Positions 1 through 64,000 of a DNA stretch of 64,000 nucleotides are shown piece after piece (positions within the stretch are counted from its first letter, which is position 1; every line of letters begins with the position of its first letter). Where the stretch lies: contig NZ_CP048817.1 in assembly GCF_014171475.1 (NCBI RefSeq), positions 3,534,001 through 3,598,000 on the forward strand, written 5' to 3'. The notes below the pieces were generated by a model. The model saw only the letters and a program-made list of their open reading frames with translations, ran no database searches and was not told where the DNA came from. The translations under genes and the position numbers were made by a program. Source of the DNA: Sphingomonas sp. So64.6b. Lineage in GTDB: Bacteria > Pseudomonadota > Alphaproteobacteria > Sphingomonadales > Sphingomonadaceae.

Positions 1-124
1 ACGGGCGGATCGCATGGCTGCTGCTCGTCTCGGCCAACAGGCGGGATGGAATGGCACTCGCGGCGGCGGCGATCGCGGTGCCGGCCACGAACTGGCGGCG
101 CGACGCCCTGATATCGGCGAACAT
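1..124 (-). CDS. Tat-exported protein, N-terminal fragment (runs off window)
   Basis: The first 41 codons of a leftward gene are visible; the rest lies outside the window. The start is the ATG at 124-122, with an AGGAGA ribosome site just upstream on the minus strand. The peptide begins MFADIRASRRQFVAG and continues with an alanine-rich hydrophobic stretch, which is a Tat signal (SRRQF) and h-region. The mature enzyme is not visible, so no function is assigned. It is divergent from the thioredoxin-like gene at 317, about 190 bases away. Confidence 0.6.
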   Translation of the reverse strand, partial: MFADIRASRRQFVAGTAIAAAASAIPSRLLAETSSSHAIRP

Positions 125-316
125 TGGCTTCTCCTGATCTGGTCGCGGCCAGATCTAGAGGGAGCGGCCGCCCGGCGCCCGTTAAGTGGCGTGATGCGCT
201 GTTAGCGCTCGCGTGCGGTCTTCTCTCAGGAACTAACACCCGTCTGGCGCGGACTAACAGGCAGCGGCACGCTTGCGCACTACATCTGCCGGGAACCGCA
301 CGCATAAGGGCTCCCC

Positions 317-1423
317 ATGATCCAGAAACGCTCCATCGGCTTTGCGGCCGCTGCCATCATCGCCGGGGCCGCAACCACCGCAATCTGCTTTGGCGACGCG
401 CTCGGCCTCGCACGCTCCGCGGCCACCGACAGCGAAGCGACGGCCGCCGCGCCCGTGGGCACTACCTCGCACCCGATCGAGGTGCTGCAGGGCAAGCCCT
501 GGCTCGTGCCCGTTGCGGATGGCCCAAAGGCGCTGCGCGGCAAGGTCGTTGTGGTCAATTTCTGGACCTATTCCTGCATCAACTCGCTGCGCGTCCTTCC
601 CTATCTGCGCGCCTGGAACGCACGCTACGGGCCCAAGGGTCTGCAGGTGATCGGCGTCCACGCGCCGGAGTTCGCTTTCGAGAAGGATCCGGCGAGGGTC
701 CGCCGCGCCACGAACCAGCTTGATGTCCGCTATCCGAACCTTCCGGACAATGACTATGCCGTGTGGCGCGCTTTCGCCAACCAGGGATGGCCCGGCTTCT
801 ACTTCATCGATGCGACCGGCAAAGTTCGCGGCTATCAGCTGGGCGAGGGCAAATATGACGAAGCCGAGCAGCTGATCCGCAAGCTGCTGACGGAGACGGG
901 TGCCGACGTTTCCAGCATTCCCCTCATCCCGGTCGAGGCCGGGGGCATCGAGGCACAGGCCGATTGGACCGACCTTCGTTCGCCCGAAGCCTATATCGGA
1001 TATGACAAGGCCGCCGACTTTACCTCTCCAGGCGGTTTCGGGAAGGATGCGGTGCGAACCTATGCCAGCGCCACCACACTCTCGCTCAACCAATGGGATC
1101 TGGCAGGTCGCTGGAGCGTCGGCGGCGAGCATGCGACGCTGAACGGCGGCCCCGGCACGATCCGCTTCCGCTTCCATGCCCGGGACGTCCATCTTGTCCT
1201 TGGCGGGGCGCCCGATGGCCGGCCGGTCCGATTCCGCGTGACGATCGATGGTCGGGCGCCCGGGAGCAGTCACGGCACTGACGTCGACGCTGCCGGTTCG
1301 GGCGAGGTGAAGGAGGACCGGCTATACCAGCTCGTCCGCCAGCCCGGTGCGATCGCTGACCGCACCGTCACGGTCGAGTTCTCACGCCCGGGCGTGCGGG
1401 CCTATGTCTTCACTTTCGGCTGA
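317..1423 (+). CDS. Exported thioredoxin-like protein (DipZ/TlpA C-terminal type), CXXS active site
   Basis: A 368-residue protein with an N-terminal hydrophobic signal/anchor (about residues 5-30). A thioredoxin/AhpC-TSA-like fold spans about 60-195, and a beta-rich C-terminal domain spans about 215-368, the architecture of DipZ-type periplasmic proteins. Family members normally carry WTYSCINC. Here the motif reads SCINSLR, so Cys87 is kept and the resolving cysteine is Ser90 (codon TCG). A classical dithiol-disulfide cycle is therefore not possible without another cysteine; monothiol chemistry or disulfide isomerisation remains possible. It is followed closely by the SDR gene at 1437 and may share its transcript. 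Confidence 0.8.
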   Translation: MIQKRSIGFAAAAIIAGAATTAICFGDALGLARSAATDSEATAAAPVGTTSHPIEVLQGKPWLVPVADGPKALRGKVVVVNFWTYSCINSLRVLPYLRAWNARYGPKGLQVIGVHAPEFAFEKDPARVRRATNQLDVRYPNLPDNDYAVWRAFANQGWPGFYFIDATGKVRGYQLGEGKYDEAEQLIRKLLTETGADVSSIPLIPVEAGGIEAQADWTDLRSPEAYIGYDKAADFTSPGGFGKDAVRTYASATTLSLNQWDLAGRWSVGGEHATLNGGPGTIRFRFHARDVHLVLGGAPDGRPVRFRVTIDGRAPGSSHGTDVDAAGSGEVKEDRLYQLVRQPGAIADRTVTVEFSRPGVRAYVFTFG

Positions 1424-1436
1424 TGGGATCATCATC

Positions 1437-2269
1437 ATGACTAGAACCTGGCTGGTGACCGGCAGCTCGCGCGGCTTCGGACGTGCGCTGTGCGAGGCGA
1501 TTCTCGATGCGGGCGACAACCTGTTGGCGACGGCACGCGACCAGGCACAACTCGCCAGGCTCGGTGACGGTCGTCCGGGCAGGCTCGCCACCGCGCGGCT
1601 CGATGTTACCTCCGAGGACGATGCCGCAGCCGCGGTGGCCGCCGCGATCGCCGAGTTCGGCACGCTGGACGTACTGGTCAACAACGCGGGTTATGGCGAC
1701 GTTGGTTCGGTCGAGGACACGTCGATCAATTCGTTCCGCCGCCAGATCGCGACCAACCTGTTCGGCACGATCATCATGACCAAGGCGGTGATCCCGCACA
1801 TGCGGCAGCGGCGCAGCGGTCACATCGTCCAGTTCTCCTCGGTTGGCGGTCGCGTCGGCGCTCCAGGGCGCGCGCCCTATTCGGCGGCGAAATGGGGCGT
1901 CGAGGGTTTCTCGGAAGTGCTCGCGCAGGAGATGCGACTGGTCGGCGTTCGGGTGACGATCGTCGAACCCGGCGGCTTCCGCACCGATTTCGCCGGCGCC
2001 TCGACGACGCTCGACGCTGGCCGCGCCGAATATGACGCGGTCGTCGGCAATGCGCGCGGGTGCAGGCGGCCTATCACGGCAGGCAGCCTGGCGATCCGCA
2101 CCGCGGCGCAAAAGCAATCCTCGAAATCGTTGCGGCCGAAGCATCACCGCTTCGTCTCCCCCTCGGAAGTGACGCGGTCGCGACAATCGAGCGCAGCGAC
2201 AAGGCCCGGCTCGACGAGCTGAACCGCTGGCGCGCGCTCAGCATTTCGACCGATTTTCCGCAAGGATAG
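1437..2269 (+). pseudogene. Short-chain dehydrogenase/reductase, frameshifted near its 3' end
   Basis: The first ~205 residues are a classical SDR: TGSSRGFGRA cofactor-binding glycine motif, NNAG, catalytic Ser (QFSSVGG) and YSAAK, then EPGGFRTDF. Near 2050-2062 the good reading frame is lost. The frame continued from 2060 (QAAYHGRQPGDPHRGA...) gives the expected SDR C-terminus up to the stop at 2269, so one base appears to be missing around the GCGCGCGGG run. Without the correction the product ends at 2222 with an unrelated basic tail. The ATG at 1437 directly precedes MTRTWLVTG. This is either a genuine mutation or a homopolymer/GC sequencing error. Confidence 0.75.
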
Positions 2270-2340
2270 GAGATTGCGGGATTGAGGCGCAGCGCCGCTC
2301 GCGGCATGGTCTAGCCGAACGGAGAGGGATTCAGCGGATC

Positions 2341-5223
2341 GTGGCAGATTTGGATCAGCAGGCTGGCGTTCCCATATGCTTCGGGCCCTTCCGCCTGTCG
2401 CCGGGCGAGCGCCTGTTGACCAGAGACGGCGAACCGGTCGAGATCGGCGGCCGTTCCTTCGATCTGCTTCTGGTGCTGACCGAGCAGCCCGGCCGGGTCT
2501 ACTCCAAGCGCGATCTTCTCAAACGCGTCTGGTCCGATGTCGTCGTCGAGGATGGCAGTCTCCGCTTCCACATGGCCAGTCTGCGCAAGCTGCTCGGCGA
2601 CGGCATCGACGGTGCGCGCTATATCGCGACTCAGGTCGGCGTCGGCTATGCCTTTGTCGCGCCGGTCGAGCGGCAGGGCAATGCGCCCCTGCGCCGCCCG
2701 GCGGAAGAGAACGCAAAGGCACCCGCGAGCAGCACCAATCTGCCCGCGCGCCTCACCCATCTGATCGGGCGGGAACGCGACATCGCCTTTCTAGTGGAGC
2801 GCGTCGTCGATACGCCGCTCTTTTCGATCATCGGCGCGGCAGGCGTCGGCAAGACCTCGCTCGCGGTCGAGGTCGGCCGCCGGCTCACCGCCCCGTTCGA
2901 GGGCCAAGTCGCCTTTGTCGATTTCGGCATGCTCGAAAACGAGGCGGTCGTGCCCTCGATGATCGCAGGCGCAATGGGGATCGCGGTCCAGAGCGGGGAT
3001 CCGCTCGCGGTGATCCTCGGCCATTTGCGCGAACGGCCTTATCTGCTCATCCTCGACAATTGCGAACATGTGATCGAGCCGGTCGCCAACATCGTCGAAC
3101 GGATCGTCGAGGATGCGCCCCTGGCGCGCGTGCTCGCCACCTCGCGCGAACCGCTGCGCGTGCGCGCCGAGCATGTGCTGCGCCTTGATGCGCTGGGATA
3201 TCCCGAGGAGCTGTCCGGACTAACGCTCGACCAGCTCCTTTCCTATCCCGCGGTTCAGCTGCTGTGCGAGCGCGCTACCGCCGCCGACAGCGCGCTCGTC
3301 ATCGACGAGGAGGCAGCACGTCTGATTGCCGGGATGTGCCAGCGCCTCGGAGGGATGGCGCTGCCGATTGAGCTGGCCGCGACGCGCGTCGCAACGCACG
3401 GTGTGGCCGCCGCCGCGCGCCAGTTGGGCGAGCGGCTCAGCCTCGCCTGGCCGGGGCGGCGGACCGCTCAGCCGCGGCAGCAGACATTGCGGGCAATGCT
3501 CGACTGGAGCTACGATCTTCTCGCCGATGGCGAACGCACCGTGTTCGAACGCGTCTCGATCTTTGTCGGCCCATTCTCGATCGACGCCGCGGTGGAGGTC
3601 GTGGCGGATGTCGGCATCGGGTCGGACGAGGTCGCCATTGCCCTGGACGAGCTCGTCTCCAAATCGCTGATCGCCCCTGACCGTATGCGCCGCACGGTCA
3701 GCTACCGGCTCCTCGATATGACTCGCGCCTATGCCCGGGAGAGGCTGCTCGCACGTGGGCCGGCCGAACAGAATGCGGTCGCGCGCCGCCACGCCGCCTT
3801 CTTCCTCACCGAACTCGAATTGGCGGAGCAGGACGATGGCTGGCTGCAGGAAACGAGACCCTTGCGCCAGCAGCTCGGCAATATCCGCAGCGCGCTTGAT
3901 TGGAGCTTTGCGCATAGCGGCGAACGCGGAATCGCGGTGCGGCTAGCCGCGGCCAGCGCGCCGGTGTTCCTCACTCTTTCGCACATGATCGAGTGCCGCT
4001 CCTGGTGCGCCCGCGCGCTCGCCGACATCGACGAAGCCGAGCGCGGTACGGCGCTCGAGCTCGAGCTTCAGGCCGCGCTCGGCATCACGCTGATGTTCAC
4101 CAGGGGCAATAGCGAGGCAGCGGGACATGCGCTTGACCGCGCACTGGAGATCGCGACGAGCCTTGACGACAAGTGGAACCAGCTACGCCTGCTCGGCCGC
4201 CTCCACATCTTCCACGAGCGGATCGGCGAATATGACGCCGCGCTGCGTCATGCAGAGCGGGCCGTGGAAATCTCCGAGATCCTGGGCGTGCCCGAGGCGA
4301 TCGGCATCGCTTATTCGCTGTCCGGCATCTCGCACCATCTCCGCGGCGACCAAAAGCGGGCGCGGCGCGAGCTCGAACTCTCGTTGCAAGAGAGCCCGCC
4401 TTCGGCACGCAGCCGGACGATCCATTATGGCTTCGACCACCGAAACCGCTCCGGCATCGCGCTTGCGCGCACCTTGTGGCTCACCGGTCATGCCGAACAG
4501 GCCGGCCATCTCGCCCGGCAGACCGTTCGCGAGGCCGCGGGGCTCGACCATTCAGTCACCCATTGCATCGCCCTGATCTGGTCGCTGTCAGTCTTTTTGT
4601 GGATGGAGGATATCGCGACGGCTGAAAAGGACCTCGCAACCTTTGCCGAATGCGCGGAGCTTAACGCGCTGGGCCCTTACGTCGCGGCCGCGGAAGGCTT
4701 TCGCGGCGAACTGGCGATCCAGCGCGGTCACGCCGGTGACGCGCTGGTCGCCTTGGAGGAAAGCCTCGCCCGGCTGCGCGCCGCACGCTACGAACTGCTG
4801 ACGACACCCTTCTCGATCGCGCTTGCGCGCGGCCTCATTCTGAGCGCGCGGCCGGATGAAGCGCAGGAACTCATCGCCGCCACGCTCGCCCGCTGTAACA
4901 CGAATGGCGAGCGGTTCGCGGTGCCCGAACTACTCCGGCTCAAGGCGCAGCTACTGCAATCGTCCGCCAAAGATGCGAGTGAGCACCTTGCCGTCCTTGA
5001 CGAAGCGCTCATGCTCAGCCGGGAACAGGGCGCTCGCGCCTGGGAAATGAGAATTGCCGTCGATCTCGCCGAAGCTCTCAACGCCGCGGAAAGAAGGCAA
5101 GAAGCGGTCGCTCTGCTGGAGACGGTATGTTCGGGAAGTTCGTCGGACGACGCTGCAGGACGGCGGACCCGTCTGCTATTGGAGTCGCTACTTTCTCAAG
5201 GACGCGCGGCAGGAACAGTGTAG
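2341..5223 (+). CDS. Winged-helix transcriptional regulator with ATPase and TPR-like domains
   Basis: A 960-residue protein starting at GTG. Residues ~10-105 form an OmpR/CadC-type winged helix (Trans_reg_C; ends TQVGVGYAFV). A predicted STAND-like ATPase follows (~140-450), with Walker A GAAGVGKTSL and Walker B YLLILDNCEH, a signature of the COG3903-type predicted ATPase regulators. The remaining half is helical and TPR/MalT-like, probably an inducer- or partner-sensing scaffold. There is no receiver domain and no membrane segment, so the signal is presumably cytoplasmic. It follows the thioredoxin-like and SDR genes on the same strand, about 70 bases after the SDR, and may control them. The ligand is unknown. 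Confidence 0.82.
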   Translation: MADLDQQAGVPICFGPFRLSPGERLLTRDGEPVEIGGRSFDLLLVLTEQPGRVYSKRDLLKRVWSDVVVEDGSLRFHMASLRKLLGDGIDGARYIATQVGVGYAFVAPVERQGNAPLRRPAEENAKAPASSTNLPARLTHLIGRERDIAFLVERVVDTPLFSIIGAAGVGKTSLAVEVGRRLTAPFEGQVAFVDFGMLENEAVVPSMIAGAMGIAVQSGDPLAVILGHLRERPYLLILDNCEHVIEPVANIVERIVEDAPLARVLATSREPLRVRAEHVLRLDALGYPEELSGLTLDQLLSYPAVQLLCERATAADSALVIDEEAARLIAGMCQRLGGMALPIELAATRVATHGVAAAARQLGERLSLAWPGRRTAQPRQQTLRAMLDWSYDLLADGERTVFERVSIFVGPFSIDAAVEVVADVGIGSDEVAIALDELVSKSLIAPDRMRRTVSYRLLDMTRAYARERLLARGPAEQNAVARRHAAFFLTELELAEQDDGWLQETRPLRQQLGNIRSALDWSFAHSGERGIAVRLAAASAPVFLTLSHMIECRSWCARALADIDEAERGTALELELQAALGITLMFTRGNSEAAGHALDRALEIATSLDDKWNQLRLLGRLHIFHERIGEYDAALRHAERAVEISEILGVPEAIGIAYSLSGISHHLRGDQKRARRELELSLQESPPSARSRTIHYGFDHRNRSGIALARTLWLTGHAEQAGHLARQTVREAAGLDHSVTHCIALIWSLSVFLWMEDIATAEKDLATFAECAELNALGPYVAAAEGFRGELAIQRGHAGDALVALEESLARLRAARYELLTTPFSIALARGLILSARPDEAQELIAATLARCNTNGERFAVPELLRLKAQLLQSSAKDASEHLAVLDEALMLSREQGARAWEMRIAVDLAEALNAAERRQEAVALLETVCSGSSSDDAAGRRTRLLLESLLSQGRAAGTV

Positions 5224-5460
5224 CTCGGCTGTCAGCCAACACTTGGGCAAGCCATTCACTCAACAAATTGGGCCTTGTCGGCTGAGCGCAATGTCGGAAT
5301 CTGGGCCGCTAGCCTGCTGTCCGCTTTGGGCTGCCCGGGCATAGAAGGCGGACCTTCGCTTGAAGGCCGGGATCTGGCCGGGCGAAGAAGCTCAAGTTCA
5401 AGGCGAGTTCGAGGCGGAGCGGCGCAACGGGCCAAGATCATTCCGCCGATTGGCTCGCGC
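5224..5460. other. Convergent intergenic region
   Basis: About 240 bases between the convergent regulator and lactonase-esterase genes. Short open frames exist on both strands but none resembles a known protein, and no strong terminator hairpin was seen. Confidence 0.4.
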
Positions 5461-7353
5461 TCAGGCGGCACCGTTCCGGGCAAGCCACAGGCAGAATGAA
5501 TCGGTCCAAAGCGATGCCGGCGTGCCCTCGCGGCCGACACCGAAGCCGTGTCCGCCTTCCTGTAGAAGATGCAATTCGCAGGGCCGCTTTGCTGCGCGGC
5601 ACGCCGCCATCATCATAAGACTGTTATCCGCAAGCACCTTTTCATCATCCAGCGCGTGCGCAAGGAAGATTGGCGGCGTCGTCGCATCGACATGGTTTTC
5701 CGCCGAATGTCCTGCGATCAATTCCGCAGCGGGCGCAGCGCCAAGCAGCATGCGCCGCGAAAGTGCGTGCGTCGCGGACGCGTGCATGGTTATCACTGGA
5801 TAGATCAACCCTATCGCCGCGAGGCGCGCATCATGCGCATCGATGGCGTCGACTGGATCATGCAACCGCCGCGCTGCCGCCGTGGCCAGGCTTGCGGCAA
5901 GATTGCCCCCTGCCGAGAAACCCAGCGCTGCGACCCGCGCAGCATCCACGCCAAATTCCGTTGCACGCGCGCGGATCAAGCGCATTGCGCGTTGTGCATC
6001 CATCAACGGCACCGCCCAACGCGGGTGCCATCCCTCGTTGGGCAGGCGATAGGTCAACACAAAGACGGTGTAGCCGTACCGGTTCAGTCGCTGGGCAATA
6101 TCCATGCCCTCGTTCCGGATCGAGAGGAAAGCATAGCCCCCGCCCGGCATAACCAGCACCGCGGCGCCGTTCGCGCGCTGCGGTCGGAAGATCCGGAGTT
6201 CAGGCGTCTGTACCCAACGGAGAAAATCGGCCGGCCAATTGGCGAGCATCTCAGGCGCGAAATCCGTCGTCAGGTCGGCGGGCTTTGCGAAGTTGCCGCC
6301 CGGCGGAACACCCTGCCATAATGGAACTGCGGGCAAGTTCTTCCACACTGCGAGCGGACTGTCGCGATCGGCCAGAGCATCGATCGCCGGTGCCAGAGCC
6401 TTTACTTCGGCCATTCCGGGCAAGATCTTATGCTGGTTGCGGCGCCCCGCATAAGCAGCGACGGGCACGCCCGCGACCCGCGACCGGAATGCCAGGATGC
6501 TCCCCGACAATCCGAATTTTTCGATGTCAGCGGGGTCGAGCCCGTAGGATGCGGATGTGACGAACAAAGTGCGCCCGTCATTGCCGCCAAAGGCGCAGCT
6601 TGTGGGACGCTGACATGGCGTATCGAGCAAGCCGATCGGCTCGCCAGCGGGAGACAGGCATTGGATCCCGGCGCCATCCCACATGGCACACCAGATATTT
6701 CCCGCGATATCGACCGCAAGGCCGTCGGGCTTGCCCGGGATCCCGACAAAGTCCTGAATGACCTGCGGGTTCGCGATCGTGCCCGCGGTCAGATCATAGT
6801 CGTAGCGATAGAGGAGACGGGGAACCGTATCGACAATGTAGAATGATGTGCCGTCGGGGCTCCAGCCCAAGCCATTACAGACATCGAATCCACTCGCCAT
6901 TTCGATCGTGCGACCGTCTGGGTCGAGTCGATACAGACACCCCTTGCCGAACGATCCGTCGCTGGAGCGCGATCCGACCCAGAAGCGTCCCATCGGATCG
7001 CATTTGCCGTCGTTGAAATGCGTGCCGGTCATGTCCGGGGCAGCCCAAGGACGGAGTTCGGATCGCGAGTCCTGCAACCACAGTTCGTCTTCCAGCGCCA
7101 GCAGCACCGCACCATCCGGCCCGGGGGCGCCCGACCCGATCTTCGCCGGAACGACCGTTTCGGTCGAAATGCCGGAGGTCAGATCAAGGATATTGACCGA
7201 TGGCCGGACGATGTCGACCCAAAGCAGCGAATTCGTGTCGGCGATCCAATACGGACACTCGGCCAGCCCTGCGTGAACGGGCCAGGTTGCGATTAATGGC
7301 ATATCCGACAGCAACGGTGGTGAGGCCATCAATGGTGCGCGATCTTCGATCAT
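5461..7353 (-). CDS. Fused SMP-30/gluconolactonase and alpha/beta-hydrolase (acyl esterase)
   Basis: A single ~630-residue reading frame combines two enzymes. The N-terminal ~300 residues are an SMP-30/gluconolactonase beta-propeller (AECPYW start, HFNDGKCDPMGRFW, NGLGWSPDGTSFY, KPDGLAVD), a family that opens sugar lactones. The C-terminal ~280 residues are an alpha/beta hydrolase of the BD-FAE/acetyl-esterase type, with an oxyanion-hole MPGGGY, nucleophile GFSAGGN and a late histidine in GGHGFG. A two-step activity on acylated sugar lactones is plausible. The start is uncertain: ATGs at 7353, 7329 and 7302 are all possible and none has a strong ribosome site. It is divergent from the hexuronate-type transporter at 7441. 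Confidence 0.85.
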   Translation of the reverse strand: MIEDRAPLMASPPLLSDMPLIATWPVHAGLAECPYWIADTNSLLWVDIVRPSVNILDLTSGISTETVVPAKIGSGAPGPDGAVLLALEDELWLQDSRSELRPWAAPDMTGTHFNDGKCDPMGRFWVGSRSSDGSFGKGCLYRLDPDGRTIEMASGFDVCNGLGWSPDGTSFYIVDTVPRLLYRYDYDLTAGTIANPQVIQDFVGIPGKPDGLAVDIAGNIWCAMWDGAGIQCLSPAGEPIGLLDTPCQRPTSCAFGGNDGRTLFVTSASYGLDPADIEKFGLSGSILAFRSRVAGVPVAAYAGRRNQHKILPGMAEVKALAPAIDALADRDSPLAVWKNLPAVPLWQGVPPGGNFAKPADLTTDFAPEMLANWPADFLRWVQTPELRIFRPQRANGAAVLVMPGGGYAFLSIRNEGMDIAQRLNRYGYTVFVLTYRLPNEGWHPRWAVPLMDAQRAMRLIRARATEFGVDAARVAALGFSAGGNLAASLATAAARRLHDPVDAIDAHDARLAAIGLIYPVITMHASATHALSRRMLLGAAPAAELIAGHSAENHVDATTPPIFLAHALDDEKVLADNSLMMMAACRAAKRPCELHLLQEGGHGFGVGREGTPASLWTDSFCLWLARNGAA

Positions 7354-7354
7354 A

Positions 7355-7366
7355 TTGTTGCTATAA
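7355..7366 (+). promoter_or_regulatory. Candidate shared operator element (TTGTTGCTATAA)
   Basis: Lies in the divergent interval between the lactonase-esterase and MFS genes. It resembles elements ahead of the TonB receptor (10486) and the dehydratase (15229), with consensus KTGTWGCTAWWW. A binding site for the cluster's IclR protein is only a guess. Confidence 0.25.
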
Positions 7367-7440
7367 ACGATACATAGGCGTAGCAAAAGGGCGAGTTTAG
7401 ATTAGCAGCGCAACGGCGCGCGGTTCGGGAGAGGGCGGAA

Positions 7441-8724
7441 ATGGTAGCCGAAAGGGCGAAGATTGCCCGGTTCCGGTGGCTAATCGTGACGATGCTCGCG
7501 CTTGCCGCGTTGCTCAACTATCTCGATCGCCAAACGCTGGGGCTGATGGCGGGTGTCGTCCAGGGCGAGCTCAGGATCGACGACAAAGGCTATGCTTCCG
7601 TCGTCAATGCCTTTCTCGTCGCCTATATGCTGGGCGGCCTGGTGTCTGCCTTTATTGTCGACCGCATCGGCGCGCGTTGGGGCATGGTCGTCTTCGTCGG
7701 CTGGTGGTCGCTCGCCAGCGCGTGCACCGGCCTGGCAAGCAACATCTGGCAACTGGGTGCAAGCCGGTTCGCACTTGGGCTTGGCGAGGCGGGCAATTGG
7801 GTCGCCTCGCCCAAGCTGGTGCGCGAATGGTTTCCCCAGCGCGAGCGGGCGCTCGCGATCGGTATCTATTCCTCTGCCGCGCATTTCGGAGCCGCGATAG
7901 CGCCGGTCGTGATGGCCGCACTCTTCCTCGCATTCGGCTGGCGGCTCACGTTTGTCATCAGCGGAGCGTTTGGCCTGATCTGGTTGGCTGCCTGGCTCTT
8001 GCTTTATCGTCCGGAGCAACCGTTGCCCGTTTACGATGAAGACGCCGTAGCGGGCCCCGATATCGTCGCGGAACGTGCCGAGCCAGTCGACGATTCCGGC
8101 TGGAAGGGCTGGATCGCAGTGATGCGCACGCGCGGCGTATGGTTTTATGCGGTCGGCAGTTCGCTGACCAATCCGGTGTGGTTCTTCTACCTGTTCTGGT
8201 TCCCCAAATATCTGACCGAGGAGCGCGGACTGACCATCGGCGAAATGGGGCGGACGACATGGATCGTCTATGCGGCCGCCGGTTTCGGCGCGGTCGGCGG
8301 GGGCATATTGTCCGGATGGTTCGTCGGCCGCGGCGTGCGACCGGCGCGCGCGCGGGTGGCCGTGATGGGCCTGGTCGCGCTGGTCGCCCCGGTCGGCGCG
8401 ATCAACGCGCTCGAGCCCAGCATCGCGATCAGCCTGGCACTCGGCGCGATCGTCGCGTTTTGCCATACCGCGTGGGTCACCAACCAGACCGCGTTGCCGG
8501 TCGATCTCTACCCGAGCCGCCATCTCGGCAAGGTCATGGGCATTGGTGGTATCGTCACCGGCATCGTTACGATCGGATCGACTTATGCGGTCGGGCAGCT
8601 TGTCGTTGTGCTCACCTATCGGCCAATGTTCCTGGCAATCGCCGTCGCCTATCCGCTCGGTGTGATCGCCGCCTATCTTGCGACGACCGGCCGTTCGATG
8701 GCTGACCGGGAGGGCAACGCATGA
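7441..8724 (+). CDS. MFS transporter, hexuronate/aldonate (ExuT/ACS) type
   Basis: A 427-residue protein with about twelve hydrophobic segments. It carries the signature region of the anion:cation symporter branch: NYLDRQTLG in helix 1, the helix 2-3 loop DRIGARWGM, and GEAGNWVASPKLVREWFPQRERA, which is characteristic of hexuronate and galactonate permeases. A strong ribosome site (GGGAGAGGGCGG) precedes the ATG. It overlaps the kinase gene downstream by four bases (ATGA), so transporter, kinase and SDR form one translationally coupled operon. The likely substrate is a sugar acid produced or released by the neighbouring lactonase-esterase. Confidence 0.85.
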   Translation: MVAERAKIARFRWLIVTMLALAALLNYLDRQTLGLMAGVVQGELRIDDKGYASVVNAFLVAYMLGGLVSAFIVDRIGARWGMVVFVGWWSLASACTGLASNIWQLGASRFALGLGEAGNWVASPKLVREWFPQRERALAIGIYSSAAHFGAAIAPVVMAALFLAFGWRLTFVISGAFGLIWLAAWLLLYRPEQPLPVYDEDAVAGPDIVAERAEPVDDSGWKGWIAVMRTRGVWFYAVGSSLTNPVWFFYLFWFPKYLTEERGLTIGEMGRTTWIVYAAAGFGAVGGGILSGWFVGRGVRPARARVAVMGLVALVAPVGAINALEPSIAISLALGAIVAFCHTAWVTNQTALPVDLYPSRHLGKVMGIGGIVTGIVTIGSTYAVGQLVVVLTYRPMFLAIAVAYPLGVIAAYLATTGRSMADREGNA

Positions 8725-9644
8725 GCGCTCGGATGTTCATCGCGGTCGAATGGGGCACGACACGAATCCGGGCGCGTCTGCTTACGGCGGATGGCGATAT
8801 TCTGGACGTTTTGGTAGAGGATGTGCGGCTGATCGATCTGGACCGGTCGGCCAGGATTGCACGCCTGCAAGCGATGCGGGCGCGTTGGCCGGACGCCTGT
8901 GCCACGATGTGGCTGGCCGGGATGATTGGTTCACCGATGGGACTCGAGGCGGTCGAGCAACTGCCTTGCCCGGCCACGCCGGCGATGATCGCGGCGCATG
9001 CACGCCAAACACAAATCGACACCTTGTCGGTCGCGATCCTGCCGGGCTTGTCGTGCATTTCCCGCTTCGGCGATCCTGATGTCCTGCGCGGCGAGGAGGT
9101 CGCAGCCGCCGGGCTCATCGGAACCGGTCGCGCCGATGGCGCGCTGTTGCTGTCGGTACCGGGGATGCACGGCAAATGGATCGAGCTGGGTCAGACCATG
9201 GTCGAGCGGTTTCACACATCAATGACGGTCGAACTCTATCGCGTGCTCGCCGAGCGAAGCATCCTCGCACCGTTGATGGTGACGCCCGCGCGGGACGGGG
9301 ACGCCTTCAGAACCGGCTTGTCGCGCGCGGCCGATGGCGGCGGTCTGGGCAGGCTGTTGTTCTCCGCGCGGACCGCGGTGCAGGCAAAACGTTTCAGCGA
9401 ACAGGATGCAGCATCCTATCTATGGGGCATCCTCATTGGCTCGGACGTGCGCGAAAATCTGCCCGCCGCCGGAACGAGCGATCAAACGTGCTTCGTCACC
9501 GGTGCCGAGGATGTCGCGCCGCTATTCAGTACAGCGATCAATCATCTGGCAATGAAGGCCGAGCTTATCGACGATAAACGACTTTCAGCGACCGGCTTCG
9601 CCGCGATACGACGGGTCTCGGCCGAGCAGGAGCGATTGCGATGA
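8721..9644 (+). CDS. dgoK: 2-dehydro-3-deoxygalactonokinase (DgoK family)
   Basis: A 307-residue protein of the DgoK family, which phosphorylates 2-keto-3-deoxy-sugar acids with ATP. Family hallmarks are the N-terminal phosphate-binding segment VEWGTTRIRARLL, the GMIGSPMGL motif, the LPGLSCI and DPDVLRGEE segments and the GMHGKWIEL core. It is coupled to the transporter before it and the SDR after it by ATGA overlaps. With an enolase-superfamily dehydratase and a DapA-family lyase nearby, it fits a pathway in which an aldonate is dehydrated to a 2-keto-3-deoxy acid, phosphorylated and cleaved. The exact sugar stereochemistry cannot be read from the sequence. Confidence 0.85.
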   Translation: MSARMFIAVEWGTTRIRARLLTADGDILDVLVEDVRLIDLDRSARIARLQAMRARWPDACATMWLAGMIGSPMGLEAVEQLPCPATPAMIAAHARQTQIDTLSVAILPGLSCISRFGDPDVLRGEEVAAAGLIGTGRADGALLLSVPGMHGKWIELGQTMVERFHTSMTVELYRVLAERSILAPLMVTPARDGDAFRTGLSRAADGGGLGRLLFSARTAVQAKRFSEQDAASYLWGILIGSDVRENLPAAGTSDQTCFVTGAEDVAPLFSTAINHLAMKAELIDDKRLSATGFAAIRRVSAEQERLR

Positions 9645-10375
9645 CCAGATTGGAAGGACATACCGTCGTCGTGACGGGAGCCGCAGGCGGGATCGGCAGC
9701 GCCATCGCTCGGCGGTTCACGCAAGAAGGCTGCCACGTGGCGGCGCTCGACCTGATCGAGCCGGCCCATGGTGACCTGAAGCTGACCTGTGATCTGGGGG
9801 ACGACATCTCCGTGCGATCGGCTACCGACGTGATCGCTTCGGCTGGCCTGCTGCCCACCATCGTCGTCCATGCCGCTGCGCTTGGCGGTCGCGGATCGAC
9901 GCTTGAAACCGAAAGCCTCTCCTTTTCCCGGATGATGGACGTGAATGTCGGCGGCGCCTTCCGTCTCGCCAGGAGCTTTGCCCCGGGTATGCAAGCGCGG
10001 CGACGCGGGGCATTTCTGTTCATCTCGTCGATCAATTCGACTTTCGCCACGCCGGGTCTGGCGGCCTATGCCGCGTCAAAGGCGGCGCTCGACAGTGTGA
10101 CAAAGACGCTCGCGCTCGAGCTTGCCGGAGACAATGTGCGGGTCAATGCGATCCGCCCCGCGTCGATCGATACGCCGTTGCTGCGCCAAGGATTTGAGGC
10201 GCACCCGGATCCAGAGGTGGCGCGGACCGCCAATATCGCACGGCATCCGCTTGGCCGGCTCGGCACGCCTGAGGACGTTGCTGCACTAGCATTATTTCTC
10301 TGCTCGGATGAAGCGTCCTGGATCACTGGTGTCGATTATCTGATCGACGGCGGCGCCAGCATCACCCGGCGCTGA
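9641..10375 (+). CDS. Short-chain dehydrogenase/reductase of the sugar-acid operon
   Basis: A 244-residue classical SDR. It has the TGAAGGIGSA dinucleotide-binding motif, the catalytic tetrad region with Ser (FISSINS) and YAASK, and a C-terminal SWITGVDYLIDGG that typifies FabG-like sugar dehydrogenases. Its start overlaps the kinase stop. It probably oxidises the free sugar or a sugar-acid intermediate, feeding lactone to the SMP-30 domain or ketoacid to the kinase. The sequence after the stop (10376-10545) is the promoter region of the TonB receptor. Confidence 0.85.
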   Translation: MTRLEGHTVVVTGAAGGIGSAIARRFTQEGCHVAALDLIEPAHGDLKLTCDLGDDISVRSATDVIASAGLLPTIVVHAAALGGRGSTLETESLSFSRMMDVNVGGAFRLARSFAPGMQARRRGAFLFISSINSTFATPGLAAYAASKAALDSVTKTLALELAGDNVRVNAIRPASIDTPLLRQGFEAHPDPEVARTANIARHPLGRLGTPEDVAALALFLCSDEASWITGVDYLIDGGASITRR

Positions 10376-10485
10376 ATCCGGTAGCGCACAAGTCGGCGTC
10401 TCCACAGATTTCGGGTCGAGCCGTGTAATGGCACAACGATCGATGCGCGTTTTTGCAATTGATTTTCGTCAACGCCCTGTTGACA

Positions 10486-10497
10486 TTGTAGCTAAAT
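10486..10497 (+). promoter_or_regulatory. Candidate shared operator element (TTGTAGCTAAAT)
   Basis: Located upstream of the TonB receptor, overlapping a TTGACA hexamer at 10480-10485 that could be a -35 box, although no good -10 follows at normal spacing. It matches the elements at 7355 and 15229. Confidence 0.25.
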
Positions 10498-10545
10498 GTG
10501 CAACACTTTGCCCGAAAGAAAATAAGAATCGCAGGGGAGAGTGAT

Positions 10546-13263
10546 ATGCGAAGGACGAATCTTTGGCTCGGTGGCGCTTGCCTCGGAGCGATTTTGGCCG
10601 CGACATCGGCGACCGCGCAGACCCAGCCGCAACCATCGCCCCCGGCCGAGACTCCGCCTGCTGCGGGGGAGACGGCCGACAGCGAAATCGTCGTCACAGG
10701 TTATCGTCAGAGCCTGGCCGAAGCGCTCGACGTGAAGCGCGAAACCAATCAGTTTCAGGATTCGATCATAGCCACCGATGTGGCAAAGCTTCCCGATAAC
10801 AATATCGCTGAATCGCTCCAGCGTGTGTCCGGCGTGCAGATTCGTCGCGCGCTCGGCGAGGGCACCAGCGTTTCGATCCGCGGCCTTCGGCAGAACCGGA
10901 CGGAGATCAACGGACGCACGCTCGTCAACCCGAACGGCCGCGGTGTCGGCATCGCCGCGGTCGCCGATTCGGATTACGGCCCGTTGTCGCTTTTTCCGTC
11001 GGAAATGATCGGCCGACTCGACGTCATCAAGTTGCAAGGCGCGGAGCGCACCGATGGCTCACTCAGCGGCACTGTCGATATCATCACCCGCAAACCATTC
11101 GACAAACCCGGTCAACTAATCTCGATTTCAGGTTCAACCGTCTATTCGGACCAGGACAAGCGCTGGGGCTATGACGGATCGGCGCTCTATTCGAATACCT
11201 TCGCCAACGACACGTTCGGCATTCTCTTGAACGCGACCTATTCGAACAAGCCGGTCAATGAGGATTCATTCAACTCGTTCACCGGCTACACGCCGCTGAC
11301 ATCGGCGTTCAACACTGCCGCCAATCCGAGGGCGAACGATCCAAATGGTGACGGCATTCCGGGTACCTATATCGCGGACTTCCGCTTCCAGCGCCTGCGC
11401 GAGAAACGCGAAAAGATCGGCGGCAACGCGGCGTTCCAGTGGCGGCCAAGTGACAGCTTCGAACTCTATGGCGACGCCGCCTATTCGCACCTGAACACCA
11501 ACCGCACGCGCGACTGGTTCTCAGTACCATTGAGCAGCAATGCCAGCGACTACACGTCCTATACATTGTCGTCGAACGAGATTCTCACGTCGGGCACGAT
11601 CAATCAGGTCGCCCAGGGCAACGCCGAGGCGTTGAAGGTAAAGAGCGATACAATCAGCAGTGGGATCGGTTTCAAGTGGAAAACCGATAACGGGCGATTT
11701 TCGGTCAATCCCGAATTCAACTATTCGCGCGCCACGATGGACGTAACCCAGGAGTTCGTCCGGGTGCAGAGCATCAACAAATATCTGTTCGGATTTGATA
11801 TCAACGACGGCGGCATTCCGACCGTTACGGCGCCCCCCGCGCTTGACGTTACCTCCCCCGCCCAGTTCCGCTACGCCAACGTGTTCGACAATTTCAATCG
11901 CAACACGGGGCAGGAAACCGCTGGCAAGATCGACTTTGCGTTCAAGCCGGAAGGGGCGTTCCTGTCGCAGATCGATGCAGGCATACGCTATTCGGCGCTG
12001 ACGACCAGTCGCGATACGATCCAACGGCAGATCGGGTTCGGCGGCACGACGCCCGCCAACACGCTGCTCGTCTCCAACGGTCCGGCAATCTATAATATTC
12101 GTGACTATTCCGACTTGCTCGGCGGCGGCGCACCAGCAATCGCAATGAATTATGTTGCGGCCATAGCGACGGCGCTGCCGATCGGCACGGCGTGTGAGTT
12201 CCTTGCTCCCAACAGCGGCCTGTGCCCGGCACGGTCTGTCGATCCGCTACAGTCTTTCCGCATCTCCGAAAAGACGATGGCGGCCTATCTCAAGGTGAAT
12301 TTCGCGACCAGTCTTGGTTCGATGCCGCTGTCGGGCAATGTCGGCGTGCGCTATAGCGATACCGATCGCGATGCGCTGGGCGCGATCCGCCGAACCAGTG
12401 GGGCTGTCGATCCGCTGGAGGTCAAATCCCACTTCGTCGACTGGCTGCCCAGTGCCGTCGTGAAACTGGAACTGACCGACAAACTGCTGTTCCGCGCCGG
12501 CTATGCAAAGGTGCTTGGCCTACCCGACTCGGTCGATCTGTCGCCCGATCTCATTCTCAACCGTCTGTCGCCGTACAACGGGACGTCAGGCAACCCGCGC
12601 CTCGATCCGCTCCGCGCCAATCAATATGACATCGCGCTGGAATGGTATTTCGCACGCGGTTCGGCGCTGACCATCGGCGGTTTCTACAAGGACGTGAAGA
12701 CCTTCATCTTCAGCCGCGCCGCCTATGAAATACCGCCGGGCGAAGTTGCGCCTCCGGGCCAGCCCGAAGGCTTCCTGGTGACGCGGCCTTTCAACGGCAC
12801 GGGTGGCAAAGTGAAGGGCGTCGAAGTGCTGTTCCAGACCCCATTCTATTTCCTGCCGTCGCCGCTCGACGGCTTCGGTGTGGTCGCCAACTTATCCTAC
12901 ATCGACAGCACGACCTCGCTGCTCGACCGCAACGGATCGGCGTTGCCGCTCCAGGGCTTGTCCAAAGTGAATTACAATCTCGTCGCTTATTATGAAAAGT
13001 ACGGCTTCGGCATTCGCGCCGCGTACAATTATCGCGACAAATTCTTCGACAGCGTCGGACCAGGCAGCACCGCTATCTATTACGCACCGTATCGGACGCT
13101 CGACGCGTCGGTGCGTTATGAATTCGGACCGTTCACGATCTTCGCCGATGCCTCGAACCTGACCAATGAGGTGCAGAAGCGCTATGTGGAATCACCCGAA
13201 GCAACGTCGTTCTACGGGTTGCAGGGGCGTCGTTTCTCGCTCGGGTTCAACGCCAAATTCTGA
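10546..13263 (+). CDS. TonB-dependent outer-membrane receptor (carbohydrate type)
   Basis: A 905-residue receptor. The ATG at 10546 is preceded by AGGGGAGAG and begins a Sec signal peptide (MRRTNLWLG...ATSATAQ). A TonB box/plug region follows (EIVVTGYRQSL, then KLPDNNIAESLQRVSGVQI), then a long beta-barrel that ends in a terminal aromatic (FNAKF). The plug wording is typical of the large proteobacterial receptor subfamily used for sugar oligomers in Caulobacter, Xanthomonas and sphingomonads. It lies between the dgoK operon and the DapA-family gene, so it most likely imports the oligosaccharide or sugar acid processed by this cluster. Two hairpins after the stop probably end its transcript. 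Confidence 0.88.
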   Translation: MRRTNLWLGGACLGAILAATSATAQTQPQPSPPAETPPAAGETADSEIVVTGYRQSLAEALDVKRETNQFQDSIIATDVAKLPDNNIAESLQRVSGVQIRRALGEGTSVSIRGLRQNRTEINGRTLVNPNGRGVGIAAVADSDYGPLSLFPSEMIGRLDVIKLQGAERTDGSLSGTVDIITRKPFDKPGQLISISGSTVYSDQDKRWGYDGSALYSNTFANDTFGILLNATYSNKPVNEDSFNSFTGYTPLTSAFNTAANPRANDPNGDGIPGTYIADFRFQRLREKREKIGGNAAFQWRPSDSFELYGDAAYSHLNTNRTRDWFSVPLSSNASDYTSYTLSSNEILTSGTINQVAQGNAEALKVKSDTISSGIGFKWKTDNGRFSVNPEFNYSRATMDVTQEFVRVQSINKYLFGFDINDGGIPTVTAPPALDVTSPAQFRYANVFDNFNRNTGQETAGKIDFAFKPEGAFLSQIDAGIRYSALTTSRDTIQRQIGFGGTTPANTLLVSNGPAIYNIRDYSDLLGGGAPAIAMNYVAAIATALPIGTACEFLAPNSGLCPARSVDPLQSFRISEKTMAAYLKVNFATSLGSMPLSGNVGVRYSDTDRDALGAIRRTSGAVDPLEVKSHFVDWLPSAVVKLELTDKLLFRAGYAKVLGLPDSVDLSPDLILNRLSPYNGTSGNPRLDPLRANQYDIALEWYFARGSALTIGGFYKDVKTFIFSRAAYEIPPGEVAPPGQPEGFLVTRPFNGTGGKVKGVEVLFQTPFYFLPSPLDGFGVVANLSYIDSTTSLLDRNGSALPLQGLSKVNYNLVAYYEKYGFGIRAAYNYRDKFFDSVGPGSTAIYYAPYRTLDASVRYEFGPFTIFADASNLTNEVQKRYVESPEATSFYGLQGRRFSLGFNAKF

Positions 13264-13322
13264 GGGCTCACATCGCCCTCGCTGTGCTCCTCCCTGGGGG
13301 ACCGGAAGGAACCTCCGGTCCC
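13262..13322 (+). terminator. Tandem hairpins after the TonB receptor gene
   Basis: A first small hairpin (GAGGGC at 13262-13267 with GCCCTC at 13275-13280) is followed by a perfect 9-bp stem, GGGACCGGA (13298-13306) with TCCGGTCCC (13314-13322), loop AGGAACC. A moderately T-rich tail follows, consistent with an intrinsic terminator or attenuator before the gene at 13389. Confidence 0.6.
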
Positions 13323-13388
13323 TCATCTTGTCTGGTCTAACCGGCGCGGAAATCCGCTCGGCGTTCGCAATTCGTCCTGGAGATTGAA

Positions 13389-14300
13389 ATGACTGCAAGT
13401 ATTGGCGGCGTGTTTCCCGTGCTGCCCACGGTCTTCACCGCGACTGGCGATATCGACGAGAATGGATTGGCCAACGTCATCGACTACGCGATCGATCGCG
13501 GTGTCGACGGGGTGGTATTTCCGGGCCTCGCCAGCGAATATGATATGCTCACGCTGGATGAGCGCGACGCGATGATCCACTTCGTGGGAAACCGCGTGGC
13601 AGGCCGCGCGCACTTCGTCGTTGGTGCCAGCGGCGGCGACCTGCACGAAAGCACACGCCTGGCGACCGCCGGGGCTGCTGCCGGCGCCGTCGCAGCCATG
13701 GTGATGACGCCGAAGTCGGTCGGCGCCGACGCTATGTTACTGAGCGCATTCTACGCTGCGCTCGGTGCGCGTGCGGATCTGCCGCTGATGCTCCAGAACG
13801 CGCCCACGCCGATGGGCCTGGGACTATCCGGCGCGCAACTTCGCGAAATCGTGCAAGCAACCGATGCGATCCGCTGGGTCAAGGAAGAGAATATGCCTTG
13901 CGGCCAGCGCATCAGCGAGCTGCTGGAGCACCGCCCGTCCAGCCTCCTCGGCGTGTTCGGCGGTGCCGGCGGGCGCTACATCACCGATGAACTGGCCCGT
14001 GGCGCGATCGGCACGATGCCCGCGGTTGAGACCCCCGAAATCCACGTCGCGTTGATGACCGCGCACCTTGCCGGCGATAGCGAAAAGGTACGTGATCTCT
14101 ACGAAGCCGTTCTGCCGATCCTGATGATGCAGGCGGTGTTCCGCTGGCGCCTGACCAAGGAAGTGCTGCGTCGCCGCGGGCTGATCGCGAACGCCTATAC
14201 GCGCTCTCCGGGGCCCGAATTCGACTCCGGGGATCATGAGGAATTGACGCGGATTCTGGATCGTCTCGAAAATTACTCCGAAGGCGGAGCCGTTCGCTAA
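13389..14300 (+). CDS. Dihydrodipicolinate synthase/KDG-aldolase family lyase
   Basis: A 303-residue protein of the DapA/N-acetylneuraminate lyase (beta/alpha)8 family, which makes or breaks C-C bonds through a Schiff base with pyruvate-like substrates. The Schiff-base lysine is in RWVKEEN (Lys165). The substrate-carboxylate loop GxxGE appears as GLASE (46-50). The usual catalytic tyrosine of the YNxP motif is replaced: the segment reads LQNAPTP (Gln136). With a dehydratase and a DgoK-type kinase nearby, cleavage or dehydration of a 2-keto-3-deoxy sugar acid is the likely role, not lysine synthesis. It overlaps the convergent IclR gene by four bases. Confidence 0.78.
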   Translation: MTASIGGVFPVLPTVFTATGDIDENGLANVIDYAIDRGVDGVVFPGLASEYDMLTLDERDAMIHFVGNRVAGRAHFVVGASGGDLHESTRLATAGAAAGAVAAMVMTPKSVGADAMLLSAFYAALGARADLPLMLQNAPTPMGLGLSGAQLREIVQATDAIRWVKEENMPCGQRISELLEHRPSSLLGVFGGAGGRYITDELARGAIGTMPAVETPEIHVALMTAHLAGDSEKVRDLYEAVLPILMMQAVFRWRLTKEVLRRRGLIANAYTRSPGPEFDSGDHEELTRILDRLENYSEGGAVR

Positions 14301-15109
14301 ACCGCGACGCGATAATCAAGCGCCGGATCGGCGAGGTCGAGCTGCACCCCACGCACATCGCCACTTTCGCCGATCTTGCGCGCCGCCTCATGCAGCGCAT
14401 CGAGCATTTCGGGCATTGCCGCCGTTGGTATCCACCCGGACAGACCGATCGCCGCATAGACCGGCTTGCCGATCGTGATCGCCACCGTGTGCTGCTCGCG
14501 CTCATCCTTGACGCGGAGCCGGACATAGCCCTGGGCGCGAACCTCGTTGAGTGCGGTCAGGAGCGTCGGAAGATCCGCATAGCCCGGGATATCGTGGCTG
14601 GCGTAGGTTTCCTCAACCTCAAGATCGTCAAGCGCCGCCAACAGCGCCATGCCGATGCCGCCGCGCGTCGCTGGATACAGGCCGATCCGTCCCAGCGCGT
14701 CGGTCTCGGGCATGTTGGGCGGCGCGTGGAACAAGTAACTGACATTGTCGCGCCACAACACACCCATCGCGACCGTATGACCGAACCGGCGCAAGCCTTC
14801 GAGCGCTGGCAGCGCCCGGCGCAGCAAACCCGACGCGAACAGGCTCTGCGCCGCGAGGACCGTCATGCCCGAGCCTGGGCCGTATTTGCGGTCACTGGTC
14901 TGCCGCGCGATCCCCAGATAGGTGAGCGTCTTGAGTAGTCGATTGACCCGGGTAGTTTCCAGATCGACACGGCGCGCCAGTTCCCGGCATCCGACTGGCT
15001 CGGTCGAGGTCGCGAGCGCCTGAAGCACTGTGATACCGTCGATCAGACTCTGGTTGGGCTGCGCGCCCGCTTTCGCTCTGCCGGCTCCCACGCGCATGTT
15101 CAGTTCCAT
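14297..15109 (-). CDS. IclR-family transcriptional regulator
   Basis: A 270-residue regulator. The N-terminal winged helix (~20-85) includes RELARRVDLETTRVNRLLKTL, and an IclR effector-binding domain covers ~95-255. It is divergent from the dehydratase at 15308, with a 198-base AT-richer control region between them. IclR proteins in this setting usually respond to the pathway substrate or a keto-deoxy acid. A TGTTGCTAATA element at 15229-15240, shared with two other intergenic regions of the cluster, is a possible operator. Confidence 0.85.
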   Translation of the reverse strand: MELNMRVGAGRAKAGAQPNQSLIDGITVLQALATSTEPVGCRELARRVDLETTRVNRLLKTLTYLGIARQTSDRKYGPGSGMTVLAAQSLFASGLLRRALPALEGLRRFGHTVAMGVLWRDNVSYLFHAPPNMPETDALGRIGLYPATRGGIGMALLAALDDLEVEETYASHDIPGYADLPTLLTALNEVRAQGYVRLRVKDEREQHTVAITIGKPVYAAIGLSGWIPTAAMPEMLDALHEAARKIGESGDVRGVQLDLADPALDYRVAV

Positions 15110-15228
15110 CGTTGCTTGTTCAGCGTCACTTGCGAACCCGCTTCAACCCCGCAGCTATCCCGCCTGCAAAGTTTCGTCCAGACGAGCAATTGCCTCTCTC
15201 GAAACTCTTGCCACCAGAGCATCGATTA

Positions 15229-15240
15229 GTGTTGCTAATA
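15229..15240 (+). promoter_or_regulatory. Candidate shared operator element (GTGTTGCTAATA)
   Basis: Third copy of the KTGTWGCTAWWW element, in the divergent IclR-dehydratase promoter region. Supported only by recurrence and position. Confidence 0.25.
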
Positions 15241-15307
15241 AAGCTTCAAATGACCTAAACGAGTTCAATAGCGCGAACGACGCCTTTTACGAACGGGAGC
15301 AGGATGT

Positions 15308-16486
15308 ATGACGCTGGATGATCGGATCGCGTCGATCGACGTTTTCTCCGTCACGATTCCACAGGACGACGCCTATCTCGGCGGCCTTGGTCCGGGGGAA
15401 TCGATCAACAGCGCCGGCTATTTCGTCCGCCGCGGCAATCGCACGATCTACCCAGCGGCGATGCGTTCCGCGGTCGTGCGGGTGACGCTCGATTCAGGCG
15501 CTGACGGCTGGGGCGAAACTTACGGCCTGGTCGCGCCCGATGCGATCCACGCGCTCATTTCCGATATCATCGCGCCGATCATTGCCGGTCGTTCGCCCTT
15601 TGACGTGCAAGCGATCTGGGAAGACCTGTACGATCTTATGCGCGTGCGGGGCTATACCGGCGGCTTCTGGCTCGATGCGCTGGCTGCAGTGGACATCGCG
15701 CTGTGGGATCTAATGGGGAAATTGACCGGATTGCCGCTCCATCAGCTGCTCGGCGGCAAGCATCGCGACCGCATCCCGGCCTATGTCTCCGGCCTGCCTC
15801 GCCCGACGATTGCCGAGAAGGTCGATCTCGCGCGGAGCTTCGTCGACAAGGGTTATGACGCAGTGAAGATCGCCGCCTCGGTCAGCTATGAAGGCGTCGA
15901 ACGCGAAATCGCCGCGCTCCGCGAGGGTCTTGGCGCCAATGTCGCGATCATGCTCGACTGCCACTGGATGTATACGCCGGCGGAAGCCATCGCGCTGCTC
16001 CAGCGGCTGGCGCCCTATAATATCTATTTCATGGAAGCGCCGTGCAAGACCGAGGACGTCGCCGGCCTTGCCGACATTGCCGCCCATGCGACGGTGCCGA
16101 TCGCCGCGGGAGAGGAATGGCGCACCGTCTATGACGCGCGCTCGCGGCTTGAAGCGCGCGCGGTCTCGATCGTGCAGACCGAGATGGGGCATAGCGGCAT
16201 CACGCAATTCATGCGCATCGCGCACTTGGCGCAGGCACATCACGCCAAGATCATCCCGCACGCGACGATCGGCGCCGGTATTTTCGCGGCTGCCAGCCTG
16301 CAGGCATCGGCGACCGTGCTGAACCTCCCCTATCATGAGTTCCAGCACAGCATATTCCCCCATTCGGCGAAGTTGATGAACGGCCGGCTGGAATGCGCGG
16401 AGGGCTATTTCGCGCTGCCGGAGGGCCCCGGGCTGGGCGTCGCTCCCAACGAAAAGTTTTGGGATAACGCCAGGAAACTCGGCTGA
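15308..16486 (+). CDS. Enolase-superfamily sugar-acid dehydratase (mandelate racemase/muconate lactonizing type)
   Basis: A 392-residue enzyme with the N-terminal capping domain and C-terminal barrel of the mandelate-racemase subgroup. The three metal ligands are visible as Asp217 (MLDCHW), Glu243 (FMEAPC) and Glu269 (AGEEW). Lys187 lies in VKIAAS, and the general-acid/base His318 lies in IIPHATIG. These residues fit dehydration of an aldonate to a 2-keto-3-deoxy acid, matching the DgoK kinase and the DapA-family lyase. The ATG follows a GGGAGCAGGA ribosome site. Substrate stereochemistry is undetermined; galactonate, fuconate or related acids are all possible. Confidence 0.85.
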   Translation: MTLDDRIASIDVFSVTIPQDDAYLGGLGPGESINSAGYFVRRGNRTIYPAAMRSAVVRVTLDSGADGWGETYGLVAPDAIHALISDIIAPIIAGRSPFDVQAIWEDLYDLMRVRGYTGGFWLDALAAVDIALWDLMGKLTGLPLHQLLGGKHRDRIPAYVSGLPRPTIAEKVDLARSFVDKGYDAVKIAASVSYEGVEREIAALREGLGANVAIMLDCHWMYTPAEAIALLQRLAPYNIYFMEAPCKTEDVAGLADIAAHATVPIAAGEEWRTVYDARSRLEARAVSIVQTEMGHSGITQFMRIAHLAQAHHAKIIPHATIGAGIFAAASLQASATVLNLPYHEFQHSIFPHSAKLMNGRLECAEGYFALPEGPGLGVAPNEKFWDNARKLG

Positions 16487-16631
16487 CCTGGGCCTCGTGG
16501 CAAGCATCCGCGGTGTAGCGGAGGCTGCGCTAAGACACCCGCGGCAAACACAGGTTGGATTTCCATAGAGGTCACCAGCGCCAGACCAGAATCGCGCATC
16601 TTCTGAGGCAATATGGGCCGGCCGAACGAGT

Positions 16632-17105
16632 TCATTCGTCGTCGAACGCCTGGGTTTGCCGCGCGATGCGCAGAAGATAGCCGTCGAGTGCGCCCAATTC
16701 CTCGTCATCGAGGTCGGCCGTGATCGTATCGAAAAAGGTGATGCGCTCGCGGCGGAAGCGGTCGTGAAGCGCCAAACCTTCCGGCGACACATTCACCTGT
16801 TGGCGCTTGCCATGGTTGGGATCCGCTTCCCGGGTAACCAGCCCCGCTTTCTCCAGGCTGAGCAGTGCCCGGCTCACCTCGGCGCGATCGACCGCTGCTG
16901 CGGCGGCGATGCGGCTCGCGTTCGCGTCGCCGAGAACGACCGCATGTGCGAGCACGCGCCATTCAGCGAGCGTCAAGCCGGCACCATCGCGCACCTGACG
17001 CGCGGTTGCGCGATCGATCATCTTGGCGAGGAGGAGGAGCCGGTAGGGGAGGTGGCCGCGATCGAACAATCCCCAGGTTTCCGTGATGTCCGTTCGCTTC
17101 GTCAT
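16632..17105 (-). CDS. MarR-family transcriptional regulator
   Basis: A 157-residue winged-helix repressor. The helix-turn-helix lies around ASRIAAAAAVDRAEVSRALLSLEKAGLV, and the wing carries READPNHGKRQQ. It is divergent from the DUF3237/CocE operon, and a clean palindrome (TGTTGA-N4-TCAACA) sits between them, so autoregulation and repression of the neighbouring operon are likely. The cognate ligand is probably an ester or aromatic substrate of the neighbouring hydrolase. Confidence 0.85.
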   Translation of the reverse strand: MTKRTDITETWGLFDRGHLPYRLLLLAKMIDRATARQVRDGAGLTLAEWRVLAHAVVLGDANASRIAAAAAVDRAEVSRALLSLEKAGLVTREADPNHGKRQQVNVSPEGLALHDRFRRERITFFDTITADLDDEELGALDGYLLRIARQTQAFDDE

Positions 17106-17137
17106 GCTTCGCCAGATCCCTTCCTTGCCAAGCTCAT

Positions 17138-17159
17138 ATGTGTTGAGTAATCAACATAT
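17138..17159. promoter_or_regulatory. MarR operator palindrome
   Basis: TGTTGA (17141-17146), spacer GTAA, TCAACA (17151-17156), with further symmetry outside (TAT at 17137-17139 pairs with ATA at 17158-17160). It is centred between the divergent MarR gene and the DUF3237 gene. Confidence 0.65.
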
Positions 17160-17190
17160 ACTAGAGAGCAGCCGAGGGAATTTTTCGTCG

Positions 17191-17673
17191 ATGGATGGCA
17201 TGCACCGCTTCCACCCCCAGTTCGAACATGCGTTTAGCATTTCGATAGCATTGACCAAGCCTTATTGGATCAAACCCTCGGCACGGGGGGACACGCGTGC
17301 TGCGATCTATGCCGCGAGCGGCACGGTCGAGGGGCCGCGGCTGAGCGGGCGCGTGGTGCCGATGTCAGGCGGTGACTTTCCGCTGCTACGGCCCGACGGT
17401 GTGATAGATTTCGACGCGCGCTATTTGATCGAGGCCGATGACGGCGCGATCATTTATCTCCAGAATCGCGGTTATCGCTGGGCGCGCTCGCCGGACATCG
17501 CCGAACGGATGGCGCGCAACGAACCGGTCGCGCACGAAGATTATTATATGCGTGTTTCCCCCAGCTTCGATGCGCCGGCCGGGCCGCACGACTGGCTCGC
17601 AAGGCATGTCTTTGTCGGGGTCGCCGAGAAGACCCCCAATGCCAACTGCATCCATTATTTCGTCGTGCTCTGA
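17191..17673 (+). CDS. DUF3237 family protein
   Basis: A 160-residue protein matching the DUF3237 beta-barrel family, with HPQFEHAFSISI near the start, then SGRVVPMSGGDFPLLRPDGV and the C-terminal YMRVSPSFDAP...WLARHVFVG. The start was placed at the ATG at 17191, preceded by GAGGGA. An upstream in-frame ATG at 17083 would run through the operator and is unlikely. The family is common next to catabolic hydrolases but its reaction is unknown. Its stop overlaps the start of the CocE-type gene (TGATG). Confidence 0.8.
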   Translation: MDGMHRFHPQFEHAFSISIALTKPYWIKPSARGDTRAAIYAASGTVEGPRLSGRVVPMSGGDFPLLRPDGVIDFDARYLIEADDGAIIYLQNRGYRWARSPDIAERMARNEPVAHEDYYMRVSPSFDAPAGPHDWLARHVFVGVAEKTPNANCIHYFVVL

Positions 17674-19205
17674 TGGTCGAGCGATCCGCTGCCTTCGAGA
17701 CGATCATGCGCCCCGGCGTGGATCCGGCAAGCGCCCCCAACAAGCCGCCGCTCCCGCCTCTGGAGCATGTCGTGTGGCGGGAGCGCGGCCTGGTGATCGA
17801 ACGCAATGCGGGAATATGCCTGCGCGACGGCACCGAAATCTATGCTGATCTATATCGGCCCGAGGGGGAGGCCGATCTTCCGACATTGTTGGCATGGGGC
17901 CCTTACGGCAAGCACGCACTGTCAAACCAGGTGTTCTGGCCGCTTTCCGGCGTCGATCCCGATTGGTTGTCGCCGCTGACCCCGTTCGAGGGGCCTGATC
18001 CGTTATTCTGGGGCCGCTTGGGTTATGCCGTGGCGGTGGTCGATCCGCGCGGGGCGTGGCTGTCGGGCGGCGATTTTCATCACAATGGCCGCCAGGAAGC
18101 CGAAGATTGCTACGACACGATCTGCTGGCTTGCCGATCGCCCGGGATCGAACGGCAAGATCGGGATGACCGGCGTGTCCTATCTTGCCGCGATCCAGTAT
18201 CTCGTCGCATCGCTGCGTCCGCCGGCCTTGGTTGCGCTCAACCCCTGGGAAGGCTTTTCCGACTGGTATCGGGAGTTTGCCTATCATGGCGGGATACCAG
18301 AGACCGGCTTCCTTCCTCGTGCCTCCGACAATATCCGTTTTTCGCTCAACCGCACCGAGGATAGCTGGGCGAACATCCAGGCGCATCCGATGATCGATCC
18401 ATTCTGGCGGTCCAAGGAGATCGACCTCGAGGCGATCGATCAGCCGGCCTATGTTGTTGCGAGCTGGTCGGACCAGGGGCTGCACTTGCGCGGTACGATT
18501 GAAGCTTATCGCCGGATGGGCAGCGCGCAGAAATGGCTTGAAGTCCACGGGCAGAAGAAATGGGCGCACTATTATCGCCCCGAGAGTCGTGCGCGGCAGC
18601 ACGCCTTTTTCGATCATTATCTCAAAGGCCGCACGACCCAGGCCCAGGCATGGCCCAGGGTGCGGATCGAGGTACGTGAGGCGGCCGGAGTCGCGGTGGA
18701 ACGCGCCGAGGCCGAGTGGCCACTCGCCCGCACCATCTATACCCGGTTATGGCTGGATGCCGCGACGGGCCTGATGACGATCGACGAGCCTGCCCGCGAG
18801 GCCGAATTCCGCTACGACGCCGTGACAGGCCATGCTGCGTTCGACCTGGAGTTCGACCAGGACACCGAGATCACGGGGCATACCAAGCTACGGCTCTGGG
18901 CAGCCGTCGAGGGTGCGGACGACATGGATCTGTTCGTCGCCGCGCAGAAGCTCGACCGCGCCAAAATGCCGGTCGGATTCACCTTCTACGCCTTCTACGA
19001 CAATGGTCCGGCCGCGCTTGGCTGGCTGCGCGCAAGTCATCGTGCGCTCGATTCCGAACGGTCCTCGCCATCGCAGCCGGTGCATCTTCACGAAGTGGAG
19101 GAACCCCTGACGTGTCAATCGGCGCGGCAACGGGGACCGGGATCGGCATGTAAAAGGAGACCACTCACGTGCCGTCGTTCTGGGGGATGTCGGCGTAGGG
19201 CGTAG
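17673..19205 (+). CDS. CocE/NonD-type hydrolase, 3' end lost at an IS21 element
   Basis: An X-Pro dipeptidyl-peptidase/CocE family alpha/beta hydrolase. The nucleophile motif is GMTGVSYLA, after the VVDPRGAWLSGG segment, and a C-terminal jelly-roll begins near residue 375. Native-like sequence stops at about residue 478 (VHLHEVEEPL), where the IS21-type terminal repeat begins at 19108. The last ~32 residues are read from the IS. The protein therefore lacks the end of the CocE C-terminal domain, and the missing part is not found beyond the IS. It may be non-functional. Such enzymes hydrolyse esters or amides of acyl-blocked substrates. Confidence 0.75.
   Translation: MVERSAAFETIMRPGVDPASAPNKPPLPPLEHVVWRERGLVIERNAGICLRDGTEIYADLYRPEGEADLPTLLAWGPYGKHALSNQVFWPLSGVDPDWLSPLTPFEGPDPLFWGRLGYAVAVVDPRGAWLSGGDFHHNGRQEAEDCYDTICWLADRPGSNGKIGMTGVSYLAAIQYLVASLRPPALVALNPWEGFSDWYREFAYHGGIPETGFLPRASDNIRFSLNRTEDSWANIQAHPMIDPFWRSKEIDLEAIDQPAYVVASWSDQGLHLRGTIEAYRRMGSAQKWLEVHGQKKWAHYYRPESRARQHAFFDHYLKGRTTQAQAWPRVRIEVREAAGVAVERAEAEWPLARTIYTRLWLDAATGLMTIDEPAREAEFRYDAVTGHAAFDLEFDQDTEITGHTKLRLWAAVEGADDMDLFVAAQKLDRAKMPVGFTFYAFYDNGPAALGWLRASHRALDSERSSPSQPVHLHEVEEPLTCQSARQRGPGSACKRRPLTCRRSGGCRRRA
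19108..19138 (+). repeat. IS21 left terminal repeat
   Basis: Begins TGACGTGTCAATCGGC and ends CAACGGGGACC. It matches the complement of 21562-21592 at 23 of 31 positions. Confidence 0.65.
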
Positions 19206-19261
19206 CCCGGAGCCGACATCCCCCAGAACGACATCCTCTTTGGCAGCGGCAGCGACGGCGC

Positions 19262-19996
19262 TCAGCTTCGGTTCTTGAACCGCCAGCTCTCGTTGCCTGT
19301 CTCGACGATGTCGCAGTGATGGGTAAGTCGATCGAGCAGCGCGGTCGTCATTTTCGCATCGCCGAACACGGTCGGCCATTCGCCGAACGCCAGGTTGGTG
19401 GTGACGATGACCGAGGTGTGTTCGTAAAGTCGGCTGATGAGGTGGAACAGCAGCTGCCCGCCAGCGCGTGCGAACGGCAGATAGCCAAGTTCGTCGAGGA
19501 TCAGGAGGTCCAGCCGCGACAGATGCTCGGCAAGCTTGCCGGTGCGGCCCTGAAGGACCTCCATCTCGAGCCGGTTCACCAGATCGGTGGTATTGTGGAA
19601 GCGAACGCGGGCACCGGTGCGGATGCAACTGCGCGCGATGGCGATACTCAGATGCGTCTTGCCCGAGCCCGTACCGCCCACCAGCACGACATTGCGCTGG
19701 TTGGCGAGGAACGCCCCGGTGGCGAGATCGCGAACCAGCGCTTCGTTGATCGGCGTGCCGGCGAACTCGAACTCGGCGACCTCCTTTGCAAGCGGCAGCT
19801 TGGCGATCGTCATCTGATACTTGATCGAGCGGGCATGCTTGTCGGCGATCTCCGCCCGCAACAGATCGCCGACGACATGCTGAACGGGATACTGGCGCTT
19901 GATCGCATCGGCGATCACCTCGTCATAGGCCTGGCGCATACCGGCGAGCTTGAGGTCGCCCATCAACTCCAGGATCTGGTGGCGCTCCATCATCAC
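19262..19996 (-). CDS. istB: IS21-family helper ATPase IstB
   Basis: A 244-residue AAA+ helper with Walker [12 protein letters not shown], Walker [13 protein letters not shown] and a sensor region with [11 protein letters not shown]. It assists the IstA transposase in target selection. The start overlaps the istA stop (ATGA), as is usual in the family. The frame is intact. Confidence 0.92.
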
Positions 19997-21507
19997 GCCG
20001 CCTCACGAAGCGGGGTCAGCAGGCGATCGTAGCGGCCTGCATCGGCGATCGGCTCGATCTCAAGCCGCAGATGGTCGGGTGTTGCAATGGTGGGCTCCAC
20101 CGGCGCCGATCGGGACCGGGCCAGGATGTTGAGCACCACATCGGCGCTGGCCACCCCGTTCGCGAGTGCTTCGGCAGCGGCGTTCTCCACGGCGTCAAGA
20201 CCATCGACGGTAATGGCGGTGAGGATCTTGACCATCTGGCGGTCGCCATCGCTGCTCTCCTTCAAACGGGTGCGCAGACGCTCCAGTCCTGACGGCAATG
20301 CGAGTTGCTTGAACGGCGCGCCGTTCCTCAGCGCACCCGGCTTCTTTGCCAGCACCGGTACGTAATGCCACGGATCGTAGATCGTCTGATCGCGACCGTA
20401 GCGCCGCGCATGCTCTGCAACGATATCATCACCCTGCCGGATAACGATCCGGTCGGCATAGGCGTGGACCTCCGCCGGGCGGCCCAGTGCGCGGGCCGCG
20501 ACCGAGTACTTGTTGTAATCGAACCGCACGAGCAGTGTTTTGGAGACGGTCGCGGTCACCGCATGGAAGCCATTGAACGCCGTCGTCGGCAGCCGCATCA
20601 GCGCCGCCTTCTCGTCGTCGAACACATCGGCGACGGTCCGCTCGCGCAACTCGGGATGACGATGGGCGCTGGCATGTTCGATGCAGCGATCGAGCAGCCA
20701 GGTGTTCAGCTCCTCGTAGCTCGCAAAGCGCAGCCGCGGGGTGAAGAAGCGCTCGCGCACGAGGCCAACCTGGTTCTCGACCTGTCCCTTCTCCCAGCCA
20801 GCTGCCGGCGTGCAGGCGGTCGGCTCGACCAGATAATGGCTGCACATCTGCAGGAACCGCCGGTTGAACCGGCGTTCCTTGCCGAGGAACACCACGTCCA
20901 CCGCCGTCGACATATTATCGTAGATGCCGCGCGTGCAGACACCGCCAAAGAAGGCGAACGCTCGTGCATGCGCATCGAACACCATCTCCTGCGTCTCGCG
21001 CGGATAGGCCGCCACGAAGAACATCCGGCTGTGGGAAAGCCTGACGTGCGCGACCTTCACCGTCGTCGTCACGCCCGCCATCACGATCACTTCGTGGCTC
21101 CAGTCGAACTGGTACGCTTCGCCAGGATCGAAGCTCAGTGGCACGAACGCGGTCGCCGTCCGCCCCGCTTCCTCGCGTTGCCAGCGACGGGCATGGCGGC
21201 GAACAGCATCGTAGCCGCCCTCAAATCCAAGCCCGCGCAGCACCTCATATAACCTGATCAGCGTCAGACGTTCGCGGCGTGGCTTGCGTTCGTTCTCGGC
21301 CAACATCTGCTCCAGCGCGGCCGCGTGGCCACCCAGCTTCGGCTTGGGCTCCGCAACCCGCGTGTACGTGAACACGGGCTCCTCCGCCTCGATCGCCTTG
21401 CGCACCGTCTTGCGCGACACATGCAGTCGACGCGCGATCTCCCGCACCGACAACTTCTGCACGAAATGCGCGCGCCTGATCCGTCCTATCGTCTCCACCG
21501 TCGTCAT
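19993..21507 (-). CDS. istA: IS21-family transposase IstA
   Basis: A 504-residue DDE transposase with an N-terminal helix-turn-helix ([20 protein letters not shown]) and a retroviral-integrase-like core. The first catalytic Asp is in YQFDWSHE, the second in the RGIYDNM region, and the Glu is in [12 protein letters not shown]-terminal Mu-type domain follows. Length and frame are intact, so the element could be active. Confidence 0.92.
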
Positions 21508-21561
21508 CCTCCACCTCGTCGCCAGCCAACACAGCAGGCGAACATAGATGACCCGGAAGGT

Positions 21562-21592
21562 GGTCCCCGTTTAGGTGCCGATTACCGGGTCA
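21562..21592 (-). repeat. IS21 right terminal repeat
   Basis: Read on the minus strand it begins TGACCCGGTAATCGGC and ends AAACGGGGACC, pairing with the left end. Confidence 0.65.
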
Positions 21593-21699
21593 GGTGGTCC
21601 CCAATCTCACGCCGAAACACAGCATGTTTAGCAGTTTCACCTTTCTGCCGGTGTTTTGCCTCGTTGAACTGCATCAGAACGCCATCCATGCGCTTGGCG

Positions 21700-22080
21700 A
21701 ATGGAATATCAGCTCGCATTATCGCATCCGACGATATCGGCCGCCTCACTGCGCTGCGAGCCGCGTCCCGGCCCGTCCTAGACGATCAGGTGGTGTTCGT
21801 CGCTTAGGCACGCTTACCTACCACGAAATCGCCGATACAGTGGAACGCGTCACGGGCCGGACGATGGAACGGACATTGAGGACGGTGCCACAGTTGATAG
21901 TCGACGTCGCTGCCCATCCCGCTGACATTGCGCAAATACCGCATGGCATTCGCGCGGACAGATGGGGTCGCGTGGCTCAAGGAACGGACCGTCAACGCGA
22001 CACATGGTCTTGCTGTCGTCGATGTCGCGACCTGGCTACGAGGGACGCGCAACTTGGTGCGCGGGCCGACATTCGGGTGA
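21700..22080 (+). pseudogene. Remnant of an NmrA-like NAD(P)-binding protein
   Basis: Three short stretches in different forward frames match the C-terminal half of NmrA/isoflavone-reductase-like proteins in order. They are SDDIGRLTALRA...LDDQVVFVA (to 21807), then GTLTYHEIADTVERVTGRTMERT (from about 21810), then DGVAWLKERTVNATHGL...VATWLRG (21955-22050), with a stop at 22078-22080. At least two frameshifts separate them and the Rossmann half is missing. It is likely debris from the rearrangement that brought in the IS21 element. Confidence 0.6.
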
Positions 22081-22221
22081 CGACGCTGGCTAGTCACCGG
22101 CGATCACGATAAGCCGATTATGAATTCGAGTCCGATGCGTGGCTGCCATTTTGACTGCCCAGTGTTGTGGACGGCGATTAAGTCTGTCATGAAAGGCTGA
22201 TATCCCTTAGAATAAGTCATT

Positions 22222-23184
22222 ATGCATAATATCGGCTTTTTTGTTTATCCTGGGCATCAGATCCTCGACCTTGCGGGGCCGTTCGGCGCTTTCGAATCCG
22301 TCACGAAGGTTGCCGGTCGATCGCTTTATACACTCCACGTCCTGTCCAGCGATGGTGGTCTGGTGCCAGGCAGTGGCGGCCTGTCAATCGCAACCGCATC
22401 GATAGGCGCCGCATCATTTGATACGCTGGTCGTTGTCGGCGGCGAAATCGCCCCCATGTTCGAACCCCGAGAGGTGCATGCGGTGACAAAGCTCGCCGCC
22501 ATGACGCCGCGCGTCGCCAGCGTGTGTTCCGGCGCGTTCCTGCTCGCCGAAGCAGGGTTGCTTGCCGGACGGCGTGCGACCACTCATTGGCGGGTGGCGC
22601 ATCGACTGCAACAGCAATATCCAAACATAAAAGTCGAGGCCGACCGGATTTTTGTAGAAGACGGTCCGGTATGGACTTCGGCGGGAATTTCCGCCGGCAT
22701 CGATCTGGCGTTGGCGCTTATCCAGGCGGACCATGGGATAGAGATGGCGCGCCTGGTCGCACGCGAGCTCGTCGTCTATCATCGGCGGTCGGGCGGCCAA
22801 TCGCAATTTTCCGATCTTTCCCAGATGGATCCGGAATCAGATCGGATTCGCATCGCGTTGACGTTCGCGCGCGATCATTTGCACGAACCCTTGCCGATCG
22901 AGCGCTTGGCCGATGCCGCTCATCTCAGCGTTCGACAATTCGGACGGGCGTTTCATCGGGAAACGGGCAAGACACCAGCCAAAGCCATTGAACGTATCCG
23001 CGTGGAAGCTGCCCGCATGCGCTTGCAAGATGGTGCTGAGCCGGTTGAACAGATCGCGCTGGCGGTGGGGTTCACCGACCCAGAGCGGATGCGGCGCGCC
23101 TTCGTAAAGCTGTATGGACTCCCGCCGCAGGCAATCAGGCGCGCCAATCGGCGGGATGGGCTGGCGCAAGACCCGACAAAGTAG
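22222..23184 (+). CDS. GlxA-family AraC-type regulator with DJ-1/PfpI domain
   Basis: A 320-residue regulator. Residues ~1-190 have the DJ-1/PfpI (GATase1-like) fold with LDLAGP, the nucleophile-elbow cysteine Cys102 (SVCSGAF) and TAGISAGIDLAL-like wording (SAGISAGIDL). Residues ~215-310 carry two AraC helix-turn-helix units (LADAAHLSVRQFGRAFH and QIALAVGFTDPERMRRAF). Family members control amine, betaine, nitrile or isonitrile-related catabolism. It has no obvious partner on its own strand immediately downstream, but it begins the DJ-1-rich region, and the DUF2946/TonB/DJ-1 operon at 23395 is the nearest target. Confidence 0.88.
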   Translation: MHNIGFFVYPGHQILDLAGPFGAFESVTKVAGRSLYTLHVLSSDGGLVPGSGGLSIATASIGAASFDTLVVVGGEIAPMFEPREVHAVTKLAAMTPRVASVCSGAFLLAEAGLLAGRRATTHWRVAHRLQQQYPNIKVEADRIFVEDGPVWTSAGISAGIDLALALIQADHGIEMARLVARELVVYHRRSGGQSQFSDLSQMDPESDRIRIALTFARDHLHEPLPIERLADAAHLSVRQFGRAFHRETGKTPAKAIERIRVEAARMRLQDGAEPVEQIALAVGFTDPERMRRAFVKLYGLPPQAIRRANRRDGLAQDPTK

Positions 23185-23394
23185 CGAGAATTCCCCGATC
23201 CGATCTCATCCATAATTGGGCTTAAGGTAATTAAGTTCGATCTTGAGCGTCGAACGGCAATGCCCTTCTGTCAATGAGGGTTGGGTGCGGCTGGCCAGAG
23301 CCTAGAAAACGAGAGCTCGGATTGGTTAGCGAGGCACCTTACTGACATCACCCAAAAGGCGCATGCCCCGAAAATTCCGAGGCCGTGCGCGCTA

Positions 23395-23880
23395 ATGGCG
23401 CAAAACAAAGACTTCCCACCTTTTAGGATGACTTTCCCGAAAAAGATTCCTATCCAGCTTGCTGTGGAAGCGCTTCGCGCCTTGGTCCGTGAGCATCGGT
23501 GGTCGGCAATATTGCTCGTCGGCTGCGTGCTGTTCGTGAAAGGCGTCGTGCCATCCGGCTTCATGCCGCTCGCCACGAGCCAGGGCATGGTGATCCAAAT
23601 CTGTACCGGCATGGCGCCCCAGGGTGCAGCTACGACCATTCCCGGCACGCCGACCCCGCATGACGGGCATAAGGCTAAGATCGAAAGCCCCTGCGCCTTT
23701 GCCGGTCTGGGGATGCCATGGCTCTTCGGCGCAGAGCCATTGCTGCTGGCCATCGAGATCTCGCTCGTCATAGTCATGGGTTTCCGCAAGGTCCGGCCGC
23801 TCGCGCTTTTCCCGACGCATCATCTACGGCCACCGGTGCGCGGACCACCCGCGCGAGCTTGCCTTCCGCCAATGGCGTGA
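23395..23880 (+). CDS. DUF2946-like small membrane/exported protein
   Basis: About 161 residues. After a basic N-terminus there is a hydrophobic segment (WSAILLVGCVLFVKGVVPSGFMP), then ICTG, a His/Asp-containing loop (TPHDGHKAKIESPCAFAG), a second hydrophobic helix and a HHLRPPVRGPPARA tail. This arrangement is typical of DUF2946, a family often found beside TonB receptors for copper or other metals. Start choice is uncertain: ATG at 23395 or 23428, neither with a strong ribosome site. It lies about 290 bases upstream of the TonB receptor and reads the same way. Confidence 0.65.
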   Translation: MAQNKDFPPFRMTFPKKIPIQLAVEALRALVREHRWSAILLVGCVLFVKGVVPSGFMPLATSQGMVIQICTGMAPQGAATTIPGTPTPHDGHKAKIESPCAFAGLGMPWLFGAEPLLLAIEISLVIVMGFRKVRPLALFPTHHLRPPVRGPPARACLPPMA

Positions 23881-24171
23881 ACGGCGGCGCGCAGGGCTCC
23901 GCATGTCCAAGCGGGGCGGCATTCCCATGAGTGTCCGCTTGCTTTTGGATGACCGAGGCATGCACCGCTTCATTGGGAGCGGGTGCATTTGGCGCGATGA
24001 TTCCATCGGCCTTTCGTGGCCAAGTGGCACAGTCTCGTCATTCTCCGCTTCGGCTGAGCCGCTCCACATCGCCTGTGGGTTCTTCCGCATGCGGCGCTCC
24101 TGCTTGCCGGGCGCGGCCGATTGCTCATGCCTGACGGCATTGGGTCGAACAGATCACAAGAGAGAAGTTTC
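23881..24171. other. Gap between DUF2946 and TonB receptor genes
   Basis: Open frames exist but none resembles a known protein. AGAGAGAAG near 24163 is a plausible ribosome site for the GTG at 24172. Confidence 0.35.
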
Positions 24172-26301
24172 GTGACCATTCCCGCTCATTCGCTCGCCTT
24201 GCTGGCGGCGACCATCGCTGGGCCGAACCCGCCCTATGAAAAGCTGCCGTCATCCACCGATGCCGACGACAAAACGGCGATCGTTATCACCGGCCACAGG
24301 CTGGCGGCCGATCGCGCCGTCGGCGCGACAAAGGTCAACGCGCCGATCCTGGAGGCGCCACAGGCGATTTCTGTGGTCGAGGACGCCTTTATCAACATGC
24401 TCAAGCTTCGGACCGTGGCGGAGGCGCTGAACTACACGTCGGGCGTGCGCAGCCAGGCATCCGGCAGCGACACTCGCATCGAATATTATCAGCTCCGCGG
24501 CTTCGCCAGTTCGAATTTCTTCAAGGACGGTCTGGCGCTCTACAATTCGGGCGCGTTCCTGTCGTGGACGACGCCGGCTGAGGGGATAGAACGTCTCGAA
24601 ATCCTGAAAGGACCGGCGTCTGTTCTCTATGGCAGTGGCAGCGCGGGTGGGCTTGTCAATATCGCGTCCAAGGCACCCCTCCGCACGCGGCTAGCGCGGA
24701 TCGAGGCGGGCGTGGATGAATATGGCAGCGCCTATGCCTCGGCCGATTTCGGCGGGCCGATCAGGGACACTTTGGCGTTCCGTGCCATCGGCCTCGTCCG
24801 GCGGGGTGACACCCAGGTCGAAATGGCGGAGGATAATCGCAGTTACGGCGCCTTGGCTCTAGCATGGACGCCGCTTCCCGACACCAAGCTGACGCTGCGT
24901 GGCAGCTATACGGGCGATCGCTCCAATCGACCAACCGGGTTCGTGCCCTATGCCGGATTCGTCACGCCGTTACCCGATGGCCGTAAGATCCCTATCGATT
25001 TGTTCGTCAGCGACCCGTCGGTCGATCCTTACGATCGCAACCAGTATGAAGTCGGCTATACGCTGGAAAGCCAGTTATCCAAGGCGATCCGGCTTGTCTC
25101 GAACGGCCGTTATGGCCGGATCGATCTTACTTACGCCGGACTGTACGGAGCTTTTACCGGTAATCCTGTGCCGGCCAGTGGCCGCTATTATCTTAACCGG
25201 GCCTATTCACGGCAGGACGCATGGCTCGACAACATCGCCTTCGATAATCACGTGGAGGCCAGCTTCGCTACCGGGCCGCTGACACATGATCTGCTCGTCG
25301 GCATCGACGACAGCTTTTCGACGACCGCCAGCGTGGTTGCGGCTGGCGCTGCCCCAAGACTGGACATCTTCGATCCGCAATACGGCGTGACGATCCCCGC
25401 GCCGGACGCCACGATGACGATGCGGCAAAAGCTCGACCAGACCGGACTCTATGTCCAAGACCGTATCAAGCTAGGCAGGTTGGTGGCCTTGCTGTCTGCG
25501 CGACACGACTGGATCGGCATTACTGCGATCAGCGCCACCGGCGCGATCACGCACGGTCAGCCTAGTAAAGCGACATATCGCGCGGGCATTAGCTACGTCA
25601 CGCCGTTCGGGCTGGCGTCCTATCTCAGCTACGCGACATCGTTCACGCCCGTGATCGGTGTCGAAGCGGCGACCGGCAATTTTTACCGCCCCGAAACGGG
25701 CGCGAGTTGGGAAGCGGGCATTAAGTTCCAGCCGCAATCTCTTCGGATGATCGCCACCGCATCGCTGTTCACGATCGAACGAGACGGCGTGCTAGTTTCC
25801 AACCCGGTGGCGGGTTTCCCCGCCAACCAGAGCCAGCTTGGTCGTGTCCGCTCACGTGGCGGCGAGGTAGAGGTTCAGGTTCGACCGGTTCCTACGTTGA
25901 GTCTCACAGCGTCGCTGACCGCGTTCAATACCGAGAACAGGGCGGGTGCGCCGTCGTCGGTCGGCAAGACACCAACTGCTACGCCGGAACTGACTGCTTC
26001 TGGCTACGTGGATTTTACTTTCCCGAAAGATGGGCTGGTCCCCGGCCTCGGCTTTGGGGCCGGGGTCAGGCATGTCGGGGAAAGTTATGCCGACGTGGCC
26101 AACACGCTGATTGTGCCGTCGGCGACCGTTTACGACGCGGCGCTCCATTACACCTTCGCCCGCTTCAAGGCGGCGGTGAACATCTCGAACCTGTTCGACG
26201 AGGCTTATGTCGCCGCCTGCCCATCGGCGGGTGTCTGTTACGCCGCGAACCTTCGCCGAGCTACGTTCAGCCTAGCCTATTCCTTTGGAGAAATACGATG
26301 A
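24172..26301 (+). CDS. TonB-dependent siderophore/metallophore-type receptor
   Basis: A ~710-residue receptor of the siderophore subfamily. It has a short signal-like N-terminus (VTIPAHSLALLAATIAG), a TonB box and plug (AIVITGHR, APQAISVVED, TVAEALNYTSGVRSQ, LRGFASSNFFKDGL, RLEILKGPASVLYG), a 22-strand-type barrel and a terminal ...FSLAYSFGEIR. An upstream ATG at 24121 is possible, but the GTG at 24172 has the better ribosome site. The stop overlaps the start of the Tat-exported DJ-1/PfpI gene (ATGA), so receptor and hydratase-like protein are translationally coupled. This suggests the imported ligand is the substrate of that protein. Confidence 0.85.
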   Translation: MTIPAHSLALLAATIAGPNPPYEKLPSSTDADDKTAIVITGHRLAADRAVGATKVNAPILEAPQAISVVEDAFINMLKLRTVAEALNYTSGVRSQASGSDTRIEYYQLRGFASSNFFKDGLALYNSGAFLSWTTPAEGIERLEILKGPASVLYGSGSAGGLVNIASKAPLRTRLARIEAGVDEYGSAYASADFGGPIRDTLAFRAIGLVRRGDTQVEMAEDNRSYGALALAWTPLPDTKLTLRGSYTGDRSNRPTGFVPYAGFVTPLPDGRKIPIDLFVSDPSVDPYDRNQYEVGYTLESQLSKAIRLVSNGRYGRIDLTYAGLYGAFTGNPVPASGRYYLNRAYSRQDAWLDNIAFDNHVEASFATGPLTHDLLVGIDDSFSTTASVVAAGAAPRLDIFDPQYGVTIPAPDATMTMRQKLDQTGLYVQDRIKLGRLVALLSARHDWIGITAISATGAITHGQPSKATYRAGISYVTPFGLASYLSYATSFTPVIGVEAATGNFYRPETGASWEAGIKFQPQSLRMIATASLFTIERDGVLVSNPVAGFPANQSQLGRVRSRGGEVEVQVRPVPTLSLTASLTAFNTENRAGAPSSVGKTPTATPELTASGYVDFTFPKDGLVPGLGFGAGVRHVGESYADVANTLIVPSATVYDAALHYTFARFKAAVNISNLFDEAYVAACPSAGVCYAANLRRATFSLAYSFGEIR

Positions 26302-27128
26302 CCGACACGTTCAATCGGCGGGCCCTGCTCGCGCTCGCCACCGCCGTTGGAACTGGAGCCGCCATGCCCTCTCTTGCTCAGCATCTCGACCGGGCCGGCG
26401 ACAAACATATGGACGACATGATGGCGATCCCGCCGGACTCGCCCGTCGTCGCAATGCTCATCCACCCCAAGATGATCGCGCTGGATTTGATCGGCCCGAT
26501 GACGGTGCTCAACATTCTGCGCTGCCGCATCGACCTGGTTTGGAAGGACAAGACGCCGATTTCGACGGAACTCGGCATTCCGTTTACCGCGACGCGCACG
26601 TTCGAAGACTGTCCGCGCGATCTGGACGTGCTGCTGGTGCCCGGCGGGATATTGGGAACAATCGATTGCATGAATGATCCGCAGGTCATGGCTTTTCTCG
26701 CGGATCGCGGGTCGCGCGCGAAATGGGTGACGAGCGTGTGCACCGGCGGTTTGGCGGTCGCGGCGGCGGGACTGCTCAAGGGATATGATGCGACTGCGCA
26801 CTGGACGATCGCCGACCTGCTGCCGCTGATGGGTGCCCGTCACGTGGATAGACGCGTCGTCGCGGATCGTAATCGCATGACGTGCGGCGGCGTTACCGCC
26901 GGTATTGATCTGGCTCTTACCCTGGCGGCTGAACTGCGGGGTGAGGAAGCTGCACGCAACGTTCAGTTGATCATGGAATACTCTCCGATGCCGCCATTTC
27001 GCAACGGTACACCTGCCGAAGCTGGACCTGACCGGGTCACCGCGATGCGTGCCAGGCGGACGTGGATGGATGCCCAGGCGATGAGCGCCGCAACGGCGGC
27101 GGGAAAGCGGCTGGGCATCCCCGTCTGA
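26298..27128 (+). CDS. Tat-exported DJ-1/PfpI protein, isonitrile-hydratase-like
   Basis: A 276-residue protein. A Tat signal (FNRRALLALATAVG, then SLAQ) is followed from about residue 48 by a DJ-1/PfpI domain close to bacterial isonitrile hydratase, with Asp63 (ALDLIGP), the nucleophile Cys148 followed by Thr149 (SVCTGG) and GGVTAGIDLAL. These correspond to the Asp-Cys-Thr set reported for Pseudomonas isocyanide hydratase. That enzyme is cytoplasmic, so export is notable. It is translationally coupled to the TonB receptor. Proposed role: hydration of an isonitrile ligand to an N-formyl compound in the periplasm (inference). Confidence 0.82.
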   Translation: MTDTFNRRALLALATAVGTGAAMPSLAQHLDRAGDKHMDDMMAIPPDSPVVAMLIHPKMIALDLIGPMTVLNILRCRIDLVWKDKTPISTELGIPFTATRTFEDCPRDLDVLLVPGGILGTIDCMNDPQVMAFLADRGSRAKWVTSVCTGGLAVAAAGLLKGYDATAHWTIADLLPLMGARHVDRRVVADRNRMTCGGVTAGIDLALTLAAELRGEEAARNVQLIMEYSPMPPFRNGTPAEAGPDRVTAMRARRTWMDAQAMSAATAAGKRLGIPV

Positions 27129-28428
27129 ATGTAGGACCGACCGGACCTGACACTCGTTCTGAGCTTTTGCCCGATTGAGGGATTGCTATCGGTGGAGGCA
27201 ACTCCGAGGTTACGAGCCTTCACCTCAAGGCATGCTCGCCCGTCACGCGTGCAACTTGAGAATATCGATAAACCCGCGCGGCCCGGCGGGCGCATGACGA
27301 TGGCCAGGATAATAAAGGCAGAGGCCTGGCATTGGAGGGCACCAATCTCCCGAACAGTCGCTAAAGCGCATATGTCGAGCAAGCACGCGCCGGTTACGTC
27401 AATCGTGATTTCTTGCGTCTGTCTCCCGAATTCCCACCGATAGGGCCTGCCGCATAACCGCGTCCGGCTTAGCCTTTCCCCCGCCACGCAACATCTGACT
27501 TGTCGCGCGAGAAGGGGGCGTTGCATTTGCTGGTCGAATCGCAGCGTTTCCTGCTGTCTCGCAACAAGTCTCCGGTCCAGGTTTTTGAATTGATGTCGCG
27601 GGTTGACGATATGCCGGCCAGTGCGAAGGCGAGATGAGCGGCGTCGTTTCGAAGCTGCCACACGGATTCGCGCACATCGCGGGGAAAGGCGTCGCGTTTA
27701 GCTTCGACCAGAAACTGGATCGTCCGACCGGCCGCTACATGGGCTTGGAGCTGGGCACGTGCGACCGTTACGACGCGCGTGACGGCCTCGGGGTTGTCGA
27801 AAAGGGTGCGCTGGATCACGACCTCGATTACGCGTATCTGACTATCAATGGCGCGGTCGTTCTGCCGCGAGCGTCCCTCGGCACGCTCGCTAGGTTGGTG
27901 CACAAGCGCAGGGACTCGGCCCCTCGCCGACCAGGCACCGGATCGAGGCTCACGTGGCATTGCGCGCGACCATAGGCGCAACCGTGTTCTTGCCCGCGTC
28001 GCTATGCAGCCGGACGAGTTCCTGCCGATCACGGTTATTGGGCTTGTAACCCCGGACAACGAGCCGCTTCCGACGCTGCCGAGCGCCGGAAAGCCTCGGT
28101 CCCGGCGACATGGACTTTGTCCCAGCCAGGATGGTGGGTGGTGGCGACGCGATCCTTCACCACTTCCTGGCTCTCGGTCGCCGTGATCAGTCGATGCACC
28201 TGATCGTCCGGCGTAGACTGTTCAGGATGGTGGCTGGGCATGCACATACCACCGGGTCTTTGTCACCGTGGTCGTGATCATCAGGACGCGTACCCGGCTT
28301 GGCTTCTTGAGGTGTCCAGCCAGGCGTGGATAAGGCTGGCGGGGCGACAAATACCGCGGTCAGAGTGCCGCTATATAGCCCGCACATTTACGGGCTAGCT
28401 GGTGAGGTCTTCCATTTGATCCACGAGA
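27129..28428. other. Unassigned region between two DJ-1/PfpI genes
   Basis: About 1.3 kb without a convincing gene. Several 60-230-codon open frames occur on both strands (for example minus 27469-28059 and plus 27634-27975) but overlap one another, lack ribosome sites and resemble no family I recognise. The stretch is less compact and more degenerate than its surroundings, consistent with decayed genes between convergent neighbours. Confidence 0.4.
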
Positions 28429-29280
28429 TCATGCTGACCCGAGATGTCCAAAGCTGTGTGCCTCGTCGGCAGCCTTGCGCATCTGTCGATACGTGGGATC
28501 CAGCCTTTCGCGGACCGCCGACAGGATTGCCGGATCGGCGGTGGTCGGTGAACCAGCTCTGAAAGGCGGTTGTGGATCGTATTCGTTGGAGAGCTGCATA
28601 GTCTCCGCGACTTCGCGACCACGGAGATTTGATGCGAGCACCAGCCCAAAATCGACACCAGAGGTCACCCCTCCGCCTGTCATACGGTTTCGATCTTGAA
28701 CGACCCGCTCCTCCACCGGCTTAGCGCCGAAAACCGGCAGAATGTCACGGAACATCCAATGAGATGTCGCCTCGTAACCCTGCAGCAGACCGGCGGACCC
28801 TAGGATCAGCGACCCGGTGCACACACTGGTAACGAAACGGGCGCGGCTTCCACGGTCCGCAAGAAACGAGAGCACCTCCTCATCCCCCATCATAGCTACT
28901 GTACCCCATGTTCCACCCGGTACGAACAACACGTCAAGATCGCGGGGGCATTGAGCGATCGACGTGGTCGGTACGATGCTGAAGCGTCCTTCTGTCGTTA
29001 TGGCGTCGTTGGTCTTCCAGACAAGGTGAACGCGAGTATTGGCAAGCCCGCTCAAAATGCAGTGAGGACCAACGAGGTCTAACGGTTCGAACCCCGGATA
29101 AGCGAGCATTCCAATCTGAAGCGGCTGCCCCGCGCGAGCATTTTCTCGTCCGGATTCGCTCTTAGGTTTTGGGCTGCCCGATGAAGGCTTCCGGCGCGCG
29201 TCTGCTCTGACAGATATAGCTGCGACCGTTGCGCCTACTGCTAGCGTCAATGCCCGACGTGAGATACCATCATGCGCCAT
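28429..29280 (-). CDS. Tat-exported DJ-1/PfpI protein, isonitrile-hydratase-like
   Basis: A 283-residue paralogue of the 26298 and 44169 proteins. A Tat signal (GISRRALTLAVGAT) and a linker rich in Ser, Pro and Lys precede a DJ-1/PfpI domain from about residue 54. It contains Asp68 (PLDLVGP), Cys154-Thr155 (SVCTGSLIL), ATSHW and GGGVTSGVDFGL. All residues expected for isonitrile hydratase are present. It stands alone on the minus strand, 118 bases from the divergent GlxA-like remnant at 29399. Confidence 0.82.
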   Translation of the reverse strand: MAHDGISRRALTLAVGATVAAISVRADARRKPSSGSPKPKSESGRENARAGQPLQIGMLAYPGFEPLDLVGPHCILSGLANTRVHLVWKTNDAITTEGRFSIVPTTSIAQCPRDLDVLFVPGGTWGTVAMMGDEEVLSFLADRGSRARFVTSVCTGSLILGSAGLLQGYEATSHWMFRDILPVFGAKPVEERVVQDRNRMTGGGVTSGVDFGLVLASNLRGREVAETMQLSNEYDPQPPFRAGSPTTADPAILSAVRERLDPTYRQMRKAADEAHSFGHLGSA

Positions 29281-29398
29281 TTCATCATTCCAGTGCCGGT
29301 CATTTACGAGATGGCGCTCGGCCTATAACCGAACGCTGCGCACGGTATGGATTGTGGTAAGCATTGACGAAAGGACGGTGATCCCTCATTTCGCGACA

Positions 29399-29687
29399 AT
29401 GGCAAAGTCGATCGGCGTCTTGGTATCCTGACTTCCAGATTCTCGATGCGACGGGCCCGATCGCCGTTTCTAGATCGCGAACGAACTTGCCCCGGGGTCT
29501 TACAAATTGGTGCTTTTATCGATCAACGCGCGACCCATAATGAGTTCATTAGGGCTCGTTGTTGATACCGTCGCGATCGACGGTGGGCACTTCCCAAGGA
29601 CAAGGCGCCGATCTCGACGGAGTTTGGCATTCCGTTCACCGCGGCGCGCACGTCGAAGAATGTCCGCGGATCTGGACGTGTTGCTAA
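29399..29687 (+). pseudogene. Chimeric remnant: GlxA-type N-terminus joined to a DJ-1/PfpI fragment, cut by IS3
   Basis: From the ATG at 29399 the sequence reads as a GlxA regulator N-terminus in pieces: MAKSIGVLV, then PDFQILDATGPIAV, then KLVLLSINARPIMSSLGLVVDTVAIDGG. Small indels separate the pieces. At about 29595 the sequence switches to DKAPISTEFGIPFTAARTS..., nearly the same DNA as the region around 26548 in the Tat-exported DJ-1 gene. One indel later the aligned DNA still matches the segment encoding RDLDVLL, and the copy ends exactly at the IS3 terminus at 29688. It is therefore a fusion of two related genes, both decayed. Confidence 0.7.
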
Positions 29688-29713
29688 TGAACCGCGCCGG
29701 GTCTACCGGAGGC
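29688..29713 (+). repeat. IS3 left inverted repeat
   Basis: Starts TGAACCGCGCCGGGTC and ends ACCGGAGGC. It pairs with 30981-31005 with a one-base length difference. Confidence 0.75.
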
Positions 29714-29726
29714 ACTGGGTTGTGAG

Positions 29727-30630
29727 TCACGCTGCCATATCGATGTTGTCCGCGGCAGCATAATATTGATCTTCGGCTTCAGCAGGCGGGATGTTGCCGA
29801 TGGGCTCCAGCAGCCGGCGATGGTTGAACCAGTCGACCCATTCGAGGGTCGCGTATTCCACCGCTTCGAAGGGTCGCCAGGGTCCACGACGGTGGATGAC
29901 CTCGGCCTTGTAAAGGCCGTTGATCGTCTCGGCTAAAGCGTTGTCGTAGCTGTCGCCGACGCTGCCGACCGACGGTTCGATCCCGGCTTCGGCGAGGCGC
30001 TCGGTGTATTTGATGGACACGTATTGCGAGCCACGATCGCAATGATGGATGAGGCCGCCCCGATGGGTCGGCCGGCGATCGTGAAGCGCCTGTTCCAGGC
30101 ATCGAGGACGAAGCTCGCGTGCGCCGTCCTGCTGGCGCGCCAGCCGACGATACGCTTGGCGTAGGTGTCGATCACGAAGGCGACGTAGACGAACCCGCCC
30201 AGGTTGCGACGTAAGTGAAGTCCGACACCCACAACATGTTCGGTGCTGGCGCGTAGAACCTGCGGTTGACATGATCGAGCGGGCACGGTGCGGCCTCGTC
30301 GCTAATGGTCGTGCGCACCGGCTTGCCCCGGATCACCCCTGCCAAGCCCATCGCGCGCATCAGCCGCGCGACGGTACAGCGTGCGATGGAATGACCTTCC
30401 CACATCATCTGCCGCCAGACCTTGCGCACGCCGTAGACCGCGAAGTTCTCGGCGAACACGCGCGCGATCTCGGGCTTGAGCGCCACGTCCCGCCGCGCCC
30501 GCGCCGACAGGCGTGTCGAATCCTGTCGCTGCGCGACGCGCTCGTGGTAAGTGGATGGGGCGATCGGCAGGACGCGGCAGATCGGCTCGACCCCGTATGA
30601 GGCGCGGTTATCATCGATAAACGCGATCAT
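29727..30630 (-). pseudogene. IS3-family transposase OrfB with two frameshifts
   Basis: The DDE integrase domain is recognisable but spread over three frames. The N-terminal part is [20 protein letters not shown] through WVSDFTYVATW (30630 to about 30190), the middle is GGFVYVAFVIDTYAKRIVGW (to about 30095), and the end is HHCDRGSQYVSIKY and LAETINGLYKAEVIHR to the stop at 29727. The catalytic residues are present in these pieces (SDFTY, CDRGSQY, AETIN), but two indels break the product, so the copy should be inactive unless the indels are sequencing errors. Confidence 0.85.
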
Positions 30631-30953
30631 CGCTTGAACGGGCGGTCGAGCTCCGCCTGCGCAAAATATGCCGACGCCTTGCGCAGAATCTCATTAGCCT
30701 GCCGCAGCTCGCGAACCTCGCGCTCCAGCGCCTTCACCTTGTCGGCAACCTCTGTCGGGACACCGGCGCGCTCGCCGCTGTTGACCTCAGCCTTCTTCAC
30801 CCAATCATGCAATGTCTGCGGAACGCAGCCGATCTTCTCCGCGATCGACACCACCGCCGCCCACCGCGATGGGTAATGCCGCTCGTGATCGGTCACCATC
30901 CGGACCGCGCGCTCGCGCACCTCCGGCGCAAACTTGTTCGTTGTCTTGCCCAT
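30627..30953 (-). CDS. IS3-family OrfA (transposase DNA-binding subunit)
   Basis: An intact 108-residue protein with an N-terminal helix-turn-helix ([20 protein letters not shown], then [14 protein letters not shown]) and a leucine-zipper-like helix ([23 protein letters not shown]), characteristic of IS3 OrfA. It overlaps OrfB by four bases. The family normally makes an OrfAB fusion by programmed -1 frameshifting. Confidence 0.9.
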
Positions 30954-30980
30954 ACAGGCTCCCCCTTCTCAGGAGTTGAA

Positions 30981-31005
30981 GCCTCCGCAAACCCGGCGCG
31001 GTTCA
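30981..31005 (-). repeat. IS3 right inverted repeat
   Basis: On the minus strand it reads TGAACCGCGCCGGGTTTGCG and then GAGGC, the partner of 29688-29713. Confidence 0.75.
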
Positions 31006-31120
31006 GATGCCGTCGGCGGAACGCGAGCTACGCGATTACATCGAGTGCCGCTTCAATGCAGTCGGACATTTCTGGCATTCCGATATCGTTGCGATCGACG
31101 CTCGCTGATCCCGGTCCGCC

Positions 31121-32353
31121 CTAGTTCGGGGTCGCCCATTGATGGGAAGCGCTGGATCCGAAAAGCGCGAGAAGCACTGGCATCGATCCGAGAAGGCAAA
31201 TTCCCGGCCAGTCTCCGATGATCCAGGCGCCGCCGACGAGCAGCGACATAACTGCACCTCCCAAAAACATCGCCACTTGATAAACCGCGTTCAGCCGCGT
31301 TCGGACTTGCGCATCCAGACCGTACAGTATCGTTCGATTCGAAAGGTCCGCGATGGTCACGCCAAGATCCAATAGCACGAGACCGACGGCCATTGCCGGG
31401 AGAGTGCCTTGGAAGAGCCAGACTATGAGCCAGGCCCCCGTCATCGCAGAAAGGCCGACCCTTCTCGCCAAGATTGGGCTCTGCCGGTCGATCAAACGGC
31501 CAAATATCGGCGCCGCTAGCGCCGGAATTGCACCAAGAATGGCAACCAGCCCGACGGCACGGGGCGTCCAGTGGAATGCCGGGCCTTGCAAATAGAGGCT
31601 AATCCCGAGCCAGAACACGTTGAACGAGCCGAACGAGAGCGCTTGGCAGAAGGCAGCGAGGCGCAGTTCTGGACTATTCCGGAAGAGTTTAGGCAATGAT
31701 GCGATCACCTCGAAATAATGAACCTTGTCGCGCTTGATCGAAGCAGGCTCGGGCCGGATGAGCTCTATGGTGAGAAAGAGTACGGGCAGGAGCGCGATCG
31801 CGGCGACGCCGTAGACTGCCCGCCAGCCAAAACGCGTGCCGACCTCTCCTGAAATAGCGCGAGCCAGTAGGATGCCGATTATGACGCCGCGCGTAAGGAC
31901 ACCGGTAGCAAGGCCGACCTTCTTAGGCGAAACATGGATGCTCACATATGGCGGCAGTATATACGGCGTGATGCCGAATAACCCGATCAGCAATGACGCG
32001 AGGGCGACGACCGGCGCCGATCCGCTCACGCAGAACAGAACCAGTGCCGCGCCCTGAGCCGGGATCACGAAAAGCAGCAGACGGCGAGGGGGAATCACAT
32101 CGCCCAGAGGCAGGAGAAACGTCAGGCCGATGGCAAGGCCAAGCTGACTTAAAGCCGGAAGCGCGCCTGTCAGCCATCCCGTCAGTCCAAGTGATTCGCC
32201 TATCTGAACGATCAGTGGCTGAACATAATAGACATTCGCAACGGTCAGGCCGGCTACCACCGCCAGAAGCCCAATCGCGCGATTGTCGAGCGTATCGACG
32301 TACATCTTGGGATCGCTGGGAGTTCGTTGCAACGCCGAATTGTTATTTGTCAT
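31121..32353 (-). CDS. MFS transporter, drug/nucleoside-efflux-like
   Basis: A 410-residue integral membrane protein with about twelve hydrophobic helices. After a short polar N-terminus come ANVYYVQPLIVQIGESL and LPLGDVIPPRRLL (the helix 2-3 loop), the layout of YnfM/NepI-type exporters. Its C-terminus lies about 115 bases from the IS3 end. It is upstream of no other minus-strand gene and is separated by 66 bases from the SnoaL-like gene, so SnoaL-like and MFS may be cotranscribed. Export of a toxic substrate or product of the neighbouring enzymes is possible. Confidence 0.8.
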   Translation of the reverse strand: MTNNNSALQRTPSDPKMYVDTLDNRAIGLLAVVAGLTVANVYYVQPLIVQIGESLGLTGWLTGALPALSQLGLAIGLTFLLPLGDVIPPRRLLLFVIPAQGAALVLFCVSGSAPVVALASLLIGLFGITPYILPPYVSIHVSPKKVGLATGVLTRGVIIGILLARAISGEVGTRFGWRAVYGVAAIALLPVLFLTIELIRPEPASIKRDKVHYFEVIASLPKLFRNSPELRLAAFCQALSFGSFNVFWLGISLYLQGPAFHWTPRAVGLVAILGAIPALAAPIFGRLIDRQSPILARRVGLSAMTGAWLIVWLFQGTLPAMAVGLVLLDLGVTIADLSNRTILYGLDAQVRTRLNAVYQVAMFLGGAVMSLLVGGAWIIGDWPGICLLGSMPVLLALFGSSASHQWATPN

Positions 32354-32419
32354 ACGATGGGTCTCACATGATCGGCCCTGCGGCTATTGACCGGTCACGA
32401 AGGAACTTTGCTCGATTGC

Positions 32420-32899
32420 TCAGCGATCGTCGGTTTTTAACGGACCGTTGCGGGTCCAGATGTCCCGGTGAAGCTTCCACACGCCGTCCTTCTTCACAAA
32501 AATTAGGATCTGTTTGCCACGAGATTTAAGTCGCCCGCCGGCATCGCGAACTTCCGTGTCGGTTACCTCGGTCATGACCTGATCATTGCCGTAAAATTCA
32601 TAGTTACTGAAACGCAAGGTCGTTGGTGGCGCACCGGCACTAATGCTTTTGAAATAGGCAACGATTGCCGCCGGGCCGGTCACGGCCTCGCTTCCTTCCG
32701 GCAGCAGTTTTGCGTCTGGCGTATAGAGGACGGCAAGCGCGTCCATGTCGCCGCGTTTATGGGCTTCCACCCAGCGGTCATTCTCTGCCCGGATCGCCGC
32801 CTCCCGAGTTCGCTGTGTGCCCGTCGCGAACGCGGGCCCGGAAAATGCAACAACAGCGGCCATGCAGGCCGGAATGATCAAGAAATTGAGACGTGACAT
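32420..32899 (-). CDS. Exported SnoaL-like/DUF4440 protein
   Basis: A 159-residue protein with a Sec signal peptide (MSRLNFLIIPACMAAVVAFSGPAFA), then a SnoaL/NTF2-like fold of the SgcJ/EcaC type. It contains AAIRAENDRWVEAHKRGDMDAL, YTPDAKLLPEGSEAVTG and a C-terminal LHRDIWTRNGP. These small pockets act as isomerases, hydrolases or binding proteins, and no specific reaction can be read. It lies between a Tat-exported DJ-1 gene (74 bases upstream) and the MFS gene on the same strand, probably as one transcription unit acting in the periplasm. Confidence 0.8.
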   Translation of the reverse strand: MSRLNFLIIPACMAAVVAFSGPAFATGTQRTREAAIRAENDRWVEAHKRGDMDALAVLYTPDAKLLPEGSEAVTGPAAIVAYFKSISAGAPPTTLRFSNYEFYGNDQVMTEVTDTEVRDAGGRLKSRGKQILIFVKKDGVWKLHRDIWTRNGPLKTDDR

Positions 32900-32973
32900 T
32901 TGTGGTTACCCAACTTGGTCCGAGATGAGCTGAAGCGCGCAGCGGTCGCTGACGATATCGGCGGACGAACTGA

Positions 32974-33783
32974 CTATCTTGTAAGCCCGGCTATTTTAGC
33001 GAGGCTTGCATACTGTTGCTTGAATGCGGCGATCACCTCGGGCGGAGCCGTTTCCGGCCGACCGGAATGGAATGGCGGATCGGGCTCATATTCCATCAGT
33101 AACTGAATGACCTGGGCCTGAACCGGACCGCGCAGCATTGCGGCCACCGTCAGGGCAAAGTCGATACCCGCGGTCACGCCGCCGCCGCTGATGTATCGGC
33201 CGTCCCTTACAACGCGCGCAGGATCGGGGATCGCCCCATATTGTGGAAGAAGATTACGCTGCGCCCAGTGACAGGCGCTCCGGCGCCCTTTCAGCAGACC
33301 GGCTGCGCCAAGTATGAGCGAACCGTTGCAGATCGACGTGACGTATTTCGCATCATCGGCAAGGCGCCGCAGGTGGCTCTGGATGTCCGGCGTTAACATC
33401 GTCGAACGATCGGTGCCGCCCGGCACACAGATGAGATCACAGCCTGTAACTGCGGACAACTTGTCGGTGTTTGTCAGGGATACATTGGTGTCTGAAACGA
33501 TCGTGCCGCCCTCCGGGCTGGCAACAAGCACCTTAACATTGGGCAGACGGGCGAACACTTCATTCGCGCCGGCGAAGTCCTGCAACGTAAACTTCTGATA
33601 GAGCACGAAAAGTATTTGAAACGGCTCTCCGGCACTGCCGATTCCGGTCGCGCCCGCGGTTTCCGGCGTCAGCCCGCCCAACAGCGCTATGGCGGCGGCC
33701 GCGCTACCGAACATGAGCGTCTGCCGTCGAGAAAATCCGCTACGTGGCGGGGCGTCGAGATTGATTTCGGTGTCGTCGGCCAT
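32974..33783 (-). CDS. Tat-exported DJ-1/PfpI protein, divergent active site (Cys-Asn)
   Basis: A 269-residue protein. The Tat signal is late but clear (GFSRRQTLMFGSAAAAIALL). The DJ-1/PfpI domain begins near residue 54, with Asp69 (LQDFAGA), nucleophile Cys152 (SICNGSLIL), ACHW and GGGVTAGIDFAL. The residue after the cysteine is Asn153 rather than the Thr of isonitrile hydratases, and the DLxGP motif is altered to DFAGA, so activity or substrate may differ. It is first in a minus-strand unit with the SnoaL-like and MFS genes. Confidence 0.8.
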   Translation of the reverse strand: MADDTEINLDAPPRSGFSRRQTLMFGSAAAAIALLGGLTPETAGATGIGSAGEPFQILFVLYQKFTLQDFAGANEVFARLPNVKVLVASPEGGTIVSDTNVSLTNTDKLSAVTGCDLICVPGGTDRSTMLTPDIQSHLRRLADDAKYVTSICNGSLILGAAGLLKGRRSACHWAQRNLLPQYGAIPDPARVVRDGRYISGGGVTAGIDFALTVAAMLRGPVQAQVIQLLMEYEPDPPFHSGRPETAPPEVIAAFKQQYASLAKIAGLTR

Positions 33784-34202
33784 CGATTGTCGTCCTTATC
33801 AAGGCGCTTCCGCAGCGCTCAAACGCGCGCCGCGACGTTCCTATCGACGTAGGCACGTGGCCGTAAGGACTTATTTCCCTTATTTAGAGACATCGTTCGT
33901 TTTGAACGCCTATCGGCATGTTACCATCAGTGCGTGACCGAAATTGAGGGATCTTTGTCATTTTCCTATCCAGACGGATTGAGTAGGCTTGGTCCATCGC
34001 TGGCGCCTTGCCGCTTGAATGGAGGGCCACGCGATGACCGACGAAGGAGAGTGGCGTATCGCCTTCCAACGCCTGACGCGTACTTGCTTCGAGCCCCTAG
34101 TCGACGGCGTACGACCGCAGGGATACGATCTCTTCGTCCGCATGCGTGGCTTCAGGGGGCCTCCATCGACTGGATGCCTAACCCGCAACATAGCGAGGAA
34201 CG
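33784..34202. other. Control region between DJ-1 and RidA genes
   Basis: About 420 bases. No recognisable gene; short frames such as plus 34034-34225 have no family resemblance. On the minus strand a GGGAAATAA near 33878-33886 followed by CGTGCCTA about 13 bases on resembles, loosely, the candidate ECF promoter upstream of the DUF305 gene. Confidence 0.3.
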
Positions 34203-34724
34203 ATGAAATTGACCGAACCGCTTGACCGCCGCCGCATGATCGGCGTTGCCGGCGCCGCGATGCCCTTCGCCGTTGTCAGTACCGAAAGCCATGGGCGGCA
34301 ACCCGAGCGCTTCACCGGGAAGCAAATCCTCAACATACCAAAGGACAACGCGATGCTGGCGTCCAGCATCGCTTCTTATGAGAAATTCGGTTATTCGCCC
34401 GCAGTTCGCGCTGGCGGATTGCTATTCATCGCGGGGCAGATTGGGCGCAGGCCAGATGGGGGAATCGGAAGCGTTGCCGAACAGGCTGAATTGGCATTGA
34501 AGCGTACCGCCGAGATACTGCACCTTGCTGGATTGACCATGGCTGATTTGGTCGAGGTCGTTAGTTACCACGTTGACATAGAAACTAACCTTAAGGAATT
34601 CATGGCAGTTAAGGCCCGTTACACTGTCAAGCCGTTTCCAGCCTGGTCGATCATCGGGGTTCAGGCTTTGGCCTCGCCGGGCCTTAAGATCGAGATCCGC
34701 AGCATCGCCGTCTTCCCGGATTGA
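34203..34724 (+). CDS. RidA/YjgF-family protein with Tat-like signal
   Basis: A 173-residue protein. Residues ~50-173 are a Rid/YjgF/YER057c domain (YSPAVRAGGLLFIAGQIG, QAELALKRTAEILHLAGLTMADLVEVVSYHVD, and PGLKIEIRSIAVF). Family members hydrolyse reactive imines or enamines, or bind small ligands. The N-terminus adds LDRRRMIGVAGAAMPFAVVS, which looks like a Tat signal and is unusual because RidA proteins are normally cytosolic. It would place imine/enamine chemistry in the periplasm with the exported DJ-1 proteins. Confidence 0.78.
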   Translation: MKLTEPLDRRRMIGVAGAAMPFAVVSTESHGRQPERFTGKQILNIPKDNAMLASSIASYEKFGYSPAVRAGGLLFIAGQIGRRPDGGIGSVAEQAELALKRTAEILHLAGLTMADLVEVVSYHVDIETNLKEFMAVKARYTVKPFPAWSIIGVQALASPGLKIEIRSIAVFPD

Positions 34725-34739
34725 CGCAAAGGCACTGCG

Positions 34740-35291
34740 ATGCCTGCCGCTTCGTCTAGGAAGGTTGGTCGTTCGATGGCCGTTCAAATTGAAAGTGACC
34801 AGGTGCTTAACCTCGACGGTATGACGGCGGTCTGGCTGTTGCCAGTGGTCGCAGCCGAAGTGGCAGGGGTTAGGGCTGATAGACGGCACCAGTTTGTAGT
34901 GCTGGCGACCAGCTATGTGCTGTGGGCGTATTCGGCGCTGGTCGCGTTTGGCATCCTGGCGATTCTGCTCCTGCGTATAGCGCTCCACAAGTTGCCGCAC
35001 GAGAGCATGGCGGCGTCGAGTTGGCTTGCGCTCGGCCCGATCGGCACTGGTGCGCTCGGAATGCTGGTGCTGGGTGCGGACGCACCCGCGATGCTCGCTG
35101 CAAACGGCTCTGGCGGAATCGGCACCGTCGCTCAAGGGATCGGCGCGGTCACCGGGTTGATGCTATGGGGTTTCGGCCCATGGTCGCTAGCGCTCTCGAC
35201 GCTCATCACGTTCCGTTATTGGCGTGCGCAAGTGCCGTTCAATCTGGGCTGGCAAACCGGCGAACTGCTCGCGCTTAAAGCTGTGTGCTGA
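34740..35291 (+). pseudogene. Fragment of a TDT-family (TehA/SLAC1-like) transporter
   Basis: From about 34803 to 35255 the frame matches the C-terminal half of tellurite-resistance/dicarboxylate TDT transporters: MTAVWLLPVVAAEVAG, ATSYVLWAYSALVAFGILAILLLR, LPHESMAASSWLALGPIGTGALGMLVLG, and RAQVPFNLGW. Compared with full-length family members (~330-380 residues), the first helices are absent, a short internal segment after VAAEVAG is missing, and the end diverges right after FNLGW into unrelated sequence. It is most likely a non-functional remnant. Confidence 0.65.
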
Positions 35292-35808
35292 TCATGGCCG
35301 GCCCCACTACAAGTGATACGTCGGTACCGAAACGAATGTGCTCGCGATCAGCTATTTTCGGACGAGGAACCGCATCGCATTACTCCTGTGGTTGGGGGCC
35401 GGGCAAAAACGGGCAGAAGGTCTGCGGCCGGATCGAGGCCGGCACCTACGAGGAAGAACGCCCGCAGATTGCGGCCCCGCATCCGATCGGGCCGCTTGCC
35501 GCTGCGATCCCGCCTGCCTTCTCGGACACTGGGGCATAGGCTTCAAACGAGACCCACCAGCCGAACAGGGCCGAGGGCAGGCAGATCTGGCGTCCGAATG
35601 GAATGAACAGCATGGCCGGGGTCATGCGGGCGTCCGCGCGGCAGAATCAGTGCGCGCGAACTTGCCTGCGGTGTCCTTGTTCTGCCGTGCTAGTGTCAGG
35701 TCCTGTATGGCGTCGTCGCCCGCCGATTGGTGAACCCCGTGCAGGTCCGATCGCATCCGGCACGCGAAAAGTGCGTCGCTATTCCGGCGCCCCAGCAAAT
35801 TTTACACA
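35292..35808. other. Intergenic region without identifiable gene
   Basis: About 520 bases between the TDT remnant and the anti-sigma gene. Overlapping forward frames are present, none with a recognisable domain or a convincing ribosome site. Confidence 0.35.
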
Positions 35809-36594
35809 TCAGCTCACGTTGGAGAACTGACGGCGCGCAGCGTCCGCGATCGGATGGAGTACGGACGCTGCAAGCGGCCCCACCAGACTATAGCCAAGCC
35901 CGTCGCGCGACCAGCTGACGCTGGAGATCGAACCGCTGGTGCCCTCCCGCATCGGCGCGTCCCGATCTAACGCCATTTTTCGGGTGAGCATGACCAGACG
36001 CACACCTTGACCATTGTCGAACATGTACAGCGCGGCTGGCCCATGCGGCGTGGGCACCACACGTCCACCGATGAGCTCAAAACCAGCCGCCGAGAGGTTT
36101 GGAACAGCCACCGGCCGTTCGAGGCGGCTCGAAGCCCATTTGACGAGCTGGGCTTGATCCGAAGCCTTGATCTCCACCGGGCGCCCAAGATCGGGCGCAT
36201 AGACGGCATAACTATCAGCCGCCTCATCTGCCAGAGCAGCTATACCGCTTTGGGGCCGTTCCATGGGGCCATGCAGGGCCCAACCGCCGGCACCCCCAAT
36301 GGAGAGCAAGGCCGCCGCCGCAGCTGCCCGCCAAGCTATGCCGGACCGCCATCGGCGGGCGGTGGATCGTTCGTGCAACAATCGCGTCAGGTTCAGTTCG
36401 GGCGGCACCGGCTCGTCGGCGATCGACTGAAGCGCCTGCCGCAACAAAATTCGCTGCTCAGCATACGCCCCGATCCGCTGCCCCACATCGGGATGCTTTG
36501 CGAGATAGGCGACGACCTCGGCCGTACGTTGCCCCTCGATCGCGCCATCGACATAGGCTTGCAGTTCGTCTTCAGTTATCGGACGCCCTGTCAA
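35809..36594 (-). CDS. Membrane anti-sigma factor
   Basis: A 261-residue protein with an N-terminal cytoplasmic anti-sigma-like domain (ITEDELQAYVDGAIEGQRTAEVVAYLAKHPDV), one transmembrane helix (~88-108, IAWRAAAAAALLSIGGAGGWAL) and a ~150-residue periplasmic domain. The start overlaps the sigma-factor stop by four bases. It should hold the ECF sigma at the membrane until a periplasmic signal releases it. No zinc-binding HxxxCxxC motif is visible. Confidence 0.85.
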   Translation of the reverse strand: MTGRPITEDELQAYVDGAIEGQRTAEVVAYLAKHPDVGQRIGAYAEQRILLRQALQSIADEPVPPELNLTRLLHERSTARRWRSGIAWRAAAAAALLSIGGAGGWALHGPMERPQSGIAALADEAADSYAVYAPDLGRPVEIKASDQAQLVKWASSRLERPVAVPNLSAAGFELIGGRVVPTPHGPAALYMFDNGQGVRLVMLTRKMALDRDAPMREGTSGSISSVSWSRDGLGYSLVGPLAASVLHPIADAARRQFSNVS

Positions 36595-37115
36595 TTCACG
36601 CTCCTCAGATGACTGGCGCTGGCTGGGCGCCTTTCGTCGGCGAGATCGATGCGCAGGCGTTCTCGCGCCCGCGACAAGCGCGACATCACCGTGCCGATCG
36701 GCACGCCAAGTGCCTTGGCGGTTTCCGCGTAGGAAAGATCCTCCACCGATATGAGTAGCACGACCGCCCGCTGGTCTTCGGGAAGCCTGGCCGTGGCCGA
36801 CATGATGTCGCCCTCGTGCAACCCGTTCTCTTGAGTCGCCGGCCTACCAAGAATAACGTCATCGGCCGACTCCAAGGGAACATGAGCACCGCGTCGCTTG
36901 CTTTGCTTCAGCCGGTTCATTGCGAGGTTGTGCAGGATTGTGAACATCCAAGTCCGGGCGTTGCCGTCGGCGCGCCGCTGGTGCCAGCGGCTGATCGCCC
37001 GTTCGAGGCAATCCTGCACGAGATCGTCGGCCGCCGCCGTGTCCTGCAGGAGCGCATGTGCATAGCGCCGCAGGCCGGGTATCAATGGCTCCACCAGCAG
37101 CATCATATCGCGCAT
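36591..37115 (-). CDS. ECF-type RNA polymerase sigma factor
   Basis: A 174-residue sigma factor. Region 2 (~10-75) contains DDLVQDCLERAISRWHQR and WMFTILHNLAMNRLK, and region 4 (~105-155) contains LPEDQRAVVLLISVEDLSYAETAKALGVPIGTVMSRLSRARERL. It follows the beta-propeller gene by 8 bases and is coupled to its anti-sigma factor. Its likely targets include its own operon, headed by DUF305 (see 39055), and perhaps exported DJ-1 genes nearby. Confidence 0.9.
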   Translation of the reverse strand: MRDMMLLVEPLIPGLRRYAHALLQDTAAADDLVQDCLERAISRWHQRRADGNARTWMFTILHNLAMNRLKQSKRRGAHVPLESADDVILGRPATQENGLHEGDIMSATARLPEDQRAVVLLISVEDLSYAETAKALGVPIGTVMSRLSRARERLRIDLADERRPASASHLRSVN

Positions 37116-37123
37116 CGTACCAC

Positions 37124-38572
37124 TCAGTTCAGCTGGATCTGCACCGGGGAGCCATGAACGGAAATTTCACCGTCAGATACGATTACGAGGAAACGACGCT
37201 CTGCCTTTTTTACGCTAGCGTCAACGAGTTGCCGGATTGGACCGACAGCATTGACAACAGCCGATCCGGCCGGGTTGGTCGTAAAGCGCGCGAGCGGTTC
37301 GAGCGCCCCTGATCCATCGGGCATCTTCGCCAGCGCCAACACATAGGGCTTTTTGGATGACAGCCCAGTTACCGATGCCTGCAGGATCTGCGTCAGGCCT
37401 TGGTCGAATAGCGTCACATTCGTCGGGGCCGAGTCTGCCGCAGCGCCAGGAGACCCGAGGGTGAGGTGTGTCGTGTTTGCCGCAATGCCAAGGGGCTGCA
37501 AACCAGCGCGGCCGTCCCCCGCGACAACCGCATTTGATACATAGGCAATCGCCTGCGGCCCCTGACCGATGGGAACTTCGGCAACCACTTTATTGGTGCG
37601 GGTGTCGATTGCCGCCAACGCATCGGCGTTCTCAAGCCCGACATAAATCTTGCTCCCATCGCCAGAGGGCCAGATGCCGTGCGGCAATTGGCCGACCGGA
37701 ATCGTCGCTACCTGCGAGAAATCGTCGGTGCGAAATACCTTCACTTGGTTGAGGCCTCCAATCGTCACGTAGGCGAACTGGCCCTTTGAAGTGCGTGCAA
37801 AATTGACGTGATTGGTGATCGGACCGGTGTTGATCACCTTCACGATATTGAACGGCGGCGCAGCCGACATCACGACGGTATTGCCAACGTCTTTGAGGGT
37901 AAACCAGACTTGTTTGCCATCGGGTGTTGCGGCGATGTTGGGGCAGAACGGGCTTGGCTGCGTCACGCGTCCGGCAATAGTGCGCTTCGCCACGTCGTAC
38001 ACGACCAGCTCTGGATTGAAAGAGGAGCAGATATACGCGTATTTCCCGTCGGGCGAGAAGGTCGTCATGCCAGGACCACCCGGCGTCTTGAGCCGCAACT
38101 TCTCTTTGAAACTGGTCGGATCCAGCACCGAAATATAGTCCTCACCGCGAATGGTGACCCACACCTCTTTGCCATCGGGCGTGAAAAACGCCTCGTGCGG
38201 AGACCGGCCGAGATAGGTGGTATGCTTCACGCTATTGGTCCCGGCGTCGATGAACGTCACGGAGTTCGAAGCGATCGAAATGACCGCCAACGTCTTGCCG
38301 TCCGGCGAAAATCCAAGCCCGTGGACAAGTACCTGCCCCTTGTACAGGGCGCTCAAATTGGCTGGCATTGGATCGCCCAGCTTGATTACCCCGATCAGCT
38401 TGTTATCGACCGGGTCGGTAACTGAGAGCGTGTTGGAGTATTGCTCGGCGGCGTAAATACGATCGCGATGGGTGATAGGCTGATCGGGCGCTCCCCATGG
38501 CGCCTGCTGCGCGAAAGCGGAAAGTGGCGATGCGCTCACGAGTAGCGCTGCGAATGTGGCGACACGGTTCAT
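37124..38572 (-). CDS. Exported YVTN/lactonase-type beta-propeller protein
   Basis: A 482-residue protein with a Sec signal peptide (MNRVATFAALLVSASPLSAFAQ) and a seven-blade-type beta-propeller with repeated SPDGK/TPDGK turns (GFSPDGKTLAV, FFTPDGKEVWV, TFSPDGKYAYI, ATPDGKQVWFTL). A C-terminal beta domain of about 120 residues follows. No catalytic motif is evident, and binding of a ligand or metal complex is as likely as enzymatic activity. It lies between DUF305 (12 bases) and the ECF sigma gene (8 bases), so the operon couples two exported proteins with a surface-signalling regulator. Confidence 0.82.
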   Translation of the reverse strand: MNRVATFAALLVSASPLSAFAQQAPWGAPDQPITHRDRIYAAEQYSNTLSVTDPVDNKLIGVIKLGDPMPANLSALYKGQVLVHGLGFSPDGKTLAVISIASNSVTFIDAGTNSVKHTTYLGRSPHEAFFTPDGKEVWVTIRGEDYISVLDPTSFKEKLRLKTPGGPGMTTFSPDGKYAYICSSFNPELVVYDVAKRTIAGRVTQPSPFCPNIAATPDGKQVWFTLKDVGNTVVMSAAPPFNIVKVINTGPITNHVNFARTSKGQFAYVTIGGLNQVKVFRTDDFSQVATIPVGQLPHGIWPSGDGSKIYVGLENADALAAIDTRTNKVVAEVPIGQGPQAIAYVSNAVVAGDGRAGLQPLGIAANTTHLTLGSPGAAADSAPTNVTLFDQGLTQILQASVTGLSSKKPYVLALAKMPDGSGALEPLARFTTNPAGSAVVNAVGPIRQLVDASVKKAERRFLVIVSDGEISVHGSPVQIQLN

Positions 38573-38584
38573 CTTGGATAGTCC

Positions 38585-39049
38585 TCAGCGATTAGTGTGA
38601 TGGTGATGCCCGACCCGCGCACCGCAGTCGGGTTGCGTCGGCGCGGGCAGTGACGTCGGCAGTGGTTCGCCCAGCGCAAGGTTCATGGCCGCGATTTCCT
38701 GCTGTTGCTCGATGATAATTTCTTGCGCGATGCGCTTAAGCTGCGGATTCCGGCCATGACGCAGTTCGGCGATCGCCATGTCGATCGCGCCCTGATGATG
38801 GGGGATCATCATCGCGGCGAAGTCTCGATCGACGTCGCCGGTGGGTTTGCCTTCCATGCCGACCATCATCCTCGTCATGGCCGCGTCATTTTCACGATAG
38901 AAATCCGTCTCCAAGCACTGAGGGATTCCCACAGGATCCGATGGGCTAGTGGCCCCGGTCAGACAGGCAAACAGCACAGGCAACAGCACACGCCGCTTGG
39001 TGGACGTCCCTCGCCGCTGCGTCGGGAGCAGATGTTTTTGGTCGGTCAT
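38585..39049 (-). CDS. DUF305 family exported protein
   Basis: About 154 residues. A hydrophobic signal/lipoprotein-like segment (RRVLLPVLFACLTG) is followed by the DUF305 ferritin-like helical domain, with MIPHHQGAIDMAIAELRHG and EIIIEQQQEIAAM, and a His-rich end (GHHHHTNR). DUF305 proteins are frequent in copper and metal resistance loci. The ATG at 39049 was chosen over the upstream 39145. A candidate ECF promoter places the transcript start almost at this codon, so the mRNA may be leaderless or the true start may lie further in. First gene of the propeller/sigma/anti-sigma operon. Confidence 0.8.
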   Translation of the reverse strand: MTDQKHLLPTQRRGTSTKRRVLLPVLFACLTGATSPSDPVGIPQCLETDFYRENDAAMTRMMVGMEGKPTGDVDRDFAAMMIPHHQGAIDMAIAELRHGRNPQLKRIAQEIIIEQQQEIAAMNLALGEPLPTSLPAPTQPDCGARVGHHHHTNR

Positions 39050-39054
39050 ATGGG

Positions 39055-39083
39055 TTAGACAATCGTGGCACCCGATTATTCCC
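39055..39083 (-). promoter_or_regulatory. Candidate ECF-sigma promoter of the DUF305 operon
   Basis: On the minus strand GGGAATAA (39083-39076), a 14-base spacer and TGTCTAA (39061-39055). GGAAT-type -35 boxes with a short spacer to GTCTA-like -10 boxes are typical of ECF promoters. Autoregulation by the operon's sigma factor is inferred. Confidence 0.45.
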
Positions 39084-39145
39084 TGCTTGAGCTTGCCCAC
39101 CAGTTTTTTCCGGCAGGCCGTCGATGCGAACTTCGAGTCCTGCAC

Positions 39146-39902
39146 TCCATGGGCGGCTCGACGACGTTCAGCATAGAGCGCGTCGCAAGGAGAAGGTGCG
39201 ATGCGCGCCCTTTGCTAGCTGCAGACCCACGATTGCGGAGGCTGTCTGAGCCCCGAAATACTCGCAAAAGCAATCGACATAGCCATACTCAGCGGTATTA
39301 GCTGCGACGCGCCTGCATCCGCCGGCCGCAGCAAGTGACGGGTACACTGCTCGAAAGAAATCCGCCTCGGGTTTCCCTGAGACGGTTGGCATGATGGTGG
39401 GTTGCGGGGACACGCACAAGCCGGTTCCGAACCTATCGACGCCGAGAGCTTGCACTGCCTCCCCCCGGCGAGGATCATCGCCAGGCCGATGACAACGGGA
39501 CGCGTCACCCTGTCCAGGGAGGAACCGTTACGGTCGCTGCTAACAACGCGGGAGTTCCCACGCTGGCCAGCGCTCGATCGCTCACCGAGCGGTTGCACAC
39601 GATGGCCCGGCGAAGGGTTCGAAGTTTGTCTGCTGCTCTGGATTGACGAAGGTCGCACCGGCCTAACCGCGTCTGTCGCAGATGGTGTCGCTTGCGCTAT
39701 TGCCGCGGTGCCCCGCCGCGATCGTCTATGCTTGCTCCAACGATCAGACGAAGGCCAGATCACCGAGCTCAAACTCGTGATGCTATCGCGGTCAATGCTC
39801 TTGAGTGGGGAGACTGGCATGGTCCCACCGACAAAGCGCATCGGTCGCCGACTGGGCCCGGGTCCCTTTTTTCTGGCAGCATTTGTCTCAGGTTGACCGG
39901 TT
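39146..39902. other. Region without identifiable gene
   Basis: About 760 bases between the DUF305 operon and the MFS gene. Long frames exist on both strands (plus 39402-39896, minus 39215-39841) but overlap each other, have no ribosome sites and match no family I recognise. Decayed coding DNA is possible. Confidence 0.35.
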
Positions 39903-41168
39903 TCACGCCGCAGTCGATGACGTTCGCTTGTAGACGCGTGCTGCGCGCCAGTAGCTCACGCACCCGATTGCCATGAGCGGTGCGAGGCTCAGCAGTGAGT
40001 AGCGAACCGCGTCCGGGCCGAAGCTAGCCGTGACCTGGTCGTTTAGGAAACCGATCAAGAGGGGACCGCCCCCGACCCCGATCACTGTCGTGAACAGAGT
40101 CACCGTCGCAGCAGCGAGTGCGCGAACATCGGGAGCCACAATGCCTTGCACAGCTGCAAAGCCGATGCCGATCGGCATGCCGACAAGCACCTGATAGACT
40201 GCGACCCCGATAAGCGCGACGATCAGCGAACTGCTTTGCGTGAAGACAATCAACGCCGGAATTGCCAGCGCGGCGACGAGCGCGCTGAGGGCGAACTGCC
40301 CATACACGCCGCCGCGGAGAAAGCGTGTTGCAAGCAGTCCCCCGAGAAGGGCGCCGCTGACACCCGCGACCCCCTTGGCGATCGCGACCGTGAGCCCAAG
40401 TTGTTTGAGGTCTAGATGGTGGATGCGGCCAAGCAAGGCCGGCGTCCAGACAAGCGTTGCACCATTTGCAATCGCGAGCATGGATGCCGCGGCGATGGCC
40501 CAACGATAGGTCCCGTTGGTCGCCAACTCAGCAATGGCCGGTCGAAACGAGCGGTGTGCTGCCTTGACTAAATCATACCGGCCACGCTCAGGCTCTCTCA
40601 AGGTGAGCAGGCCAAGAAGCGCGAGCGCCAGCCCCGGCAGTCCGACCGCCATCAGGGCAGTTCGCCAGCCATAATGGAAGCCGAGCCAGCCGCCGATGAG
40701 CGCACTCAGCGAGGTGCCGAGATAGACCGAAGTCGCATAGGCACCGAATGCCACTGACCGCCGCTCCGGCGGGAAATAGTCGGTGATGAGTGATTGGGAG
40801 GCAGGCGTGGCACCAGCCTCGCTGGCGCCCACTGCCATGCGGCCCATAAGCAGCTGCAAAAAGTTACCTGCCAGTCCGCAAGCTGCAGTCATCAGGCTCC
40901 AGACCGCGATGCTCGAAAGCAACACCATCTTGCGCGAGCGCCGGTCGGCAAGCCTTGCCAGCGGAATCGCGGTGACGCCATAAAGCAGCGAGAAGCCGAA
41001 CCCGTTGAGCAGTCCCATTGCCGTGTCCGAAACGCCGAGATCGCGCTTCATCGGGTCCAGGAGGATCGCGATGATGGTTCGATCCATCCAATTGAACACA
41101 TTAATCATGCTCAGAATCACGAGAACGTAGACGGCATACCCGCTGCGCATACTCCGATGATCCGCCAT
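39903..41168 (-). CDS. MFS transporter, Spinster/anion-symporter-like
   Basis: A ~421-residue permease with about twelve helices. It has FNWMDRTIIAILLDPMKRDLGVSD, LADRRSRKMVLL in the 2-3 loop and GRMAVGASEAGATPASQSLITDYFPPERR, hallmarks of the MFS group linked to aromatic and organic-acid uptake in sphingomonads. The ATG at 41168 was preferred to the GTG at 41192 because CGGGGA lies just upstream. It is divergent from the aldehyde dehydrogenase at 41458, with a ~290-base control region that contains a 17-bp palindrome. Probable importer of the aromatic substrate of the surrounding catabolic genes. Confidence 0.82.
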   Translation of the reverse strand: MADHRSMRSGYAVYVLVILSMINVFNWMDRTIIAILLDPMKRDLGVSDTAMGLLNGFGFSLLYGVTAIPLARLADRRSRKMVLLSSIAVWSLMTAACGLAGNFLQLLMGRMAVGASEAGATPASQSLITDYFPPERRSVAFGAYATSVYLGTSLSALIGGWLGFHYGWRTALMAVGLPGLALALLGLLTLREPERGRYDLVKAAHRSFRPAIAELATNGTYRWAIAAASMLAIANGATLVWTPALLGRIHHLDLKQLGLTVAIAKGVAGVSGALLGGLLATRFLRGGVYGQFALSALVAALAIPALIVFTQSSSLIVALIGVAVYQVLVGMPIGIGFAAVQGIVAPDVRALAAATVTLFTTVIGVGGGPLLIGFLNDQVTASFGPDAVRYSLLSLAPLMAIGCVSYWRAARVYKRTSSTAA

Positions 41169-41377
41169 CCGAACGTCCCCGATCTTTGTCACGTATTATG
41201 AGCCATGGTCATGCACGATGGATATACCGAACTGCAAGCGGCTTCGGTTGAATGAGCCCGAATCGCGCAACGTGGTCTCGAAGTGCGGGGTGACATCCGG
41301 TCGCACCGTCCCAAAGGAGCGACCCTCGTCGTTACGGCGGGCTACGACAATGCATCTGTCTTATATTCCGATATTAT

Positions 41378-41394
41378 GTATCGCATTGCAATAC
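41378..41394. promoter_or_regulatory. Candidate operator palindrome GTAT-n-GCA-T-TGC-n-ATAC
   Basis: A 17-bp inverted repeat between the divergent MFS and aldehyde dehydrogenase genes. GTATCG cores recur at 45438, 48326 and 50534, in front of other genes of the proposed pathway. Confidence 0.45.
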
Positions 41395-41457
41395 CGCTCA
41401 GCTGGATTAGAATAACGGCGACGACTGCGGATTCGAATTTTGGAAATGGAAGATTGG

Positions 41458-42894
41458 ATGGCTGACCTGAAGGTGAATGAGATCCGGATACCCGATTTGA
41501 TCGTAGATGGGCGGCGTCTCGAGACCGCGACCACCTTCGACGTGGTCAATCCCGCGACGGGGCGCGTTTTTGCCCAGGCACCGCTTGCCAGCCGCGACGA
41601 TCTCGACACTGCCGTCGCAGCAGCGCGTCGCGCCTTTCCGGAGTGGGCCAGGACACCGATCGACGAGCGAGCGGCCGCAGTGCTGGAGATCGCGCAGGCC
41701 ATCGAAGCGGAGAGGGAGCCGTTGGCCCGCCTTTTGTCGGCGGAGCAAGGTAAACCCATACACGGCGGCGCGGCCGGTGAAATCATGGGAGCCCTCGTCT
41801 GGGCCAGGGCGACAGCGAAACTGCGACCAGTTGTCGAGACGGTGCGCGACGACGATACCGCGCTGGTCCAGGTTCACAGGAAACCACTAGGGGTCGTGGG
41901 ATCGATCACACCTTGGAATCACCCGGTCATGATCGCCGTCTGGCACATCATGCCGGCATTGATCGCGGGGAACACCATTGTCGTGAAACCATCATCCTAT
42001 ACGCCGCTCAGCACGTTGAGGCTGGTCGAGATCGCCAATGCGCATTTGCCGCCAGGCGTCCTTAATTCGGTCGCGGGTGAAGGCGGGCTCGGTCGCGCGA
42101 TTGCCGAGCATCCCGGGATCGACAAGATCGTCTTTACGGGATCGACGCCGACCGGCCGCAGCATCATGGCCAGTGGCTCGGCCAACCTCAAACGACTGAC
42201 GCTGGAGCTTGGGGGCAACGACGCGGCGATCGTTCTGCCCGACGCCGACATCGATGCGATCGCGCCGAAAATATTCGCCAAGTCGTTTGGGAACAGCGGC
42301 CAAACCTGTGCGGCGCTCAAGCGCCTCTATGTCCATGAGTCGCTGCATGACCAGTTGGCGGGACGCCTGAGCGCGTTGGCCCGTGAGGCTAGGCTGGGGC
42401 CAGGTGATGACCCCGCGAGCCAGTTCGGACCAGTACAGAACCGCGCCCAGTTCGACTTCGTGTGTGAGCTTGCCGACGACGCGCGCGCCAATGGTGGTCG
42501 GTTCTTGGTTGGCGGACAGCCTCTGGCCGGAGACGGCTATTTCTTTCCATTGTCGATCGTGGTCGATGTCTCAGATGGAACCCGCGTCGTCGATGAGGAG
42601 CAATTCGGCCCCATCTTGCCGATCATCCGCTATAGCGATCCCGAGGACGCGCTGGCACGCGCCAACGCCAATGAGAATGGACTGGGCGGGTCTATTTGGT
42701 CGAGCGATATCGACGCCGCGACCGCCATGGCGCAGCGGCTCGAGTGCGGAACGGCCTGGGTCAATGATCATGCGACCATTAGCCCGGACGCCCCTTTCGG
42801 AGGCGCTAAGCAGTCCGGTATCGGCGCGGAGTTCGGCCTTCATGGCCTTGACGAATACATGCAGCTCCAGACTCTCAGGATCGGTCGCGGCTGA
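41458..42894 (+). CDS. NAD(P)-dependent aldehyde dehydrogenase
   Basis: A ~478-residue ALDH-superfamily enzyme, oxidising an aldehyde to its acid. Key motifs are TPWNHPV (cofactor-binding region), the catalytic general base Glu in LTLELGGNDA, the nucleophile Cys in NSGQTCAALKR, and EEQFGPILPI. The ATG at 41458 (MADLKVNE) has GGAAGA upstream; TTG or ATG starts a few codons earlier are possible. It is divergent from an MFS importer and followed by a GlxA-type regulator. In the proposed route it would take the arylacetaldehyde produced by the ThDP enzyme at 50607 to arylacetate. The substrate is not determinable from sequence alone. Confidence 0.88.
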   Translation: MADLKVNEIRIPDLIVDGRRLETATTFDVVNPATGRVFAQAPLASRDDLDTAVAAARRAFPEWARTPIDERAAAVLEIAQAIEAEREPLARLLSAEQGKPIHGGAAGEIMGALVWARATAKLRPVVETVRDDDTALVQVHRKPLGVVGSITPWNHPVMIAVWHIMPALIAGNTIVVKPSSYTPLSTLRLVEIANAHLPPGVLNSVAGEGGLGRAIAEHPGIDKIVFTGSTPTGRSIMASGSANLKRLTLELGGNDAAIVLPDADIDAIAPKIFAKSFGNSGQTCAALKRLYVHESLHDQLAGRLSALAREARLGPGDDPASQFGPVQNRAQFDFVCELADDARANGGRFLVGGQPLAGDGYFFPLSIVVDVSDGTRVVDEEQFGPILPIIRYSDPEDALARANANENGLGGSIWSSDIDAATAMAQRLECGTAWVNDHATISPDAPFGGAKQSGIGAEFGLHGLDEYMQLQTLRIGRG

Positions 42895-43005
42895 CCAAGG
42901 CGCTCCTTCCGTGTCGCGCAGCCGGCAGCGTCAGCTTGGCAAGCCGGGCCAGTGTGCCCCAGCGGGCGGGCGCGGTGGCTCCGCGAACAACTCTAGGAGC
43001 GGCGT

Positions 43006-43995
43006 ATGATGCAGCCGCCTTCCGTTCCCAAGCGAGTGCTGCTCCTCGCTTTTGAGGGGATTAACCTGCTGGACCTAGCGGGGCCGCTACAGGCCTTTGA
43101 GGCGAGCGAGCCACATCGCATGGCGCCCGAGCGTTACGAGACGGTCGTCGCGTCGCTCGCCGGTGGGGATATCCAGACGTCGACGCGCCTGCCGATCGGC
43201 ACCAGGAAACTCAGCGATCTAGAGAGTGGATCCTTCGATACGATCATGGTCGGTGGAGGTGGTGCGAACGGACGGCCGATTGTCGTGCCCCTGCTCGTCG
43301 ACTGGCTCCGAAACAATGTCGGCACAACCGATCGCATCTGCTCGATTTGCGCGGGTGCGTTTGTTCTCGCAGCCGCCGGGTTACTCGACGGCCGGCGCGC
43401 GACCACGCACTGGCATTGGACGGCGCTACTGCAGCGCGAAAACCCGTCGGTCGACGTCCAGGCAGACTCGATTTATACCCATGACGGTAAAATCTGGACG
43501 TCGGCGGGAGTGACCGCCGGGATCGATCTGACCTTGGCGCTGATCGAACAGGATCATGGCCACCAGGTCGCGATCCAGGCGGCGCGGCGGCTGGTCGTCT
43601 TTATGAAGCGACCGGGCGGCCAAGCGCAATTCTCGGCTCCCCTCATGCTGCAAAGCAGGAGCAACAAGCGATTTTCGGATCTTCATGCATGGATGAGACA
43701 GAACCTGGCTGATGATCTGAGAATCGATCGGCTGGCCGAGGTTGCGAGCATGTCCGAGCGCAATTTCAACCGGCTATATGTGGCGTCGGTCGGCGAAACA
43801 CCGGCTCGGTCGGTCGAGGCGATGCGCTTCGAGGCAGCCTGTGGATTCCTCGAATTGTCGTCGCTCCCGCTGAAGACGATCGCTTCTGCCGCAGGCCTTG
43901 GCAACGAACAGAATCTTCGCCGCCTGTTCGCGCGGCGGGCGGGCGTCACCCCGGCAGAGTATCGCCTGCGATTCGGCAAAGCCGGGCCTTCTTGA
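43006..43995 (+). CDS. GlxA-family AraC-type regulator with DJ-1/PfpI domain
   Basis: A 329-residue regulator. Residues ~8-195 are a DJ-1/PfpI domain (NLLDLAGPLQAF, Cys115 in SICAGAF, RRATTHW, SAGVTAGIDLTLAL). Residues ~225-325 form the AraC DNA-binding domain (LAEVASMSERNFNRLY and TIASAAGLGNEQNLRRLFARRAGVTPAEYR). It lies between the aldehyde dehydrogenase and a Tat-exported DJ-1 gene on the same strand. It is a good candidate for the local regulator sensing an isonitrile, amide or amine-like ligand through its DJ-1 domain. Confidence 0.88.
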   Translation: MMQPPSVPKRVLLLAFEGINLLDLAGPLQAFEASEPHRMAPERYETVVASLAGGDIQTSTRLPIGTRKLSDLESGSFDTIMVGGGGANGRPIVVPLLVDWLRNNVGTTDRICSICAGAFVLAAAGLLDGRRATTHWHWTALLQRENPSVDVQADSIYTHDGKIWTSAGVTAGIDLTLALIEQDHGHQVAIQAARRLVVFMKRPGGQAQFSAPLMLQSRSNKRFSDLHAWMRQNLADDLRIDRLAEVASMSERNFNRLYVASVGETPARSVEAMRFEAACGFLELSSLPLKTIASAAGLGNEQNLRRLFARRAGVTPAEYRLRFGKAGPS

Positions 43996-44168
43996 TTGAT
44001 CGGCCGAGCGCGTTGATGACCAGCGCCAGACGCCTTGGCCGGAATTGACGGCGGAACGTCATGGTCGATGAGCGGTGCCGATCATAGATTCGGCGGCATC
44101 AGAAAACGGCCGGTCTTGCGGTGTTTCTGTCTGCGGACTCTGGTTTTACCTAAAGAAAGGGACATTTT

Positions 44169-45071
44169 GTGGTGAGTGACGCGCAACCCGAAGATCACAA
44201 TGACCGACGCCGCTTTCTCCAAGCCATGACCGCAGCTGGCCTCGGCGGGCTTATGATGACACAAGGTGCAGGAGCGTTGGCGCAGCATACAGAGCCCCAA
44301 CCGAAGCCGATCCCACCGGGAACGCTAGGTGCCGCCGGCGCGGGTCCAGGTCGGCTGAAGATCGCCATGCTCGTCCACCCGATGATGGTGATGCAGGATC
44401 TAATCGGCCCACTCACCGTCTTCAATCTGATGCGCTGCGAGATTCACCTCGTCTGGAAGAACCGCGAACCGGTCATGACCGAGGTCGGTCTGCTGGTCGC
44501 GCCAACGACGACGTTTGCGGAATGCCCCGACCGTCTCGATGTCCTGTTCGCGCCGGGCGGCCTCGATGGATCGGTCGCGATCATGGATGATCCCGAAGTA
44601 CTAAACTTCTTCAAGGAGCAGGGTAAGACGGCGCGCTACATCACTAGCGACTGCACCGGGTCGCTTATCCTCGGGGCCGCCGGCCTGCTGCGCGGCTACA
44701 AGGCAACGAGCCACTGGTCGGTGCGAGACGAGCCTCTCGCGTTGATGGGGGCGATACCAACGCACCAGCGCGTCGTTGTCGACCGGAACCGCATAACGGG
44801 CGGCGGCGTCACCGCAGGCATCGACTTTGGTCTGACACTTGCCGCCCTCTTGCGCGGAAAGGAATCGGCCCAGACCATTCAACTCGTCATCGAATACGCA
44901 CCCGCGCCGCCATTCAACGCGGGCACGCCGGAAACGGCGCCAAAATCCATCTACGATGCCCTGGTAAGCCGACGTGCTGACCCGGTCGAACGGGCCCGAC
45001 AAAAGGCTGCGCGCGCGGCCGCATCTTGGACCAGCGCCGGTCGGACGACGGGCGGCGCTCGGGCGCACTGA
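44169..45071 (+). CDS. Tat-exported DJ-1/PfpI protein, isonitrile-hydratase-like (SDCTG variant)
   Basis: A 300-residue protein with GTG start after AAAGAAAGGG. The Tat signal NDRRRFLQAMTAAGLGG is followed by a Pro/Gly-rich linker. The DJ-1/PfpI domain starts near residue 63, with Asp77 (MQDLIGP), Cys162-Thr163, ATSHW and GGGVTAGIDFGL. The residue before the nucleophile is Asp161 (SDCTG) where paralogues have Val, a charged substitution right in the nucleophile elbow. The C-terminal 30 residues are basic and low-complexity. It is downstream of the second GlxA regulator. Confidence 0.82.
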   Translation: MVSDAQPEDHNDRRRFLQAMTAAGLGGLMMTQGAGALAQHTEPQPKPIPPGTLGAAGAGPGRLKIAMLVHPMMVMQDLIGPLTVFNLMRCEIHLVWKNREPVMTEVGLLVAPTTTFAECPDRLDVLFAPGGLDGSVAIMDDPEVLNFFKEQGKTARYITSDCTGSLILGAAGLLRGYKATSHWSVRDEPLALMGAIPTHQRVVVDRNRITGGGVTAGIDFGLTLAALLRGKESAQTIQLVIEYAPAPPFNAGTPETAPKSIYDALVSRRADPVERARQKAARAAASWTSAGRTTGGARAH

Positions 45072-45437
45072 ATGACCAGCGCCAGTCAGCTGAAGGAAAC
45101 CTGCGGCCCTTGATCGACCTTTGTACCAGCGCAGGAGAGCACGAAGGAACGCCGTGCTCGTCCGGCTTGAGGACGCGTGGGAAGCTCGATTGAAACGTTA
45201 CGTGACGCGAGCAACCGTAAGTGCGCAACGAGGCTTGGGCCTGGAAAAGCGCACCTATCTTCGCCCTCAAATCATCGGTGGCAACGGTCAACTTCCATTC
45301 TAGCGACAGCCTGATGGCATGCGGTCCGCGTGACTGCGGCGGAGCGCCTGTTAAGGGCGTCACTCGCAACTGTTCACGTCCCGGGTTGATTTTTTCCAGC
45401 GTGCGCCATAGCGCTGTGTAATGTACTGCGTTATCGC
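45072..45437. other. Intergenic region before the aminotransferase
   Basis: About 370 bases without a recognisable gene. The downstream end holds the aminotransferase promoter (TATAAT at 45444). Confidence 0.4.
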
Positions 45438-45449
45438 GTATCGTATAAT
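45438..45449 (+). promoter_or_regulatory. Aminotransferase promoter -10 with overlapping GTATCG element
   Basis: TATAAT at 45444-45449 is a perfect -10. GTATCGTAT (45438-45446) overlaps it and resembles the elements at 41378, 48326 and 50534, a position suited to repression. No consensus -35 is seen. GGAG at 45460-45463 serves the ATG at 45470. Confidence 0.45.
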
Positions 45450-45469
45450 GTGACAGTTTGGAGATGTTG

Positions 45470-46657
45470 ATGTTTGGGGACCTTGCTGAACCGCCCGTCG
45501 ATCCGATCCTCGGTCTTGCGCAAATGCTTGCGCGGGATACGAACATCGACAAGGTCGATCTCGGGATTGGCATCTACCACGACGAATGGGGCCGGGCCCC
45601 CGTTCTCAAATGCGTGAAGGACGCCGAGCGTTGGCTGCTCGAAACCCAGTCGAGCAAGCGCTACCTGTCGTCCGCGGGCAATGCTGACTTCAACTTGCGG
45701 ACACGCGAATTGCTGTTCGGCACAGGCAGCGATGCCTTTGATCGCAGTCGCGCACTGCAGACGCCGGGTGGCACCGGGGCGCTCCGGGTGGCCTCCGATC
45801 TGTTGAAGCGGTTGCGACCGGAAGGCCGGGTGTTCATCCCTGGACCGACTTGGCCCAACCACCCTGGCGTGCTCAAAGCGAGCGGTCATGAACTTGTAGT
45901 CTATCCCTATTATGATCAGGCGACCGCCACCCTCACTTTTGGTGCCATGATGGACGCGCTGGCGGACCTAAAGGCCGACGATACCCTCTTGTTGCACGGC
46001 TGCTGTCATAATCCGTCTGGCGCTGACCTCAACCTAGATCAATGGCGTACGATCGCAAGCTTGGTTGCCGCAAAGGGGTCGGCGGTACTGGTTGATCTTG
46101 CCTATCTGGGTCTTGGGGACGGCCTTGACGAGGATTCCGCCGGCCTTCGCCTGCTCGCAAGTGCCCTTCCCGAGCTGATCGTTGCGAGTTCCTATTCGAA
46201 GAACTTCGCACTCTACCGCGAACGTGTGGGCGCACTGACAGTGGTGGGCGCGACCGAGAAGGCGGCGGCCCTCGCACATTCCCATTCAATCCCGGTGGTA
46301 CGTACGCTTTATTCGATGCCGCCTGATCACGGAGCCGCCATCGTCGCCCGTATACTCGAAGACGGCGAGTTGCGGCGCGGCTGGGAAGCCGAGCTCGCGG
46401 TTATGCGCGAGCGTATCAACGCCATGCGTGCCCAGTTAGCGGCCAGATTGGCTGCTCAGAGCGGCCGCGATTATAGCTTCATCGCGCGCCAGCGCGGGAT
46501 GTTCACGATGCTCGGTATCTCTCCCCCAATGGTCGAGATTCTACGCAGCGATCATCACATCCACTTGACCAGTTCAGGCCGGATCAACGTCGCCGGTTTG
46601 AACACCCAGAATGTCGAGCGCGTCGCGGACGCGATCGCTGCGGTAAACTTGCTGTAA
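45470..46657 (+). CDS. Aromatic/aspartate aminotransferase (class I, PLP-dependent)
   Basis: A ~395-residue enzyme of the AspC/TyrB family, which exchanges an amino group between aspartate or an aromatic amino acid and a 2-oxo acid. The PLP lysine is in SSYSKNFALYRERVG (Lys244 from this start). HNPSG, VDLAYLGLGDGLDEDS (PLP-pyridine Asp) and the substrate-carboxylate Arg in SSGRINVAGL are present. The start at 45470 (MFGDLAEPPVDPILGL) has GGAG six bases upstream and matches the family N-terminus. A weak terminator follows. In this context it would convert a tyrosine-like amino acid to an arylpyruvate. Confidence 0.88.
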   Translation: MFGDLAEPPVDPILGLAQMLARDTNIDKVDLGIGIYHDEWGRAPVLKCVKDAERWLLETQSSKRYLSSAGNADFNLRTRELLFGTGSDAFDRSRALQTPGGTGALRVASDLLKRLRPEGRVFIPGPTWPNHPGVLKASGHELVVYPYYDQATATLTFGAMMDALADLKADDTLLLHGCCHNPSGADLNLDQWRTIASLVAAKGSAVLVDLAYLGLGDGLDEDSAGLRLLASALPELIVASSYSKNFALYRERVGALTVVGATEKAAALAHSHSIPVVRTLYSMPPDHGAAIVARILEDGELRRGWEAELAVMRERINAMRAQLAARLAAQSGRDYSFIARQRGMFTMLGISPPMVEILRSDHHIHLTSSGRINVAGLNTQNVERVADAIAAVNLL

Positions 46658-46683
46658 CGGTGTCGAGGGGGAATTCGGTCCCG

Positions 46684-46705
46684 GCGCCATGGCAGCGGCG
46701 CTTTT
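46684..46705 (+). terminator. Weak intrinsic terminator after the aminotransferase gene
   Basis: A five-base stem GCGCC/GGCGC (46684-46688 with 46697-46701) and an eight-base loop followed by TTTT. Confidence 0.4.
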
Positions 46706-46842
46706 CGCATGCTGTCAGGCGCGCGGGGACCGGAGTCAAAGGCCAACGTAAACTTTGTAGCTGGCCGCTCCCGTAGAGGGCTCCGGTGGCTTCCCCGTGT
46801 CGACATCGAGGCGAGCCGGCCGGTCGCTGCAATCGGGTGAAC

Positions 46843-48264
46843 TTAGCTGGCAGCGACAACAGCGCCTGGATTGCAGTGGTTCTGTGGATCCAGCGCGTGT
46901 TTGATCGTGGCGAACAACGCGTTCTCGACCGGATCGACCGCGCCCGCCACGGCGTCGCGCATTTTTCGCCCTACCCCGTGCTCGGCGCAGATCGATCCGC
47001 CCAGCGCCAGGGCCGTTTCGTGGATGGCCGCCGTTAGCGCATCGAGCGGCAGCTCCGAGCCGTCTTCCGGGTGGTGGATCGAGTAATGCACATTGCCATC
47101 ACCGACATGGCCGAAAGCGAGTGACCTGCACCCTGGCGCCACCGACATTGCTCGCTGTGAGGCCTGCTCGATGAAAGAAGCAACGGCGCCGAGCGGGACG
47201 GCGACGTCGACATTGACCCCAAGCCCGGCTCGACGCTTGCCGTCGACCAAGCCCTCGCGCAGACGCCACATGGCGAGGCGCTGCGCTTCGCTCTCCGCGA
47301 TCGCGGCGTCCAGAATGACTGCGCCCTCCAGCATCCCTGCGAGCGCCTGCTCGAAATCGTTGCGCAGTCCCGCGCCAATGCCCGATGTCGCCACTTCGAC
47401 CAGCACGTACCATGGATGCTCGTCGGCCAGGGGGAGCCGCGTTCCAGCGATCGCGTTGAGCGCGAGTTCTACACCCCAGTGCTGCATCAGCTCGCACGCA
47501 ACCACTAGATCTCCCATCTCGTGGCGCAACCTGTTGAGCAGCGTGAGCGCGGCGCCAGGTGAACTCACGCCGACTATAGCCGTCTCGATGCGACGCCAAG
47601 TCGGGACGAGGCGGACGGCCGCCGCCGTAACGATACCTAAGGTTCCCTCCGCGCCGATAAAAAGCTGCTTCAGGTCGTAACCCATATTGTTCTTCAAGAC
47701 GGTGCGCAGACCATGCCAGATGCGTCCGTCAGGCAGGACCACCTCAAGGCCCAGTATCTGCGCCCTCATCACGCCGTGGCGTAGTGCACGGGTCCCACCG
47801 GCATTGGTCGAAACGAGCCCCCCGATCGACGCGCTACCTTCTGATCCCAACCCCAGCGGAATTTGGAGATCGCTTCCCGCGACCGCTGCCTGCACCTCTG
47901 CCAGCAAGCACCCCGCCTCCGCGATGACCGCGGGCGTATCCGGTTCGATCGCGCGAATCGCGCGTAGTCGGCTGAGCGATAGAAGGATCGTTGGTTCATT
48001 CGGGTCACCCGCGCTGCCTCCTGTCAGGCCAGTGTTCCCGCCTTGTGGTACGACACCCAAGCCGCTGGCGGATGCCGCTCGGACGATCGCTGCGACTTCC
48101 ACTGTGTTGCGCGGCCGCGCCACGGCAACGGAGCGACCCGGCCAGCGCCCCGTCATATCCTGCATGAACGGCGCCATCAGGCACTCCTCGGTGATAATGA
48201 GGCCATCCGCGAGCGCTCCCAACTCGTGGATCAATGCTTCGGTAGATCCGCTCTTTAAAGACAT
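46843..48264 (-). CDS. FAD-linked 2-hydroxyacid dehydrogenase (GlcD/D-lactate or D-2-hydroxyglutarate type)
   Basis: A ~473-residue VAO-family flavoprotein. The FAD-binding PCMH domain is in the first ~210 residues (ARPRNTVEVAAIVRAA, VVPQGGNTGLTGGSAG, GGLVSTNAGGTRALRHG, GAEGTLGIVTAA). The C-terminal FAD-oxidase domain has the metal/substrate motif FGHVGDGNVHYSI and CAEHGVGR. The ATG at 48264 has a strong GAGGGAGG ribosome site; an upstream GTG at 48321 is less likely. It is divergent from the DJ-1/PfpI gene at 48374. It would oxidise a D-2-hydroxyacid to a 2-oxoacid, a second route into the arylpyruvate pool. Confidence 0.85.
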   Translation of the reverse strand: MSLKSGSTEALIHELGALADGLIITEECLMAPFMQDMTGRWPGRSVAVARPRNTVEVAAIVRAASASGLGVVPQGGNTGLTGGSAGDPNEPTILLSLSRLRAIRAIEPDTPAVIAEAGCLLAEVQAAVAGSDLQIPLGLGSEGSASIGGLVSTNAGGTRALRHGVMRAQILGLEVVLPDGRIWHGLRTVLKNNMGYDLKQLFIGAEGTLGIVTAAAVRLVPTWRRIETAIVGVSSPGAALTLLNRLRHEMGDLVVACELMQHWGVELALNAIAGTRLPLADEHPWYVLVEVATSGIGAGLRNDFEQALAGMLEGAVILDAAIAESEAQRLAMWRLREGLVDGKRRAGLGVNVDVAVPLGAVASFIEQASQRAMSVAPGCRSLAFGHVGDGNVHYSIHHPEDGSELPLDALTAAIHETALALGGSICAEHGVGRKMRDAVAGAVDPVENALFATIKHALDPQNHCNPGAVVAAS

Positions 48265-48323
48265 GATCAGGGCCTCCCTCTGGGCTTTACGATTATCGAG
48301 ATTCTCGTCATAATACGACACAC

Positions 48324-48342
48324 TGTATCGCGCTACGTTACA
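48324..48342. promoter_or_regulatory. Candidate operator TGTA-n-CG-N5-CG-n-TACA
   Basis: An imperfect 19-bp palindrome in the divergent interval between the GlcD-type and DJ-1/PfpI genes, containing the GTATCG core seen in three other nearby promoters. Confidence 0.4.
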
Positions 48343-48373
48343 CTCATGCTACACTAAAAGGAGTTGAGCCATA

Positions 48374-49063
48374 ATGTCGCTGACCATCGGGATGATTCTT
48401 TTTCCCGGCCTTACCAATCTCGATCTCGCAGGCCCGTTCGAAGTGCTGGCGAAACTACCCGAAACGCGCGTCGATCTGTTATGGAAGACCATTGAGCCAG
48501 TCGTCAGCGACGCTGGCCAGAGACTGATTCCCTCCCGCGCGCTCGCCGATGCGCCGCAATATGATATTCTTTTCGTGCCTGGCGGGCCCGGTCAGGTCGC
48601 GTTGATGGATGATTCCGAGGTGATCGATTTCGTGCGGCGGCAAGGCGAGGGCGCCCGTTGGGTCACGTCGGTATGCACTGGCGCGCTTGTGCTGGGCGCC
48701 GCTGGATTGCTGGCAGGCTATCGTGCTGCAACTCACTGGACCGCGATGGATCAGCTGGCGCTGTTCGGTGCTATTCCTACTCAAAAAAGAGTGGTCCAGG
48801 ACCGCAACCGGCTGACCGGCGGCGGGGTTACTGCGGGGATCGATTTTGGGTTGACGCTTGCTGCGCTGTTGTTTGGAGAGGATTTGGCAAGGCGCATCAC
48901 GCTCGGCCTGGAATACGCTCCCGAGCCGCCTTTCGAGTGTGGGACGCCAGAACGCGCATCACCTGCCTTGATCGAGGAACTCAGGAGCCGCGGAGCCCGC
49001 CGGGGAGCCGACCGGCTTGCCGCCTCGCAACGCGCTGCTGCACGACTAAACGCGCTGACCTGA
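48374..49063 (+). CDS. inhA: Isonitrile hydratase-like DJ-1/PfpI protein (cytoplasmic)
   Basis: A 229-residue protein without a signal peptide, the best match here to Pseudomonas isonitrile (isocyanide) hydratase, which adds water to R-NC to give an N-formyl amine. Family catalytic residues fall at the published positions: Asp17 (NLDLAGP), Cys101 and Thr102 (SVCTGAL). ATHW and GGGVTAGIDFGL are also present, and the length is typical. AAAAGGAG precedes the ATG. It is divergent from the 2-hydroxyacid dehydrogenase, with a palindrome between. As the only cytoplasmic single-domain member here, it is the likeliest true intracellular hydratase. The gene symbol is by family resemblance. Confidence 0.8.
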   Translation: MSLTIGMILFPGLTNLDLAGPFEVLAKLPETRVDLLWKTIEPVVSDAGQRLIPSRALADAPQYDILFVPGGPGQVALMDDSEVIDFVRRQGEGARWVTSVCTGALVLGAAGLLAGYRAATHWTAMDQLALFGAIPTQKRVVQDRNRLTGGGVTAGIDFGLTLAALLFGEDLARRITLGLEYAPEPPFECGTPERASPALIEELRSRGARRGADRLAASQRAAARLNALT

Positions 49064-49102
49064 CCGGATCAAAGGGCTTCCCTGCAGCGCATCCGCGCTC
49101 TG

Positions 49103-50455
49103 TTACAGATTGACGTTGAACGCCCTTTCCGCACGCGCCTTAGCGATTGGTCGGATCAGCAGCATCGCCATAAGCGACGACAACGCTAGCGTCGCCGGAT
49201 AGCACCAAGCGATGGCGGCGGTGATGGCGCCTGGCCCATGAAAGAACGTTTCGGCGACCAATGCGAAGAAGGTCGGCCCGATTGCGAAACCTAAAAAATT
49301 CTGGATGAGATTGTACAAGGCGACGGATTTGCCGGTCAGTCGCCCGGGCGTGATTTCCGTGAGCAAGGCGAAGGCAGCGATCGGCATTGAGCCGATCAGC
49401 AGATTGGCCAAGGCAAAGCATAACCACATTCCCGCCTGAGTAGGCACGTAAAACATCGCGACGGCCGGGATGGCGTGGAACAGCTGGACCAGTGCCGAGA
49501 CCTTCAGCAGCGCGGCACGATCTCCGCGTACGGCCCGGCCATCAAGGTAGAAGCCCAGACCAATCGACCCCGTCGATGCGCAGATCAGAGCGATCATACC
49601 GGCGGTTGGTCCGATGTCGGCAGGCGACAGCCCACGCGTCCTTCCGATCGCCGCCGCCATCCATGCGTTCCAGCCCGTATTCCCGAGCGACCACATCGTC
49701 GACATCCCGACGACCAGTGCGTAGAGATACCAGTGGGCTCGCCAATGCGCGAGCGTTGCTGCAAAACCAGAATTATGAGCCTGGGGTGCCTCGCGGCGGG
49801 TCGGCTCATGTACCGTGACGGCCAAAAGAGCGACCAACAGGCCGATCACGCCGGGGACGATCAACGCGAATTGCCAAGGTTTGAGCGCGCCAATCAGGGG
49901 AACACCGGCCACGTATCCGTCGCGGGCAAACCCGTAAAGCGCACCACCGACGACCAGCGCGAGCGCAGATCCAATCAGCGGGCCGGTCGTATAAATGCTC
50001 AAGGGACGCGCCCGGCGCTCAGGCGGGAAAGCATCGCGAATCATGGACATCGCGGCGGGCTGGAGTGCCGCCTCGCCGATTCCCAACCCCATTCTTCCGA
50101 CGAACAAGGTCGCATAAGAGCCTGCGAGGCCGCACACCATCGACATCGCCGACCAGACCGCAACGGCTCCCCCGAGCAATCCTCTCCGGTTTGTCCGGTC
50201 AGCAGCGTAGCCGAATGGAATGCAGGATACGCTATACAATGTCGCAAATGCCAGCCCGACCAGCAAGCTGATTTGCACGTCGTCTATCCCGAGATCGGCG
50301 CGGATCGGATCGATCAGGATTCGGATGACGTTGCGGTCAATGAAAGACAACACGAAGAGCAGTGTCAGATAGACGACCATCCACCACGATCGAAGCGAGG
50401 TGGTGCTGGCGTCGTCGGCCGAGAGTGCCTGAACGCCCTGGATATCCGTCGCCAT
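49103..50455 (-). CDS. MFS transporter, Spinster/anion-symporter-like
   Basis: A ~450-residue permease with about twelve helices: FIDRNVIRILIDPIRADLGIDD, FGYAADRTNRRGLL and GRMGLGIGEAALQPAAMSMIRDAFPPERR, the same subgroup as the transporter at 39903. The start at 50455 is set by GGGGGAGA upstream; an in-frame ATG at 50476 is weaker. It is divergent from the ThDP enzyme at 50607 and convergent with the isonitrile hydratase-like gene. It probably takes up an aromatic acid or amino-acid derivative used by the neighbouring enzymes. Confidence 0.82.
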   Translation of the reverse strand: MATDIQGVQALSADDASTTSLRSWWMVVYLTLLFVLSFIDRNVIRILIDPIRADLGIDDVQISLLVGLAFATLYSVSCIPFGYAADRTNRRGLLGGAVAVWSAMSMVCGLAGSYATLFVGRMGLGIGEAALQPAAMSMIRDAFPPERRARPLSIYTTGPLIGSALALVVGGALYGFARDGYVAGVPLIGALKPWQFALIVPGVIGLLVALLAVTVHEPTRREAPQAHNSGFAATLAHWRAHWYLYALVVGMSTMWSLGNTGWNAWMAAAIGRTRGLSPADIGPTAGMIALICASTGSIGLGFYLDGRAVRGDRAALLKVSALVQLFHAIPAVAMFYVPTQAGMWLCFALANLLIGSMPIAAFALLTEITPGRLTGKSVALYNLIQNFLGFAIGPTFFALVAETFFHGPGAITAAIAWCYPATLALSSLMAMLLIRPIAKARAERAFNVNL

Positions 50456-50533
50456 CTCCGAGTCTCCCCCCGTCATGTCTCGCCGTCTAATCGCGATATA
50501 GACAATTTAAGTTAGATCGTATAGCGCAACATG

Positions 50534-50540
50534 GTATCGC
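50534..50540 (+). promoter_or_regulatory. GTATCGC element upstream of the ThDP enzyme gene
   Basis: GTATCGC at 50534-50540, preceded by a related GTATAGC starting at 50519, in the divergent MFS/ThDP-enzyme control region. It shares its core with 41378, 45438 and 48326. Confidence 0.3.
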
Positions 50541-50606
50541 ATGACGCAACAAGCCTCACAGTGCATCTGTTCTCTGGCGGCTGAACGAAAAATGGGAAAA
50601 GAACCG

Positions 50607-52265
50607 ATGGTGAGCATGGATAAGGCAATAGCTGTCGACACGCGAAGGACGGGCGGCGACCTCGTAGTGGCCGGCCTGAAGCGCTGGGGCATCGATACGA
50701 TGTTCGGCGTCCCGGGCGTCCAGCTCGATCAGCTGTTCGACGCGCTATCCCGTGGCGGAGAGGGGATTCGTTTGATTCATACGCGTCACGAACAGGGTGC
50801 CGCCTATATGGCGTTGGGGTATGCGATGGTCACAGGCCGGCCCGGCGTCTGCGCCGTGGTTCCCGGCCCTGGCGTCCTTAACGCGGGCGCGGCAATCGCA
50901 ACAGCCTATGCCTGCAATGCACGAATGCTTTGCCTGACCAGCACCATAAACAGCGCGATGCTCGATCGGAGATTCGGCGCTCTCCATGAAATCAACGATC
51001 AGTCGGGTGTCTTGCGAAACCTCACCAAATGGGCCGCCCGGGCGAGCCATGCCGACGAAGTGCCCGGGTTGATCGATGAGGCTTTCCGCCAATTGTTGAG
51101 CGGGCGTCCGCAGCCGGTCGCGCTCGAGATCCCGCCCGACATCCTGGCACAGCTGACGGTCGGCGATTATCCGGAGGACCGGCCGCAAATTTCCAATCCG
51201 CCAATTGATGCGACGTTGATCGCACAGGCGGCAGCTATAGCGGCGGCAGCCGAGCGGCCAATGATTATCGTTGGTGGCGGTGCTCAGGGCGCCGGCGCCG
51301 CAGTTCGGCGCCTCGCGGAGCAGCTTCAGGCCCCGATCGTCAGCCGCAACATGGGGCGCGGCGTGGTCGATGACGACGATGATTATGCGCTCCCCGCTGC
51401 GGCGGCAATCGACAAATGGCCTGAGGTCGATGTGGTGATCGGCATCGGCACGCGCCTGCAGATTCTTCGCGAATGGGGCACCGATGCGCGGTTGAAAGTA
51501 ATCCGGATCGACATGGATCAGGCGGAGATGAACCGCATCGCCCTGCCCGCAGTCGGCATCCGCGCCGATGCGACCGAAGGTACTGACGCCCTGGCGGATG
51601 CGATTGCCCGCGAGCGAAACAACCGGCCCTCGCGCACCGAGGAAATCGCCGTGTTGCGTACCGCGTTTCGCTTGGGTGTCGCCCGCGACATGGCGCCGCA
51701 GATGGCCTATGTCGACGCTATCCGCGCCGCGATGGGCGAGGACGATGTGCTGGTCGATGAGATGACACAGATCGCGTATGTCGCGCGCTATGGATTTCCG
51801 GTCCACTCGCCCCGGGCGTTCGTCACCTCGAGCTATCAAGGAACATTGGGATATGGCTTCGCCACAGCTCTCGGTGCGCAAGTTGGAGCGGGCTCGCGCC
51901 GCGTTATCTCGATCAACGGAGATGGTGGCTTCATGTACACGATGCCGGAGTTGGCAACGGCGGTACTGCACAATATCCCGCTCATCGCTGTGGTATTCAG
52001 CGATGGCTATTTCGGCAATGTGCGGCGGATCCAGCAGGGCAGCTATGGTGGAAGAATGATCGCGTCGGTGCTCCACAATCCGGATTTTGTGAAGCTGGCC
52101 GAGAACTTCGGTGCAGTCGGCATTCGCGCGGAGGGGCCCGAGGCGCTCCGTCAGGCCATCGAGAAAGCGCGCGGGATCAATGGCCCAGTGTTGATCGAGG
52201 TGCCCCAAGATACCGATTCTATGCCGTCGCCCTGGAAGCACATCCACGGGCGCAAGGTTCGGTGA
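50607..52265 (+). CDS. ThDP-dependent decarboxylase/acetolactate-synthase-like enzyme
   Basis: A ~552-residue thiamine-diphosphate enzyme with the three-domain POX/ALS fold. The N-terminal Pyr domain carries the ThDP-activating Glu (TRHEQGAAYMA). The central FAD/NAD-like domain spans ~195-330, and the C-terminal PP domain has NGDGGFMYTMPELATAV and SDGYFGN for Mg-ThDP. Such enzymes decarboxylate 2-oxo acids such as benzoylformate, phenylpyruvate or indolepyruvate, or ligate them. The start is uncertain (50541, 50592, 50607 or 50616). Its stop overlaps the M20 gene start (GTGA). In context, arylpyruvate to arylacetaldehyde is the likely reaction. Confidence 0.82.
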   Translation: MVSMDKAIAVDTRRTGGDLVVAGLKRWGIDTMFGVPGVQLDQLFDALSRGGEGIRLIHTRHEQGAAYMALGYAMVTGRPGVCAVVPGPGVLNAGAAIATAYACNARMLCLTSTINSAMLDRRFGALHEINDQSGVLRNLTKWAARASHADEVPGLIDEAFRQLLSGRPQPVALEIPPDILAQLTVGDYPEDRPQISNPPIDATLIAQAAAIAAAAERPMIIVGGGAQGAGAAVRRLAEQLQAPIVSRNMGRGVVDDDDDYALPAAAAIDKWPEVDVVIGIGTRLQILREWGTDARLKVIRIDMDQAEMNRIALPAVGIRADATEGTDALADAIARERNNRPSRTEEIAVLRTAFRLGVARDMAPQMAYVDAIRAAMGEDDVLVDEMTQIAYVARYGFPVHSPRAFVTSSYQGTLGYGFATALGAQVGAGSRRVISINGDGGFMYTMPELATAVLHNIPLIAVVFSDGYFGNVRRIQQGSYGGRMIASVLHNPDFVKLAENFGAVGIRAEGPEALRQAIEKARGINGPVLIEVPQDTDSMPSPWKHIHGRKVR

Positions 52266-53437
52266 ACGACATCTCTGCCCGGCGTCCGAGCGCGTCGACC
52301 CTTGCCATTCTGCGGACATTGGTCGGCTTTCCAACGGTCAGTCGCAATTCCAATCTCGCGCTCATCGAGTGGGTGCGCGATTATCTCGCGCAGTACGGAA
52401 TCGACTGCCATTTGTCGCACGGGACCAACAAGGATAAGGCCAATCTGTTCGCGACGATCGGAGAAGGAGCGGGTGGTATAGTCCTATCCGGCCATACTGA
52501 CGTCGTGCCAGTCGACGGCCAGAACTGGAGCAGCGATCCCTTCGAGCTGATCGAGCGCGAAGGGAAACTCTTCGCGCGCGGCACTTGTGACATGAAAGGG
52601 TTCATCGCGGCGGTACTAGCCAAGGTTCCCATGCTGGTTGCGGAATGCCGGGATGAGCCGGTCCACCTCGCCTTCTCGTTCGACGAGGAAGTTGGGTGCC
52701 TCGGCGTCCGCCACCTCCTTGCAGATCTGGTCAAACGCGACGTTCGGCCGCGCGGCTGCATCGTTGGCGAGCCGACCAATATGGTCGCTGTCGTCGGTCA
52801 CAAGACCGGCTCGGCCTATGGCTGTACGGTCACCGGACGCGAAGCGCACAGCGCGCTCGCTCCTTACGGCGTAAACGCGGTCGAATATGCCGCGCAGCTC
52901 ATCGTACGCATCCGGGCCATTGCCAATCGGCTGAAGGCCGAGGAGCGCCGACACGACGGCTACGAGGTTCCGTATTCTACGCTACAGACTGGCGTTATTG
53001 CCGGCGGACATGCAAGCAACATCGTACCCGCGATCTGCACGATGCGCTTCGACATGCGCACCTTGCCCTGGACTGATCCGGACGTCCTGTTCAACGAACT
53101 TCAAGAGTTTGTGCGCGACGAACTCCTGCCCGAGATGCGGGCGACGGCGCCCGAGGCCGATATCACGCTGGCGCTGAACGGACGGGTGCCAGGATTTGCG
53201 ATAGCGGAGGATGCGCCGCTGGTCAGCTATGTTCGGCGCCTTGCCGGCAGCAATCAGCCGCCGGGGTTCGTCACCTTCGGATCGGAAGCCGGTCTTTTTC
53301 AGGAACAAGGCATACCTGCGGTGATCTGCGGGCCCGGGTCCATAAGCCAAGCGCACAAGCCTGACGAATATGTTTCGCTCGAGCAACTAGCGCTGTGCGA
53401 GGATTTCCTCGACCGCTTGGCTACGATCTCATTCTGA
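52262..53437 (+). CDS. M20-family amidohydrolase (ArgE/acetylornithine deacetylase-like)
   Basis: A 391-residue di-zinc amidohydrolase of the ArgE/DapE group, hydrolysing N-acylated amino acids. Motifs: the metal His in LSGHTDVVPVDG, bridging Asp in ARGTCDMKG, catalytic Glu in FDEEVGCLG, GEPTNM, dimerisation-domain REAHSALAPYGVNA and the final His in SQAHKPDEYV. The GTG start overlaps the ThDP-enzyme stop, so the two are coupled and arginine biosynthesis is unlikely to be its job. Removal of N-formyl or another N-acyl group from an aromatic amino acid would fit the isonitrile-hydratase-like neighbours. Confidence 0.85.
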   Translation: MNDISARRPSASTLAILRTLVGFPTVSRNSNLALIEWVRDYLAQYGIDCHLSHGTNKDKANLFATIGEGAGGIVLSGHTDVVPVDGQNWSSDPFELIEREGKLFARGTCDMKGFIAAVLAKVPMLVAECRDEPVHLAFSFDEEVGCLGVRHLLADLVKRDVRPRGCIVGEPTNMVAVVGHKTGSAYGCTVTGREAHSALAPYGVNAVEYAAQLIVRIRAIANRLKAEERRHDGYEVPYSTLQTGVIAGGHASNIVPAICTMRFDMRTLPWTDPDVLFNELQEFVRDELLPEMRATAPEADITLALNGRVPGFAIAEDAPLVSYVRRLAGSNQPPGFVTFGSEAGLFQEQGIPAVICGPGSISQAHKPDEYVSLEQLALCEDFLDRLATISF

Positions 53438-53570
53438 TGATCAAGCCGCGGTCAAAGGTTGGTCAGCGCCTTGTCCTTGGCAGCAAGGCATCATCGATTC
53501 CGGCTGCTCCAGACTGCCTCCACTGAAGTCGGTTGCCTGGCCGGACACTCACTGGCAATCACGCTATTGA

Positions 53571-54050
53571 ATGAAGAAGCCGGACCGCAAACTGCCCGCC
53601 TATAGCGACTCCCTCGCCGGTACGCTGCTTGCCGCGCGCGAGGCGGTCATGTCGCCGATCCGGCCGATGCTGCGCGATGCGGCGGTCACCGAACATCAAT
53701 GGCGTGTACTGCGCGTGCTCGACGATCACGGATATATCGAGCCGACCGCGCTGGCGGGGACAGCGCTGCTTTATGCGCCAAGCGTCGCTCGCATTCTCAA
53801 GGATCTGGTCGAACGCGGCCTGGTGCTGCGCGCGCCCCACCCCGGCGATGGCCGCCGCTCGGTGTTGTCGCTGTCAAACGCCGGCAAGAGCTTGATGCGG
53901 CGCACCTCCGCTAAGACCGTAGCGAAGCTCGACGACTATACCGAACAATTCGGCCAAGAGCGAATCACCGCGCTGATCACCGAGCTCAAAGCGTTGACTG
54001 AGGCGATCGGATCAGCCGCGAGCTCAGGCAAAATCCCGTCAGAGACCTAG
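53571..54050 (+). CDS. hpaR: MarR-family regulator of homoprotocatechuate degradation (HpaR-like)
   Basis: A 159-residue MarR repressor. The N-terminal RKLPAYSDSLAGTLLAAREAVMSPIRPMLR and winged helix VTEHQWRVLRVLDDHGYIEPTALAGTALLYAPSVARILKDL match the HpaR branch, which represses 4-hydroxyphenylacetate/homoprotocatechuate genes until the ring substrate binds. It sits at the edge of the hpa cluster. Its 3' end overlaps the convergent succinate-semialdehyde dehydrogenase gene by 12 bases. The probable target is the divergent hpaE/hpaG promoter region near 57000. Confidence 0.85.
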   Translation: MKKPDRKLPAYSDSLAGTLLAAREAVMSPIRPMLRDAAVTEHQWRVLRVLDDHGYIEPTALAGTALLYAPSVARILKDLVERGLVLRAPHPGDGRRSVLSLSNAGKSLMRRTSAKTVAKLDDYTEQFGQERITALITELKALTEAIGSAASSGKIPSET

Positions 54051-55463
54051 GCAGACATATTTGAGCTCAAGATAGTCATCGAGCCCGTGCCGTGAACCTT
54101 CGCGGCCAACACCAGAGGCCTTGACGCCACCGAATGGGCCGAGTTCGGTTGAAATCAGCCCCGTATTGACACCGACAATTCCAGTTTCCAACCCCTCCAT
54201 GATTCGCCAGAGCCGACTTAGGTCCCGGCCGTAAACATAAGCAGCCAAACCGAACGGACTGTCATTGGCCAGTGCGAGAACTTCGTCGTCGGTCTCGAAA
54301 CGGACGACAGCCGCCAAAGGACCAAACGTCTCTTCGTTCGCGACAAGCATGCTGCTCGTGACATCGCCGATTACGGTCGGCGTATAGAAGCGGCCATGAC
54401 GCCGCGCGCCGCCACACAACAGGCGCGCGCCCTTGTCGAGCGCGTCGGCAACATGGCGGTCGACTTTTGCAATCGCCGCTTCATTGATCAGCGGGCCGAT
54501 TGTACAGGTTTCGTCGGTACCGGGACCCACCCGCAGCGCCGACACCGCCGAGACAAGCCGGTTGAGGAAAGGTTCGTAGACGCCGGACTGGACGTAGAAG
54601 CGATTGGCGCAAACGCAGGTCTGGCCCGCGTTACGAAACTTTGACAGGATCGCGCCAGCCACAGCCGCATCCAGATCGGCATCGTCGAATACGATGAATG
54701 GCGCATTCCCACCCAGTTCCAGGCTAAGCTTCTTGATGGTCGGCGCGCACTGGGCGAACAGCTTCGCGCCCGTTGCAGTAGAACCGGTGAAGCTGAGCTT
54801 TCGGATGCGCGGATGCGCGGTGAGGACGCCGCCGATCGCAACAGGATCGCCAGTGACGATGTTCAGCACGCCGGCCGGCACGCCTGCTTCCTGCGCAAGT
54901 GCGCCGATCGCCAGCGCCGTGAACGGGGTCTGTTCGGCGGGCTTGAGAATGAGCGCGCAGCCGGCTGCCAGCGCCGGCGCCAGTTTCCGCGTTACCATCG
55001 CCGCCGGAAAATTCCAGGGCGTGATCGCGGCGACCACGCCAACCGGCTGCTTCAGCACGAGGATGCGCTTGTCGGCAGCAGGCCCTGGCACGATTTCGCC
55101 GTAGGCGCGCTTCGCTTCCTCGCCGAACCATTCGAGGAACGCCGCCGCATAGGCGATTTCGCCGCGCGCTTCAGCCAGCGGCTTGCCCTGCTCCGCCGTC
55201 AACAGCTGCGCCAGCTCCTCCTGGCGAGCCATCACCAAGTCGAACAGCCTGCGAAGCACGTTCGCACGGTCCTTCGCTGCCAGCGCCGCCCAGGCTGGCA
55301 TTGCCGCCGCCGCTGCATCGATTGCGGCGGCGGTTTCGTCTGCTCCAAACGAAGGGACGCGACCGATGATCATCCCGGTCGCAGGATCGTCCACCTCAAG
55401 CCACTCGTTACCCGTCACCCATTGACCGCCGATCAGACACGCCTCGCGGCGCAATGCCATCAT
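54039..55463 (-). CDS. gabD: Succinate-semialdehyde dehydrogenase
   Basis: A 474-residue ALDH of the GabD type. It has [23 protein letters not shown], Glu in [12 protein letters not shown], catalytic Cys in [27 protein letters not shown], and the SSADH-like end [34 protein letters not shown]. It oxidises the succinate semialdehyde released by HpaI to succinate, completing the homoprotocatechuate pathway. Start codon and upstream hpaE stop overlap (ATGATG), so the two are coupled. Confidence 0.88.
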   Translation of the reverse strand: [474 protein letters not shown]

Positions 55464-56959
55464 GCGACGCCGAGCCGAGGCACGTTGTGGGTACCATATG
55501 CGAGCGCGATGTTCTTCGTTTCCATATAGAAGTCAAAGCTCCAGTCGCCCCCGTCGCGACCGATGCCGCTTGCCTTGGTGCCGCCGAACGGCGTTGGGAG
55601 GTGACGGACATTGTCGCTGTTCACCCACACCATGCCGGCGTTGAGCGCGTTGGCGACGCGCAATGCCCGTCCGCCGTCGCCGCTCCATAAATACGCGGCC
55701 AGACCATAAGCAACATCGTTCGCCTTCGCGACCGCGTCCGCCTCGCCGTCGAACGGAATCACGGTTAGAACAGGGCCGAAAATCTCCTCCTGCGCAATCC
55801 GCATATGTTGGCGACCTTGCGTGAACAGAGTCGGCTGGAAAAAATAGCCGCTTTCGCCATGCCGCTCGCCGCCTACGGCGATCGTCGCCCCATCGTCGCG
55901 CGCTACAGCCATGTAGCTCTGGACCTTCTCCAAATGACGCGGATGGATCAGCGGGCCGACTTCTGTCGCAGGGTCGAACGGATCGCCAACCTTGAGTTGC
56001 TTCACGCGCTCCTCGAGCCTTGCCACGAATTGGTCATGGATCGATTGCTCGACAAGCAGCCGCGACGAGGAGGTGCAGCGCTGTCCGTTGAGCGAGTAAA
56101 TCATAAAGACCGCCGCATCGAGCGCACGCTCAAGGTCGGCGTCGGCGAAGACGACCACCGGATTCTTCCCACCCAGTTCAAAATGGACGCGCTTCAGCGT
56201 ATCCGCCCCCTGCCGCATGATGGCTGAACCGGTCTTCGACTCGCCGACAAAGGCAATAGCCTTGATGTCCGGATGCTCGGTAAGCCGCCGGCCGGTGGTC
56301 TCCCCCAGACCGTTCACCGCGTTGAAAACGCCCGCCGGGAGCCCGGCCTCGTGCGCGATCTCGACGAGCAGTCGCGCCGAATAAGGCGACCATTCGGCGG
56401 GCTTGTGCACGACGGTGCAGCCGGCCGCGAGCGCAGGCGCGATCTTCCAGGTCGAGAGCATGAAAGGCGTGTTCCACGGCGTAATCACGGCGACCGGCCC
56501 GATCGGATGCCGGGTCGTGACGTTAAGATGGTCGGAGCTGGGAAGCGACTGACCATCGCGCGCGGCCGGCGCGCGATCGGCGAAGAAACGGAAATTCTCG
56601 GCGCCGCGTACCGCTGCCTTCGACATAAAGCGCCATGCCTGGCCAGCATCGAGACATTCCACGCCCGCGATCTCGTCGGCGCGCGCTTCAATCATATTGG
56701 CGACCCGGTGAAGCAGCGCCTTGCGCTTTTCACCCGACAGCGCAGCCCAACTCGGAAACGCGTCCCGCGCCGCCGCCACTGCTGCGTCAACCTCGTCGGG
56801 GCTCGCGTCAAAGGCCTGCCCGATAACGCCGCCGGTCGCCGGTTCGAGCACGTCGAACGGCTGCCCGCCCGCGGCTACGGATTCCCCGGCGATGAAGTGG
56901 CCGAGCGGATTCGGCATACGGGCGACGGTCGCAAGAGCGGCTTCGCGGGATGACGGCAT
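55460..56959 (-). CDS. hpaE: 5-carboxymethyl-2-hydroxymuconate semialdehyde dehydrogenase (HpaE)
   Basis: A ~499-residue ALDH of the HpaE/HpcC group, which oxidises the ring-cleavage product of homoprotocatechuate. It shows GHFIAGESV near the start, [34 protein letters not shown] (NAD site), [16 protein letters not shown], the nucleophile in [11 protein letters not shown] and [11 protein letters not shown]. The ATG at 56959 has GGAG six bases upstream; in-frame ATGs at 56962 and 56971 are also possible. It is divergent from hpaG1, sharing an ~80-base control region. gabD follows in the same transcript. Confidence 0.88.
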   Translation of the reverse strand: [499 protein letters not shown]

Positions 56960-57006
56960 CATAGTCTCCATGGTTGATGTGAACGCAATAACGGTCGCGC
57001 TGTATG

Positions 57007-57034
57007 TTGACAACTTATCATTGCTAAGTATATT
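57007..57034 (+). promoter_or_regulatory. Strong sigma-70 promoter of the hpaG-hpaI operon
   Basis: TTGACA (57007-57012), 16-base spacer, TATATT (57029-57034). Transcription would start at about 57041, essentially at the hpaG1 ATG (57042), so the message may be leaderless. TATGTTGA at 57003-57010 resembles half of the MarR operator at 17141 and may be part of the HpaR site. Confidence 0.6.
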
Positions 57035-57041
57035 TCAGAGC

Positions 57042-57644
57042 ATGATTTCGGGCACGGTCTATGGCGTCGTCTTGAACGACCAGAGCGAACGCGCGGCCTT
57101 GTCGGGGGCCTTTCTGGAGGCGCCTTATAGGGCGCCGCCCGAAGCACCTGTCCTCTACATCAAGCCGCGCAACACAATTTCCGCGAGCGATTCGATCGTG
57201 GCGGTGCCGGCCGATATTGCCGAGGTTACGGTCGCCGCGACCTTGGCGCTGGCGATCGGCGACAGGGGACAGCCAGTGGCTGCGCGACTCGCCATCGACG
57301 TGAGCGAACCCCACGACTGCTATTTCCGTCCGGCGATCCGCGAACGATGTCGCGACGGCTTCCTGCCGCTCGGGCCGGAGGGAGCGCTTCCAAATCCGAC
57401 CGAACAAATCGTGACGCTGATCGATGGTCATGAGGTGCATCGTTGGTCACTCGACCGACTGGTGAGTCCCATGCCGGAGCTCTTGCACGATATCGGCTGT
57501 TTCATGTCGCTCCTGCCTGGCGACATCCTTCTGATTGGGCTCGCGGGCGATGCGCCGAAAGCCCGCCCGGGGCAGACCGTTACCGTCCAATGCGGCGATA
57601 GACTGCCGCTCGTCGCCCATATCGGCGTGGAGAAAGAGGCATGA
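57042..57644 (+). CDS. hpaG1: HpaG N-terminal-type subunit (FAH family; decarboxylase/isomerase half 1)
   Basis: A 200-residue FAH-fold protein equivalent to the N-terminal half of E. coli HpaG (MISGTVYGVVLND, PYRAPPEAPVLYIKPRNT). In E. coli one fused protein does the decarboxylation of 5-oxopent-3-ene-1,2,5-tricarboxylate and the following isomerisation; here the halves are separate genes. The usual FAH metal triad is not evident in this half. ATG at 57042 is supported by alignment with the family N-terminus, although the promoter predicts almost no leader. Its stop overlaps the start of the second half. Confidence 0.82.
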   Translation: MISGTVYGVVLNDQSERAALSGAFLEAPYRAPPEAPVLYIKPRNTISASDSIVAVPADIAEVTVAATLALAIGDRGQPVAARLAIDVSEPHDCYFRPAIRERCRDGFLPLGPEGALPNPTEQIVTLIDGHEVHRWSLDRLVSPMPELLHDIGCFMSLLPGDILLIGLAGDAPKARPGQTVTVQCGDRLPLVAHIGVEKEA

Positions 57645-58390
57645 AGCGCGCTCGGTTGAGCCATGCCGGCAAGGCACGCTGGGGAACGTTGGTGGATAAT
57701 GATCACGCCGTCATGCTCGATGGTGGCCCGATGATCGCGGTCGCCGATGCGCGGTGGCTGCCGCCGGCGGAACCGGGTGCGACGATCTTCGCGCTGGGCC
57801 TCAACTATGTCGATCACTCGGCGGAACTTGGCTTTGCCGCCCCCAAGAGGCCGTTGATTTTCCTCAAAGGCGCCAATGCGCTTGTGGGTCATGGCGCCGC
57901 GACGCCTCGCCCTGCGGATGCTAACCAGATGCACCCCGAATGCGAGCTCGTGGCGGTCATCGGCCGCCAAGCCCGCAGAGTTTCGATCACGGATTCCCTA
58001 GACTATGTCGCTGGCTACACGGTCGCCAATGACTATGCGATTCGCGAATATCTTGAGAATTACTACCGGCCAAATCTGCGCGTAAAGAATCGCGACCGTA
58101 CGACCCCGCTTGGGCCGTGGATCGTCGATGCGGCAGACATTGCAGACCCACAACGGTTGGCGCTCTCGACGACGGTCAACGGCGACATCGTGCAGCAGGG
58201 CTCGACGGCGGATATGGTCTTCTCGGTTGCGCAGCTGATCGAGCATCTGTCGAGTTTTATGACTTTAATGCCCGGCGACCTCGTCCTCACCGGAACGCCG
58301 CATGGCCTCCGCTTCGTAGCGCCGGGCGATGTCGTCACCTGCGAGATCGAGGGCGTAGCAAGGCTCGTCAATCATGTAGAGGCAATATGA
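57641..58390 (+). CDS. hpaG2: HpaG C-terminal-type subunit (FAH family; decarboxylase/isomerase half 2)
   Basis: A 249-residue FAH-family enzyme equivalent to the C-terminal half of HpaG, with the metal-binding region HPECELVAVIG, a FALGLNYVDHSAELG entry, TVANDYAIRE and LMPGDLVLTGTPHG. It performs decarboxylation/isomerisation to 2-oxohept-3-ene-dioate in the homoprotocatechuate pathway. It is four-base coupled to both hpaG1 and the LigA-type gene. Confidence 0.86.
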   Translation: MKRARLSHAGKARWGTLVDNDHAVMLDGGPMIAVADARWLPPAEPGATIFALGLNYVDHSAELGFAAPKRPLIFLKGANALVGHGAATPRPADANQMHPECELVAVIGRQARRVSITDSLDYVAGYTVANDYAIREYLENYYRPNLRVKNRDRTTPLGPWIVDAADIADPQRLALSTTVNGDIVQQGSTADMVFSVAQLIEHLSSFMTLMPGDLVLTGTPHGLRFVAPGDVVTCEIEGVARLVNHVEAI

Positions 58391-58713
58391 GTCTCTATAC
58401 GCTCAGCAAGCTCCTGTTCGAACTCAATCGCGACGAGGCGCTCAAGGCAGCGTTCGTCACCGAGCCGACTGTGGTCGTCGATCGCTACCGGCTGACCGAC
58501 GACGAGCGCCAAGCCGTGCTCGAACCGGACATCGGGCTCCTCTACGTTCTTGGGGTAAACGGCCAGATTCTGATGCATTATGCCGCGCAGCGCGGCATCG
58601 AATGGTCAGATTATCTTCAACGGATGCGTGATGGCGTGAAGATGCATGGCCCGGTCCGAGCCGGAATTTATGCGATGACCACCAGGGTCGATGAAAAGGT
58701 GGCAGGCGCATGA
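58387..58713 (+). CDS. LigA-type alpha subunit of an extradiol dioxygenase
   Basis: A 108-residue helical protein of the LigA family (YTLSKLLFELNRDEALKAAF, YRLTDDERQAVLEPDIGLLYVLGVN). It is the small subunit that caps the active site in protocatechuate 4,5-dioxygenase (LigAB). The ATG at 58387 overlaps the hpaG2 stop, and its own stop overlaps the LigB-type gene. Homoprotocatechuate dioxygenases are usually single-subunit (HpaD), so a LigA partner in this pathway is noteworthy. Confidence 0.82.
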   Translation: MSLYTLSKLLFELNRDEALKAAFVTEPTVVVDRYRLTDDERQAVLEPDIGLLYVLGVNGQILMHYAAQRGIEWSDYLQRMRDGVKMHGPVRAGIYAMTTRVDEKVAGA

Positions 58714-59528
58714 GCCTCGTATTTGCCGGTGTCTGCAGTCACGGCCCAGGAATAACAGGTCGCGCGGATCGCGCACCGCCGGTCCAGCGGGATGCACTCT
58801 ACGCGGCTTATGACCGGCTGCGCGAGCGACTCTGGGACGCCCGACCTGACGCGCTGATCGTCATCGCGGCAGAGCATTTCGCCAACTTCTTCATGAACAA
58901 CATGCCCCCTTATGCGATCGGCATGGGCGAAACCTATGACGGGCCGATCGAGGATCCCGACTGGCTCCGTATACCCCACCGCGAAGTGCGCGGCGATCCA
59001 GAGCTGTCGAAACGCCTGATCGCCGAGATGATGCACACGGTCGACGTTGCCTATTGCGAAGAGTGGCGATTTGACCACGGCATCATGGTGCCGCTGCACT
59101 TCCTCGATCCTGGCAACCGCCTCACCATCATTCCGGCGAACATCAACTGCCAAGGGCCGCCCCTCACGCCGCTATCGCGCGCCTGGGCGTTTGGCGAGGC
59201 GATCCGACGCGCGGCTGATGGGGTGCCCGAACGGATCGCGCTGGTCGGCACCGGTGGGATCTCGCATTGGCCGGCAACGCCTGACAGCGGCCGGATCAAT
59301 GAGGCGTGGGATCTCGAGTTTTTGGCGCGATGGGCGGCGAACGATCGTGACACGTTGATCGGCTATTCCGACGAAGAGATTTATCGCGACGCGGGTCAGG
59401 GTGGGTTCGAGATCCGCACTTTCGTGGCAACCGCAGCCGCGGCCGGCGGGAGAGGGACGGTCCATCACTACGACCCGATCCCAATCTTCTCTGTCGGTTG
59501 CACGACGGCCACGATGGAGATCGCGTGA
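58710..59528 (+). CDS. LigB-type catalytic subunit of the ring-cleavage extradiol dioxygenase
   Basis: A 272-residue class III extradiol dioxygenase. Iron ligands and the acid/base residues are visible as His11 (VCSHGPG), His56 (AAEHFANFF), His123 (FDHGIMVPL), His186 (GTGGISHW) and Glu198 (RINEAWD). Together with the LigA-like protein it should cleave a catecholic ring next to the hydroxyls. From the neighbouring genes the substrate is homoprotocatechuate (3,4-dihydroxyphenylacetate). The protein is coupled to the isomerase gene downstream. Confidence 0.85.
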   Translation: MSLVFAGVCSHGPGITGRADRAPPVQRDALYAAYDRLRERLWDARPDALIVIAAEHFANFFMNNMPPYAIGMGETYDGPIEDPDWLRIPHREVRGDPELSKRLIAEMMHTVDVAYCEEWRFDHGIMVPLHFLDPGNRLTIIPANINCQGPPLTPLSRAWAFGEAIRRAADGVPERIALVGTGGISHWPATPDSGRINEAWDLEFLARWAANDRDTLIGYSDEEIYRDAGQGGFEIRTFVATAAAAGGRGTVHHYDPIPIFSVGCTTATMEIA

Positions 59529-59923
59529 TGGCACACGTTACCGTGGAATGGTCTGCCAATCTGGCGAGTGACTTCGATCTCGGTGCACTGCTTCGGTTGA
59601 TCGCCGAAACGATGCGCGAGCGCGCCGACGGTACCTTTCCCGTTGGCGGCATACGTGTGCGCGGCCTGCGCACCGACAGCTATGTCATCGCCGACGGCGC
59701 GAACCCAAACGACGGCTTTATCGACCTTCGCGTACTAATGGGCGCTGGCCGCAGCGCTGAGTTCCGCCGGAGCTTCTTTGACTCTCTGTTCGCGGAGGTC
59801 CGCGACCATTTGGGGGACCTTTTCGACCGCCGTCCCGTCGCTTTGTCGATGTATGTCGAGGAAGCAGAGGGCTGGAAGCACAACAGCATTCACCGCCGTC
59901 TGGCGACAACGAAAGCAATCTGA
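59528..59923 (+). CDS. hpaF: 5-carboxymethyl-2-hydroxymuconate isomerase (HpaF) with Ala in place of Pro1
   Basis: A 131-residue CHMI-family protein of the tautomerase superfamily: [61 protein letters not shown]. The family uses the N-terminal Pro1 as base, but here the second codon is GCA (Ala). The start is constrained by the overlap with the LigB stop (TGATG), and no nearby alternative gives a Pro start. The isomerase may be slow, use another mechanism, or be redundant with spontaneous ketonisation. Its position in the operon is as expected for HpaF. Confidence 0.82.
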
Positions 59924-60729
59924 TGGCTTTGGCGCACGACACGGTGGAAGCGCTGGCTGAGCGCCTGGACGAGGCGGAACGCGAGCGGCGTCAGTTGCCG
60001 CAATTCTCCCGCGACAATCCTGACATGACGATAGAGGACGCTTATGCGGTGCAGCGTGCCTGGACGGCAAGGAAGCTAGCGGGCGGCCGCAAGGCGATCG
60101 GTCACAAGATCGGTCTAACGAGCCGTGCCATGCAACGGTCTTCGAACATTACCGAACCTGATTACGGCCTGTTGCTCGACGACATGCTGTTCTCTGATCA
60201 GCGCGACATACCGATTGATCGCTTCATCGTGCCCAGAGTCGAAGTCGAGCTCGCTTTCCGGCTTAAAAAGAGTCTCGAGGGCCCAGGACTTACGATCTTC
60301 GATGTGCTCGATGCGACCGACTATATCGTACCTGCGATCGAAATCATTGATGCCCGGATCGAACAAGTCGATCAGGCCAGCGGCGTCACGCGTAAGGTGT
60401 TCGACACGATCAGCGACAATGCCGCAAATGCCGGTCTCGTGCTTGGCGGCCGCCCGATCCGCCCGCATGATGTCGACTTGCGCTGGGTGTCAGCGCTTCT
60501 GCATCGCAACGGCGTGATCGAGGAATCGGGGGTCGCCGCCGCCGTGCTTGGCCATCCGGCGCACGGACCGGCCTGGCTCGCGAACAAGCTCGCGGCGCAT
60601 GATGAACGATTAGAAGCGGGCGAGATCATCCTTGGCGGGAGCTTCACGGCACCCGTGCCCGCAGCCCGTGGCGATACCTTTCATGTCGACTATGGTCCGC
60701 TCGGTTCGATCGCGGTGCGGTTCGCATGA
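59923..60729 (+). CDS. hpaH: 2-oxohept-4-ene-1,7-dioate hydratase (HpaH)
   Basis: A 268-residue member of the hydratase/decarboxylase (MhpD/HpaH) family. It shows [41 protein letters not shown], the metal ligands in [36 protein letters not shown] and [13 protein letters not shown]. It hydrates the ring-cleavage-derived dienoate to 4-hydroxy-2-oxoheptanedioate, the substrate of HpaI. Overlaps hpaF and hpaI. Confidence 0.9.
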
Positions 60730-61484
60730 GCCTCTTTGGCAAGCTGTGCGCTGAGGGGCGTCCACTGCTCGGGTTGTGGCAGGCGCTGGCGAACCCGTAC
60801 ACCGCCGAGATCTGCGCCGGTGCGGGATTTGATTGGTTATTGTTCGACGGCGAGCACGCTCCCCAAACAGCGCAGACCCTTGTTGCGCAGCTCCAGGCCT
60901 GTGCGCCATACTCACTCCATCCCATCGCCCGCGTTCCAGTCGGCGAGCCGGCCTTCATGAAACAGTATCTCGACATCGGGTTCGAGACGTTGTTGGTCCC
61001 GATGGTCGACACAGCCGCGCAGGCCGAAGCGTTGGTCGCAGCTACGCGCTTTCCACCGCAGGGTATCCGGGGGGTCGCCAGTGCGACCAGCCGCGCGTCG
61101 GGTTTCGGGTCGAACACGAGCTATCTCGCTGAAGCGCGCAATCGGACGGCGCTGATCTGTCAGATCGAGACCCGCGCCGGCCTCAGCTCAATTACCCAGA
61201 TCGCGGCGGTCGAGGGCGTCGAGGCGCTCTTCATCGGACCGGCCGATTTGGCCGCGTCGCTTGGCCATCTAGGCCAACCACGCCATCCCGATGTACAGAG
61301 GGCGATCGCGCAAGCTCTCGCCGCGATCCAAGGGGCCAACAAGCCGGCTGGAATATTCGCGCTCGATGCGGATGACGCCCGCGCCCGCATCGCGCAGGGT
61401 TTTACGTTTGTCTCTGTTGGGACCGATATCGGGGTGCTGGCGAATGGCGCGAAAAACCTGCGCATCGCGTGCCTCGCCGGTTAG
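60726..61484 (+). CDS. hpaI: 4-hydroxy-2-oxoheptanedioate aldolase (HpaI)
   Basis: A 252-residue class II pyruvate aldolase of the HpcH/HpaI family. It shows [70 protein letters not shown], metal ligands in CQIETRAG and [15 protein letters not shown], and an end with [12 protein letters not shown]. It cleaves 4-hydroxy-2-oxoheptanedioate to pyruvate and succinate semialdehyde. It is last in the hpaG-hpaI operon and overlaps the convergent FAH gene by four bases. Confidence 0.92.
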
Positions 61485-62455
61485 GCAGAAACTAGACGAT
61501 TGCGCAGCACGCCGATGCCTTCCACTTCCAGCTCGACGACATCGCCGTCGTCGAGAAAGGTGAGGCTCTCATAGCCGCAGCCATCGCCCACCGTTCCGAA
61601 CGCGATCAAGTCGCCCGGATGGAGCGTTTCGTCGGTTGAGATATAGGCGATCGTCTTCGCCGCTGAATGCTGCATGTTGCCGCTGGTAGTGCGCACTTTC
61701 TCGACACCGTTCACCCGCACAATCATCGTCAGCGCTTCCGGGTCGGCAATCTCATCGGCGGATACGATGTACGGCCCGATCGCATTTCCGGTGTCGAAGT
61801 CCTTGCCCTTGGCCGGGCCGAAGCGAAATGAGGTCTCGCGCGATTGCAGGTCACGCGCGCTGAAATCGTTAAAAATAGTATATCCAAACACCGCGTCGAG
61901 CGCGTCGGCTTCGCTCAAATTCTTCGCTGGGCCACCGATGATCGCGGCGAGTTCTAGCTCATAGTCCATCAGCTTGGCGGCGCTTGGCCGCACGATGTCG
62001 GCGTCAGGGCCGACCACTGTCATCGGGTTCCCCTTGTAGTACAGCGGCTGCTCATACCAGACCGGCGGGATGTCGAAAGCGCCTGCGGCCCGAAACCTAG
62101 CCAAAGTCGCCTCGGGATCAGGCGTCGCGCGGGCGCGTAACTGCTGCGCGGCGGCGATCGCTTGCGAGACGTGCTTCTCGTAATTACCGCAGTCACGAAT
62201 CTGGGTCGGCCGCATAAGCGGGGCCAGCAACGACGCTTCCCTGCTGTCAACCAACATGCCCGCAGGCGGCTCTGCGAGCCAGCTGGCGATACGCGCGAGG
62301 CCGGCGCGACCCGCAGCGATGACGGCGAGCATGTCATCGAGTGGCACCCCGCCCCCGGCACGCGCCGCAGCGGCGATGTTGAGGATGTGCCCATCGCCGG
62401 CAATGGCACCTGGCGTTGGCAGGCCGTTCGCGACGGTGAAAGTGACGAATTTCAT
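61481..62455 (-). CDS. Fumarylacetoacetate hydrolase-family protein
   Basis: A 324-residue FAH-superfamily protein (FAH domain ~85-320: QIRDCGNYEKHV, YYKGNPMTVVGP, LMDYELELAAIIGG, GYTIFNDFSARDLQ, FDTGNAIGPYIV, TLHPGDLIAFGTVGDGCG). It is coupled to the FAD monooxygenase upstream on the minus strand by a four-base overlap. Such pairs hydrolyse ring-fission acyl-pyruvates, or act on hydroxylated aromatic side products. Its difference from hpaG1/G2 suggests a second ring-cleavage branch. The specific substrate is unknown. Confidence 0.82.
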   Translation of the reverse strand: MKFVTFTVANGLPTPGAIAGDGHILNIAAAARAGGGVPLDDMLAVIAAGRAGLARIASWLAEPPAGMLVDSREASLLAPLMRPTQIRDCGNYEKHVSQAIAAAQQLRARATPDPEATLARFRAAGAFDIPPVWYEQPLYYKGNPMTVVGPDADIVRPSAAKLMDYELELAAIIGGPAKNLSEADALDAVFGYTIFNDFSARDLQSRETSFRFGPAKGKDFDTGNAIGPYIVSADEIADPEALTMIVRVNGVEKVRTTSGNMQHSAAKTIAYISTDETLHPGDLIAFGTVGDGCGYESLTFLDDGDVVELEVEGIGVLRNRLVSA

Positions 62456-64000
62456 GCGTTATCCTCTCTGGCACCACGAATCCGATCGATCAGAGCTCCC
62501 GGATCGCCCGGCAGCGCATCGCCGCGCCACGCGACATGCAGGTCCGGGCGCGAGAGCAGCAGAGCATGGCGATAGACTGCGGTGCGTTCATCAGGCGAGA
62601 TGTCGAGTATTTTGAGCGGCACGCCGCACGCCGCCGCGGCGGCAGCCAGCGGCACCACGTCGATCGATCGATCGAAGCGTAGCAAGGTGTACCATGGCCC
62701 GAAATCGTCATAGGCCGAACGACCGTTCGCACGCCAGAAATGCGGCGTCCGGCAGCCCGGCACCGAAGACGGCGTGAACTCGCTGATCGTAAAGCCAGGC
62801 GCGGATTCGCCGTCATAGGCGATCAGCGGCGAACGATCGTAGAAATAGCCATAGTTCAACCCGCCACAGCAATATTGCTGGACGTTGAGGTCATAGACCG
62901 ATCGTCCGAGTGTGTCGCGTGCGGCTTGCCCTGCTGGGCCAGCCGCCTCGACCGCAGCCGGCACTGCGCGGCGATGGGCAATCGCGCCCAGCGCGTGGTT
63001 CATCGCGAAATGCGAGACCTGCTCCGTGATCGGCAGGCGTTCCGCCTCGTAGGCGTCGAGGAGATGGTCCCCACCCCAACCGACAAGCCTGGCGGCGAGG
63101 AGCCATCCGAGGTTTATCGCATCGGCAATGCCGGCGTTCATACCATAGCCAGCATAGGGCACCCAGAGATGGGCGCTGTCGCCGCAGATGAAGATGCGTC
63201 GATCACGGAATTTATCGGCCACCAGCCGGCGACCGATCCAGTCCTCCTTGCTCAACACTTCATACTCGAAATCGTCGCCGACGCCGAGAATGGTGCGGAT
63301 AGACGCGTCCCGATCGACCGCGTCGAAATCTTCCTCATGCTCGTAAAGATAGGTGTGAATCAGCCAAGTCTCACGTCCGTCAATCGCAACCGTGTTGCCG
63401 GACCGTCTCGGGTTGAGCGAAAGATTCATCCATCCCGGCCGTCCCTGGATCATATCGAGAAGCTGCGGAGCGCGAATATAAGTCGACTGCACACGCTGTA
63501 CGACAGGATCGCCATGCAGCTTTGCGCCGATCAGTGTCCGGACAAGCGAGCGTCCGCCGTCGCAGCCAACCAGATAGGTGCATGAAACCTTGCGCGAGAG
63601 CCGGGTTCGAAGGTCGCAGATAGTGGCGACGACGCAAGTTTCGCTTTGCTCGGCCTCAACGAGCTCGCATTCGTTGATAATGGTGATCAGGGGTTGCTCG
63701 GCTGCGTGCGCGAAGATCAGCGGTTCCAGAAATATCTGATTGATCCTGTGCGGTGGTTCGGGCGTCGGCCACCAGGTGTCAGGGCCATCGAAGTCAGTCC
63801 AGCGTTCACCGCTGGCTGGAATTGGGATGCGCGTGATCTCGAGACCAGCAGTGACCGATGTGCGATATACGCAATCATTGGGATAGTCGGCCGGCAGGCC
63901 GGCCGCGCGGATCTTGGACGCAAGGCCCAACCGTCGAAACGCTTCCATAGTGCGCGAGGCAACGTGATTGCATTTCACACTCGGTGGTTCGCCAGCCTCG
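62452..64000 (-). CDS. FAD-dependent aromatic monooxygenase, N-terminus outside window
   Basis: At least 510 residues of a PHBH-like (FAD_binding_3, MhpA/PheA group) monooxygenase. It has the second FAD motif YLVGCDGGRSLVR and the GD motif RRIFICGDSAHLWVPYAGYGMNAGIADAINLGW, plus a C-terminal thioredoxin-like domain. The window cuts off the N-terminal GxGxxG, and the frame stays open to base 64000. It hydroxylates a phenolic ring using NAD(P)H and O2. It could supply the missing hydroxylation step (no HpaBC is in the window) or act with the adjacent FAH protein on a different aromatic. Confidence 0.85.
   Translation of the reverse strand, partial: EAGEPPSVKCNHVASRTMEAFRRLGLASKIRAAGLPADYPNDCVYRTSVTAGLEITRIPIPASGERWTDFDGPDTWWPTPEPPHRINQIFLEPLIFAHAAEQPLITIINECELVEAEQSETCVVATICDLRTRLSRKVSCTYLVGCDGGRSLVRTLIGAKLHGDPVVQRVQSTYIRAPQLLDMIQGRPGWMNLSLNPRRSGNTVAIDGRETWLIHTYLYEHEEDFDAVDRDASIRTILGVGDDFEYEVLSKEDWIGRRLVADKFRDRRIFICGDSAHLWVPYAGYGMNAGIADAINLGWLLAARLVGWGGDHLLDAYEAERLPITEQVSHFAMNHALGAIAHRRAVPAAVEAAGPAGQAARDTLGRSVYDLNVQQYCCGGLNYGYFYDRSPLIAYDGESAPGFTISEFTPSSVPGCRTPHFWRANGRSAYDDFGPWYTLLRFDRSIDVVPLAAAAAACGVPLKILDISPDERTAVYRHALLLSRPDLHVAWRGDALPGDPGALIDRIRGAREDNA

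Follow-up and report, generated by a model that had tools for sequence, protein, structure and literature searches.

The closest described relatives of the proteins studied here are the isonitrile hydratases of Pseudomonas (InhA/ICH), members of the DJ-1 superfamily, and PMC10792529 describes the physiological role of ICH as presumed defence. In Aspergillus, the isocyanide-hydratase homologue XanA belongs to a single natural-product cluster, that of xanthocillin, and is the presumed maker of the N-formyl derivatives (PMC5974471); that cluster is biosynthetic, however, whereas the neighbours here are catabolic. No isonitrile catabolic or exported-ICH system was found described in the open-access literature, subscription papers lying mostly outside the search. 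Pairs of an aminotransferase and a ThDP decarboxylase are known from AruH/AruI. The pair here resembles them in that association and in the second-best NCBIfam match of its ThDP enzyme (PRK07524, 5-guanidino-2-oxopentanoate decarboxylase, 376 bits, the cut-off of 500 not being reached), but differs in that an N-deacylase and an exported ICH accompany it. In Rhizobium, too, homologues of the ThDP enzyme adjoin an aminotransferase.

The window, meaning the whole stretch of 64,000 nt that was analysed (Sphingomonas sp. So64.6b, coded G000; NZ_CP048817.1, positions 3,534,001-3,598,000), contains every gene named in an earlier note on this DNA, each where that note had placed it (Table 1). The single ICH-like gene it claimed, ichE, is indeed present but is not the sole copy, since the window holds five such genes (ichA to ichE) and a sixth, ichF, lies 12 kb past its end, making six copies in 51 kb. 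Across the 296 genomes of the order, seven ICH-family matches were obtained in G000 and at most three in every other genome. Between the ich paralogues, inspection by eye shows transposase-like ORFs.

Table 1. Features of the window, in order of position. Paired identities refer to G708/G111.
Feature	Coordinates	Strand	Basis
reg1, DJ-1 + AraC-type regulator (FtrA/GlxA-like), upstream of TonB receptor and ichA	22222..23184	+	PF01965 + PF12833
TonB-dependent receptor, 4-base overlap with ichA	24121..26301	+	PF00593 + PF07715
ichA, ICH-like DJ-1 protein with RR-type signal sequence	26298..27128	+	Pfam, sequence, residues
ichB, ICH-like DJ-1 protein with RR-type signal sequence	28429..29280	-	Pfam, sequence, residues
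ichC, divergent ICH-like DJ-1 protein with RR-type signal sequence, T102 to Asn	32974..33783	-	Pfam, sequence, residues
Aldehyde dehydrogenase, core; start perhaps 41446 or 41458	41440..42894	+	PF00171; reciprocal best hits 74%/69%
reg2, DJ-1 + AraC-type regulator	43006..43995	+	46% reciprocal best hit, G708 only
ichD, ICH-like DJ-1 protein with RR-type signal sequence, conserved-core ICH	44169..45071	+	Pfam, sequence, residues
Aromatic aminotransferase	45458..46657	+	PRK09257, 494 bits, cut-off 377; 62%/61%
GlcD-type FAD 2-hydroxyacid dehydrogenase, outside conserved core	46843..48321	-	no match at G708/G111 loci
ichE, cytosolic-type ICH-like protein, gene of the earlier note	48374..49063	+	52% identity to P. 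fluorescens ICH
MFS transporter	49103..50476	-	PF07690
ThDP enzyme, proposed 2-oxoacid decarboxylase	50541..52265	+	PRK08266, 709 bits, cut-off 571; orthologues 69%/68%
M20 amidohydrolase, proposed N-deacylase (deformylase)	52262..53437	+	orthologues 66%/65%
HpaR-like MarR regulator	53571..54050	+	116 bits, cut-off 121, just below
Succinate-semialdehyde dehydrogenase	54039..55463	-	TIGR01780, 681 bits, cut-off 646
HpaE, 5-carboxymethyl-2-hydroxymuconate semialdehyde dehydrogenase	55460..57013	-	TIGR02299, 755 bits, cut-off 638
HpaG-N-like FAH protein	57042..57644	+	below NCBIfam cut-off
HpaG-C isomerase/decarboxylase	57641..58390	+	TIGR02303, 332 bits, cut-off 276
LigA-type dioxygenase small subunit	58387..58713	+	PF07746
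LigB-type extradiol dioxygenase large subunit, in HpaD's place	58710..59528	+	PF02900
HpaF, CHM isomerase	59498..59923	+	PF02962
HpaH hydratase	59923..60729	+	TIGR02312, 437 bits, cut-off 351
HpaI-like aldolase	60726..61484	+	TIGR02311, 313 bits, cut-off 369, below
FAH-family hydrolase, core	61481..62455	-	PF01557; reciprocal best hits 47%/43%
FAD monooxygenase, cut at window end (longer ORF +104 bases)	62452..64000	-	PF01494; 26% match G111, none G708

The six ICH-like proteins share 44-52% identity with P. fluorescens ICH and, like the Pseudomonas enzymes, show the DJ-1_PfpI domain, which is recognised by Pfam in ichA to ichE, ichF being assigned by similarity and tree only. C101 and D17 are present in all six and T102 in five, with Asn in ichC; ichE carries all three residues. 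C101 and D17 also occur in all six DJ-1/AraC regulators compared, however, and Thr follows in four of these. Because the complete triad is found in four of the six regulators, D17/C101/T102 is not diagnostic for ICH, and we discarded it as proof of isonitrile hydratase. The two groups are instead split by a C-terminal EYxPxPP[F/Y] motif, found in 35 of 35 ICH-like rows, ichA to ichF included, and in none of the six regulators. A tree likewise sets the 35 ICH-family rows, among them P. fluorescens ICH, apart from the regulators with support of 100/100. On this sequence evidence, ichA to ichF are ICH-family members with the catalytic residues C101 and D17.

Characterised ICHs are, to our knowledge, cytosolic enzymes. 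Unlike Pseudomonas InhA/ICH, five of the six proteins here (ichA, ichB, ichC, ichD and ichF, but not ichE) have N-termini that, read by eye, are of the twin-arginine type (RR, a hydrophobic stretch and an AxA-like end), and several of their genes lie by TonB or catabolic genes. Among the best 120 homologues listed for each query, RR was present within residues 1-45 of 98 out of the 104 ichD homologues of at least 262 aa and of all 114 ichA homologues of that length, ichA itself counted. A single branch of the tree (support 97/97) holds 24 of the 26 exported ICH rows. The five proteins are apparently exported by the Tat route.

A set of genes around the exported ICH is common to G000, a MAG named Niveispirillum (G708) and a genome from another family of the same order as G000 (G111). 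This core comprises the aminotransferase, ThDP enzyme, M20 amidohydrolase, exported ICH, TonB receptor, RidA, aldehyde dehydrogenase, Rieske oxygenase, LigB-type dioxygenase and FAH hydrolases. In addition to the values in Table 1, identities between G000 and G708/G111 were 70/73% for LigB2, 77/79% for FAH2, 78/76% for the Rieske enzyme, 51/60% for RidA, 72/72% for IclR2 and 55/52% for TonB, and those to ichD were 65% in G708 and 49% in G111. Since the G111 ICH adjoining the TonB gene is nearer to ichA (59%) than to ichD (49%), the hydratase is not strictly orthologous across the three genomes. Gene order is near-collinear between G708 and G111; in G000, the core is dispersed over ~39 kb with other genes interspersed, and the ThDP and M20 genes overlap by 4 bases. 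An Amidohydro_2 protein common to G708 and G111 had no partner in the G000 stretch compared.

This gene set is rare. At E <= 1e-165, a ThDP orthologue was found in two of the 296 genomes of the order (G000, and G111 at 68%), and ThDP matches in four of the 385 genomes of the class (G000 and three at 50-52%). The earlier note had named a neighbourhood not conserved in relatives as grounds for refutation; we found its core conserved in G708 and G111, and parts of that core in G790 and G896. In G896, an AstE_AspA deacylase stands beside an aminotransferase (62%) and an exported ICH (67% to ichA), and no M20 match was found within 19.5 kb. The proposed linkage of an ICH-family protein with N-deacylase, aminotransferase, ThDP enzyme and aldehyde dehydrogenase was likewise borne out in three genomes, except that the partner is the exported ichD-type ICH and not ichE. 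An Acuticoccus plasmid carries an ICH, an M20 'argE', a Glu/Leu/Phe/Val dehydrogenase and an acetamidase/formamidase, all within 8 kb. On plasmids, relatives of LigB2 and of the Rieske enzyme led only to general aromatic clusters. A search for isonitrile synthase gave no match, and its control gave none anywhere either.

Ordinary ICH loci were surveyed by comparing 40 ICH loci of the order with 40 control stretches lying 60 kb off on their own contigs. Each spanned 18 kb, and a tblastn match counted at E <= 1e-12 if a single piece covered 45% of the query or more. Classed by best match rather than by each N-terminus, 39 of these loci corresponded to ichE and one to ichD. None of the 40 had a deacylase, aminotransferase or ThDP match within ~9 kb, the N-deacylase being absent from the control stretches as well. 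Any of ten core genes (aminotransferase, ThDP, M20, LigB2, FAH1, FAH2, Rieske, RidA, Amidohydro_2, MFS) was found at no ICH locus and in two controls. Counts at ICH loci versus controls were two versus none for aldehyde dehydrogenase relatives (26-27% identity), two versus three for TonB relatives and three versus two for HpaE relatives, while a DJ-1/AraC regulator was found at 11 ICH loci and in no control stretch. Catabolic neighbours are thereby ruled out as a general feature of ICH, and an ICH by itself is no sign of catabolism, because the 40 ordinary loci lack deacylase, aminotransferase and ThDP neighbours.

We tentatively favour, at slightly less than an even chance, a rare catabolic module built around an exported ICH-family member, in which periplasmic hydration would yield an N-formyl compound that is then deacylated and degraded. 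The gene set seems made for the uptake and digestion of a nitrogenous aromatic compound, perhaps an isonitrile antibiotic. From the gene content, its conservation, the export-type N-termini, the ICH membership and the catalytic residues, we infer the reactions, substrates and order of steps as follows. An aromatic isonitrile derived from an amino acid would enter the periplasm through a TonB receptor, either free or chelated to a metal. There the Tat-exported ICH ichD, together with its paralogues ichA, ichB, ichC and ichF, would turn it into an N-formyl compound before its toxic group could reach respiratory enzymes. An MFS carrier would import this product, M20 would take off the formyl group, the aromatic aminotransferase and RidA would handle the amine or imine, and the ThDP enzyme would decarboxylate the 2-oxoacid. 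Finally, the aldehyde would be oxidised by the aldehyde dehydrogenase and the ring opened by the Rieske oxygenase, LigB-type dioxygenase and FAH hydrolases. In favour of this scheme, valine isocyanide was inhibitory to both bacteria tested and N-formylvaline was not (PMC9381783).

The module may instead degrade an N-acyl aromatic amino acid or an aromatic dimer, with the exported DJ-1 proteins performing some other hydrolysis or hydration (of an amide, lactone or aldehyde) and no isonitrile involved. Indeed, the core makes sense without ICH, from N-deacylase, aminotransferase and decarboxylase to aldehyde dehydrogenase, Rieske, LigB and FAH enzymes, and the M20 protein passes the acetylornithine deacetylase (ArgE) model TIGR01892 with 405 bits against a cut-off of 298, which counts against the earlier note's reading of it. 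Two M20 paralogues (45-46% identity) are encoded elsewhere in the G000 genome. The joint occurrence of the residue triad in regulators also favours this explanation, but the fully supported clustering of the DJ-1 proteins with P. fluorescens ICH rather than with the regulators, together with their retained residues and ICH C-terminal motif, speaks against it, and we consider it somewhat unlikely.

A defence layer only, made up of periplasmic and cytosolic hydratases neutralising isonitrile antibiotics and placed beside ordinary aromatic catabolism by chance or shared mobile history, appears more doubtful. ICH is regarded as an adaptive defence against isocyanide natural products in PMC10792529, the ordinary ICH loci lack the catabolic partners, and the six clustered copies suggest selection for dose or range; the transposase-like ORFs seen by eye would also fit. 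Nevertheless, exported ICH, TonB, LigB2, ThDP and M20 genes are near-collinear in G708 and G111 and recur in part in G790 and G896, which argues against this reading.

Copper-related neighbours point to another or additional role. ichF adjoins CopA, CopB and a weak CopC match (copper resistance), and an Allorhizobium exported ICH is the last gene in what looks like an operon with a FecBCD-type importer, PCuAC/NF033672 and SCO. The latter arrangement recalls methanobactin/chalkophore-type copper uptake, but no such importer was seen by ichD, and ichF is near CopA and CopB. The FecBCD-type importers of the Rhizobium aminotransferase/ThDP pair and of the Allorhizobium ICH were rejected as kin (34-35% identity, generic). 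Two further readings were dropped for want of a Pfam match: that the gene next to the exported ICHs of G064 and G090 is a metal transporter (the G090 gene being the one without a match), and that small ORFs found upstream of a TonB receptor in two cases are DUF2946 proteins. A decidedly unlikely extension would be 'chalkophore eating', in which TonB receptors would import competitors' copper-isonitrile complexes and periplasmic ICH would destroy the metal-binding isonitrile groups. The freed copper would be used (SCO and PCuAC operon, Allorhizobium) or treated as a toxin (CopA/CopB by ichF), and genomes with the module would then eat the N-formylated ligand via deacylase, aminotransferase, ThDP enzyme and ring-cleavage core.

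The hpa block (53571-61484) shares HpaE, HpaG-C, HpaF, HpaH and HpaI-like genes with the homoprotocatechuate meta-cleavage pathway. The near-full set previously described holds for HpaE, HpaG-C and HpaH, which pass their cut-offs, but not for HpaG-N, HpaI and HpaR, which fall below theirs, nor for HpaD, which is replaced by a two-gene LigA+LigB-type ring-cleaving enzyme (58387-59528); the model for the HpaD-type 2,3-dioxygenase reached 30 bits against a cut-off of 316. The G000 genome gave no match to the HpaB family, 4-hydroxyphenylacetate 3-hydroxylase (PF03241), the same search being positive in 4 of 14 control genomes. Within the 58.5 kb around the G708 or G111 locus, no match was found for HpaR, LigA, LigB, HpaF, HpaH or HpaI; HpaE was matched only by an aldehyde dehydrogenase in G708 (reciprocal best hit, 46%) and HpaG-C only by an FAH protein in G111 (likewise reciprocal, 34%). 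The claim that the core feeds a homoprotocatechuate route is therefore not supported, and we propose that the neighbouring block either works as a pathway of its own or was gained in G000 as a further route of ring cleavage. The earlier note's full route for a supposed tyrosine-derived isonitrile, from ichE through M20, aminotransferase, ThDP enzyme and aldehyde dehydrogenase to 4-hydroxyphenylacetate and the adjacent hpa block, finds every piece but the hydroxylase within 21 kb of G000 but is very improbable given that the hpa set was not found at the G708 and G111 loci, that the genome gave no HpaB match and that the core has its own Rieske, LigB-type and FAH genes.

If the proposed catabolic module around an exported ICH is true, ICH would gain a nutritional role from its link with uptake, deacylation and ring cleavage, and bacterial consumption of isonitrile natural products would become directly testable. 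The combination of export signal, TonB receptor and N-deacylase would then be a sequence signature for finding isonitrile consumers in genomes. Isonitriles are both antibiotics and copper ligands, and such consumption would therefore bear on microbial competition, copper acquisition and resistance.

Every gene named in the earlier note was present in the window (C1:3534001-3598000 of a one-contig, 5.06-Mb genome) and could be typed with NCBIfam and Pfam, which confirmed and enlarged its gene observation; its pathway interpretation is partly supported. The ThDP and M20 genes overlap by 4 bases. Locus ORFs were set against two 58.5-kb stretches, one from a Niveispirillum-named MAG (G708, order Rhodospirillales) and one from G111, a genome of another family of the window's order. 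A core of genes gave reciprocal best hits in both, and in So64.6b its second half sits directly beyond the window end, on stretch L048. The DJ-1/AraC regulator at 43006 (reg2) had a reciprocal best hit in G708 only (46%). G708 and G111 are nearly collinear and have in common an Amidohydro_2 protein and an MFS carrier (seen by Pfam in G111 and by eye in G708); no Amidohydro_2 partner was seen within the So64.6b stretch compared. Transposase-like ORFs or fragments (by eye; window 19993-21507 and 29727-30630) suggest an island assembled from mobile parts. Elsewhere in the locus, an ECF sigma factor, an anti-sigma-like ORF (by eye), a YNCE-type beta-propeller protein and a DUF305 protein are consecutive at window 35809-39145, and L048:6148-7614 encodes a relative of MlrC (microcystinase; 433 bits, cut-off 999).

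Core and further isonitrile hydratase (ICH)-family genes, with identities (%) of reciprocal best hits
Gene	Position	Strand	Assignment	G708	G111
ALDH	window 41440		core	74	69
AT (aminotransferase)	window 45458		core	62	61
ThDP	window 50541		core	69	68
M20	window 52262		core	66	65
FAH	window 61481		core	47	43
LigB2	L048:166-1188	-	core	70	73
FAH2	L048:1217-2176	-	core	77	79
Rieske	L048:2212-3495	-	core	78	76
IclR1	L048:3606	+	core	55	53
RidA	L048:5611	+	core	51	60
IclR2	L048:13309	+	core	72	72
TonB	L048:14186	-	core	55	52
ichF	L048:12160-13005	+	48374-protein search; 12 kb beyond window end
ICH-family match	C1:3719629		48374-protein search

The ICH-like gene at 48374 (ichE) stands, but it is one of several: searching the genome with its protein gave matches within ORFs at window 26298, 28429, 32974 and 44169 (ichA to ichD), besides the two tabulated. 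At E <= 1e-40, with up to eight candidates scored per genome, ICH-family matches occurred in 70 of the 296 genomes of the order, with seven in So64.6b (six inside 51 kb) and at most three in every other genome. IchA-F are 44-52% identical to the P. fluorescens ICH; all six keep Asp17 and Cys101, and five keep Thr102. This triad, taken earlier as an ICH mark, is not diagnostic, since four of six DJ-1/AraC regulators also carry all three residues. In a 41-row tree, 35 ICH-like rows were separate from six regulators (support 100/100). IchD is 65% identical to its G708 counterpart, and the exported ICH adjoining the G111 TonB gene is 59% identical to ichA and 49% to ichD.

Judged by eye, without a predictor, the N-termini of ichA, B, C, D and F show RR, then a hydrophobic stretch, then an AxA-like end; ichE has no such export-type start. 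Among the best 120 homologues listed for each, RR fell within the first 45 residues in 98 of 104 ichD homologues and 114 of 114 ichA homologues (ichA itself counted) of at least 262 aa. In the database, the ichD entry (P0002, 234 aa) appears to begin near window 44367 rather than at 44169, leaving out the signal; this start is probably misplaced, because P0001, an 86% relative, carries one. Some close ichD relatives are named Sphingomonas, Sphingobium or Sphingopyxis. One tree branch (97/97) holds 24 of 26 exported rows, leaving out ichC and a second G111 protein, and since exported rows came mostly from searches with exported queries, the tree gives no measure of how common export is. Close to the exported ICH genes, the RidA-family protein at window 34203-34724 has an N-terminus of the RR type and is possibly exported as well. 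Small ORFs with no Pfam match (window 23281-23880 and L089:13592-14011) lie immediately upstream of TonB receptors that themselves precede exported ICH genes.

Isonitriles are described among known copper ligands (PMC10792529; PMC9600254; PMC12140626). In Allorhizobium ampelinum S4 and Agrobacterium vitis VAT03-9, the exported ICH is the last gene of an apparent operon, after a FecBCD-type importer, a 'copper uptake system-associated' protein (in S4 matching PCuAC and NF033672; 127 bits, cut-off 50) and SCO. IchF lies downstream of a gene that matches CopC weakly (24 bits, cut-off 95), with CopA (TIGR01480; 744 bits, cut-off 479) and CopB (PF05275) nearby; in G203, TonB and PepSY_TM genes precede an exported ICH. 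No copper gene was recognised beside ichB, ichC or ichD, or beside the exported ICH of A. vitis T60/94, Thalassospira, G064, G090 or G081.

Forty ICH loci of the order were compared with 40 control stretches. N-deacylase, aminotransferase and ThDP genes were each found around none of the ICH loci, and any of ten core genes around none (versus two controls); weak ALDH relatives (two versus none) and TonB relatives (two versus three) were few. The DJ-1/AraC regulator accompanied 11 ICH loci and no control (Fisher p = 4e-4). Such a core is special and no general feature of ICH genes. At E <= 1e-165, ThDP matched 2 of 296 order genomes (So64.6b and G111, 68%) and 4 of 385 class genomes (So64.6b and three at 50-52%); LigB2 at E <= 1e-110 matched So64.6b alone among 385 class genomes, and ichD at E <= 1e-75 matched 3 of 397 family genomes, namely So64.6b, G790 (61%) and G896 (56%). 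In G790, the exported ichD overlaps a cytosolic ICH, accompanied by an MFS carrier, LigB2 (71%), FAH1 (48%), IclR1 (58%), reg2 (45%) and what by eye is a TonB-like receptor. In G896, an exported ICH 67% identical to ichA occurs together with a DJ-1/AraC regulator, MFS (60%), AT (62%), a partial Rieske enzyme (50%) and an AstE_AspA-type deacylase. ThDP and M20 had no match in 19.5 kb of either genome. The presence in G896 of a deacylase from a different family, in the same context, suggests that an N-deacylation step is required.

The homoprotocatechuate (hpa) block had been proposed as the pathway's second half. HpaE, HpaG-C and HpaH scored above their cut-offs, and HpaG-N, HpaI and HpaR below theirs. 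Ring cleavage is assigned to LigA+LigB-type subunits, a two-gene dioxygenase replacing HpaD at window 58387-59528. In the G708 and G111 stretches, HpaR, LigA, LigB, HpaF, HpaH and HpaI had no match; the reciprocal best hits of HpaE in G708 (46%) and of HpaG-C in G111 (34%) are regarded as different proteins from the same large families. A search for HpaB (4-hydroxyphenylacetate 3-hydroxylase) gave no match in So64.6b, G111 or G708 (control positive in 4/14). Because the set is missing from both stretches and HpaB was not found, we treat the block as a neighbour rather than as half of the route.

ICH yields N-formamides (PMC10971408), from which a deacylase would release the free amine; aminotransferase and ThDP decarboxylase would then lead to an aldehyde, with Rieske, LigB and FAH enzymes left to break down the ring. 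Assignment of the ThDP enzyme as a 2-oxoacid decarboxylase is favoured because its Rhizobium relatives (about 46%) likewise adjoin an aminotransferase. As a speculation, a diisonitrile such as xanthocillin might undergo deformylation, RidA imine hydrolysis and ThDP cleavage of a diketone. The M20 protein scores as an acetylornithine deacetylase, which counts against the proposed mechanism, although less so because the genome encodes two further paralogues. On an Acuticoccus plasmid (L093:1-7699), ICH occurs with a GlxA-type regulator, an M20 protein 46% identical to that of the window, a Glu/Leu/Phe/Val dehydrogenase and an acetamidase/formamidase; this set may be an aliphatic counterpart.
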